The notes beneath the pieces are model-generated. The model saw nothing but the letters and a program-made list of their open reading frames with translations, searched no databases and had not been told where the DNA came from. Both the position numbers and the translations under genes were made by a program. A stretch of 39,533 nt of DNA. Origin: Rhodocyclales bacterium (lineage in GTDB: Bacteria; Pseudomonadota; Gammaproteobacteria; Burkholderiales; Rhodocyclaceae). Of the stretch, positions 1-39,533 are shown piece after piece; position 1 is the stretch's first letter, and the number at the start of each line of letters is the position of its first letter. The stretch covers positions 1 through 39,533 of the forward strand of contig JAPLQZ010000104.1 of NCBI GenBank assembly GCA_026399415.1, in the 5' to 3' direction.

Positions 1-63
1 CCCTTCGTACGCTTCTTCGAATCTCATCTTCCGGATCTCCTGTAGCAGTTCCGTCCGTTTCAT
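1..63 (-). CDS. Transposase N-terminus (ISNCY-like), cut by window edge
   Basis: Only the first 21 codons are visible, reading leftward from an ATG at 63-61. The peptide begins MKRTELLQEIRKMRFEEAYE, which I recognise as the conserved start of a helix-turn-helix transposase family often labelled ISNCY/IS1202-like (DDE integrase core). In full-length members a GRLTQEEAA-type helix-turn-helix normally follows. A G-rich stretch sits just before the start codon. The outward-facing sequence at 92-123 carries two copies of an octamer expected of an IS end, which supports the call. The catalytic domain lies outside the window, so intactness cannot be judged. Family assignment rests on memory of one short motif. 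Confidence 0.6.
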   Translation of the reverse strand, partial: MKRTELLQEIRKMRFEEAYEG

Positions 64-91
64 CTCGTTCCCCCTTCGGGGCACTATGACA

Positions 92-123
92 ACCGGACAG
101 TTGTCGTGCTACAGAACCGGACA
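92..123. repeat. Probable IS terminal region with repeated octamer
   Basis: ACCGGACA occurs at 92-99 and again at 116-123, 24 bp apart in the same orientation, each preceded by A. Read outward from the transposase start this is a twice-repeated TGTCCGGT. This looks like the terminal repeat and subterminal transposase-binding site of the element, putting the IS end near base 123-126. The opposite end is outside the window, so the inverted repeat and target duplication cannot be confirmed. Confidence 0.5.
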
Positions 124-224
124 CATCACGAACTCGCAACACTAACTTGACAGCTTGCCGCCACAGGCGCTAAATGCCGGCCTCACACTGAAACGATTCA
201 ATCCCACCGCAGGAGAAAACCACA

Positions 225-986
225 ATGACGCCACCCCCACTAGCCTCGCGCGAGGCGTTACGCGAACAGCGTTTCAGCGATGTCTGGAGCAAGGAACTGA
301 ACGATGCGTTTGCGGACATCGCCCCCTACTACGACCGGGGCAATGAAATTGCCGCACTCGGCTTGTGGAGCACCTTTCTCAAGCGCTTCATGCGGTCGGT
401 GGACATCAAGCCGAAACAGAAGACGCTGGATGTCTGTGCCGGCACCAACGCCATCGGCATCGCCCTGCTCAAGCGCGAGCCGACGCTGGACGTGCACGCC
501 ATGGATCGCAGCGCCGAGATGCAGACCGTCGGCCAGCAGCGCGCCGCCGCCCTGGGCTTCCATATCAAGAGCACCATCGGCGATGTGCACACACTGCCCT
601 TCCCCGACAACCATTTCGACGTTGTCACGATACAGTTCGCCTCGCGCCATTTGCGTGTGCGCGAAGTGTTCACCGAGATACTGCGGGTGCTCAAGCCCGG
701 CGGGCATTTCCATCACTCCGACATGCTGCGCCCGCGCAACGTGGTCGTGAAGACGTTGTATTACGCCTACCTCAAGGCCTGCCTGAATTTCACCAGCCTG
801 ATCGTCGGCAGCGGGCCGGCGGCGACTAAATTCAAACAGTATTTCATCGACGCGCTGGACCTGTTCTACACCGCCGAAGAACTGTCGATCGTGCTGCGCG
901 AACTGGGTTACGTCGATGTCACTGTGGATACGGTGTTCTACGGCATGCTCGGCTTCCATCGCGCGGTCAAGCCTGTAAAGGCCTGA
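225..986 (+). CDS. UbiE/MenG-like class I SAM methyltransferase
   Basis: A 253-aa protein with a class I SAM-methyltransferase fold. Motif I is LDVCAGTNAIG (about residues 68-78), followed by the acidic HAMDRS loop, LPFPDNHFDVVT and the E-x2-RVLKPGG motif typical of UbiE/COQ5 (demethylmenaquinone or ubiquinone-precursor C-methylation). The FGLRN signature of true UbiE is replaced by FASRHLR, so this is a relative and not the orthologue. A good ribosome site (AGGAG, 211-215) precedes the ATG. It lies between the IS and the respiratory regulators, converging on the response regulator with a 27-bp gap. An arsenite methyltransferase (ArsM) is unlikely because only two scattered cysteines are present. 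A role in quinone tailoring for the adjacent respiratory system is inference only. Confidence 0.6.
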   Translation: MTPPPLASREALREQRFSDVWSKELNDAFADIAPYYDRGNEIAALGLWSTFLKRFMRSVDIKPKQKTLDVCAGTNAIGIALLKREPTLDVHAMDRSAEMQTVGQQRAAALGFHIKSTIGDVHTLPFPDNHFDVVTIQFASRHLRVREVFTEILRVLKPGGHFHHSDMLRPRNVVVKTLYYAYLKACLNFTSLIVGSGPAATKFKQYFIDALDLFYTAEELSIVLRELGYVDVTVDTVFYGMLGFHRAVKPVKA

Positions 987-1013
987 CGGCGGTTGGTCGC
1001 GATGGCATGGGAG

Positions 1014-2333
1014 TCAGCCTTCCGCCATCTCCAGCTTGCGCATTTTTTCCCACAGGTTCTTGCGACTGATGCCGAGCAGGGCGGCGGTGTCGGCGATACG
1101 ACCGTCGCACTCGGTCAGCGCACGGCGGATGTAGGCGCGCTCGCATTCCTGCAGATGGTCACTGAGCGGCTGCCGTAACGCATCGCCTTCTGCGGCAGGC
1201 GAGCCACTGGTGCCGAACAGGTTTTCGGCATTCAGCGACGGGCTCAGTGAGAGAACGCTGGCGCGCTCCAAGCAGTGCTGCAGTTCGCGCACGTTGCCCG
1301 GCCAGGGATAGCGGGTCAAGGCGCGCTCGGCGTCGGCCGTCAGCGCACGACGTGTTTCGCCCTTGCTTGCCCGTTCATCGAGAAAGCCTGCCGCCAGCCA
1401 CAGAATGTCTTCCTGTCGCTCACGCAGGGGCGGCACCTCCAGGTGGATGACGTGGATCCGGTAATACAGATCCTCGCGGAAGCTGCCTTTCTCCACCATG
1501 GCTTTCAGGTCGTGATGGGTGGCGCATATCAGCCGGATATCCACCTTGTGTGGAGTGGCGCCGCCGACGCGAACCACCATCCGGTCCTGAATCGCGCGCA
1601 ACAGTTTGACCTGCATCGAAGGCGGCATTTCGCCAATCTCGTCGAGGAACAATGAACCGCCGTCCGCCTGCTCGAAAACTCCGCGCCGTTCCCGGTCGGC
1701 GCCGGTGAAGGCGCCCTTCTCGTGACCGAACAGCTCCGACTCGATCAGGTTCTCCGCTATCGCGCCGCAATTCACGGCGACGAAAGGGGTCTTGCCATCC
1801 GGGTCGCCGGCGCGATGCAGCGCACGCGCCACCTGTTCCTTGCCGGCACCGGATTCGCCGGAGATCAGCACCGCACTGCGACTGGCGGCCAGTCGCGGCA
1901 GCAGGCCTTCGATATGTCGCATGCTGGTGGAAATACCCAGCCGCGCCGTGGTGTTGGGGGCCGGTTGCTGGCGCTCGCACAAACTGCGGATCTTGCCGAT
2001 CAGTTCGCCGACATTGAACGGCTTGGTGACGTAATCGTGGGCTCCCAGCTTCAGCAGCCGCACCGCCTGATCGATGGCGCCGTAGCCGGTGATGAAAATG
2101 AATGGAGCGATCGCCTGACCGCTGGCAAGCAGATCGCCAAACAGCTGTTCGCCGCTGACATCCGGCAGATTGATGTCGCTCACCACCACGCTGTAGCGGC
2201 GCTGGCCGAGGCCGCGCCGCGCGGACTTGCCATCGCGATACCAGTCGCAGGCGAAACCCTCGAAGTCGAGCCGCTCGGAAAGCGCCTCGCCGATGATGGG
2301 GTCGTCCTCGATCAGGCCGATGCGGTGCTGCAT
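1014..2333 (-). CDS. NtrC-type sigma-54 response regulator (AioR/ArxR-like)
   Basis: A 439-aa three-domain activator. The receiver (about 1-120) has the DD pair at 10-11, phosphoacceptor D53 and K104. The AAA+ domain has Walker A GESGAGKE (159-166), the sigma-54 contact loop GAFTGA (207-212) and Walker B LFLDEIGE (228-235). A Fis-type helix-turn-helix is at the C-terminus (about 400-435). The start is the ATG at 2333, chosen because translation from it begins exactly at the receiver; it overlaps the kinase gene by 22 bp, indicating one transcript. The gene order binding protein-kinase-regulator matches aioXSR/arxXSR of arsenite oxidisers. Its probable targets are the GTTAC-N6-GTAAC palindromes at 4642, 4694 and 5002 and the sigma-54 promoter at 4795-4810. 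The family and domain calls are secure; the arsenic link is contextual. Confidence 0.93.
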
Positions 2334-3787
2334 GAGGTTTCTCCAAGAGGAAGATTGACGACGAACTCGACCTGGCCATCGATATTTCTGGCCGCAATGC
2401 GACCGCCAAGCTGAGTCACGATCTGGTAGGTCACCCAGAGGCCGAGGCCGTGGCCGCCGGGGCGAGTCGAGGCGAAAGGCTCGAACAGATGGGCAAGCTG
2501 TTCGTCGCCGAGCAGGGTGCCATCGTTGCGGACCACGATCGACAGCCAGGCTTCGGAATCCTCTTTTCGGCCCAGCCACAAGCTCACGTGGCCACCTTCG
2601 GCCGCCGCCTGCACGGCGTTGAGCAGCAGGTTGATCAGTATCTGGCGTACCAGACTGGCCGGCGCCGGCAATTCCACCGGCATGGCCGCCGACCATTCAA
2701 GCTGGATGCGGCGCTTGCCGACCTGCGGCTGGATCAGGGTATGAATATCCTCCAGGTCGTGCTGGTTCAGCGGCCGGGCCTGCACCCGGGTTTGCACCAG
2801 CAGCGCGGCGACGGTATCGCGAATCTGCATCAGGCCGCGATCGATCAGTTCAAGGCTGCGCAGCGCGCGCGGATCGAGATCGCGCCGCAGCTTGAGCGTA
2901 TCGACGACGGTGATCAGCCCGGCCAGGGGGTTGTTGATTTCGTGGGCAATGCCGGCGGTGAGCTGGCCAATCGCCGCCAACCGTTCCGACTTGACCATTT
3001 CGTTTTCGAGTGCGGCCTTGTCGCGCAGCGCCAGCACCATGCGGTCATAAGCATGAAACAGCTGGCCAAGTTCGTCGTCATAGGGATACAGATCCGCCGG
3101 CAGCGGCTGCGGCACCGTCTCCGGCATCATGCCCATGCGCTGCGCCAGATCGACCAGCGGCGCCGCCATGCGGCCGCCCCAGTACCAGTTGATGGGAATC
3201 AGCACCGCCAGCACCAGCAGGCCCAGTCCGAGGCCCTGCCAAAGGGTATCGATGAACCATGGATGGAAGACCGACTTCGCATAGCGCAGTACCAGATGCC
3301 CCAGTTGCGCGTCGTTATCGGTGATCGGCAGGGCCACGTAGAGATAGCTGGAGCCCTCCGGCTCCAGTACCAGCGGCCATTTGGTCCCGGGGCCAAGCTG
3401 CGTGCTCAACAGCTTCCAGTCGGCGCCCAGCGCCGCGGCCGCGGCCAGCATCGGCAGCGTATCCGGGTCACTGGAGACAAAGACCTTGTGGTCCGGGGCC
3501 AGAACCACCACGGCATCGACCTCGACCGGAGTTTGCGCCGATTCGCCGCGAATCGGCGAGCGCACGATCTCGAAGGCACGCCAGACGTCGTCGTGCAACA
3601 GCGTCGGCGCCACCGTGTTGGCGAGGGTATGCCCGAGATTGCCGGCGCTGATCACCACGGCGTTCTTCATGTCCTCATAAGCGCGCGCCATCAGCGCGGC
3701 GCCGACGACGAAAATCGAAAAGCTGATCAGGAAGGACGTCCACAACGGAATCTTGTGGCGGAAGGAAAGGTTGAACAGCCAGCGCAT
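2312..3787 (-). CDS. Membrane sensor histidine kinase (AioS/ArxS-like)
   Basis: A 491-aa kinase with a transmembrane helix near residues 14-35, a periplasmic domain of about 140 residues, and a second helix near 184-204. A HisKA domain carries the H-box GIAHEINNPLAG (H282). The HATPase domain has the N-box LINLLLNAVQAA and a G-box GGHGLGLW. It is the partner of the response regulator downstream and of the periplasmic binding protein upstream: its ATG shares one base with the binding-protein TGA (TGATG), so the three genes are translationally coupled. By analogy with AioXSR, the periplasmic domain would read the ligand state of the binding protein. No cytoplasmic PAS or Cys-rich sensor module is visible, consistent with sensing from outside. 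Confidence 0.93.
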   Translation of the reverse strand: MRWLFNLSFRHKIPLWTSFLISFSIFVVGAALMARAYEDMKNAVVISAGNLGHTLANTVAPTLLHDDVWRAFEIVRSPIRGESAQTPVEVDAVVVLAPDHKVFVSSDPDTLPMLAAAAALGADWKLLSTQLGPGTKWPLVLEPEGSSYLYVALPITDNDAQLGHLVLRYAKSVFHPWFIDTLWQGLGLGLLVLAVLIPINWYWGGRMAAPLVDLAQRMGMMPETVPQPLPADLYPYDDELGQLFHAYDRMVLALRDKAALENEMVKSERLAAIGQLTAGIAHEINNPLAGLITVVDTLKLRRDLDPRALRSLELIDRGLMQIRDTVAALLVQTRVQARPLNQHDLEDIHTLIQPQVGKRRIQLEWSAAMPVELPAPASLVRQILINLLLNAVQAAAEGGHVSLWLGRKEDSEAWLSIVVRNDGTLLGDEQLAHLFEPFASTRPGGHGLGLWVTYQIVTQLGGRIAARNIDGQVEFVVNLPLGETSCSTASA

Positions 3788-4680
3788 CAGGCTTCGCCAA
3801 AGGCGCGCATCATGCGCACGACTGGCTCATAGAGCGCCTGGCTGCCGGCAGTGAACCCATCCAGGTGCAGGCGGGCGAGCAGGCGGCGTCCCGCTTCAGT
3901 CTTTGGCGTATCAAGCAGATGGCGCTGCATCAGCTGAAAGTCGGCGGTGGAAACCGAGCGGTGACTGACGAAGGGCGGAAAGCCATACTCCGGCGAGCGC
4001 CACACCACCCGGGTGCGCAAGGCCAGCGCCGGCTCGACGTGAACCAGGGTGTCCCGGATATAGCTATCGACCGCGCCGCCCTGCGCCAGTCCGCTGGCGA
4101 CCGCTTCCACCACCTTGCGGTGCGAATAGGTGAAGAAGGTCTTGCGGAAGAAATTTGCGGGGTTGCGACCCAGCTGACGGATTTCGTAACGCGGCGCGAG
4201 GTAGCCGGTATTCGAATACGGATCGGCATAGGCAAACACGCTGCCGGCCAGATCGGCCATGGATTTGACCTGGTCGTTCTCCTTGCGCACGATCAGGTAG
4301 GAACGGTAATAGGGCCGCCTCTGATACAGCGGCACCGCCAGGAGGCGCACCTCCTGCTTGAGATGCAGATACGGATAGTCGCAGATCCAGGCGAAGTCCA
4401 GTTTTTCCAGTCGCAGCAGATCCATGGTTTCGCGGTAGCTGTCGCGCTGCACGAACTCTACCGGGCGCTGCAGCGAGGCCGACATGAAGGCGCGCCAATC
4501 GTGGAGCAGGCTGTGCTGGTCATGCAGAAAGGCGGGTGTCATGCCGACACGTATCTTGCCGTCCGTGGCCCAGGACTTGCGCGACAGGCCGATCAGGCCG
4601 GTGGCGGCGAGGCATCCGCTACCGATCAGCCAGCGACGCCGGTTACGGTTCGGTAACGCGATTCGATTATCCGTAGGCAT
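3787..4680 (-). CDS. Periplasmic PhnD/AioX-like oxyanion-binding sensor protein
   Basis: A 297-aa exported protein of the phosphate/phosphonate-binding (PhnD, PBP type 2) superfamily. The N-terminus has an RRR run and a hydrophobic stretch (15-32); export could be Sec, Tat-like (RRRWLIG) or, less likely, lipoprotein at the single SGC. Later motifs include VGMTPAFL, ADPYSNTGYLAPRY and a YGFPPFVSH loop. Cys100 lies in FAWICDYPY, in the part of the fold where AioX proteins carry the cysteine reported as essential for arsenite binding (Cys108 of Agrobacterium AioX, from memory). Adjacent kinase and sigma-54 regulator genes, and no ABC permease, point to a sensing role rather than transport. Operator-like palindromes lie in its first codons (4642-4657) and just upstream (4694-4709), suggesting autoregulation. 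The true ligand (arsenite, arsenate, phosphite or another) is not shown by the sequence. Confidence 0.8.
   Translation of the reverse strand: MPTDNRIALPNRNRRRWLIGSGCLAATGLIGLSRKSWATDGKIRVGMTPAFLHDQHSLLHDWRAFMSASLQRPVEFVQRDSYRETMDLLRLEKLDFAWICDYPYLHLKQEVRLLAVPLYQRRPYYRSYLIVRKENDQVKSMADLAGSVFAYADPYSNTGYLAPRYEIRQLGRNPANFFRKTFFTYSHRKVVEAVASGLAQGGAVDSYIRDTLVHVEPALALRTRVVWRSPEYGFPPFVSHRSVSTADFQLMQRHLLDTPKTEAGRRLLARLHLDGFTAGSQALYEPVVRMMRAFGEA
4642..4657. promoter_or_regulatory. Operator-like palindrome copy 1
   Basis: GTTACGGTTCGGTAAC, perfect 5-bp arms with a 6-bp spacer. It lies within early codons of the binding-protein gene and is centred about 171 bp upstream of the predicted sigma-54 start site. 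Copy 2 is 52 bp away centre to centre, about five helical turns, placing both on one DNA face. Confidence 0.72.
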
Positions 4681-4693
4681 GGAGTCTCCATCA

Positions 4694-4709
4694 GTTACGG
4701 TCTGGTAAC
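4694..4709. promoter_or_regulatory. Operator-like palindrome copy 2
   Basis: GTTACGGTCTGGTAAC, same arms and spacer length as copy 1. It sits 14 bp upstream of the binding-protein ATG and is centred near -119 relative to the predicted start of the reductase transcript, a normal distance for an NtrC-type enhancer site. Binding here could also repress or autoregulate the minus-strand regulator operon. Confidence 0.75.
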
Positions 4710-4794
4710 CATCTTAACCGGTTTTCCCTGTCTGTTCTCTCGGCATCCGCGGCACCCGATCCCAATCTCATGAAAGCACATTGTTTAGTTCGGC

Positions 4795-4810
4795 TGGCAC
4801 GCTTCTCGCA
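4795..4810 (+). promoter_or_regulatory. Sigma-54 (-24/-12) promoter for the reductase genes
   Basis: TGGCACGCTTCTCGCA matches the sigma-54 consensus TGGCACG-N4-TTGCA at all fixed positions except one T to C change. The invariant GG (4796-4797) and GC (4808-4809) have the required 10-bp spacing. Transcription would start near 4821, giving a leader of about 265 nt before the reductase ATG. The divergent operon encodes a GAFTGA-containing sigma-54 activator. Confidence 0.8.
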
Positions 4811-4925
4811 AAGAGATATGCAACATGAAGTTCAGACGCCTATTGTGAAGCCGTCACTCCTCGCCACCCTGGATCGTCTTGCCGCGTCAAAAGCGCTGCA
4901 GGCCTTGCCGCGCGCCGCGCCGTGC

Positions 4926-4959
4926 CGCCAGCGCCGACTTCTGTCGGCGCCTGTTGGCG
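4926..4959 (+). other. Strong hairpin in the reductase mRNA leader
   Basis: GCGCCGAC (4931-4938) pairs perfectly with GTCGGCGC (4943-4950) around a TTCT loop. The stem is extended by CGCCA (4926-4930) with TGGCG (4955-4959) across a 4-nt bulge. No T-run follows, so it is not a classical terminator. It may stabilise the 5' end or control readthrough in the long leader. Apart from this hairpin, the promoter and the palindromes, I see no gene in the 406-bp gap. Confidence 0.5.
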
Positions 4960-5001
4960 GGGTACGAAGGAGGAGAACGGTTTCGATAGCGTCGATCGCA
5001 G

Positions 5002-5017
5002 GTTACCGCACGGTAAC
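5002..5017. promoter_or_regulatory. Operator-like palindrome copy 3
   Basis: GTTACCGCACGGTAAC has the same arms as copies 1 and 2 with a different spacer. It is about 190 bp downstream of the predicted sigma-54 start and 70 bp before the reductase ATG. A downstream site could act as a second enhancer or as a roadblock or repression element. Confidence 0.65.
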
Positions 5018-5086
5018 TTCGCGGCGCCAGAGACGATTCAGCTCACAGTTTCTCAAATTGATTGAATTTCGATACAGGAGGTAGTC

Positions 5087-7642
5087 ATGAGGTTGACCAG
5101 ACGTGATTTTATAAAGGCATCGGCCGCGTCCGCCGCCTGGACGCTCGCCGGCAGCGCGATGGCAGCCGTTCAGGAGAAGACCAGGGCCATCCCGGTGAAG
5201 AATGCGCTGGTGCCGCGCAAGGCCAGACCCAGCACTCCGCCCAAGGGCGAGTGGGTGGCCAGCACCTGCCAGGGCTGCACCCAGTGGTGTGCGATCCAGC
5301 TGTACGTGCAAGGGGGTCGCATGACCCGCGTGCGCGGCAACGAGATTTCCAAGAGCAATCACGGCTACGTCTGCCCGCGCGGCCACCTGATCCCGCAGAT
5401 GACCTACGATCCGGATCGCGTCAAGGTACCGATGAAGCGCACCAATGCGGCCAAGGGCCGTGGCATCGACCCGAAGTTCGTGCCGATCTCCTGGGACGAG
5501 GCGATCACCATCGTCGCCGACAAGATGATCGAGTTGCGCACCGCCGGCGAGCCCGAAAAGCTGCTTTACATGCGCGGCCGCTATTCGCCGACCTCCACCG
5601 ACCTCCTCTACGGCACCCTGCCCAAGATCTTCGGCACCGGCAACTACTACTCGCACAGCGCCCTCTGCGCCGAGGCCGAGAAGATGGGCCCGGGTTTCAC
5701 CCAGGGATTCGCCGGCTATCGCGACTACGACCTGGAGAAGACCAACTGTCTGGTCGTGTGGGGCTGCGACCCGCTGGCGTCCAATCGCCAGGTGCCGAAC
5801 ACCATTCATCGCTTCCATGAGATCGTCGCCCGCGGCACCGTGATCGCGGTCGATCCGCGCCTCTCGAATGCAGCGGCCAAGGCTCACGAATGGCTGCCGG
5901 TCAAGCCCGGCACCGACGGCGCGCTGGCCGGCGCCATCGCCCATGTGCTGCTGACCGAAGGCTTGTGGAACCGCGAATTCGTCGGTGACTTCAAGGATGG
6001 CAAGAACCTCTTCGTCGCCGGTGCAACAGTTGCCGAAGATGCCTTCGTCGAGAAGGAAACCTCAGGGCTGATCAAGTGGTGGAACCTGGAACTGAAGGAC
6101 CGCACGCCAGCCTTCGGGGCGAAGGAATCCGGCATTCCCGCCGACCAGATCGTGCGCGTCGCCCGCGCGATGGGCAAGGCGGCGCCCAAGACCGCCGTCT
6201 GGATGGGTCCCGGTGCCGCGATGTGGCCACGCGGCACCTATGCCGCGATGGCGGTGCATGCACTCAATGGCCTGGTCGGTTCGATCGATGTCGAAGGCGG
6301 CGTCTGGGAAGGCGCCAGCGGCCCCAAGCTGGACAAGTTTCCCAGCACCGAGAAGTTCATCGATGAAGTGGCCAAGAAGGGCTACAAGAACCACGGCACC
6401 GACGTCCGCGGCAAGAAGGACATGCCGGCCTTCATGACTTCACCGATCAACCACGTGCCCAACATGCTGTTGAAGAGCCCCGACGCAATCAAGGTGGTGC
6501 TCTCTTCGTGGAGCAACTTCAACTTCTCCGCCACCGGCGCCGGCCGCTGGGACCAGGTACTGGCCAAGGTGCCCTTCTTTGCCCACATGGTCACCAATCC
6601 ATCGGAAATGACCCAGTTTGCCGACATCGTGCTGCCCTCCACCCACAACAGCAGCGAAGGCTGGTCGATCGTCACCAACATGTCCAACGGCTATGGCTAC
6701 GCCTCGATCCAGCAGAACCCGATCAAGCGTGTCTTCGAAGGCAAGCAGGAAGAGACCGAGGTGATGTGGCTGCTGGCGCAGAAGTTGAAAGCCAAGGGCT
6801 TCCCCAACCTGGCCGACTACTACGACACGGTCAAGGACCCGGAGACCGGCAAGTCGGCGACCAACGAGCTGGAATTCAGCGAGTTCGCCGCCAAACTCAC
6901 CAGCGCCCCGATCTGGAACGGCAAGGAAGTGCTCAAGGGCGACGCGCAGATCAAGAGCTGGGCCGAGTTCAAGGCCAGGGGCATGTTCCACGGTCCGCGC
7001 TACACCCTCAAGAAGGGCTGGGGCGGCAAGTTCAAGACCGAGACCAAGAAGTTCGAGTTCTACAGCGCGACGCTGAAGAAGAAGCTCGAGGAACACGCCA
7101 AGAAACACGAGACCACCACCGACGACATCCTCACGGTCAGCGGCTATACGGCGCGCGGCGATCTAGCCTTCGTGCCGCACTACGAGGAACCCAAGCGGCA
7201 CGGCAGCATGGCGGACTTCCCGTTCGACTTCGTCGACTACAAGTCGCGTCTGAACCGTGAAGGCCGCTCGCAGAACCTGCCCTGGTATCAGGAGTTCAAG
7301 AAGGTCGATCCCGGCGATGTCTCCTGGGGCGATGTGGTCAAGATGAATCCGGCCGACGGTGCCAAACTGGGCCTGAAGTCCGGCGACAGGGTAACCATCA
7401 CCTCGCTGGCGGGTTCGATCACCGTCGACCTCAAGTTGTGGGAGGGGGTGCGTCCCGGCACCGTGGCCAAGTGCTACGGCCAGGGCCACTGGGCCTACGG
7501 CCGCGTCGCGTCCAAGGACTACGCCAAGGCCGCTGCGCTCGGCGGCAACAACAACGAGATTCTGGTCGATGACTACGACCGGCTGAGTGGCGCCACGGCC
7601 CGCAACGGTGGCTTCACCGGTGTGCGGATCGCCAAAGCCTGA
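5087..7642 (+). CDS. arrA: Respiratory arsenate reductase-like molybdopterin catalytic subunit
   Basis: An 851-aa molybdenum bis-MGD oxidoreductase of the DMSO-reductase family, about the length of known ArrA proteins. A Tat signal (RRDFIK, 5-10; cleavage likely after AMA at 26) sends it folded to the periplasm. The [4Fe-4S] site is C61-x2-C64-x3-C68-x27-C96, the ArrA spacing. The substrate pocket shows R165-Y166 in RGRY, H190-S191, Mo-ligand C194, K199 and Y211; order and spacing parallel the arsenate-binding residues I recall for Shewanella ANA-3 ArrA. Arsenite-oxidising ArxA is reported to have GRGWG where this has RGRY. It has a strong ribosome site (AGGAGG, about 5076-5081) and is followed 20 bp later by the ferredoxin subunit. 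Expected reaction: arsenate to arsenite, with electrons from quinol. Antimonate or another oxyanion cannot be excluded from sequence. Confidence 0.8.
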   Translation: MRLTRRDFIKASAASAAWTLAGSAMAAVQEKTRAIPVKNALVPRKARPSTPPKGEWVASTCQGCTQWCAIQLYVQGGRMTRVRGNEISKSNHGYVCPRGHLIPQMTYDPDRVKVPMKRTNAAKGRGIDPKFVPISWDEAITIVADKMIELRTAGEPEKLLYMRGRYSPTSTDLLYGTLPKIFGTGNYYSHSALCAEAEKMGPGFTQGFAGYRDYDLEKTNCLVVWGCDPLASNRQVPNTIHRFHEIVARGTVIAVDPRLSNAAAKAHEWLPVKPGTDGALAGAIAHVLLTEGLWNREFVGDFKDGKNLFVAGATVAEDAFVEKETSGLIKWWNLELKDRTPAFGAKESGIPADQIVRVARAMGKAAPKTAVWMGPGAAMWPRGTYAAMAVHALNGLVGSIDVEGGVWEGASGPKLDKFPSTEKFIDEVAKKGYKNHGTDVRGKKDMPAFMTSPINHVPNMLLKSPDAIKVVLSSWSNFNFSATGAGRWDQVLAKVPFFAHMVTNPSEMTQFADIVLPSTHNSSEGWSIVTNMSNGYGYASIQQNPIKRVFEGKQEETEVMWLLAQKLKAKGFPNLADYYDTVKDPETGKSATNELEFSEFAAKLTSAPIWNGKEVLKGDAQIKSWAEFKARGMFHGPRYTLKKGWGGKFKTETKKFEFYSATLKKKLEEHAKKHETTTDDILTVSGYTARGDLAFVPHYEEPKRHGSMADFPFDFVDYKSRLNREGRSQNLPWYQEFKKVDPGDVSWGDVVKMNPADGAKLGLKSGDRVTITSLAGSITVDLKLWEGVRPGTVAKCYGQGHWAYGRVASKDYAKAAALGGNNNEILVDDYDRLSGATARNGGFTGVRIAKA

Positions 7643-7662
7643 GCGCCGGCCATAAGGAGAAC

Positions 7663-8463
7663 ATGATGAAATTTGGAATGGTTATCGATCTGTCACGCTG
7701 CGTTGGCTGTGGCTCTTGCGCCTTTGCCTGCAAAGCCGAAAACAACACGCGCAACCGCGCCGGCGGCCAAAGCTACAACTGGGCCGACTTCCTGATGCAC
7801 AGCGAGGGCACGTTTCCCAACACCCGTCACATGGTGATGCCGGTGCTGTGCAATCACTGCGACGATGCACCCTGCATCAAGGTTTGTCCGGGCAACAAGG
7901 AGAAGGCCGGCAAGGGCAAGCCCTACAAGGCGCTGTTCAAGACGCCGGAAGGCATTACCCTGCACGATCCGGAACTGTGCGTCGGTTGCGGCGACTGCCA
8001 GAGGATAGGCTGTCCCTACAGCCACGAGAAACTTGGCGCGAACAGCCTGAATGGCGAGACCTATAGCGTGATCAGTCTCAATGCGATGGACGAAGAACCG
8101 CAGCCATTCTGGGCCGACAAGACATCGGCGATTCCCGGCGCCACCTCGTCGGGCGCCGAAGTTTCCGCCAAGGCCGGCACCCGGATCCCGGCGATGAACG
8201 TGTGGCAGGCCGGCGATCTGCAGCCGATACGCAAGGACGACGTGGTCGAGAAATGCACCTTCTGCTATCACCGCACGCTCAATGGCCTGCAACCAGCCTG
8301 CGTCGAGGCCTGTCCTGCCCAGGCCCGCATCTTTGGCGACAAGGACGATCCGAACAGCAAGATCTCGCAGATACTGAAGAAGGAAAAGTCTTTCCGCCTG
8401 CAGGAAGAAAAAGGCACCAAGCCGAATGTGCATTACATCGGCAAGTACAGTCCGCGTGCCTGA
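7663..8463 (+). CDS. arrB: Four-cluster ferredoxin subunit (ArrB-like)
   Basis: A 266-aa polyferredoxin with sixteen cysteines in four groups: 13/16/19/23, 63/66/71/75, 106/109/112/117 and 198/201/213/217. These would bind four [4Fe-4S] clusters carrying electrons to the molybdenum subunit. There is no signal peptide, as expected for a subunit co-exported with its Tat-targeted partner. The third group ends C-x4-C-P rather than the common C-x3-C-P, and a loop of about 35 residues (roughly 145-185) precedes the last group. It is preceded by AAGGAG at about 7652-7657; ATG at 7663 or 7666 are both possible. No NrfD-type membrane subunit follows, so electrons must arrive from a separate carrier. 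It is closest in style to ArrB/TtrB/PsrB subunits. Confidence 0.85.
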   Translation: MMKFGMVIDLSRCVGCGSCAFACKAENNTRNRAGGQSYNWADFLMHSEGTFPNTRHMVMPVLCNHCDDAPCIKVCPGNKEKAGKGKPYKALFKTPEGITLHDPELCVGCGDCQRIGCPYSHEKLGANSLNGETYSVISLNAMDEEPQPFWADKTSAIPGATSSGAEVSAKAGTRIPAMNVWQAGDLQPIRKDDVVEKCTFCYHRTLNGLQPACVEACPAQARIFGDKDDPNSKISQILKKEKSFRLQEEKGTKPNVHYIGKYSPRA

Positions 8464-8485
8464 TCGATTGATGTAATACGATTGG

Positions 8486-8511
8486 GGGCCGGTTTTTCAC
8501 CGGCCCTTTTT
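8486..8511 (+). terminator. Rho-independent terminator after arrB-like gene
   Basis: GGGCCGG (8486-8492) pairs with CCGGCCC (8500-8506), followed directly by TTTTT (8507-8511). It lies between the ferredoxin subunit and the chaperone gene, so chaperone expression probably depends on readthrough or its own promoter. Confidence 0.85.
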
Positions 8512-8532
8512 CGTCCCGTTTCCGGAGATGCA

Positions 8533-9168
8533 ATGACCGACTATGTCAATGGCAAGGCTGGCGCGCGCGAAGATCTGTCCCGCTTCCTTGCCGCCTGCTA
8601 TTACGAACCCAGCACGGATTTCAGCGAGGAGCACCTGTTCGAGTCCATGCTGGCCGCGGCGAGCGCGATTGATCCGGATCTCGCCGAGCGTGCCCGCAAA
8701 CTGGGCGCGGCATTTGCGGCGCAGGACATGCAGACGCTGCTGGTTGACCACACCGCGCTGTTCATCGGGCCTTCGCAACCCAGGGCAATGCCCTACGCCT
8801 CGTTCTGGCTGACCGACGACCAGTCAGGGCGGCACGAGGCGACCATGGCGGTGCTCGATCTCTATGCGCAAGGCGGCTTCGACGTCAGCGAAGAATTGCA
8901 CGAATTGCCGGACCATATCGCGGTGGAGCTGGAGTTTCTGTACCTGCTGATCTTCGCCCAGAACCAGGTGCCAATCGGCGGCACCATGTTCGACCTGGTG
9001 GCAGCCAATGCACTGCATCGCCGCTTCGTTGTCGAACATCTGGAAGCATGGATCGACGCGTTCGCGGCGGCGGTCAAGTCGGGCGCCGAAACCGCGTTTT
9101 ACCGTGAGCTGGCGGAGTTTACCGAGCGGTTCGTGCGGATGGAGGCAGATCTGGCGCGTCGGCACTGA
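8533..9168 (+). CDS. TorD/DmsD-family molybdoenzyme maturation chaperone (ArrD-like)
   Basis: A 211-aa, mostly helical cytoplasmic protein of the TorD/NarJ chaperone group. Recognisable features are the N-terminal FLAACYYEPSTDF segment, the central YASFWL motif (about 85-90), and the ELPDHIAVELEFLYLL region with the conserved E-P/L-D-H-I motif. Such proteins bind the Tat signal and apo-form of a specific molybdoenzyme until cofactor is inserted; its partner here is the ArrA-like subunit. The start is the ATG at 8533 with GGAG at 8524-8527; an earlier in-frame start would run back into the terminator hairpin. The gene begins only 22 bp after that terminator. Confidence 0.85.
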   Translation: MTDYVNGKAGAREDLSRFLAACYYEPSTDFSEEHLFESMLAAASAIDPDLAERARKLGAAFAAQDMQTLLVDHTALFIGPSQPRAMPYASFWLTDDQSGRHEATMAVLDLYAQGGFDVSEELHELPDHIAVELEFLYLLIFAQNQVPIGGTMFDLVAANALHRRFVVEHLEAWIDAFAAAVKSGAETAFYRELAEFTERFVRMEADLARRH

Positions 9169-9272
9169 GTCTGAGCCCGGGGAGTCTCGATAGACAGCGG
9201 ATGTTCCCAAATTGCAGGTAACGCAAGATAATGACGGAATAAGTCCGTTCGATGAAACTCTTTGCGCGCTTA

Positions 9273-9286
9273 TTGATTTGAATCAA
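9273..9286. promoter_or_regulatory. FNR/Anr-type anaerobic box
   Basis: TTGATTTGAATCAA is an exact match to the FNR consensus TTGAT-N4-ATCAA. It lies 69 bp upstream of the first cytochrome c ATG. A class II activator geometry would put the start near 9321. The -10 hexamer is not obvious. The rest of the 186-bp gap shows only one unpaired GTAAC half-site (9218-9222). Confidence 0.82.
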
Positions 9287-9354
9287 GATCGAGGGGCTTT
9301 TTTGTAGCAAGCTGTGCGGCCAAACTTTTGTACAACTCTTATCGGAGCTTTACT

Positions 9355-9699
9355 ATGAAAACCAAAACCACCCTTTTGCTGACTGGATCATTGTTCTTCG
9401 CCCTGGCCGGACTGACCCCGGCGCAGGCGGCGGTCGATGAAGCTGCCGCCCAGGCGCTCGCCAAGAAGAATGACTGCTTCAAGTGCCATGCGGTTGACAA
9501 GAACAAGAAGGGCCCCTCCCTGAAGAAGATCGCGGAGAAGTACAAGGGCAAGGCCGATGGTGAAGAAAAGGCCATCAAGAACATGACCACCGGTCCCAAG
9601 GTCAAGCTCGAAGACGGAACGGAAGAAGAGCACAAGATCATCGACACCAAGGACCCGAAGGAGCTGAAGAACCTGGCTCAGTGGATTCTTTCACGCTGA
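9355..9699 (+). CDS. Small periplasmic monoheme cytochrome c (paralogue 1)
   Basis: A 114-aa secreted class I-type cytochrome c. The signal peptide ends near PAQAA (about 24), followed by one heme site, DCFKCHAVDK. The mature protein is lysine-rich (KYKGKADGEEK) and ends in a helix NLAQWILSR typical of this fold. It is one of three paralogues here (12008 and 14136). Where the other two read HIT-x-x-P-M, this copy reads NMTTGPK, so the likely axial methionine differs in position. An FNR box precedes it and a strong terminator follows, so it can be made alone under anaerobiosis. Likely role: soluble electron shuttle between membrane cytochromes and the reductase, by context. Confidence 0.85.
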   Translation: MKTKTTLLLTGSLFFALAGLTPAQAAVDEAAAQALAKKNDCFKCHAVDKNKKGPSLKKIAEKYKGKADGEEKAIKNMTTGPKVKLEDGTEEEHKIIDTKDPKELKNLAQWILSR

Positions 9700-9712
9700 T
9701 CCAGCACAACAT

Positions 9713-9755
9713 ACTGCCGGGACCTGCTAGCCAGGTCCCGGCAGTGTTTCGTTTT
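9713..9755 (+). terminator. Strong terminator after cytochrome c 1
   Basis: A 14-bp perfect stem (9713-9726 with 9732-9745) and 5-nt loop are followed by the T-rich stretch 9747-9754. It begins 14 bp after the cytochrome stop codon. Confidence 0.88.
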
Positions 9756-9811
9756 GAGCCGACGTTTTTGTGCAAGCATCTGAAATCATGAGCCATCGGG
9801 AAATCAACACA

Positions 9812-11833
9812 ATGCGTACCAACAAGTTTGCAGTCTGGGTTGTGGCAGCGACGGTCTGTCTGGCCGGAACATGGATCAGCGGTTCAGTAGCCGCCGCCAA
9901 CAGCAAGGACGCGGCACCACCCGTTGCGGCCAAACTCGACAACGCCACTTGCCAGAGTTGCCACGATGGCAAGAAAGGCAAACTGGAAACCATTGGCGCC
10001 GATGGCGCGAAACTGACGCTGGATCAGATTCCTGACGACAAGTACGGCAAGGGCGTCCATGGGTCGCTGCAGTGCGGCTCCTGCCACAAGGACATCACCG
10101 ACGCAGTAACGCCGCACAAGAGGGACGCGGCGCAAAAGCCGGATTGCGTCCAGTGCCACACCGCTTTGTGGGAAACGGCCAAAAAAGACAAGATGACCCA
10201 GGAAAAGACCCGACTGGGAATCGTGGTGCAGAACATCGAGGCCTACAAGAACTCTTTCCATTCCCGGCCGAACAAGGAAGACAAGACGCGCGTCAATGCC
10301 ACCTGCGACAACTGCCACGATGTGCATACCTTCAATGTCCCCCCCCGCGGCACGTCCAAACGGGCCGACGAATGGCGTCGGACCGTGCCCAATGTTTGCG
10401 GCGAGAAGTGTCACAGCGACGAACTGGAAGAATTCAACGGCTCGGTGCATGGCAAGGCGCTCAACGACAAGAACAATCTGAAGGCGGCGGTATGCATCGA
10501 CTGCCATACCTCGCACGGCATCGGCAACACCTCGGCAAACCCGATCAAGCTGGGACTCACCGAAAAGTGCGGCGGCTGCCATGAGGACAACCTCAAGACC
10601 TACCGCGACACCTACCATGGCCAGGTCAATTCCCTGGGCTATGCCACGACCGCCAAGTGCTACGACTGTCACGGCAGCCATGGCATCCAGAAGTCCGACG
10701 ATCCCGGCTCGAAAGTCAATCCCAAGAACCGGCTGAAGACCTGCAAGCAGTGTCACAACGACAAGAAGCCGGGCATGTTCGACGCCACGCCGGGCTTCGT
10801 CACGTTCAGTCCGCACGGCAACAGCCACGACTTTGCCAAATATCCTGAAATCTGGCTTACCACCAAGTTCATGGTGGCGCTGCTGATCGGCGTCTTTGCG
10901 TTCTTCTGGGCGCATTCCATCCTCTGGTGGTATCGCGAGTACGCGGATCGCCGGGACGGCAAGACGCGCCCGCATGTCCGCACCGATGCATTGCCGGCTG
11001 AATTTGCCACCAAGTACGTGCGTCGCTTCGGTCCCATGTGGCGCATCGCACACCTGCTCTTCGCCATCAGCGTGATGACACTGGTGCTTACCGGGATGGT
11101 GCCGTTCTACGCGGAAACCCTCTGGGCCAAGGTTGTTGTCGGTGTGATCGGCAGTCCCAAGGCGGCAGGCTGGGTCCACCGCATTGCCGCGTTCATCATG
11201 CTGGGGATTTTCTTCATTCACCTGATTGCGGTAACCGTCAACATCGGGCGGAACTGGAAGACCTTCGAGTTCTTCGGCCCCAACTCGTTCGTGCCAAACT
11301 GGAAGGACGGAAAAGACCTGGTCGGCATGTTCAAGTGGTTCCTCGGCCTGGGTCCGCGTCCGACCTTCGAGCGCTGGACATACTGGGAGAAGTTCGATTA
11401 CTGGGCGGTGTTCTGGGGTATGGCCATCATCGGCGGCAGCGGCATGACGCTCGCCTTCCCGCACCTCGTCGCCCTAGTCTTCCCCGGCTGGGTGTTCAAC
11501 GTGGCAATGGTGGTGCATGGCGAAGAAGCCTTCCTCGCGGCAGTCTTCCTCTTCACGGTGCATTTCTTCAACAACCACTTCCGCCCCGACAAACTGCCGC
11601 CACCGGATGTGGTGATGTTCACCGGTGTGCAATCGCTGGAAGAGTTCAAGCACGAGCACACGGAGCAGTACTTGCGCCTGGTGAAGGCGGGCGAATTGGA
11701 GAAGTACCTGGTGGATGCGCCGTCAGCTCCCTTCACACGCGGTTCCAAGATTCTTGGCCTGACGTTGCTCGCCATCGGCCTGGTAATCCTGGTGCTGGTC
11801 GCAATCGGGTTCTTTGGTGGCGGTCACGCCTGA
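9812..11833 (+). CDS. Nine-heme cytochrome c fused to membrane cytochrome b
   Basis: A 673-aa fusion. After a signal peptide (about 1-29) a periplasmic domain holds nine heme sites: CxxCH at 47, 88, 112, 165, 228, 253, 283 and 311, plus an unusual C-x3-CH (CGEKCH) at 196. From residue 348 onward are about five transmembrane helices of a cytochrome b561/FdhI-like domain with candidate heme-b histidines (WAHSI, RIAHLL, WVHRIAAF, FFIHLIAV, VVHGEE, TVHFFNNH). The design suggests quinol oxidation at heme b and transfer through the nine hemes to periplasmic acceptors. The ATG at 9812 is chosen because a CGGGAAA ribosome site lies 8 bp before it and the signal peptide starts there; ATG 9788 or GTG 9770 would add a poor leader. 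It could replace the missing NrfD subunit. No named family is recognised with certainty. Confidence 0.85.
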   Translation: MRTNKFAVWVVAATVCLAGTWISGSVAAANSKDAAPPVAAKLDNATCQSCHDGKKGKLETIGADGAKLTLDQIPDDKYGKGVHGSLQCGSCHKDITDAVTPHKRDAAQKPDCVQCHTALWETAKKDKMTQEKTRLGIVVQNIEAYKNSFHSRPNKEDKTRVNATCDNCHDVHTFNVPPRGTSKRADEWRRTVPNVCGEKCHSDELEEFNGSVHGKALNDKNNLKAAVCIDCHTSHGIGNTSANPIKLGLTEKCGGCHEDNLKTYRDTYHGQVNSLGYATTAKCYDCHGSHGIQKSDDPGSKVNPKNRLKTCKQCHNDKKPGMFDATPGFVTFSPHGNSHDFAKYPEIWLTTKFMVALLIGVFAFFWAHSILWWYREYADRRDGKTRPHVRTDALPAEFATKYVRRFGPMWRIAHLLFAISVMTLVLTGMVPFYAETLWAKVVVGVIGSPKAAGWVHRIAAFIMLGIFFIHLIAVTVNIGRNWKTFEFFGPNSFVPNWKDGKDLVGMFKWFLGLGPRPTFERWTYWEKFDYWAVFWGMAIIGGSGMTLAFPHLVALVFPGWVFNVAMVVHGEEAFLAAVFLFTVHFFNNHFRPDKLPPPDVVMFTGVQSLEEFKHEHTEQYLRLVKAGELEKYLVDAPSAPFTRGSKILGLTLLAIGLVILVLVAIGFFGGGHA

Positions 11834-11838
11834 CAAAA

Positions 11839-11865
11839 CAGCCGGGCAGTCGCCCGGCTGTTTTT
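11839..11865 (+). terminator. Rho-independent terminator after multiheme cytochrome
   Basis: CAGCCGGGC (11839-11847) pairs with GCCCGGCTG (11852-11860), followed by TTTTT (11861-11865). It starts 5 bp after the stop codon. Confidence 0.9.
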
Positions 11866-11945
11866 GCTGCGTGTGCCGGAGCCGGCATTGGTCTAGAATG
11901 CACGGCGTAGTTTTTGCAGTTGGACACGGAACGGACTGGAGCGCA

Positions 11946-11963
11946 AAGTCGCAGGGGCGACTT
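11946..11963 (+). other. Leader hairpin before cytochrome c 2
   Basis: AAGTCGC pairs perfectly with GCGACTT around AGGG. It is followed after about 8 bp by a T-rich tract (TTTATTTTTGTTTT, 11971-11984) that runs into the ribosome site. It may be a weak attenuator or a 5' stabiliser. A possible -10 (TAGAAT) lies at 11894-11899, without a clear -35. Confidence 0.4.
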
Positions 11964-12007
11964 GGGCCGCTTTATTTTTGTTTTCTATTTAGAGGAGTAG
12001 TACCCGC

Positions 12008-12340
12008 ATGAAAATTCTCGCGAGCTTGATGGTGGTCGGTGGCTTGATGACGGCCTCGTTTGCCTACGCAGCAGTGGACGCAGATGCAGCGCGGGCGTTG
12101 ATGAAAAAGAGCGATTGCTTCAAATGCCACGCCATTGACAAGAAAAAGGATGGCCCGTCCTACAAGGAAACTTCAACGAAATACAAGGGTAAGGCGGATG
12201 CGGAAGACAAGCTGACCAAGCACATCACCCTCGAACCGATGATCGAGAACAAGGACGGCAAGAAAGAAAAGCATAAGGCGATCGAGAGTACTAACGCCCC
12301 CGAGATCAAGAACGTCGTGCAGTGGATTCTGTCGCTGTAG
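12008..12340 (+). CDS. Small periplasmic monoheme cytochrome c (paralogue 2)
   Basis: A 110-aa secreted cytochrome c with a signal peptide ending AYA (about 20) and one heme site, DCFKCHAIDK. The candidate distal Met lies in HITLEPM. It shares the KYKGKAD and QWILSL segments with paralogue 1, indicating duplication. A GAGGAG ribosome site (about 11992-11997) precedes the ATG. It stands alone between a terminator upstream and a 15-bp inverted repeat downstream. It is probably an electron carrier between the quinol-oxidising cytochromes and the periplasmic reductase. Confidence 0.85.
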   Translation: MKILASLMVVGGLMTASFAYAAVDADAARALMKKSDCFKCHAIDKKKDGPSYKETSTKYKGKADAEDKLTKHITLEPMIENKDGKKEKHKAIESTNAPEIKNVVQWILSL

Positions 12341-12368
12341 TAATGGTTTGTCGGTTTGACAAAAATTA

Positions 12369-12404
12369 GCCGGGCCAGTACCCACTAAAGGGTACTGGCC
12401 CGGC
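12369..12404. terminator. Perfect 15-bp inverted repeat after cytochrome c 2
   Basis: Arms 12369-12383 and 12390-12404 pair without mismatch around ACTAAA. On the plus strand no T-run follows; the T-tract (complement of AAAAATTA, 12361-12368) is on the minus-strand side. As a terminator it would therefore work best for leftward transcription, although no minus-strand gene is apparent. On the plus strand it may instead protect the 3' end of the cytochrome mRNA. Confidence 0.6.
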
Positions 12405-12474
12405 GATGTTGTAGAGTGCCTGCGCGCAAGTAAATCGGTGCGCTGATGCGTGTCTTATCGTGGAGGAAGGGCAA

Positions 12475-13110
12475 ATGCTGCCTCGTAAATTACGTACAGT
12501 TCTTGAAAGGGTGCGCAAGTGGAGCGAGGGGAAAAAAGCCCCGATTGTGCTTCTGACGGGACTTGTCGTCAGCATAGTGGTTGTGACCCTGACCGCCACG
12601 ACCATCATATATACCAGCACGGAGGAGTTCTGCTCCACCACCTGCCATGAGATGACCACCAACGTGGCCATGGAGTTCAAGGGAACCATTCACGACAAGA
12701 ACCGCACCGGCGTTCGCGCCACCTGTCCCGACTGCCATATTCCCCATTCCCAGGTGCCGCTTTATATCCGCAAGATGGGCGCGGTACACGACCTCTGGGG
12801 ACACTTCGTCACGGGCTCGATCAATACCCGGGAGAAATTCGAGGCCAAGCGCCAGGAACTGGCCGAACGGGTCTGGATCTACATGAAAGAAAATGATTCC
12901 CGCGAGTGCCGCGGTTGTCACAACGCCGCGAAAATGAGCCCCGAGAAACAGTCCGAAAAGGCACAGGCACGGCACGCCAAGGCCAAGAAGGAGCGCCTGA
13001 CCTGCATCGACTGCCACTTCGCCATCGCTCACAATGAGCCTGAAGGCGGCGTGGGACCGCAGGAACTGGAAGTGGACAAGAGCCTGATTTCGAAAGGGGC
13101 GATTTTTTAA
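12475..13110 (+). CDS. NapC/NirT-family tetraheme quinol dehydrogenase (copy 1)
   Basis: A 211-aa membrane-anchored tetraheme cytochrome. One N-terminal helix (about 22-46) is followed by heme sites at C53-H58 (CSTTCH), C84-H88, C145-H149 and C177-H181. The segments HEM, GTIHDKNRTGVRATC-x2-CH and LWGHFVTGSI are standard in NapC/NirT/CymA proteins, which oxidise quinol and pass electrons to periplasmic reductases. The first heme site has three residues between cysteines, where NapC and CymA usually have two. A strong ribosome site (GGAGGAAGG, 12462-12470) fixes the ATG at 12475. A close paralogue follows at 13179. CymA fills this role for ArrAB in Shewanella, so it is a natural electron donor here. 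Confidence 0.9.
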   Translation: MLPRKLRTVLERVRKWSEGKKAPIVLLTGLVVSIVVVTLTATTIIYTSTEEFCSTTCHEMTTNVAMEFKGTIHDKNRTGVRATCPDCHIPHSQVPLYIRKMGAVHDLWGHFVTGSINTREKFEAKRQELAERVWIYMKENDSRECRGCHNAAKMSPEKQSEKAQARHAKAKKERLTCIDCHFAIAHNEPEGGVGPQELEVDKSLISKGAIF

Positions 13111-13178
13111 TTCACGCCTGATTGCAGCGGTTTCCGCGTTTTCCATCGGCGTTGTGTGTGTCAGAGGAGAAGGGCCAG

Positions 13179-13781
13179 ATGTCCAAGTTTCTTGAGAAAA
13201 TCCGCAGCTGGGCTTCGGGCTCCGGATCGCTAGGCGTGCTGGTTGCAGGTCTTGTCGCAGGCTTGGTTGTTTTAGCGTCCACCGGGACTTTCATGGTCTA
13301 TGCCAACTCGGAGAACTTCTGCGCCAATGCCTGCCACGAGATGACCAGCACCGTGGCGGTGGAGTACAAGGGCAGCATTCACGACACGAGTCGAAGCGGT
13401 GTGCGGGCCACCTGTAACGACTGCCATGTTCCCCACGGCTACATACCGAATTACATCGCCAAACTGGGCCTTTTATCCGATCTTTGGGGCCACTTCGTCA
13501 CGGGATCGATCGATACCAAGGAAAAATTCGAGGCCAAACGCTCCGAATTGGCGAAGCGGGTGTGGGTCGATATGAAAGCGAACGACTCGCGCGAATGCCG
13601 CCATTGCCACAACAGTGGCAAGATGGATCCTAAGAGGGTGTCCGAGAAGGCACAGAAGCGCCACGACAAGGGCCGCGTAGAAGGGCTGACCTGCATCGAG
13701 TGTCATTTCGCCATCTCGCATAACGAACCCGAGGGTCCTGGACCGCAGGAAATATTCGCGGCTGAGGCGGCAAAGAAATGA
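13179..13781 (+). CDS. NapC/NirT-family tetraheme quinol dehydrogenase (copy 2)
   Basis: A 200-aa paralogue of the preceding gene, with a membrane helix at about 18-42 and hemes at C48-H53 (CANACH), C79-H83, C140-H144 and C172-H176. It shares the same unusual C-x3-CH first motif and long identical blocks such as LWGHFVTGSI, KFEAKR and NDSREC. This marks a tandem duplication. The AGAGGAGAAGG ribosome site (13163-13173) sets the ATG at 13179. It could feed a different acceptor or quinone type from copy 1. A terminator follows at 13804. Confidence 0.9.
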   Translation: MSKFLEKIRSWASGSGSLGVLVAGLVAGLVVLASTGTFMVYANSENFCANACHEMTSTVAVEYKGSIHDTSRSGVRATCNDCHVPHGYIPNYIAKLGLLSDLWGHFVTGSIDTKEKFEAKRSELAKRVWVDMKANDSRECRHCHNSGKMDPKRVSEKAQKRHDKGRVEGLTCIECHFAISHNEPEGPGPQEIFAAEAAKK

Positions 13782-13803
13782 GTTTGCGGCAAGCGTAGGG
13801 GGA

Positions 13804-13834
13804 AACGGGACCGGCAACAAGCTTCCCGTTTTTT
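13804..13834 (+). terminator. Terminator after NapC copy 2
   Basis: AACGGGA (13804-13810) pairs with TCCCGTT (13824-13830), followed by more T residues to 13834. The 13-nt loop makes it weaker than the other terminators in this locus. Confidence 0.65.
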
Positions 13835-13875
13835 CGGCCGACCGATGTTGGATGATCGAAACGAAAGGAATTGTC

Positions 13876-14124
13876 GTGTTAATTGACTGCTACGAATGCC
13901 AGGCCAAGGTAAGCGACTCCGCGGCCAGCTGCCCTCATTGCGGAGCCATACCCCTAGATCCGGCCCACTCGTTGCCGGTTGAGATCTCCGACCTGGATAT
14001 GAAGTTCACCACGATGTTCTGGTTCCTCATCAAGCTCGCATTTGCCGCCGTCCCTGCCGTTATTGTCATTTATACCGCTTGGACCATTATTGGCGGTGTG
14101 ATGAATCCGTTGTTGCACATGTAG
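13876..14124 (+). CDS. Small zinc-ribbon membrane protein, function unknown
   Basis: An 82-aa protein (90 aa if the ATG at 13852 is used). The N-terminus has CYEC and CPHC pairs, a zinc-ribbon knuckle, and one hydrophobic helix spans about residues 45-75. The GTG at 13876 is preferred because AAAGGA lies 6 bp before it. It sits immediately before the third cytochrome c gene (11-bp gap) and may be cotranscribed with it. A soluble zinc ribbon tethered to the membrane could help assemble or regulate the neighbouring cytochromes, but no function can be assigned. Confidence 0.6.
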   Translation: MLIDCYECQAKVSDSAASCPHCGAIPLDPAHSLPVEISDLDMKFTTMFWFLIKLAFAAVPAVIVIYTAWTIIGGVMNPLLHM

Positions 14125-14135
14125 TTGTTATAACA

Positions 14136-14474
14136 GTGAATAATGCTATTGCCCTGACAGGAATAGTGCTGCTTGCTCTCGCCTGCATTGGCCCGGCACA
14201 GGCGCAGGTTGACGCCGAGGCCGCCCAGGCGCTGGCGAAAAGGAACGACTGCTTCAAGTGCCACGCCATCGACAAGACCAAGAAGGGCCCCTCCTACAAA
14301 AGGGTAGCCGCCCGTCTGAAGACCAAGCCCGATGGCGTGGAAACGATCGTCGAGCACATCACCACCGGCCCCATGATTCAGTTGGTGGACGGTAGCGACG
14401 AAAGGCACAAGATCATCGACACCAAGGACCCCGCCGAACTCGAAAATCTGGCGCGGTGGATTCTTTCGCTCTGA
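14136..14474 (+). CDS. Small periplasmic monoheme cytochrome c (paralogue 3)
   Basis: A 112-aa secreted cytochrome c with a signal peptide ending AQA (about 22), heme site DCFKCHAIDK and candidate distal Met in HITTGPM. It ends RWILSL like its paralogues at 9355 and 12008. The likely start is the GTG at 14136, which gives a normal-length signal peptide; no strong ribosome site is visible, and it lies 11 bp after the stop of the zinc-ribbon gene, suggesting translational coupling. The following 270 bp to mrp contain no gene I can support; a TATAAAAT box near 14640 may belong to the mrp promoter. Confidence 0.8.
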   Translation: MNNAIALTGIVLLALACIGPAQAQVDAEAAQALAKRNDCFKCHAIDKTKKGPSYKRVAARLKTKPDGVETIVEHITTGPMIQLVDGSDERHKIIDTKDPAELENLARWILSL

Positions 14475-14744
14475 TGCTTGCCGAGGGTCGCTGAGGGGAT
14501 GCCGCGTGCCGGTGCCGGCGCCGCTATGCTATCCCGGGTGGCCGTTCTCTTTGCATGGGCAATCGAGACCGGCAGTGCAACTTCTTTTCAGTAATAGCTT
14601 CCAGACGATTCCATCGGGATGGCGAATCAGCCGGGCCTGATATAAAATCCCGACTAATTAACTCAAGTATGGCGTGCCCGTTCCGGGCGATAATCCGCCG
14701 CTCGCGATTTCCTCCCCACTTTTCGTCACCATCAAAGGCCTTTC

Positions 14745-15844
14745 ATGTCCATCAACGAACAAACCATTCAGGCAGCGCTCAGCACTGTGGTCGACGCCAA
14801 TACCGGCAAGGATCTGGTCAGCACCCGCAGTGCCAAGAACATCCGCATCAGCGGCAGCGATGTCTCGCTCTCTCGCTCGACGTCGAACTCGGCTATCCGG
14901 CGAAGAGCCAGATCGAGGGCTTGCGTGCGGCAGTGATCACGCAGTTGAAGGCCATCCCCGGCATCGGCAATGTCAGCGCCAACGTCTATTCGAAGGTCGT
15001 CACGCACGCCGTACAGAAGGGCGTCAAGCTGATCCCCGGCGTCAAGAACATCATCGCGGTGGCCAGCGGCAAGGGCGGTGTCGGCAAGTCGACCACCGCC
15101 GTCAATCTGGCGCTGGCACTGGCTGCTGAAGGCGCCACGGTGGGCCTGCTGGATGCCGATATTTATGGCCCCTCGCTGCCGCAGATGCTGGGCATCGCCA
15201 GCGGCCGTCCCGAGTCGGCCGATGGCAAGGGCCTGGAGCCGATGGAGGCGCATGGCATCCAGGCCATGTCGATCGGCTTCCTGATCGACCCCGAGCAGCC
15301 CATGGTCTGGCGCGGCCCGATGGTGACGCAGGCGCTGACGCAACTGCTGACCGAGACGCGCTGGCGCGATGTCGATTATCTGGTCATCGACATGCCGCCT
15401 GGTACCGGCGACATCCAATTGACGCTGGCGCAACAGGTGCCGGTGACCGGCGCCATCATCGTCACCACGCCGCAGGACATCGCGCTGCTGGATGCGCGCA
15501 AGGGCCTCAAGATGTTCGATAAGGTCGGCATCCCGATCCTTGGCATCGTCGAGAACATGAGCATTCACATCTGCTCCAAGTGCGGCCATGCCGAACACAT
15601 TTTCGGTTCCGGCGGCGGCGACAGGATGGCCAGGGACTACGAAGTGGAAATGTTGGGCGCATTGCCGCTCGACATGGCGATCCGCATGCAGATGGACGGT
15701 GGCAAACCGACCGTCGAGGCCGATCCGGAAGGTCCGGCGAGCCTGATCTACAAGGGCATCGCGCGGCGCATCGCGGTGAAGATCGCCGAGCGGGCCAAGG
15801 ACCACACCAGCAAGTTCCCCAGCATCAAGGTAGTCAACACCTAA
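14745..15844 (+). pseudogene. apbC: Mrp/ApbC Fe-S cluster carrier ATPase, frameshifted
   Basis: Two frames together encode a complete Mrp (about 365 aa). The N-terminal MIP18/DUF59 domain starts at the ATG at 14745 (MSINEQTIQ...). Reading must then shift at about 14868-14874 to continue with SLDVELGYPAKSQ, Walker A GKGGVGKST, switch motif DMPPGTGD and the C-terminal C-x2-C (ICSKCGH) that holds the bridging cluster. The break is a 2-nt excess in CTCTCTC: with CTCTC the reading frame is continuous. Without correction, translation stops at 14936. Everything else looks under selection, so this is either a very recent mutation, a sequencing error or slippage-prone expression. Mrp loads Fe-S clusters onto apoproteins, of which this locus has several. 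The 3' end overlaps bioF by 4 bp. Confidence 0.85.
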
Positions 15845-17022
15845 TCTTTTTGTCGCAGCGGCAGACACGCGGCGACGGCGTCCAGCAGTCGCTGTATGTC
15901 GGCTTCGCCAAGCGCGCTGCTGAGCGTCAGGCGCAGCCGGCTGGTGCCCTCCGGCACCGTCGGCGGGCGGATGGCAACCGCGAGAACTCCGGCGGCTTCC
16001 AGTCGCTGCGCGGCGGCCAGCGCGTCTTTTTCGCTGCCGATCACGGCGGGAATGATCTGCGTGCTTGATCCCAGCGTATCGTAATTTCGCTGCGCCAAAA
16101 CTTCACGCAGCCGCTGCGAATTCTGTGCCAGACGCGCCCGCTCGTCATCCATGCCCGGCACCAGATCGAGCGCCGCATCGACGGCGCCGAGTACCGCGGG
16201 CGGCAGGGCAGTGGTGTAGATGAAGCCGGGGCAGCGATTTACCAGCCAGTCGATCAGCGTCCTCGATCCGGCAATGTAGGCGCCAAAGGCGCCGAAGGCC
16301 TTGCCCAAAGTGCCCATCACGATGTCGGCGCCGCAGTCAGCCGCGAGTCCGCGTCCCTGTGGACCCAGCACGCCGCTGGCATGGGCTTCGTCGACGTAGA
16401 GCGCAGCACCATGCCGTTCGGCGAGTTGCACCAGTGCCGGCAAATCGGCGCGGTCGCCGTCCATGCTGAATACGGATTCGGTGAGGATCAGCTTGCGGCC
16501 AAATTTTCCCGAATGTTGGCGCAGCAACTCGTCGAGATGATCAAGATTACTGTGGCGGAAGACCCGCGTCTTTGCTCTGGCGGCGCGGCAGCCGTGCACG
16601 ATACTGGCGTGATTGAGTTCGTCGCTGAAAATCGCCGTCTCACCAGCACCGACTCTTGTCAGCGCCGGGATTACCGTGGCATTGGCCTGGAAGCCGCTGG
16701 AGAACAGCAGGGCGGCCTCGCAACCCTTGAAGGCGGCGAGCCTTTCCTCGACCGCCAGGGTGATGTCGCGCGTGCCGGTGACGAGCCTCGAGGCCGGCGC
16801 GCCGGCACCGTGGCGCTCGGCCCACTCCGCAGCGCGTGCCTTCACCAGGGGATGCTGGCTCAAGCCCAGATAGTCGTTAGACGATGCGTCGATCAAGATG
16901 CGGCCATCGGCATCGCGCAACTCTCCGCTGTGCCAATGCCACGGCCGCAGGCGCCGCAGACGGTTGGTTCTGGCCAGTTCGGCCAGGTGTGCGGTCAGCA
17001 AAGCATCAAGACTTGCATCCAT
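15841..17022 (-). CDS. bioF: 8-amino-7-oxononanoate synthase
   Basis: A 393-aa PLP enzyme of the alpha-oxoamine synthase family, condensing pimeloyl-ACP/CoA with L-alanine in biotin synthesis. Visible motifs are SNDYLGLSQHP, GAGAPASRLVTGT, FSDELNHASIVHG, YVDEAHASGVLG and the PLP lysine in MGTLGKAFG. The gene begins one base after the bioA stop (TGA-A-ATG), so the two are co-translated. It converges on mrp with a 4-bp overlap. Length and motifs are normal. Confidence 0.95.
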   Translation of the reverse strand: MDASLDALLTAHLAELARTNRLRRLRPWHWHSGELRDADGRILIDASSNDYLGLSQHPLVKARAAEWAERHGAGAPASRLVTGTRDITLAVEERLAAFKGCEAALLFSSGFQANATVIPALTRVGAGETAIFSDELNHASIVHGCRAARAKTRVFRHSNLDHLDELLRQHSGKFGRKLILTESVFSMDGDRADLPALVQLAERHGAALYVDEAHASGVLGPQGRGLAADCGADIVMGTLGKAFGAFGAYIAGSRTLIDWLVNRCPGFIYTTALPPAVLGAVDAALDLVPGMDDERARLAQNSQRLREVLAQRNYDTLGSSTQIIPAVIGSEKDALAAAQRLEAAGVLAVAIRPPTVPEGTSRLRLTLSSALGEADIQRLLDAVAACLPLRQKD

Positions 17023-17023
17023 T

Positions 17024-18292
17024 TCAGAGCAAAGCTGCGCGTTCCGTCAACACCTGGCGCACGGCAGCGGTAAGTGTCGCCAGGTCGTCGGCGGTGATGA
17101 CGAAGGGCGGCATCAGATATACCACGTTGCCAAAGGGCCGGACCCAGACGCCAAGCTCGGCAAAGCGCCGGCGCGTGTGCTGGAGATCGATGGCACCGCT
17201 CAATTCCACCGCTCCGATGGCGCCCTTGATCCGCACGTCGGCAACGCCGGCGAGTTCGGCGCAGGGCGCGAGTTCCGCCATCAACTGCGCTTCGATCGCC
17301 GCCACCTGCGCCAGCCGGGGCTCGCGCTCGAACAGGTCGAGCGAGGCATTGGCGGCGGCGCAGGCCAGCGGGTTGGCCATGTAGGTGGGGCCGTGCATCA
17401 GCGCGGCAGATGGGTCGTCGGACAGAAATGCCTCGAACACATGGCGGCGCGTCACGGTAGCCGCCAGCGGCAGCGTGCCGCCGGTGAGCGCCTTCGACAG
17501 GCAGATGATGTCGGGTACAACCTCGGCTTCCTCGCAGGCAAACATCCGCCCGCTGCGGCCGAAGCCGGTCATGATTTCGTCGGCGATCAGCAGCACATCG
17601 TGCTGCCGGCAGCTTTCGACGATGAAGGCCAGCGTCTGCGTACTGTGCATCTTCATGCCGCCGGCGCCCTGCGCCAGCGGTTCGATGATGACGGCAGCGA
17701 GTCGTTCGCCGTGGGTGTCCAGCAGCAGGTCAAAGGCCCGGCGCAGGCTCTCGTCAGTCGGCAGCTCGGCCATCAACTGATCCGGCATGGTGCCGGCGAA
17801 CAGCGTGTGCATGCCTTCGTCCGGATCGCACAGAGCCATCGTGGCGAAGGTGTCGCCGTGATAGGCGTGGCGGAAATAGACGATGCGCTTCTTTTCCCCT
17901 TGACCCTTGTTGCGCCAGTACTGGATCGCCATCTTCAGCGCTACTTCGACCGCCACCGAGCCGGACTCGGTGAAGAAGACGCGCTCCAGGTCGCCCGGCA
18001 GCAGCGCGGTCAGACGTTGCGCGAGACGCAGCGCCGGTTCGTGTACCAGGCCGGCGAACATCACATGCGGCAGCGTGGCGAGCTGCTGTTCGACGGCGGC
18101 GCGAATGTGCGGATGGTTGTAGCCGTGGCAGGCGGTCCACCACGAGGAAATGCCGTCGATCAGCTCGCGGCCGTCGGCCAGGCGGATGCGCGCGCCCTGC
18201 GTGGCGACCGCCGCCAGCGGCGTCGCAGCGGTAGCCATCTGGGTGTAGGGCAGCCAGATGTGGGGCAGGCCTTCGGTGAGCCAGTCGGACAT
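17024..18292 (-). CDS. bioA: Adenosylmethionine-8-amino-7-oxononanoate aminotransferase
   Basis: A 422-aa class III aminotransferase that converts KAPA to DAPA using S-adenosylmethionine as amino donor. The N-terminal HIWLPYTQM motif is diagnostic of BioA. Others are GISSWWTACHGYNHP, ESGSVAVEVALKMA, ADEIMTGFGRSG and the PLP lysine in CLSKALTGG. It is the first gene of the bioA-bioF pair and is transcribed divergently from bioD across only 48 bp, so one short control region serves both. bioB, bioC and birA are not in the window. Confidence 0.96.
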   Translation of the reverse strand: MSDWLTEGLPHIWLPYTQMATAATPLAAVATQGARIRLADGRELIDGISSWWTACHGYNHPHIRAAVEQQLATLPHVMFAGLVHEPALRLAQRLTALLPGDLERVFFTESGSVAVEVALKMAIQYWRNKGQGEKKRIVYFRHAYHGDTFATMALCDPDEGMHTLFAGTMPDQLMAELPTDESLRRAFDLLLDTHGERLAAVIIEPLAQGAGGMKMHSTQTLAFIVESCRQHDVLLIADEIMTGFGRSGRMFACEEAEVVPDIICLSKALTGGTLPLAATVTRRHVFEAFLSDDPSAALMHGPTYMANPLACAAANASLDLFEREPRLAQVAAIEAQLMAELAPCAELAGVADVRIKGAIGAVELSGAIDLQHTRRRFAELGVWVRPFGNVVYLMPPFVITADDLATLTAAVRQVLTERAALL

Positions 18293-18340
18293 ATCGAACG
18301 CGAACAGGTACGCCGGCTAGAATGGCGCGGCGGAGGAAGA

Positions 18341-19009
18341 ATGGGCGCGAATTTTATCACCGGCACGGGTACCGACATAGGCAAGACCTGGCTTGCCTGC
18401 GCGCTGCTGCGTCACTGGCGGGCGGCGGGACTGGCGCCGGCGGCCTTCAAGCCGGTGCTGTCCGGCTTCGATGCGCTGCGCCCCGAGCTGAGCGATGCCG
18501 GTCAGTTGCTGTTCGCGCTGGGGCGTGAGTCGAGCACGGCCGAACTGGATGCCATCGCTCCCTGGCGCTTCGCCGCGCCTCTGTCGCCGGACATGGCGGC
18601 GGCGCGGGAAGGACGCCGAATCAATTTTGACGAGCTGGTCGCTTTCTCGCGTCAGGCTGCCGCCGCGTCGCCGCGGCCACTGCTGATCGAAGCTGTAGGC
18701 GGCGTCATGGCGCCGCTGGACCAGACACACACGGTGCGCGACTGGATCGCCGCCAGCGGCCTGCCTTGCCTCCTGGTGGCCGGCAGCTATCTGGGCAGCC
18801 TGAGCCATACCCTGACGGCGCTGGAGGCCTTGCAAAGAGTCGGCGCTGGCGTGACGGCGATTGTCGTCAACGAAACGCCGGGTTCGACGGTTGCGCTGGA
18901 TGCGACGCTGGAAGCCCTGTCGCGCTTTGTTGCCGGCATTCCTCTGGCGGCCATCGCCCGGGACAGCGCCCGAGCCGATGTCGCCGGGCTGGCCGGGCTA
19001 CTGTGCTGA
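18341..19009 (+). CDS. bioD: Dethiobiotin synthetase
   Basis: A 222-aa P-loop ATP-dependent carboxylase that closes the ureido ring of dethiobiotin. The P-loop is GTGTDIGKTW (8-17), with the substrate lysine in FKPVLSG and a second conserved block EAVGGVMAPLD. A CGGAGGAAG ribosome site (18331-18339) precedes the ATG at 18341. A TAGAAT box at 18318-18323 in the 48-bp bioA-bioD gap could be its -10. dcd follows after 54 bp. Confidence 0.95.
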   Translation: MGANFITGTGTDIGKTWLACALLRHWRAAGLAPAAFKPVLSGFDALRPELSDAGQLLFALGRESSTAELDAIAPWRFAAPLSPDMAAAREGRRINFDELVAFSRQAAAASPRPLLIEAVGGVMAPLDQTHTVRDWIAASGLPCLLVAGSYLGSLSHTLTALEALQRVGAGVTAIVVNETPGSTVALDATLEALSRFVAGIPLAAIARDSARADVAGLAGLLC

Positions 19010-19063
19010 ATTGGCCGCAGGCCGTATACTGCGCCCCCTTGAGTCCTTCTTTACGGATGAACC

Positions 19064-19630
19064 ATGACCATCAAGTGTGACAAATGGATCCGCCGCATGG
19101 CGGCCGAGCATGGAATGATCGAACCCTTCGAGCCCGACATGGTGCGCGAGATCGACGGCCGCAAGATCGTGTCCTACGGCACCTCGAGCTACGGCTACGA
19201 TATCCGCTGCTCGCGCGAGTTCCGGGTGTTCACCAACATCTACTCGACCATCGTCGATCCGAAGAATTTCGACCCCAATTCCTTCGTCGAGATGGACGGC
19301 GACCACTGCATCATTCCACCCAACTCCTTCGCCCTGGCGCGCACCCTGGAATATTTTCGTATTCCGCGCAATGTCCTCACCGTCTGCCTCGGCAAGAGCA
19401 CTTACGCGCGCTGCGGCATCATCGTCAATGTGACGCCGTTCGAGCCGGAATGGGAGGGCTACGTGACGCTGGAATTTTCCAACACGACGCCGCTGCCGGC
19501 CAAGATCTACGCCGGTGAAGGCTGTGCCCAGGTATTGTTCTTCGAAGCCGACGAAGTCTGCGAAACCTCCTACAAGGATCGCGGCGGCAAGTACCAGGGG
19601 CAGGTCGGCGTGACCTTGCCGAAGATCTAG
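19064..19630 (+). CDS. dcd: dCTP deaminase
   Basis: A 188-aa trimeric dUTPase-fold enzyme that deaminates dCTP to dUTP in the thymidylate pathway. It shows [20 protein letters not shown] and [15 protein letters not shown], with the catalytic glutamate in the last motif, and the C-terminal GKYQGQ-x-GVTLPK segment. Length is normal for the proteobacterial enzyme. The decarboxylase gene starts 16 bp downstream, suggesting one transcript. Confidence 0.96.
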
Positions 19631-19646
19631 AGCGAAGGAACCGGCC

Positions 19647-21887
19647 GTGCGCTTCCACTTTCCCATCATCATCATCGACGAGGACTTCCGCTCCGAGAAC
19701 GCCTCGGGCCTCGGCATCCGCGCACTGGCGGACGCCATCGAAAAAGAAGGCATGGATGTGCTGGGCGTCACCAGCTATGGCGACCTGAGCTCATTCGCCC
19801 AGCAGCAGAGCCGGGCCTCCGCCTTCATCCTCTCCGTCGACGACGAGGAACTGGCCAACCGGGAAAAGGAAACCATCGCCGAACTGCGCGCCTTCGTCGA
19901 GGAAATCCGCTACAAGAACGCCGAGATCCCGATCTTCCTGCACGGCGAGACGCGCACCAGTCGCCACATCCCGAACGACATCCTGCGCGAGCTGCATGGC
20001 TTCATCCACATGTTCGAGGACACGCCGGAGTTCATCGCCCGCCATGTCGTGCGCGAGGCCAAAACCTACCTCGATTCGCTGCCGCCGCCTTTTTTCCGCG
20101 CCCTGGTGCACTACGCTGCAGATGGTTCCTACTCATGGCACTGCCCCGGCCATTCGGGAGGCGTCGCCTTCCTCAAGAGCCCGGTGGGCCAGATGTTCCA
20201 CCAGTTCTTCGGCGAAAACATGCTGCGCGCCGACGTCTGCAATGCGGTCGAGGAACTCGGCCAGCTGCTCGACCATACCGGTCCGGTGGCGGCGTCCGAG
20301 CGCAATGCGGCACGCATTTTCAATTGCGACCACCTGTTCTTCGTCACCAACGGCACCTCCACCTCGAACAAGATCGTCTGGCACTCCACGGTGGCGCCGG
20401 GCGACATCGTGGTAGTCGATCGCAATTGCCACAAGTCGATCCTCCACGCCATCATGATGACCGGCGCGATCCCGGTGTTCCTGATGCCGACGCGCAACAA
20501 TTACGGCATCATCGGGCCGATCCCGAAAGAGGAGTTCCGCTGGAAGAACATCCAGAAGAAGATCGCCGCCCACCCCTTCGCCACCGACAAGAACGCCAAG
20601 CCGCGGGTGTTGACCATCACCCAGAGCACCTACGACGGCATCATGTATAACGTCGAGGAAATCAAGGAGATGCTCGACGGCAAGATCGACACCCTGCATT
20701 TCGACGAGGCCTGGCTGCCGCACGCCGCCTTCCACGATTTCTATGGCGACTACCACGCCATCGGCGCCGACCGGCCGCGCTGCAAGGAATCCATGGTGTT
20801 CTCGACGCAGTCGACGCACAAGCTGCTGGCCGGACTCTCGCAGGCGTCGCAGATCCTGGTGCAGGACGCCGAGAACAACAAGCTCGACCGCGACGTGTTC
20901 AACGAAGCCTATCTGATGCACACCTCGACCTCACCGCAATACTCGATCATCGCTTCCTGCGACGTCGCCGCGGCGATGATGGAGGAGCCGGGCGGCAGGG
21001 CGCTGGTCGAGGAGTCCATCGCCGAGGCGCTCGACTTTCGCCGCGCCATGCGCAAGGTGGACAAGGAGTGGGGCGCCGACTGGTGGTTCAAGGTCTGGGG
21101 TCCGGACGACCTTTCCGAGGAAGGCATCGAGGAACGCGACGCCTGGATGCTCAAGCCCGGTGCGCGCTGGCACGGCTTCGGCAAGCTGGCCAAGGGTTTC
21201 AACCTGCTCGACCCGATCAAGGCCACCGTCATCACACCGGGCCTCGACGTGGACGGGGCCTTTTCCGATGACAACGGTATTCCAGCGGCGATCGTCACCA
21301 AGTACCTCGCCGAACACGGCGTGATCGTCGAGAAGTGCGGGCTTTATTCCTTCTTCATCATGTTCACCATCGGCATCACCAAGGGCCGCTGGAACACCCT
21401 GGTCACCGCCCTGCAGCAGTTCAAGGACGACTACGACCGGAACCATCCGCTATGGAAGGTGCTGCCCGAGTTCGTGGTCAAGCATCCGCGTTACGAGCGG
21501 GTCGGCCTCAAGGATTTGTGCACCCAGATTCATGAGGTTTACAAGGCCAGGGACATCGCCCGCCTGACCACCAAGATGTATCTGTCCAACATGGTGCCGG
21601 CGATGCGCCCGGCGGACGCATTCGCCAAGATGGCGCATCGGGAAATCGACCGCGTTTCCATCGACAAGCTGGAAAACCGCGTCACCGCGGTACTGCTGAC
21701 GCCGTATCCGCCCGGGATTCCGCTGCTGATTCCGGGTGAACGCTTCAATGCCACGATCGTCCGCTACCTGAAATTCGCCCGCGAGTTCAACGAGAAGTTT
21801 CCCGGCTTCGAGACCGACATTCACGGCCTGGTGAAGGACGCTACCAACGGCGCGGTGCGCTATTACGTGGATTGTGTGGCGAACTGA
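19647..21887 (+). CDS. Inducible-type arginine/lysine/ornithine decarboxylase
   Basis: A 746-aa fold-type I PLP decarboxylase with an N-terminal response-regulator-like wing domain (about 1-130), the PLP core and a C-terminal domain. Core motifs are WHCPGHSGG, FFVTNGTSTSNKI, LHFDEAWLPHA and the PLP lysine in STQSTHKLLAGLSQ. These match the SpeC/CadA/AdiA group, which makes putrescine, cadaverine or agmatine and consumes protons. The substrate cannot be chosen from sequence by eye. It uses a GTG start at 19647, with GAAGGA just upstream. It is co-oriented and close behind dcd, an arrangement I recall from other betaproteobacteria. A long-stem terminator follows. Confidence 0.92.
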   Translation: MRFHFPIIIIDEDFRSENASGLGIRALADAIEKEGMDVLGVTSYGDLSSFAQQQSRASAFILSVDDEELANREKETIAELRAFVEEIRYKNAEIPIFLHGETRTSRHIPNDILRELHGFIHMFEDTPEFIARHVVREAKTYLDSLPPPFFRALVHYAADGSYSWHCPGHSGGVAFLKSPVGQMFHQFFGENMLRADVCNAVEELGQLLDHTGPVAASERNAARIFNCDHLFFVTNGTSTSNKIVWHSTVAPGDIVVVDRNCHKSILHAIMMTGAIPVFLMPTRNNYGIIGPIPKEEFRWKNIQKKIAAHPFATDKNAKPRVLTITQSTYDGIMYNVEEIKEMLDGKIDTLHFDEAWLPHAAFHDFYGDYHAIGADRPRCKESMVFSTQSTHKLLAGLSQASQILVQDAENNKLDRDVFNEAYLMHTSTSPQYSIIASCDVAAAMMEEPGGRALVEESIAEALDFRRAMRKVDKEWGADWWFKVWGPDDLSEEGIEERDAWMLKPGARWHGFGKLAKGFNLLDPIKATVITPGLDVDGAFSDDNGIPAAIVTKYLAEHGVIVEKCGLYSFFIMFTIGITKGRWNTLVTALQQFKDDYDRNHPLWKVLPEFVVKHPRYERVGLKDLCTQIHEVYKARDIARLTTKMYLSNMVPAMRPADAFAKMAHREIDRVSIDKLENRVTAVLLTPYPPGIPLLIPGERFNATIVRYLKFAREFNEKFPGFETDIHGLVKDATNGAVRYYVDCVAN

Positions 21888-21901
21888 GACACGCACGCGG
21901 T

Positions 21902-21949
21902 TACCGCCAAAGAAAAGGGCGCTCACGGGCGCCCTTTTCTTTGGCGGTA
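21902..21949. terminator. Bidirectional terminator, 21-bp perfect stem
   Basis: Arms 21902-21922 and 21929-21949 are perfectly complementary around a 6-nt loop, and include GGGCGC/GCGCCC flanked by AAAA and TTTT. It lies between the convergent decarboxylase and DUF4337 genes and would terminate both. Confidence 0.93.
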
Positions 21950-21957
21950 GTGGCGGG

Positions 21958-22545
21958 TTATATGTGCAGCATGCCCATCACGCCAAACGCGATGCCGATG
22001 CCGGCCGCAGCGAAAACGCCATACAGCAGCCATGTTTTGCGCGTCAGCAGCGCGATGGCGGAGAGCGCAATGGAGACCTGCAGCAGCGTGGTCGATAGCG
22101 CCCAGCGGCCGTGGACGTTCATCTCCATCTCGCTCTTCTTGTCGGCCTCCTTGGCTGCGGCTTCGAGCTTCTCGGCATCGGCCTTGATGTCGGTTTTTTC
22201 CTTCTTGTAGCGCTCGATTTCCTGCTTGAAGCGCTCACGATCCTCGCCGCTGGTGAGCGTCACGGACAACTCGGCCAGATTCTGCTTGTTGCTCTTGGCC
22301 TGGTAGTAGTTCCACTGGTTGGAGGCTGCCGTCTTCTGGATCGCGGCCTCGTTCTTGTAGAGCAGGGCAGCGTTCTGGGTGTGTCCGGCCTCGTAGCCGC
22401 CCACCGCGCCCAGCGTGGAAAGAATGGCCGTGGCGACGGCGATCCTGGAAACGAAGCTGTCGCCGCCACCATGGCCGCCGCCGTGTGCTGCGTGCTCGAC
22501 GGCGTGGTCGTGGGGGCCGTGTACGTGAAAGTGTCCGCCGGACAT
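21958..22545 (-). CDS. DUF4337-like membrane protein
   Basis: A 195-aa protein with a His/Gly-rich N-terminus (HFHVHGPHDH then HGGGHGGG, about 5-28). A helix follows at about 33-52, then a long charged coiled-coil segment (about 85-140, rich in K/E), and two C-terminal membrane helices (about 146-195). The layout fits the DUF4337 family of unknown function. The His-rich stretch could bind metal. It lies 11 bp after folA on the same strand, as the last gene of the long minus-strand run, and ends at the shared terminator. Confidence 0.75.
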   Translation of the reverse strand: MSGGHFHVHGPHDHAVEHAAHGGGHGGGDSFVSRIAVATAILSTLGAVGGYEAGHTQNAALLYKNEAAIQKTAASNQWNYYQAKSNKQNLAELSVTLTSGEDRERFKQEIERYKKEKTDIKADAEKLEAAAKEADKKSEMEMNVHGRWALSTTLLQVSIALSAIALLTRKTWLLYGVFAAAGIGIAFGVMGMLHI

Positions 22546-22556
22546 GGTGATTCTCC

Positions 22557-23051
22557 TCAGTTTCTCTGGTAGGTGACGAACGCATAACCGAAACCGGCCG
22601 CGTCATCATGTGTTTCACGTGCAGTTTCTTGCCATTGACGGGGGTCAATGGCGGGGAACCAGGTGTCGCCTTCGAAGGTGGTGTCGATCTCGGTCAATTG
22701 CAAGCGGTCCGCCAGCGGCAGTGCCGCCGCGTAGAGTTCGGCACCGCCGATGACGAAGGCTTCGCCGCTGTCCGCCGCACCGATGGCTGCCGGCAGCGAC
22801 AACACAGCCGTGGCGCCCTCGGTGCGGTAGCCGGCATCGCGGGTCACCACAATGTTGCGACGGCCGGGCAGCGGGCGAAAGTTGGCCGGTAGCGATTCCC
22901 AGGTTTTGCGTCCCATGATCACCGTATGCCCCGACGTCAGCGCCTTGAAGTGCTTGAGGTCGGCAGGCAGGCGCCAGGGCAGGCGATTGTCGATGCCGAT
23001 CACGCCATTTCTGGCGACGGCGGCGATCAGGGTGAGAATGGGTCTTGGCAT
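22557..23051 (-). CDS. folA: Dihydrofolate reductase
   Basis: A 164-aa enzyme reducing dihydrofolate to tetrahydrofolate. Motifs: [27 protein letters not shown] is split across residues 9-34 and carries the Met20-loop region, then [25 protein letters not shown] and [11 protein letters not shown]. The ATG at 23051 gives the standard DHFR N-terminus, and lies 10 bp after the glgA stop. In many betaproteobacteria folA directly follows thyA; here thyA is about 14.6 kb away on the same strand with the glycogen cluster between. Confidence 0.96.
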
Positions 23052-23061
23052 CGGGCGGCGA

Positions 23062-24492
23062 TTATAGCCGCTGGTAAAGCTCGACATATTGCCGGGCCGC
23101 TTCCGCCCAACTCGAATCGCACGCCATGCCATGCTTCTGCAGCCGGCGCCAGAGCTTGGGATCGTGCCACGCCTTCGTCGCGCGCAACAAGGCCTGCAGC
23201 AGGGCGTCTTTGGTAGCCGGCCCGAACACAAAGCCGTTGCCGTGACTGGCGTCGGCGGCATCGATCACGGTATCGGCCAGTCCGCCCGTGGCGCGCACCA
23301 CCGGGGGGGTGCCGTAGCGCAGGCTGTACATCTGGTTGAGGCCGCAAGGTTCGAAGCGCGAGGGCATGACAAAGATATCGGCTCCTGCTTCGATGCGATG
23401 GGCCAGCGCCTCGTCGAAGCCGAGGGTCACCGCGCATTGACCGCGATGTTTGCGCGCCAGCGTGGCCCAGGCCATCTCCAGTTGATGCGAGCCGGTGCCG
23501 AGGACGGCCAGTTGAGCCGGCAGCTTGAACACCTGCGGCGCCACCTCGAGCAGCAGGTCCAGCCCCTTTTGTTCGGTCAGGCGGCTGACCACGCCCAGCA
23601 AGGGCAGGTCCTCGTTCTTCTCGAGACCGAGCTCGACCTGCAGTTCCGCCTTGTTGATAGCCTTGCCATCCGGGCGACGGGCGCTGTAGCACCGGTAGAG
23701 GTGATGGTCGGTGGCCGGGTTCCAGATCCCGGTGTCGATGCCGTTGAGGATGCCGGACAGCTCTGCGGCACGATGGCGCAACAGGCCCGCCATGCCCATG
23801 CCTTCGGCATCGGTCTGAATTTCCATGGCGTAGGTGGGGCTCACCGTGTTAATGGCGTCGGCATGCTGCAGACCGGCCTTGAGAAATGACAGGTAGCCGT
23901 AATACTCGACGCCTTCGATGCGCCAGGCCTCGTCCGGCAGGCCCAGTTCGAACAGCGAAGCATGGTCGAACAGGCCCTGAAAGGCCAGGTTGTGCAAGGT
24001 GAACAGCGACTTCGCGCGTCGCCCCGGCAGGTAGCGCAGATAGCCCGCGGCGAGTCCGGTTTGCCAGTCATTGCAGTGGACGATATCGGGTTGCCAGTCC
24101 AGCGTGCTGGCCTCCGATCCCAGCCAGGCGGCGACACGCGACAACATCCCGAAGCGCAGGTGATTGTCGAGCCAGTCGCGTCCCTCGGGGCCAAGATACG
24201 GGCTTCCCGGGCGATTGAAGTAGGGCGGGTAGTCCAGCAGCAGCAGGGGCGTGCCATCGGGCGAAAGGGCTTGCCTCAGGGCCGGGGTCGGCAACAAACC
24301 GCCCAGGCCATGGGGCTTCGCGATTTCCTCGGCGTCGGAAAAACTCTCCAGCAGCGCGGGGTAGGCGGGAACCAGCACGCGGACATCCAGCCCCAGCTCG
24401 CGCAACGCGGCGGGCAGGCTGCCGGCAACCTCGGCGAGACCGCCGGTCTTGACCCAGGGGGCGAGTTCCGAGGTGGCGAAAAGGACTTTCAT
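23062..24492 (-). CDS. glgA: Glycogen synthase (ADP-glucose, GT5)
   Basis: A 476-aa GT5 glycosyltransferase that extends alpha-1,4-glucan from ADP-glucose. The N-terminal substrate loop is K15-TGGL, with [34 protein letters not shown] and the C-terminal [20 protein letters not shown] motif. It lies 18 bp after pgi. Its substrate comes from glgC product in the same cluster, and branches are added by glgB. Confidence 0.96.
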
Positions 24493-24510
24493 CGCTTGCT
24501 CTTTGCGTCC

Positions 24511-26145
24511 TCAGTTGCTGCGGCAGGCGGCGACCAGTCCGGCCGTGGAACTGTCGAGCTGCTCGCCCGGAGTCGTGCCGACGATCACCGGCAGCAGGCG
24601 GCTGGCAAGTTGCTTGCCATACTCGACGCCCCACTGGTCGAAGGGATTGATATCCCAGATCACGCTCTCGACAAAGACCTTGTGCTCGTAAAGCGCCAGC
24701 AGAGCGCCCAGTGTGAATGGATCGAGGCGCGGTAGCAGCAGCGTGGTCGACGGCTGGTTGCCGGGAAAACTGCGGTAGGGGGCGAGCAAGGCCACTTGCG
24801 CGGCGGTCATGCCGCCGGCGGCGAGTTCTGCCGTGGTTTCGGCCAGCGTCCTGCCGCGCATGAGGGCTTCGCTCTGGGCGAAGCAATTGGCCAGCAGTTT
24901 TTCGTGATGCCCGGGGAGGGCAAAGTCGGGCTGCTTGCAGATGATGAACTCGCAGGGCACCAGACGGCCGCCCTGGTGGATCAGCTGGTAGAACGCGTGC
25001 TGGCCGTTGGTACCGGCTTCGCCCCAGAGGATGGGCGCTGTGGCGCAGTCCAGCGGCAGGCCCTGCCGGTCCGTCTGCTTGCCGTTGGATTCCATTTCCA
25101 GTTGTTGCAGATAGCGCGGCAGCAGGCCCAGCGACTGGCTGTAAGGCAGCAGGGCACGGTTTCCGGCGCCGAGAAAGTTGGTGTTCCAGATTTCCAGCAG
25201 CGCCAGCAGGCCCGGCAGGTTTTCCGCGGGCGGCGCTGAAAAGAAGTGCTCATCCATGGCATGAGCACCGGCCAGCAACTGGCGGAATTTGTCGAAGCCG
25301 ACCGCCAGCACCAGCGGCAAGCCGATTGTCGACCAGATCGAATAACGCCCGCCGACCCAGTCCCAGAAGGCGAAGGCGTTGGCCGGGTCGATGCCGAAAC
25401 GGGCCACTTCTGTCAGATTGGTCGACACGGCAACGAAGTGTCTGGCCACCGCGGCCTCGCCCAGCGCCCGGACCAGCCAGTGGCGCGCCGAGGCGGCGTT
25501 CTGCATGGTCTCCTGCGTGGTGAAGGTCTTGCTGGCGATGATGAACAGGGTGGTGCGCGGCTGCAATCCGGCTAGCACGGTGGCCAGGTCGGCGCCATCC
25601 AGATTGGCCACGTAATGAACCTTCAGCTCCGGGTGGCGAAACGCGGCCAGTGCCTGGGTGGCCATGCGCGGGCCGAGGTCCGAGCCGCCGATGCCGATGT
25701 TGACGATGTCGCTGATCGGCTCTCCGGTCGCGCCGCGCCAGTGCCGGCCATGTATCTGCGCGGCAAAGCGTTGCATCTTTTCGAGTTCGCCGAGCACGCC
25801 GGGCATGACATCATGCCCGCCGCAGAGGATCGGTCCCGCGTGTGCCGGATGGCGCAGGGCGATGTGCAGCGCGGCGCGTCCTTCGCTGTGGTTGATCGCC
25901 TCGCCGGCGCGCATGCGCGCAATCCAGCCCGGCACATCGGCTGACTGCCAAAGCCCGCGCAACAGCACCATGGTTGCCATAGTGACGCGCTGCTTGGAGT
26001 AGTCCAGCAGCCAGTCGTTCCACGAGACCGACAAATGCTCGAAGCGTCGCTCATCGGCAGCGAACATGTCGCGCAGATGGACGCCGCGGGCCGCCTCGGC
26101 GGCGTGCGCCAGTGCTCCCCAGGCAGCTCTCGTGGCCGGTTTCAC
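24511..26145 (-). CDS. pgi: Glucose-6-phosphate isomerase
   Basis: A 544-aa enzyme interconverting glucose 6-phosphate and fructose 6-phosphate. Signature segments are NIGIGGSDLGPRM, SKTFTTQETM, DWVGGRYSIWS, WGEAGTNGQHAFYQL (catalytic E and H) and INPFDQWGVEYGK. It uses a GTG start at 26145, 10 bp after the glgP stop. Its place inside the operon links glycogen turnover to central metabolism in either direction. Confidence 0.96.
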   Translation of the reverse strand: MKPATRAAWGALAHAAEAARGVHLRDMFAADERRFEHLSVSWNDWLLDYSKQRVTMATMVLLRGLWQSADVPGWIARMRAGEAINHSEGRAALHIALRHPAHAGPILCGGHDVMPGVLGELEKMQRFAAQIHGRHWRGATGEPISDIVNIGIGGSDLGPRMATQALAAFRHPELKVHYVANLDGADLATVLAGLQPRTTLFIIASKTFTTQETMQNAASARHWLVRALGEAAVARHFVAVSTNLTEVARFGIDPANAFAFWDWVGGRYSIWSTIGLPLVLAVGFDKFRQLLAGAHAMDEHFFSAPPAENLPGLLALLEIWNTNFLGAGNRALLPYSQSLGLLPRYLQQLEMESNGKQTDRQGLPLDCATAPILWGEAGTNGQHAFYQLIHQGGRLVPCEFIICKQPDFALPGHHEKLLANCFAQSEALMRGRTLAETTAELAAGGMTAAQVALLAPYRSFPGNQPSTTLLLPRLDPFTLGALLALYEHKVFVESVIWDINPFDQWGVEYGKQLASRLLPVIVGTTPGEQLDSSTAGLVAACRSN

Positions 26146-26155
26146 GGGTGGACTC

Positions 26156-28708
26156 TTAGAGCCACAGCATCATGCCCATCTCGAAGGGATGGGTGAGCAA
26201 CTCGTGAGTCGGAAATACCCTGATGCGGTACTCCATTTTTCCGCACTGATCGGGTGTCAGTTCGCGCGAAAACAGGTGCTCGCCGGTCTCCAGGGGGCGC
26301 TCATGGCGCAGCACATAGCGCCGGGCGCGGGCGGTGGTCGGCTCGCCGGGACGGGTGAACACCAGTTCTACGGTCAGATCCTCCGGCGTCAGGCCGTCAA
26401 GCTGGACCGCAACTTGGAAATGCAGTGTCTCGCCGTAGCGGATGCGCGCGGTGGTCTGGTCGATGCGGCGCAGGCCGACGCGCGGCCAGGCGGCGCGGAT
26501 CCGCTCCTTCCATTCCGCGACATGGATGGCGCCGGAAAAGCCTTCGGTCGCGTACCGGCGCCATTGCTCCGCGGCCGGCGAATAGAATTTTTCGGCGTAG
26601 TCGGTCAGCATGCGCTGCATGTTGAAGCGGGGCATGATGGAAGCAATCGACTGCTTGGCCATCGCCACCCATTCCGGCGAATAGCCGAGCGAGGTGTTGC
26701 GGTAGTACATCGGGATAACGCTGTCCTGCAGCAGTTCGTACAGGGTGCGCGCCTCGTCCGCATCGCGCTGGGCCGGGTCGAGGCCATCGGCCGCCGGCTT
26801 GATCGCCCAGCCGTTCTTGCCGTCGTAGCCTTCCCCCCACCAGCCGTCGAGGACCGACAGGTTGATGGCGCCGTTGATCGCTGCTTTCATGCCCGAGGTG
26901 CCGGAAGCTTCCAGCGGATAGATGGGGTTGTTGAGCCAGACATCGACTCCGGCCACCATGCGCCGGGCCAGATGCAGGTCGTAGCCTTCGACCAGCAGGA
27001 TGCGGCCTTCGAATTCGCGCTGATGCGAGAGCTCGGCGATGCGGCGAATCAACTGTCGCCCCGGTTCATCTGCCGGGTGCGCCTTGCCGGCAAAGATGAA
27101 CAGCACGGGACGCTGCGCATCGGAAAGAATCTCGCGCAGCCAGTCGAGGTCGTTGAACAGCAGCGCAGCGCGCTTGTAGGTGGCAAAACGTCGGGCGAAG
27201 CCGATGGTCAGTACCGTCGGATTGGCCGGGTCGGCGCCACGCAGGACACGGTCCAGGTGCGCCTCCGAACCCTGGTTGCGCAGATGCTGCTGGCGTACCC
27301 GGCTGTGTACCAGATGCAGCAGCTGGGCCTTGAGCGACTGGCGGATGCTCCAGAAGATCTGGTCCGGAATGCGCTGTACGCCGTTCCAGCAGCTTTGATC
27401 GGTGAGGCGGTGTTGCCAGCCGAGGCCAAGATGGCGGTCGAAGGTTTCGTACCAGTCGTTGGCCAGAAAAGTCGGTACGTGCACCGCATTGGTGACGAAA
27501 TCCATCGGGTTCTCGGCCGCGGTGACTTGCGGCCACATGTCGCCGCAGATGCGCGCCGACACCTCACCATGAATGCGCGAGACGCCGTTGTGAAAGCGCG
27601 AGCCGCGCAGGGCCAGCGCGGTCATGTTGAACTCGCCGCCGCCGCCGATGCGCCCCATGCCGAGCAGGCTGTCGCGATCGAGGCCGGTCGCCGTGCAGAA
27701 GTTGCTGAAGTAGTGCATCACCATGTCATCGGCAAAGTGATCGTGACCGGCAGGCACCGGCGTGTGCGTGGTGAATACCGTGTTGGCGGCGGCTGCTTCG
27801 AGCGCGGCGGCGAATGAAATATTCTGGCTGACCAGATTGCGAATGCGTTCCAGCACCAGGAACGCGGCATGGCCTTCGTTGATGTGCCAGACGGTAGGGT
27901 GCAGCCCGAGCAGGCGCAGGGCGCGCACGCCGCCAACGCCGAGCAGGATTTCCTGCTCGATGCGGGTGCGCCGGTCACCACCATAGAGCTGATAAGCGAT
28001 GCTGCGGTCGGCTTCACTGTTTTCTTCGAGCTGAGTGTCGAGCAGGTAGAGGCTGTTGTTGCCGACCCGCGCACGCCAGATTTTGGCCCACACGGTACGG
28101 CCGGGAAAGTCCACGCCGACGTGCAACTCACGGCCGTCTTCGGCGCGCACCGGTTCGATCGGCATGTCGTCGAAATCGTTGTCGCCGTAATGGGCGGTCT
28201 GATTGCCCTCGCGGTCTATGGTCTGGCGGAAATAGCCCTGGCGGTAGAGCAGGCCCACGGCGACGAAAGGCAGGCGCAGGTCGGAGGCGCCCTTGCAATG
28301 GTCGCCGGCAAGAATGCCCAGACCGCCCGAGTAGATCGGCAGGCTTTCATGAAAGCCGAACTCGGCGCAGAAGTAGGCGATCAGATCGGTCGCCTGCAGC
28401 GGCGGTTTGCCCGGCAGTTCCAGCCGCGGTTCCGAATGATAGGAATCGAAGGCCGACAGCACCCGGTTCATCGTGCCGAGGAATACCGGATCGTCGGCCG
28501 CCTCCTTGATCCGCTTCTGGTCGATGCGTTTGAGGAAGGCCTTTGGGCTGTGATGCACCGCGCGCCACAAGCCTGAACCCAGGCGTGCGAAGAGGGAGCG
28601 GGTCGGCCGGTCCCAGCTGTACCACAGGTTGTTGGCCAGTTCATCGAGGCGCGCCAGGCGCGGTGGAATATCGGGATTGACTTCGAGCTGATAGCGGGTG
28701 CCGGGCAT
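26156..28708 (-). CDS. glgP: Alpha-glucan phosphorylase (DUF3417-containing type)
   Basis: An 850-aa GT35 phosphorylase that releases glucose 1-phosphate from glycogen or maltodextrin. The N-terminal DUF3417 region begins with ELANNLWYSWDRP. Later motifs include GGLGILAGDH, WHINEGHAAF, TTHTPVPAGHD and the PLP-lysine region EASGTSGMKAAINGA. This is the shorter, archaeal/thermophile-like phosphorylase type rather than the E. coli MalP/GlgP type. It is co-oriented with the GH57 glucanotransferase upstream, which would rebuild longer chains from the limit products. Confidence 0.94.
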   Translation of the reverse strand: MPGTRYQLEVNPDIPPRLARLDELANNLWYSWDRPTRSLFARLGSGLWRAVHHSPKAFLKRIDQKRIKEAADDPVFLGTMNRVLSAFDSYHSEPRLELPGKPPLQATDLIAYFCAEFGFHESLPIYSGGLGILAGDHCKGASDLRLPFVAVGLLYRQGYFRQTIDREGNQTAHYGDNDFDDMPIEPVRAEDGRELHVGVDFPGRTVWAKIWRARVGNNSLYLLDTQLEENSEADRSIAYQLYGGDRRTRIEQEILLGVGGVRALRLLGLHPTVWHINEGHAAFLVLERIRNLVSQNISFAAALEAAAANTVFTTHTPVPAGHDHFADDMVMHYFSNFCTATGLDRDSLLGMGRIGGGGEFNMTALALRGSRFHNGVSRIHGEVSARICGDMWPQVTAAENPMDFVTNAVHVPTFLANDWYETFDRHLGLGWQHRLTDQSCWNGVQRIPDQIFWSIRQSLKAQLLHLVHSRVRQQHLRNQGSEAHLDRVLRGADPANPTVLTIGFARRFATYKRAALLFNDLDWLREILSDAQRPVLFIFAGKAHPADEPGRQLIRRIAELSHQREFEGRILLVEGYDLHLARRMVAGVDVWLNNPIYPLEASGTSGMKAAINGAINLSVLDGWWGEGYDGKNGWAIKPAADGLDPAQRDADEARTLYELLQDSVIPMYYRNTSLGYSPEWVAMAKQSIASIMPRFNMQRMLTDYAEKFYSPAAEQWRRYATEGFSGAIHVAEWKERIRAAWPRVGLRRIDQTTARIRYGETLHFQVAVQLDGLTPEDLTVELVFTRPGEPTTARARRYVLRHERPLETGEHLFSRELTPDQCGKMEYRIRVFPTHELLTHPFEMGMMLWL

Positions 28709-28748
28709 GACAGTTACCGTTTTAGTTAGCGATGCGCCTCACGACCTT

Positions 28749-28809
28749 CGAGCGCAGCGAGCTGATCAGTCGTCCCCGCCCCGGGGCGGGGGTTGGGGGG
28801 TGGGGGGCG
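28749..28809 (+). repeat. G-rich intergenic repeat, copy A
   Basis: CGAGCGCAGCGAGC (28749-28762), then the palindrome CCCCGCCCCGGGGCGGGG, then a G-run block to 28807. The block 28783-28807 has four G-tracts separated by 1-2 bases, so it can form a G-quadruplex. The same three-part unit occurs at 32625-32682 in the same orientation. It lies between glgP and the GH57 glucanotransferase, with the G-rich strand opposite to the mRNA. Confidence 0.75.
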
Positions 28810-28830
28810 TCACTCCTGCGCCTTTGCATT

Positions 28831-30852
28831 CTACGATGCAGGAATCACCCTGAGCGTGATGCGCTGATCGAATCCGTATGCAGGCGACCAGGCAAGCGTG
28901 ACGCAGACGGCCTGCATGATTTTCTCGAAGCCGGCTTCCGATTGCGAGACGGTGCGATGCGGTCGCGCCTTTAAGCGCACCGGCTGTCTGGCCTCGATCT
29001 GCAGCGCGCCGTGCAGTTCGCTGTCATCCAGCGTGATTCTTTGCATGCGATCGAGATCGAGTTTCTCGCCGAAGCCGCCGGGAATGCTGCCGTCGGCAAG
29101 CACATAGCGTCCGCCATAACCATCGCAGCTGGGCAGCGCGAGATTGAGTTCGGTCTCGATCAGGAAAGGAAGTCCGTCGCTTTCGGCGCGGAAGACAACG
29201 CTCAGGGTGTCGCCCTCCAGGCGATAGGTTTTCTCGATGCGCCAGCCTTCTCCCGTGGCGATCCAGACACCCGCCTGGTCGCCGGCGTGGTAACTATCGA
29301 GGGCCTGAAGCGTGCCGCCGGCGTTGCCCGCCGGAACTACGCTCTCCAGGAAAATTCCCCGCGGACGGATGTCCGGTGCCGCATCCGCGGGCAGGATGGC
29401 GTGCAGGAAGGCGACGCGGTCATGGGCCGAGGCAATGCCCTCGCCCGTCTGCTGCTCTGCGAGCGTCTTTTTGGTCTGATCAATTTTGGCGTGGTAGGCC
29501 TCGGCATAGGCACGCAGCGTGTCGCCGAAGTTGTGCGCCAGGGCCAGGCTGGAAAACTCCACCAGTGCCGCATCGCCATCGTCACGGACAAAGGCCTGCA
29601 ATTCGCTGTTGCGCAAGGCGATCTCAAGACGACCGTCATGGTCGAGATCGAGCTGCTCACAAGTCGGCGCTGGCGCCACGGCGGAAAGCGCCGCTTCCAG
29701 CGCCAGCAGGTTGTTCCAGACGGCGCGGCGCAGGTGGGGCAGATACAGGCCGCCGAACAGTCCGTGCCAGTAAGCGTCGTTGGCCTGCGCGCGATGCAGG
29801 TGCTCCTGCATCGCGGCGTCGTACTGCTCCGGCGGCAGCATCGCCAGTCGCTGCGAGGCATCGAGCATGCGCTTGTGCATCCAGTTGGCTTCCGGATAGC
29901 GCGACATGAAATTGCGCCAGATGCCGCCGCGCAAGAAGGGCTTGTGCGCTTCGAAGCGGCCGGCCGCCTTTTCTGCATCGATCAGGGCGTGGTAGGCCGC
30001 AGCGCGCGGTGCCGGCAGCGTCCATTCGTTCATCTCGATGTAGGAGGTGGTCGGCAGATAGACGATACCCCGCGTTTTCTCGCGGGCATGATAGTCGGCA
30101 AATGTGTCGGTACGAATCAGCGGGGACGCCAGCACGCCTTCGACGAACTGCGTCAGCCAGCCTTTCTCGAAAACCCATTCATAGGTCTCGGGCCAGATGC
30201 CGAACTTTTCGATGTCATCGAAATAGATCGAGGCGCGATGACCCTGTCGCGCCAGATCCTCGAGCCAGGCGACGGCCTCGGCTGCCGGCGAAAAAGGCAG
30301 CCGGTAGCGCGCCGCTTCGGAAATCGGGAACAGGTCGAGGCACCGCCCGTCCTCTTCCGTGGTGTAGAAGCTGTCGAGCCTGGCGCCGTCTTCCCCGGCA
30401 CAAAGAAAGTGGTAGTCGTCGACGGCGACATAGCGGATGCCGGTTTCCGCCAGCGCCGGTACCACCGAGGATTCCCACACTCTTTCGGTCAGCCAGGCCC
30501 CCGCGGGGCGTTTGCCGAAGCGTCGTTCGATCTTGTCCGACAGCGTGGCGATCTGCGTCACCCGGTCGCGATGTGGAATCGCTGCCAGTACCGGCTCGCA
30601 GTCACCAGAGCCGAACCACTCGACTTGCCCCCTGCGGGTCATTGCCGTCAGGCGCGCCATGTCGTCGGGGAAACGCTCGAAGAGGACATCCAGCAGCCAG
30701 CCGGAAAAGTGCACGCTGAAGCGGAACTCGGGATAGCGTTCCATGACGCGTAAAAACATGCCATAGCTGCGGACATGGGCGTCGTCGATAACGGCCGGAA
30801 AATTGCCGACGGGCTGGTGGGCGTGAACCCCGAAGAGGAGGGTAATCGACAT
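28831..30852 (-). CDS. GH57 4-alpha-glucanotransferase
   Basis: A 673-aa GH57 enzyme resembling the Thermococcus litoralis 4-alpha-glucanotransferase, with the catalytic barrel first and DUF1925/DUF1926-type domains after about residue 300. The nucleophile is E123 in LTERVWESS and the acid/base is D212 or D213 in IYFDDIEKFG, in the same positions as I recall for T. litoralis (E123, D214). It transfers maltooligosaccharyl units between alpha-glucans. It lies 7 bp after the other GH57 gene and upstream of glgP, so it probably works with phosphorylase in glycogen breakdown or maltodextrin recycling. GH57 in place of MalQ (GH77) is notable in this lineage. Confidence 0.9.
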   Translation of the reverse strand: MSITLLFGVHAHQPVGNFPAVIDDAHVRSYGMFLRVMERYPEFRFSVHFSGWLLDVLFERFPDDMARLTAMTRRGQVEWFGSGDCEPVLAAIPHRDRVTQIATLSDKIERRFGKRPAGAWLTERVWESSVVPALAETGIRYVAVDDYHFLCAGEDGARLDSFYTTEEDGRCLDLFPISEAARYRLPFSPAAEAVAWLEDLARQGHRASIYFDDIEKFGIWPETYEWVFEKGWLTQFVEGVLASPLIRTDTFADYHAREKTRGIVYLPTTSYIEMNEWTLPAPRAAAYHALIDAEKAAGRFEAHKPFLRGGIWRNFMSRYPEANWMHKRMLDASQRLAMLPPEQYDAAMQEHLHRAQANDAYWHGLFGGLYLPHLRRAVWNNLLALEAALSAVAPAPTCEQLDLDHDGRLEIALRNSELQAFVRDDGDAALVEFSSLALAHNFGDTLRAYAEAYHAKIDQTKKTLAEQQTGEGIASAHDRVAFLHAILPADAAPDIRPRGIFLESVVPAGNAGGTLQALDSYHAGDQAGVWIATGEGWRIEKTYRLEGDTLSVVFRAESDGLPFLIETELNLALPSCDGYGGRYVLADGSIPGGFGEKLDLDRMQRITLDDSELHGALQIEARQPVRLKARPHRTVSQSEAGFEKIMQAVCVTLAWSPAYGFDQRITLRVIPAS

Positions 30853-30859
30853 GCGTGGT

Positions 30860-32581
30860 TTAGCCGGACGGAATGGTGACGCGACGCATGGAGCCGCCTG
30901 CTGCGGTGGCTGATCCGGCGCAAATGGGGGTTTCCAGCTGAGGCGGCGGTTCCAGTTGCAGCAAGCGATAGAGTCGCGTCAGGTTGCGCCGGTACAGGCT
31001 GTCGAAGTTGGCGACCGCGGCGGACGGATTGTAGTCGCCGAACCACCAGAACCAGTCGGAGCTTTCACAGATGGCCAACTGCGTTTCGACCGCTGCGACT
31101 TGCGCCGCATCGAGCCGGCCGCTGGCGAGGACCCGATCGCAGCTTTGCTTGGCTTCGCACAGCAAATCCCAGCCGCGATTTTTTGCTTCGTCACCGATCC
31201 AGGTCGACAGCGTGCCATAGACCCAACTGCCCGCCGTCAGGTGAGGCAGTGCACTGGCGACCGGCGGCGTTGCCCGCGCCAGCAGCTCGGCGTAAGTCGT
31301 GGTACGGATGCGCGGATGCTCGATCAGCAGGCCGTAGAGATCCTCGAAGAAGTAGTAGCCGTTATAGGGATAGTGTTCCCAGGCATTTTCACCGTCGAGA
31401 ATGATGCTGACCACCGGTGTTTCGGTCTCCGCGGCGGCATCAAGGATGGCCTCCAGTTGCAGGACAAGGTGTTGCGCGGCATCGCGGCCATGCCATTTGG
31501 CATAATCGAAGCCGATCAGGTCCGAGAGCCGCTCGTCGCGGAAAAACATCTTCAATCCCGGTGCTTTCTCCAGCTGCCAGGAGCGGTAGGCAGCACGCGG
31601 GTCGGCCATGCCACTGGCGGCGAGGCTGTTTTTCAGGACACCTTCACCGCTGGCGATCCAGCCACAGCCGGCGGCGGCCAGATATTTTACGAAGTCATCC
31701 GAAACGGCGCCTTCGGCCGGCCACATGCCGACCGGCGGTGCGCCGAAACGCCTGGCATGGCTGATCCGCGCTGCGTCTATCTGGGCGATGACGCGGCTGC
31801 GTCCGCCGGGATAGGCGGCAGAAAACGGCAGCGGCGCGTTGGGCACGCTTTCGCGTGCGACGCGGAAGTCGAGCAGGAGCGGAGACAGCGGATGCGTTTG
31901 CGGTGTCGATGAGAGTTCGACCTGGCCGCTTGCGGCGAGCGCCCGCCAGCGTGGAATCAGTCCGGTCATCAACTCACCGATGCTCGCCAGCAACTGTTGC
32001 CGGTCGTTCGCGTCATAGCCTTCGCCTTGACTCATCAGCGCAGCCAGCAGCGGATTGCGGCGGCGCTCGGTCTCGCCGGTCCAGGCCAGGTGGTACCAGG
32101 TCACGAGGTCGGAGAAATAGGCGCCGGAGAGATAGCGGTAGGCCGTTTCGCTTTCCCTGGAGAGCATCAGGTAAAGGTCGTGCAGGCGCTGGTAGTGGGG
32201 GAAGGGCGTCAGCATGGTGACGTGATTGCTGCGGAAACAGGCGGCCAGCAACAGGCGCCGATCCGCATCGCTGATCCGGTCCAGATCGGGTGTGGCGAGC
32301 ATGCGCAGCAGCGGATCGCGGAACTCGCCGCTGGCAAACTGCCGCGCGTAGTCCTCGATCTGATCGAGCAGTACCGGCACAAAATTCACCACACTATGGA
32401 TCCGCGGATGGCGTTCAAGATGCGCCGCCATGTCGACGTAATCCTTCATGGCGTGCAGGTAGACCCAGGGCAGGACGAATTCTCCCGTCGCCGTACCGCC
32501 AGCGCCGACTATTGGGGCGCCATGGTCGCGATAGTCCGGCTGGTGCATGTGCCAGAGAAAGACGAGGTCGAGGGTTTTCAT
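30860..32581 (-). CDS. GH57 glycoside hydrolase (amylopullulanase/alpha-amylase-like)
   Basis: A 573-aa cytoplasmic GH57 protein with the family start LVFLWHMHQPDYRD, the nucleophile region MWPAEGAVSD and the acid region LDGENAWEHYPYNG, followed by a helical C-terminus. The sequence is of the subgroup often annotated as alpha-amylase or amylopullulanase. No signal peptide is present, so it acts on internal glycogen, possibly as a debranching or endo-acting enzyme, since no GlgX is visible. The ATG at 32581 begins the family motif; ribosome-site support is weak. Confidence 0.88.
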   Translation of the reverse strand: MKTLDLVFLWHMHQPDYRDHGAPIVGAGGTATGEFVLPWVYLHAMKDYVDMAAHLERHPRIHSVVNFVPVLLDQIEDYARQFASGEFRDPLLRMLATPDLDRISDADRRLLLAACFRSNHVTMLTPFPHYQRLHDLYLMLSRESETAYRYLSGAYFSDLVTWYHLAWTGETERRRNPLLAALMSQGEGYDANDRQQLLASIGELMTGLIPRWRALAASGQVELSSTPQTHPLSPLLLDFRVARESVPNAPLPFSAAYPGGRSRVIAQIDAARISHARRFGAPPVGMWPAEGAVSDDFVKYLAAAGCGWIASGEGVLKNSLAASGMADPRAAYRSWQLEKAPGLKMFFRDERLSDLIGFDYAKWHGRDAAQHLVLQLEAILDAAAETETPVVSIILDGENAWEHYPYNGYYFFEDLYGLLIEHPRIRTTTYAELLARATPPVASALPHLTAGSWVYGTLSTWIGDEAKNRGWDLLCEAKQSCDRVLASGRLDAAQVAAVETQLAICESSDWFWWFGDYNPSAAVANFDSLYRRNLTRLYRLLQLEPPPQLETPICAGSATAAGGSMRRVTIPSG

Positions 32582-32624
32582 GATCTGTTCGGCACCCAAC
32601 GACCGTGAGCGCCATTCATGATAT

Positions 32625-32682
32625 CGAGCGCAGCGAGCAAATTTAGCCCCCCGCCCCGGGGCGGGAAACAGGGGTGGGGGGC
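32625..32682 (+). repeat. G-rich intergenic repeat, copy B
   Basis: A second copy of the unit at 28749: CGAGCGCAGCGAGC (32625-32638), a CCCGCCCCGGGGCGGG palindrome, then G-runs. The block 32658-32681 has four G-tracts with short loops (C, AAACA, T). It lies between the GH57 gene and glgC. The two copies bracket the two GH57 genes in direct orientation. Confidence 0.75.
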
Positions 32683-32694
32683 CTTGGTGACCTT

Positions 32695-32719
32695 GATGAC
32701 TTTCAGTTTGAAAGTCATC
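32695..32719 (-). other. 10-bp perfect hairpin over the glgC stop codon
   Basis: Arms 32695-32704 and 32710-32719 pair perfectly around a 5-nt loop. The glgC TGA lies in one arm (32715-32717). No T-run follows on the minus strand, so it more likely affects mRNA decay or partial termination between glgC and the GH57 genes than acting as a full terminator. Confidence 0.55.
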
Positions 32720-33974
32720 TTATGTGATGCGCCGGCTGGCCGAGCATTTCCGGCGTCACCAGGGTGACGCCGCCTTCACTGACATGGAAACGCTGGCGGT
32801 CGGCTTCGATGTCGTAGCCGATGGTCATGCCTGCCGGAATGCGGCAATGCTTGTCCATTACCACCCGGCGCAGTTTTGCGCGGCGGCCGATGTCAACATC
32901 CGGCAGGATCACCGAGTCCTCAATCTCCGCGTAGCTATGCACGTTTACGCGCGAGAACAGCAGCGATTTGCGGACAAGGGCGCCGCTGATGATGTCGCCA
33001 CCCGAAACCAGGGAATCGACGGCCATGCCGCGCCGTCCGTCGTCGTCGAAGACGAATTTGGCCGGCGGCAATTGTTCCTGATGGGTCCAGATTGGCCAGT
33101 CATCGTCGTAAAGATTGAGTTCGGGGGTGACCTTGGTCAGTTCCATGTTGGCTTCCCAGTACGCGTCGATCGTGCCGGCGTCGCGCCAGTAGGGAATCCC
33201 GTTGCTGTCCATGCCGACGCAGGAGTGGGCGAAGTTGTGGGCAAACACGCGATAGCGGTCGACGCAATGCGGAATGACGTTCTTGCCGAAGTCGTGCGAC
33301 GAGTGCGGATCGTCGTGGTCGCGAATCAGCAACTCATAGAGGAAATCGGCGTTGAATACATACACCCCCATGCTGGCGAGTGCGCGGTCCGGACGACCGG
33401 GTATCGGCGGCGGATTCGCCGGCTTTTCGACGAAGGCTGAAACGCGCTGGTTGTCGCCGACGTGCATCACGCCGAAGCCGCTGGCTTCGGCGAGAGGCAC
33501 ATCGATGCAGGCCACGCTGAGATCGGCCTGCCGGTGCGCGTGCTCGGACAGCATGCGCCGGTAATCCATCTTGTAGACGTGATCGCCGGAAAGCACCAGC
33601 ACGTGCTTGGGCCGGCTGCGCCGGATCAGGTCAAGATTCTGGAATACCGCATCGGCCGTTCCCTGATACCAGTTCTCGCCGACTTGTTGCTGTGCCGGCA
33701 GGATGTCGATGAACTCGTGAAAGCGGCCGTCAAGAAAGCTCCAGCCGCGCTGCAAGTGCTGAATCAGGCTCTGCGCCTTGTACTGCGTGGCGACGCCGAT
33801 CTTGCGGATGCCCGAATTGACGCAATTGGACAGCGTGAAGTCGATGATGCGGAATTTTCCGCCGAACGGCACCGCCGGTTTCGAGCGCCAGTCGGTGAGT
33901 TGCATCAGGCGGCTGCCGCGACCGCCGGCCAGCACGATGCCGAAGCTGTTGCGCGTGAGTTCGCTTACATGCAT
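32715..33974 (-). CDS. glgC: Glucose-1-phosphate adenylyltransferase
   Basis: A 419-aa enzyme making ADP-glucose from glucose 1-phosphate and ATP, the committed step of glycogen synthesis. The N-terminal loop is [14 protein letters not shown], followed by [15 protein letters not shown], the [12 protein letters not shown] motif and a C-terminal left-handed beta-helix ([12 protein letters not shown]). The ATG at 33974 is preferred over the adjacent GTG at 33977 and overlaps the stop of a possible 17-codon upstream ORF. glgB is divergent across 116 bp. Confidence 0.96.
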
Positions 33975-34027
33975 CACAAACCCCCGGTTCTTTCGACTTT
34001 GCGTCCCATTGCTCTTTCCCGGTTCAT
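33974..34027 (-). CDS. Possible 17-codon leader ORF coupled to glgC
   Basis: An ATG at 34027 preceded by GGAG (34036-34039, 8-nt spacing) encodes [17 protein letters not shown] and stops at TGA (33976-33974). That stop shares its A with the glgC ATG (TGATG). The ribosome site is better than the G-run before glgC itself, so ribosomes may reach glgC by termination-reinitiation. No functional peptide family is recognised, and it could be chance. Confidence 0.4.
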
Positions 34028-34090
34028 GGTGGTTTCTCCGTTGCGGCTACAATCCGCACGATAGCAAAAAAACTGTTCAAATATATACCC

Positions 34091-36244
34091 ATGCCGAACC
34101 TTGCCTGCGCCGCCTTGCTCGAATCGCGCGAACACGATCCGTTTTCGGTGCTGGGTCTCCATGCCGAGGGCGCGGCCTGGCATCTGCGGGTATTCCGCCC
34201 GCAGGCGAAATCGGTCGCGGTGGCGCTGGCCGATGGTGAATGGCTGCCGTTGAAGCGTCGCAGCGGTTCGGATCTTTTCGAGTGGCACGGCACCACGCCG
34301 CCGCCCCGGCCGTGGCGCCTGAAGATCGATGGCGTAGCGCAATACGATGCCTATGCCTTTCCGCCGAAGCCGCCGGCCGATGATCTGTATCTGCTCAACG
34401 CCGGACGCTTGCGTCAGGCGTGGCGCACTTTTGGTGCGCTGCCGGAGACTCGCGAGGGCATCGCCGGCGTCTGCTTCCGCGTCTGGGCGCCGAATGCCGA
34501 GCGGGTCTCGGTGGTGGGTGGATTCAATGGCTGGGACGGTCGCGTCCATCCCATGGCGACTTTGGGCGGCTCCGGCGTCTGGGAACTGTTCATTCCCGAA
34601 CTTCCGGCCGGCGCCTTGTATCGCTTCGAATTGCGCGTGCGCGGCAGCGGCGCGCTGCGGCTCAAGATCGACCCCTATGCGCGCGGTTTCGAGCGGCGCC
34701 CGGCCTCGGCCTGCTGTGTGGCGCCGGTCTCGACGCACGTCTGGAATGATGGCCGCTGGATGCAGGAGCGGGCAGCGCGCGACTGGCTCTCGGCGCCGAT
34801 GAGCACTTACGAGATGCATCTGGGCAGCTGGATGCGGCATTCCGATCGCAGCTTCTACAGTTACCGCGACCTGGCCGCGCGGCTGGTGCCCTATCTTGTC
34901 GCGCAGGGCTACACCCACGTTGAATTCATGCCGCTGATGGAGCATCCGCTGGACGAGTCCTGGGGCTATCAATGCACCGGATTCTTCGCCCCGAGTTCGC
35001 GCTTCGGCAGCGCCGACGACCTGCGCTTCCTGGTCGACAGCCTGCATCAGGCGGGCATCGGCGTCCTCCTCGACTGGGTGCCCGGCCACTTTCCGGCCGA
35101 CGACTGGGCGCTGGCCCATTTCGATGGCACGGCGCTCTATGAACACGCCGATCCGAAGCAGAAGATGCATCCCGACTGGGGTACGCATGTCTTCAACTAC
35201 GGGCGCAACGAGGTGCGCAGCTTCCTGCTGTCCTCGGCGTACTACTGGCTGTCCGAATTTCACATCGACGGCTTGCGCGTCGATGCCGTGGCCTCGATGA
35301 TCTATCTCGACTATTCGCGCAAGGCCGGCGAGTGGACGCCGAACGTGCATGGCGGGCGCGAGAACCTCGAAGCCATTGCCTTCCTGCGCGAAATGAACGA
35401 AATGGTGCATGCCGACTTTCCCGGCGCGCTGACCATTGCCGAAGAATCCACCGCCTGGCCGATGGTGTCGCGGCCGACCTGGGTCGGCGGCCTGGGTTTC
35501 TCGATGAAATGGAACATGGGCTGGATGAACGACACCCTGGACTACATGCAGCACGATCCGGTGTATCGCCGCTTCAACCACGAGCGGCTGACCTTTGGCC
35601 AACTCTATGCCTACAGCGAGAACTTCGTGCTGCCCCTGTCGCACGACGAGGTGGTGCACGGCAAGAGTTCCCTGCTGGGGAAAATGCCGGGCGACGAGTG
35701 GCAGCGTTTTGCCAACCTGCGCCTGTTGCTTGCCTACCAGATGATGGCGCCGGGCAAGAAGCTGCAGTTCATGGGGGCGGAACTGGGCCAGTCCTGGGAA
35801 TGGCGCGCCGGCGAAGAACTGCCCTGGCACCTGCTGCAATACCCCTTGCATGCCGGCGTGCAGAGTCTGGCGCGCGAGCTCAACCAGCTTTATGTGAGCG
35901 AACCTGCATTGCATGAACTGGACTTTTCTTCGACCGGCTTTCAGTGGATCGACTGTCACGACGCCGATCAGTCGGTGGTGAGCTGGCTGCGCCGTTCGCG
36001 AGACGGCCGCCATGCCGTGGTGGTGCTCAACTTCACGCCGGTGCCGCGCCACAGTTATCGCCTTGGCGTACCGCTGGCTCAGGATTATCTGGAGCGCATC
36101 AACACCGATTCGGCGCACTACGGCGGCAGCGACCTCGGCAACAACGGCCGCGTCGGCGCCGTGCCCCGGCCCTGGATGGGATTCCCCGCCTCACTGTCGC
36201 TGACCCTGCCGCCTCTGGCCGCGCTGGTCTTGCTGCCGGCCTGA
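34091..36244 (+). CDS. glgB: 1,4-alpha-glucan branching enzyme
   Basis: A 717-aa GH13 enzyme forming alpha-1,6 branches. It has a short N-terminal module, a CBM48 domain (about 125-215, [20 protein letters not shown]) and the GH13 barrel. The nucleophile Asp is in [12 protein letters not shown], the acid Glu in [10 protein letters not shown] and the third carboxylate in [11 protein letters not shown]. It is slightly shorter than the E. coli enzyme. It is the only plus-strand gene in the glycogen cluster, divergent from glgC; no clear Shine-Dalgarno precedes the ATG, while an AT-rich stretch (34078-34090) lies directly before it. Confidence 0.96.
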
Positions 36245-36256
36245 CCAGCGCCGGAT

Positions 36257-36607
36257 TCAGCCGCCCAGAAGTCCTTCCGCCAGCAGGCGATCAATCTCGG
36301 CTTCGGCCTGCACCCAGTCGTCCAGCAGATTGCCCGGGGCAAAGCCGCGCCGTTCGGCGATGTAATAGGCGGCCATCTCGATGTAGTGCTTGCGCTGCTC
36401 CAGCGGGATGCCGGCCGGCTTCCTGACACGCGGCCGTGCCGGTTTTGCGGCGACGACTTTGGGCGCTGCTTTCGCTTTGGGGGCCGGCTTGGCTTTAGCA
36501 GTCTCTTTGGCTTTGGCTGCCGGTTTGGCCTTGGCCGCAGTAACCGCCTTTGCTGGTGTCGAACGCTTGGTGGGCGCAGCCTTTGTGCTGCTCTTGGTGG
36601 TTGCCAT
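36257..36607 (-). CDS. Histone H1-like Lys/Ala-rich protein with DUF2934 domain
   Basis: A 116-aa protein. Residues 1-66 are a low-complexity K/A/P tail of AKAKPA-type repeats like bacterial histone H1-like proteins. Residues 68-115 form a small helical domain (YIEMAAYYIAERRGFAPGN then LLDDWVQAEAEIDRLL) that fits DUF2934. The tail suggests nucleic-acid or polyanion binding; the DUF2934 role is unknown. A strong AGGAGG site precedes the ATG. An FNR-like palindrome lies at 36670-36683. It ends 12 bp from the convergent glgB. Confidence 0.8.
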   Translation of the reverse strand: MATTKSSTKAAPTKRSTPAKAVTAAKAKPAAKAKETAKAKPAPKAKAAPKVVAAKPARPRVRKPAGIPLEQRKHYIEMAAYYIAERRGFAPGNLLDDWVQAEAEIDRLLAEGLLGG

Positions 36608-36669
36608 AGTCGCTTCCTCCTGATCGTGGAAACACTGTCATCATGCTGCGCTCCTTACATGACAAAGTA

Positions 36670-36683
36670 TTGACAATCGTCAA
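36670..36683. promoter_or_regulatory. FNR/CRP-like palindrome upstream of DUF2934 gene
   Basis: TTGAC-AATC-GTCAA resembles the FNR box with C/G in place of T/A at the inner arm positions. It lies 63 bp upstream of the DUF2934 ATG, immediately after the glk stop codon. A -10 is not clear. Confidence 0.4.
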
Positions 36684-36686
36684 CAG

Positions 36687-37616
36687 TTATAGGCGTGCCA
36701 GGCGCAACGCGCCGTGCAATCCGAGCACTGCATCGGTGGCGACGTGGATCGGCATGCGCGCTGCTATGGCGGCGTGCTCGGCCTTGGCGTTGAAGGCCGC
36801 GAGGAAGCCGCCTTGTCGTAGCATCGGCAGCAGTCTGGCGGCGATGCCACCGGCCAGGAAAACTCCGCCGCGCGCCAGGCAAGCCAGGGCCATGTCGCCG
36901 GCGAAGGCGCCGTAGGCGGCGAGGAACAGGTCCAGCGAGCGATGTTCGGTGCTATCCGGGTTGGCCAGCGCGCGGGTCGCGATTTCCTCCGGTCGCAAGG
37001 TGACTCCTGCGACAAATTCGTGGATGGCGACCAGCCCCGGCCCTGAAACCACTCGTTCCCAGGTGACGCGGCCATGCCGCGCCTGCAGAAAAGTCCACAG
37101 GGCCATCTGCTGCTCGTCAGCCGGGGCAAAGGCAGCATGGCCACCTTCGCCGGCAACGACCTGCCATTGCCCACCCTGCGGCAGAACGATGGCCATGCCC
37201 AGCCCGGTGCCGGCACCGACGACCAGGCAGGGCGCCGTGGTCAGCGGTTCTCCAGCCTGCAGCGTGAGCCGTTGCGCGGAGGACGCAGCGACGGCGCCTA
37301 GCGCGGCGGCGGCGAAGTCGTTCGCCAGGCGCAGGGCGGGCAGGCCGAAGCGCCGCGACAGGGCATCGACGTCGATGCTCCAGGGCAGGTTGGTCAGATC
37401 TGCCTGCCGGCCGTCATCGGCGATCGGGCCGGCCACGGCGAGGCAGCCGCCGCTGATCAGTGACGGGTCCGTCTGCGTGTCGGCGAAGAACGCGGCGAGG
37501 ACTGAAGCGAAATCCTCGAAGTCGGCGTTGGCGTAATGGCGTTTGGACGCGAGTTTGCCGTCGCGCTCAATGCCCAGCAGCGACTTGGTGCCGCCTATGT
37601 CTGCGCCGAGAATCAC
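36687..37616 (-). CDS. glk: Glucokinase
   Basis: A 309-aa ROK/hexokinase-fold kinase phosphorylating glucose at C6. It begins [15 protein letters not shown] (phosphate-binding loop), followed by [22 protein letters not shown] and the [10 protein letters not shown] motif. The GTG start (37616) overlaps the thyA TGA by four bases (GTGA), showing translational coupling. Glucose freed by the GH57 enzymes would enter metabolism through it and pgi. Confidence 0.93.
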
Positions 37617-38419
37617 ACAGCCACCGGCGCGGCAATGTGCGGATGCGGGTCGTAGCCTTGCAGCGTGAAGTCCTCGTAGCGGAAGCCGAAGATGTCCTTC
37701 ACCTCGGGATTCAGGCGCATGGTGGGGCGCTGGCGTGGTTCGCGGGAGAGCTGCAGGCGGGTCTGTGCCATGTGGTTGGAATAGAGATGGCAGTCGCCGC
37801 CGGTCCACACGAAGTCGCCGGGGGCGAGCTCGCAGACCTGCGCCACCATCAGCGTGAACAAGGCATAGGAAGCGATGTTGAAGGGCACTCCGAGGAAAAT
37901 GTCGGCGCTGCGCTGATAGAGCTGGCAGGAAAGTTTTCCATCGGCAACATAGAACTGGAACAGGGCATGGCAGGGAGGCAGCTTCATCTGCGGAATATCG
38001 GCCGGGTTCCAGGCCGACACGATGTGCCGGCGTGAATCCGGATTCTTCTTCAGGCCTTCGATCAGCTGCGTGATCTGGTCGATCTCCCCGCTGGGGTTGG
38101 CAACTGAGGCGTCCGGCCAGTGCCGCCACTGATGGCCATACACCGGCCCGAGATCGCCCTTGGCGTCGGCCCAGTCGTCCCAGATCGAGACGCCGTTTTC
38201 CTTCAGGTAGCGGATGTTGGTATCGCCCTGCAGGAACCACAGCAATTCATGGATGATCGAGCGCAGGTGGAGCTTCTTGGTGGTCAGCAGCGGAAAACCC
38301 TCGGCCAGATCGAAGCGCATCTGCCAGCCGAATACCGAGCGGGTACCCGTGCCGGTACGGTCGGCTTTCTCGTGCCCGTGGTCGAGTACGTGGCGCATCA
38401 GGTCGAGGTAGGGGCGCAT
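37613..38419 (-). CDS. thyA: Thymidylate synthase
   Basis: A 268-aa enzyme methylating dUMP with methylenetetrahydrofolate. Motifs are [27 protein letters not shown], catalytic Cys150 in [29 protein letters not shown] and HLYSNH. It is the first gene of the minus-strand run at the right side, coupled to glk. It is functionally linked to dcd and folA elsewhere in the window. Confidence 0.97.
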
Positions 38420-38438
38420 GGAAGGGGGCGGCGGGACT

Positions 38439-38444
38439 TATAAT
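38439..38444 (+). promoter_or_regulatory. Probable -10 box for the aminopeptidase gene
   Basis: A perfect TATAAT in the 46-bp gap between divergent thyA and the aminopeptidase, flanked by a GGGAC/GTCCC inverted repeat (38433-38451). The start would be near 38451, giving a leader of about 15 nt. No good -35 is visible. Confidence 0.5.
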
Positions 38445-38465
38445 CGGTCCCCCATTTTACCGGTT

Positions 38466-39533
38466 ATGAAATCGTCCATGACGCTCCCTCGTCTCGCATC
38501 GCAGCCGGCACGCGATTACACGCAGCTCGATGCGGCCTCTCATGGCCTGATCATTCTGCGGGCGGGCGACGTCCTGCCGCCTGACTTGCCGCAGCAAGCG
38601 CAGTGGCTGGCGATATTGAAGCGCAAGAAGATGAAGCCGAAGGAACTGGCCAAGACGCCGCTGGCCCTCGATCTGCCCGATGGCCGGCGTCTTGCCCTGC
38701 TCATGGCGGATTGCACGCTGTCGCGCTTCGAGCGCCTGACGCGTCTGCGCAAGGCTGCGATGCTGCTGCTGGACGAGACGCCGAAGCGGCTTTCGATCTG
38801 GGTCGCGGCGGGCGAAGGCATGGGCGACGTGGCGCGCGATGCGGCCTACGTGGCGCAGATCAATGGCGTGCCGCTGCCGGCACGCAAGAAGAAGCCGGCC
38901 GCGGCCCTGGCGCAGATCGATCTGTTCAGTTCGCTGACAATTTCCGATCTCGCCCCGGTCGCTGCGCTGGCCCGCGCCAACCTGCTGGCGCGCGAACTCA
39001 CCGCCCTGGCGCCCAACGAACTGACGCCGGCCACCTATCGCAAGCGCATCCGCAGCGTGGCAAAAGAGGCCGGATTGGCCATCGAGGAATTCGATTTCAG
39101 AGCCTTGAAGAAAATGGGGGCGGGGGCTTTCTGTGCCGTGGCGCAGGGTTCGCACCACGAAGATGCCGCGATCGTGCACCTGTCGTGGCGACCGAAGATA
39201 GCCACCAAGAGAGTGGCGCTGGTCGGCAAGGGCATCTGCTTCGACACCGGCGGCCACAACCTCAAGCCCGCCCGCTACATGGCCGGCATGCATGAGGACA
39301 TGAACGGTTCCGCGGTGGCGCTGGCGCTGACGCTGGCGGCGGCCGAGATGCAACTGCCGGTGACCATCGACTGCTGGCTGGCCATCGCCCACAACCACCT
39401 GTCGCCCGGCGCCTACAAGCAGAACGACATCATTACGGCGCTCGACGGCACCACCATCGAGATCGTGCACACCGATGCTGAAGGCCGCATGGTGCTGGCC
39501 GACACGCTGCTCTTGGCAACCGATAGCGGAAAA
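38466..39533 (+). CDS. M17 leucyl aminopeptidase family protein, 3' end cut
   Basis: 356 codons are visible with no stop before the window edge. The C-terminal metallopeptidase domain shows ALVGKGICFDTGGHNLKP (Lys and Asp metal ligands), HEDMNGSAVALAL and the HTDAEGRMVLADTL signature, all standard for the two-zinc M17 family. The canonical GGISLKP is GGHNLKP, marking the PepB-like branch rather than PepA. The N-terminal domain is less conserved. The start is ATG 38466 or 38478. The missing part is probably about 100 residues. Confidence 0.9.
   Translation, partial: MKSSMTLPRLASQPARDYTQLDAASHGLIILRAGDVLPPDLPQQAQWLAILKRKKMKPKELAKTPLALDLPDGRRLALLMADCTLSRFERLTRLRKAAMLLLDETPKRLSIWVAAGEGMGDVARDAAYVAQINGVPLPARKKKPAAALAQIDLFSSLTISDLAPVAALARANLLARELTALAPNELTPATYRKRIRSVAKEAGLAIEEFDFRALKKMGAGAFCAVAQGSHHEDAAIVHLSWRPKIATKRVALVGKGICFDTGGHNLKPARYMAGMHEDMNGSAVALALTLAAAEMQLPVTIDCWLAIAHNHLSPGAYKQNDIITALDGTTIEIVHTDAEGRMVLADTLLLATDSGK

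Follow-up and report, generated by a model that had tools for sequence, protein, structure and literature searches.

The locus raises the question of how an arsenate-reductase-like enzyme, flanked by a sensor trio and several cytochromes, receives its electrons, and whether arsenate is what it reduces. It lies in the window, which is the whole 39,533-nucleotide stretch analysed (Rhodocyclales bacterium, contig JAPLQZ010000104.1). Taken jointly, the account that we hold to be probable, with moderate confidence, is that of an arsenic-inducible arr gene cluster, carried by a relative of freshwater sulfur bacteria (a Sulfuritalea-type betaproteobacterium), which lies beside a quinol-oxidising cytochrome cassette and works as proposed below. 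All parts named in an earlier, sequence-only reading were present in the DNA where it had placed them, and the observed layout was as follows.

225 to 986, plus strand: UbiE/COQ5-like methyltransferase paralogue (PF01209, 100 bits), tail-to-tail with arrR
1014 to 2333, minus strand: arrR, sigma54-activating response regulator (PF00072; PF00158, 225.6 bits; PF02954)
2312 to 3787, minus strand: arrS, membrane histidine kinase (HisKA and HATPase_c; two hydrophobic segments)
3787 to 4680, minus strand: arrX, periplasmic phosphonate-type binding protein of the AioX/ArxX/ArrX subfamily
4642 to 4657, strandless: operator-like site 1, GTTAC-N6-GTAAC
4694 to 4709, strandless: operator-like site 2, GTTAC-N6-GTAAC, 52 bp from site 1
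4795 to 4810, plus strand: sigma54-like promoter element TGGCACGCTTCTCGCA (GG-N10-GC)
5002 to 5017, strandless: operator-like site 3, GTTAC-N6-GTAAC
5087 to 7642, plus strand: arrA, molybdopterin catalytic subunit, 851 aa, with an N-terminal RR signal motif
7663 to 8463, plus strand: arrB, ferredoxin-like Fe-S electron-transfer subunit
8533 to 9168, plus strand: arrD, TorD-family maturation chaperone (PF02613, 98.3 bits)
9355 to 9699, plus strand: cytc1, monoheme cytochrome c (PF00034)
9711 to 9747, plus strand: terminator-like hairpin with a 16-bp stem, in the gap from cytc1 to nine-heme/b (-33.4 kcal/mol with flanks)
About 9812 to 11833, plus strand: nine-heme c and cytochrome-b-type quinol oxidoreductase (nine-heme/b), CbcL/MtrH/MtoC-like
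12008 to 12340, plus strand: cytc2, monoheme cytochrome c (PF00034)
12369 to 12404, T tail on the minus strand: hairpin with a 15-bp stem, in the gap from cytc2 to the NapC pair (-36.4 kcal/mol with flanks)
About 12475 to 13110, plus strand: first NapC/NirT tetraheme, CymA-like (PF03264, 211.5 bits)
About 13179 to 13781, plus strand: second NapC/NirT tetraheme, CymA-like (PF03264, 197.5 bits)
13852 to 14124, plus strand: small zinc-ribbon-like membrane protein (zinc-ribbon matches below cut-off)
14079 to 14474, plus strand: cytc3, monoheme cytochrome c (PF00034, 27.5 bits)

By its position in the tree and its motif, the 851-aa enzyme is an ArrA-type respiratory arsenate reductase, which agrees with the first reading. 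It scored 866 bits against the solved ArrA 6cz7, which we take to be that of Shewanella sp. ANA-3. In a quick tree of 94 rows, built without bootstraps, with long branches flagged (including L015, L010 and L094), no AnrA or SrrA among the rows and the truncated row L068 left outside by a 700-aa length limit, the enzyme grouped inside an 83-row ArrA clade (SH-aLRT 100) that includes a row scoring 1381 bits against the solved ArrA, and a 6-row ArxA clade stood separate (SH-aLRT 100). The RGRY motif, at residues 163-166 of the enzyme, occurred in all 83 ArrA rows and in none of the six ArxA rows; R/KGRY is described as distinguishing Arr from Arx (PMC11283718). An assignment to ArxA was ruled out by the tree and the motif, and ArxC (NrfD) was not adjacent. 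The HMM scores of ArrA (NF041714, 980 bits) far exceeded those of PhsA (218), DmsA-type (199) and TtrA (77) models, with the curated ArrA cut-off of 1600 missed. Of eight other proteins, only L015 passed this cut-off (1673), and the Cereibacter Arx-type enzyme scored 438; because the M. selenatarsenatis ArrA also fails it (1119), this threshold seems to be set too strictly for the family. The adjoining arrB had NF041715 as its best NCBIfam match (224.5 bits, cut-off 450 missed). Since arr of Rhodocyclaceae and Sulfuritalea has been published (PMC11283718, PMC6730927, PMC6397845), its presence in this betaproteobacterial group is not new, and S. hydrogenivorans, which by its name belongs to the genus of the relatives, respires arsenate according to PMC6397845 (citing Watanabe 2017). 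No ars-gene matches were found in the 39.5-kb window; ACR3-like efflux genes were present on 20 of 80 related loci (the best 80 of at least 579 relatives), and the one ACR3 gene of the own genome lies away from the window.

The sensor trio resembles AioXSR, ArxXSR and ArrXSR in its three proteins of like kinds, its pocket residues, its sigma54 activator and a 16-bp palindrome ending GTT..AAC. The best solved relatives of ArrX were AioX (188 bits) and ArrX (130 bits), and PhnD/PtxB-type entries reached at most 38 bits. The AioX pocket consists of seven named residues, Tyr88, Cys106, Tyr131, Ser161, Ser163, His192 and Asp210 (PMC5908839); in an alignment read by eye, six were identical and Ser163 was replaced by Thr. 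These likenesses place ArrX in the AioX/ArxX/ArrX subfamily, as a sensor of arsenic oxyanions in the periplasm. ArrR contained receiver, AAA+ and Fis-type HTH domains, and matches to all three trio proteins occurred on 31 of the best 80 of at least 579 relatives. The supposed mismatch between an ArrA enzyme and an AioXSR/ArxXSR-style trio disappears, because arr clusters can contain arrXSR genes and trees of XSR proteins track 16S and not the enzyme, according to PMC5908839.

The divergent promoter carries new elements kept in close relatives, namely the three GTTAC-N6-GTAAC sites and the sigma54-like element. Three exact sites were present in the 39.5 kb, and four at no more than one mismatch against 0.19 expected. 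The three-site layout recurred in 10 of the 12 closest loci among the matches listed, and the promoter site was missing from 49 of 79 loci examined from the best 80 of at least 579 relatives. A similar sigma54-like element stood at a similar offset in eight close relatives (L017, L018, L019, L020, L021, L022, L025 and L068); with the same pattern, none was found in L023 and L024. The window sites differ from the published AioR motif (PMC5335332) in their core GTTAC-N6-GTAAC, their three copies and their centre.

An NrfD/ArrC-type gene was found neither by the ArxC query over the whole window nor by two ArrC queries within 9.5 kb of the enzyme, and the electron-transfer genes neighbouring arrAB are cytochromes; the sequence-only reading was right on both points and had counted the missing arrC as part of a combination it did not know to be described. 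The arrAB layout is already described beside arrCAB, with CymA, a NapC/NirT tetraheme, serving Shewanella arsenate respiration (PMC2500031). Nor is the absence a peculiarity of this locus: NrfD/ArrC-labelled genes lay within 9.5 kb on at least 4 of the best 80 of at least 579 relatives, as ArrC in L094, inside arx clusters in L032 and L079, and as a 22% match in L080, a lower bound because 27 of the 80 have less than 2 kb on one or both sides. Among 41 listed loci with at least 5 kb on both sides, 24 had neither a membrane partner nor a multiheme gene of the kinds sought. The window resembles the Shewanella ArrAB-CymA system in the ArrA family, the lack of ArrC and a NapC/NirT tetraheme (PMC2500031). 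It differs in the enzyme, since the row nearest the solved ArrA 6cz7 is 48% identical to that of the window. To our knowledge, the Shewanella system has no nine-heme/b protein.

The nine-heme/b protein contains eight CXXCH motifs and one CXXXCH motif, followed by a hydrophobic C-terminal half whose match to Pfam PF01292 (26.5) was below the cut-off of 30.1. All 19 aligned homologues, which include four from deltaproteobacterial genomes, kept 17 periplasmic His residues and six in the membrane half. CbcL, MtrH and MtoC are described as quinol oxidoreductases of extracellular electron transfer with nine hemes and a HydC/FdnI-type membrane half (PMC6295460). With its N-terminal multiheme c part, C-terminal HydC/FdnI-like half and conserved His, the protein fits this family, set against the named CbcL and MtrH by description only. 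Its identity is 57% to a Rhodoferax copy (L138) and, across the part that matched, 40-44% to nine copies from deltaproteobacteria, near the values of 55% and 35% given in PMC6295460. As in the R. ferrireducens mtr cluster, two CymA-like genes are nearby (PMC6295460); unlike in the CbcL/MtrH/MtoC systems, the copy adjoins an arsenate reductase, and its genome (86% complete) gave no MtrB/PioB match.

This gene, single in its own genome, recurs directly downstream of arr in the genus: of 10 informative loci, 8 have it there and the other two lack it. The nearest known systems for the arr genes are arrAB of S. hydrogenivorans sk43H and other arr clusters of Rhodocyclaceae and Burkholderiaceae. In the Sulfuritalea genome G1034 (single contig, 3,802,648 bases), where arrA is 84% identical, arrA, arrB, TorD, cytc1 and nine-heme/b follow in this order; unlike the window, it has a homologue of the methyltransferase inserted after TorD and before cytc1, and it lacks a NapC pair within the 19-kb stretch examined. 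Homologues of cytc3 lie directly 3' of the nine-heme/b gene in L186, L188, L189 and L191. A paper on a link between arr and CbcL/MtrH was not found in the open-access literature, which is weak evidence of absence given limited combined-term searching.

Both NapC/NirT proteins have PF03264, four heme motifs and one membrane anchor, and missed the NCBIfam napC_nirT cut-off of 310.6 (194.8 and 189.8). Of 88 loci listed, many of them cut short, this window alone had the pair beside arr. A cassette of cytc2, NapC1, NapC2, zinc ribbon and nine-heme/b is found in Rhodoferax L138 beside an OmcA/MtrC-type gene, and its contig also has an MtrB-type gene (identities: NapC1 61%, NapC2 67%, cytc2 76%, zinc-ribbon protein 68%). 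The L138 cassette resembles the R. ferrireducens cluster of two cymA, mtrH and mtrABC (PMC6295460).

These neighbours lead to the strongest rival explanation, in which an ordinary arr, fed by a general quinol dehydrogenase, merely adjoins a separate iron or extracellular-electron cassette of nine-heme/b and NapC genes. In its favour, besides the L138 contig and its likeness to the R. ferrireducens cluster, the two hairpins suggest more than one transcription unit and part the units, and 24 of the 41 well-covered loci listed have no candidate partner nearby. Moreover, the nine-heme/b family is found without arr: 16 of 300 genomes of the order, besides the own genome, have the gene, none of the 16 with the enzyme in a similarity search; some copies adjoin MtrA/MtrB genes; and cytc1 has homologues close to nine-heme/b genes on arr-less stretches too (L136, L140, L143, L145 and L151). 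In a quick tree without bootstraps, from which fragments below 330 aa, rows below 30% identity and duplicates were left out, arr-linked and Mtr-linked copies were intermixed, and with this independent occurrence the cytochromes are ruled out as arr-specific. Against it stand the position of nine-heme/b after arr in 8 of 10 genus loci and the lack of an MtrB/PioB match in the own genome, itself only 86% complete, and we consider it unlikely, although far from negligible. The counter-case named in the first reading, cytochromes from an unrelated conserved operon, was borne out in part: it fits the cassette on the Mtr-type Rhodoferax contig, but not nine-heme/b in the genus. Because the strong hairpins suggest separate units and the cassette is also found without arr, the coupling of arr to the cytochromes is something that we infer.

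The quinone involved bears on the direction of the reaction. Both menaquinone pathways sought were missing in 16 of 20 arr-carrying genomes searched, and a substantial drive for arsenate respiration is argued only for low-potential menaquinone (PMC2500031). Accordingly, the enzyme could work as an Arx-like arsenite oxidase, feeding ubiquinone via the cytochromes; CbcL/MtrH/MtoC are implicated in both directions (PMC6295460), and the sensor is closer to AioX than to ArrX. This is highly improbable in view of the RGRY motif and the ArrA clade, the arsenate respiration reported in the genus (PMC6397845) and the separate arx cluster beside arr in relatives L032 and L079. An equally faint prospect is that another oxyanion such as antimonate is the physiological acceptor and arsenate secondary, for which the identity of 48-53% to ArrA rows L015, L010 and L094, in a comparison without AnrA or SrrA references, can be cited, and against which the arsenic-family sensor, RGRY, the ACR3-like genes on 20 of the best 80 of at least 579 relatives and the same report (PMC6397845) all speak.

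Since both menaquinone pathways are missing in 16 of the 20 genomes, ubiquinol-driven arsenate respiration via nine-heme/b is therefore a testable idea. We put forward only tentatively, below even confidence, a menaquinone-free arsenate respiration of this kind, in which the CbcL/MtrH-type protein would replace ArrC for ArrAB; a UbiE paralogue dedicated to modifying the quinone might also take part. The methyltransferase reached the cut-off of none of the NCBIfam families listed; with weak matches only, it was ruled out as an arsenite methyltransferase. Homologues lie within the operon in L189 and beside nine-heme/b in L197; in L187 and L191 they face the regulator tail-to-tail. A further 82% paralogue and a 27% match fitting ordinary UbiE are present in the own genome. 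The UbiE/COQ5-like methyltransferase is possibly linked to the arr locus.

In the arr-plus-cassette account that we favour, ArrX would bind an arsenic oxyanion, ArrS would then phosphorylate ArrR, and ArrR on the GTTAC-N6-GTAAC sites would activate the sigma54 promoter of arrABD. In the CbcL/MtrH-like protein, the cytochrome b half would oxidise quinol, probably ubiquinol, as might the two CymA-like proteins; electrons would pass from the nine hemes via monoheme cytochromes c to ArrB and ArrA, where arsenate would be reduced to arsenite. The analysis itself establishes the gene content, the families of enzyme and sensor, the motif, the conserved promoter sites and the conservation of arr with nine-heme/b in the genus; the direction of the reaction, substrate, electron path, quinone type and DNA binding are what we infer here. 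This account is favoured by the ArrA clade, RGRY, arsenate respiration in the genus, nine-heme/b after arr in 8 of 10 genus loci, the ACR3-like genes, the lack of an MtrB/PioB match in the own genome and the promoter sites. It is weakened by the hairpins, nine-heme/b without arr or beside MtrA/MtrB, the two genus loci without it, the 24 of 41 listed loci without a partner, the NapC pair beside arr in the window only among the loci listed, the lack of an ars gene in the window, the missed NCBIfam cut-offs and the promoter site missing in 49 of 79 listed loci.

The unusual part of the locus is its cytochromes, best known from iron-mineral-breathing bacteria. Menaquinone seems to be missing from these betaproteobacteria, although arsenate respiration is reported for one member of the genus (PMC6397845). 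The conserved link of arr with a CbcL/MtrH-type protein offers a concrete candidate for the route of arsenate respiration in cultured bacteria, and some components may be common to arsenate and mineral respiration in the aquifers and lakes where arsenic is mobilised.

The window was the entire contig C249 of a 3.1-Mb draft genome (completeness 85.8%). Its divergent arm encoded a binding protein of the PhnD type together with a histidine kinase and a response regulator of the sigma54 type, and the opposite arm started with the genes for the molybdoenzyme, the Fe-S protein and the TorD-like chaperone. Downstream of the chaperone gene followed, in order, a monoheme cytochrome (cytc1), the nine-heme/cytochrome b protein (nine-heme/b), a second monoheme cytochrome (cytc2), two NapC/NirT tetrahemes (NapC1 and NapC2), a small zinc-ribbon-like membrane protein and a third monoheme cytochrome, with an Mrp/NUBPL-type ATPase gene directly after it. 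Gene and domain matches in the window bore out the gene list of the sequence-only reading. No ars gene was matched within the window. Another contig of the genome (L098, G000:C217) carried NapA with likely partner genes, followed by a permease gene (65% to a permease of a Cereibacter arsenic island), a CDF-type gene, an ArsC-like gene whose match was below the cut-off, and an ACR3 gene.

The top solved relative of the enzyme was ArrA 6cz7 (866 bits), and the runner-up was thiosulfate reductase 2vpw (154 bits). Among the NCBIfam models, ArrA scored 980 bits, PhsA 218, DmsA-type 199 and TtrA 77; the ArrA score was below the cut-off of 1600 bits, as was that of M. selenatarsenatis ArrA (1119 bits), and the protein of locus L015 was the sole one to pass among eight scanned. 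In a quickly built tree (94 rows; the tool flagged that some of its long branches meet, including L015, L010 and L094), the enzyme fell inside an 83-row ArrA clade (SH-aLRT 100) that included L015 (1381 bits to 6cz7) and M. selenatarsenatis, and six ArxA-type rows formed their own clade (SH-aLRT 100). Rhodocyclaceae/Sulfuritalea rows were nearest to the window, next other betaproteobacteria, and next a Geobacter/Nitrospirota group. The RGRY motif was present in 83/83 ArrA rows versus 0/6 ArxA rows, which had (N/Y/F)GRGW. The ArrA-type identity first proposed was thus upheld by the clade, apart from ArxA, and by RGRY. That another oxyanion such as antimonate is the physiological acceptor, with arsenate secondary, is considered very unlikely, although the phylogeny, which had no named AnrA or SrrA rows, does not decide it.

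The window is a real, mostly known arsenate-respiration locus. Putative arrA genes in Rhodocyclaceae and Nitrospirae MAGs were reported in 2019 (PMC6730927), and a 2024 study listed arr in 9 of 30 Sulfuritalea reference genomes, 19 Rhodocyclaceae genomes and 35 Burkholderiaceae genomes and gave stable-isotope evidence that arsenate reduction is coupled to sulfur oxidation (PMC11283718). According to PMC6397845 (citing Watanabe 2017), S. hydrogenivorans sk43H carries arrAB and was the first betaproteobacterium for which arsenate respiration was shown. In the genus of the window, which we infer to be Sulfuritalea, the enzyme was found at 81% identity or more in 12 of 31 genomes (own genome counted), and three further genomes had only a 34-36% Arx-like match. 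At E 1e-100, three of 300 order genomes matched, namely the own genome and two with 35% Arx-like proteins. At loci L032 and L079, an arx cluster with an ArxA-type enzyme and NrfD lay inverted at most about 10 kb from the arr cluster, placing reductase and oxidase genes side by side.

The binding protein was closest to AioX (188 bits), followed by ArrX (130 bits), with PhnD/PtxB-type entries at 38 bits or less, and of the seven pocket residues that PMC5908839 names for AioX, six were identical, Ser163 being replaced by Thr. The pairing of ArrA with an AioXSR-type sensor had been regarded as an oddity, a view that did not stand: according to PMC5908839, arrXSR is found within arr clusters and the XSR phylogeny tracks 16S, not the enzyme, so a betaproteobacterial ArrA is expected to have an AioX-like sensor beside it. 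The divergent region contained the following elements:

Starts 4642, 4694 and 5002: three exact GTTAC-N6-GTAAC palindromes, putative operator sites
4795-4810: sigma54-like element GG-N10-GC

The palindrome at 4642 fell inside the start of the sensor gene. With at most one mismatch, the window contained four sites where 0.19 would be expected, a number that none of 100 shuffles reached. Partly overlapping stretches from elsewhere in the own genome, 87,704 bases in all, contained no exact site. Upstream DNA was long enough at 79 loci, counting the window, from the best 80 of at least 579 relatives of the enzyme; three exact sites were present in 10 of them, two in 7, one in 13 and none in 49. 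The three-site loci (window, L017, L018, L019, L020, L021, L022, L024, L025 and L068) all belonged to the window's closest group, to which the incomplete L068 was assigned by identity, not via the tree, and their first-to-second spacing was 51 to 53 bp; of the remaining two members, L023 had variant sites and L029 lacked upstream DNA. At five loci that were Rhodoferax-type or near it (L030, L031, L037, L038 and L043), two sites lay upstream of a sigma54-like element. The published AioR motif is likewise 16 bp with GTT..AAC ends, but its centre differs (PMC5335332). At L137 (1362-10688), a PhnD-type sensor, kinase and regulator (41, 36 and 56% to those of the window) were divergent from MtrA-MtrB-nine-heme/b, an arrangement in which this sensor type might control an operon for extracellular electron transfer.

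In the nine-heme/b protein, for which the own genome showed a single gene, nine heme motifs were counted and the C-terminal half was hydrophobic. Across 19 aligned homologues, four of them from deltaproteobacterial genomes (Geobacter, Pelovirga, Desulfuromonadales and unplaced, one each), the His of all nine hemes, a further eight periplasmic His and six His of the membrane half were invariant. These features are in keeping with the description of the CbcL/MtrH/MtoC family in PMC6295460; the same paper reports that R. ferrireducens has a cluster of two cymA genes, mtrH and mtrABC. Rhodoferax contig L138 carried an OmcA/MtrC-type gene, a 952-aa ten-heme frame, cytc2, NapC1, NapC2, the zinc ribbon and nine-heme/b (76, 61, 67, 68 and 57% to the window for the last five), with an MtrB-type gene on the same contig; the downstream half of the window therefore resembles this cassette, although the order differs. 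MtrB/PioB was not matched in the own genome, whereas the same search gave a match over the cut-off in 14 of 20 genomes. At E 1e-60 the family was found in 16 of 300 order genomes besides the own genome, none of them among the three with an enzyme match, and at E 1e-20 in 33 of 50 arr-carrying genomes, some matching the cytochrome b half only. In the nine-heme/b tree, arr-linked and Mtr-linked copies of the group were intermixed, and the window's copy was sister to the other eight rows.

Menaquinone pathways were searched in 20 arr-carrying genomes as MenD over the cut-off and MqnA-type (PF02621). Neither was found in 16, among them the own genome and the eight relatives nearest to it (G929-G936), although drafts can miss genes; G970 had MenD, and G959, G962 and G974 (Geobacteraceae) had PF02621. 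MenD-model matches occurred in 20/20 genomes, in 19 only below the cut-off, and in 14/14 control genomes, over the cut-off in seven. Such carriers are of interest because, as argued in PMC2500031, only menaquinone gives substantial drive for arsenate reduction. The window also contained:

225-986: UbiE/COQ5-like methyltransferase paralogue

Its homologues lay near arr or nine-heme/b in several relatives (L189:9142, L197:1146), once inside the arr operon (L189). The own genome had a second copy (82%) on C114 and a separate 27% match on C2, which fits ordinary UbiE; homologues (53-68%) occurred in six family genomes at places where arr was not seen.

Two hairpins lay between the cytochrome genes:

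9711-9747: terminator-like hairpin, 16-bp stem, cytc1/nine-heme/b gap, -33.4 kcal/mol
cytc2/NapC pair gap: hairpin, 15-bp stem

They were much the longest of 19 terminator-like sites in the scan (13.8 expected). The cytc1-nine-heme/b gap also folded at -21.7 to -35.9 kcal/mol (energies without shuffle control) in L186, L187, L188, L189, L190 and L194, but the TorD-cytc1 gaps folded as well. Owing to the gap hairpins, the locus probably comprises several transcription units.

The genus had 13 arr loci in 12 genomes, several being the same records as in the survey of the best 80; eleven were read, of which L193 ended inside TorD, leaving 10 informative, and the other two (G1044, G1039) end inside arrA by coordinates. 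Nine-heme/b lay downstream of TorD in eight of the 10 (window, L186, L187, L188, L189, L190, L191 and L194, the last interrupted by the contig end), with cytc1 between them in seven, and no nine-heme/b gene lay beside arr in L185 and L192. G1053 (completeness 100, contamination 10), which may be a mixed bin, carried both L185 without and L187 with the gene. The hairpins and the intermixed tree speak for caution about a link between arr and nine-heme/b, and the single nine-heme/b gene and missing MtrB/PioB match of the own genome point the other way. Among the best 80 of at least 579 relatives, no fused nine-heme/b lay beside arr outside the genus group, and 24 of 41 loci with at least 5 kb on both sides gave no match to any membrane partner or multiheme gene sought. 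Downstream of arr, Rhodoferax L037 and L043 had a nine-heme protein (25-29% similar) and a separate cytochrome b. In two distant proteobacterial genomes, an octaheme-tetrathionate-reductase-family cytochrome and a cytochrome b lay directly upstream of arrA (L096:7606-9264, L099:5958-7622). Distant loci L062, L080, L086 and L089 had a twelve-heme single-anchor protein just upstream of arrA, NrfH-like at the N-terminus in three of the four, and this type is a further candidate for replacing NrfD. The nine-heme/b gene is a CbcL/MtrH-type neighbour of arr conserved within the genus, and it is plausible that it would serve as the Arr quinol dehydrogenase.
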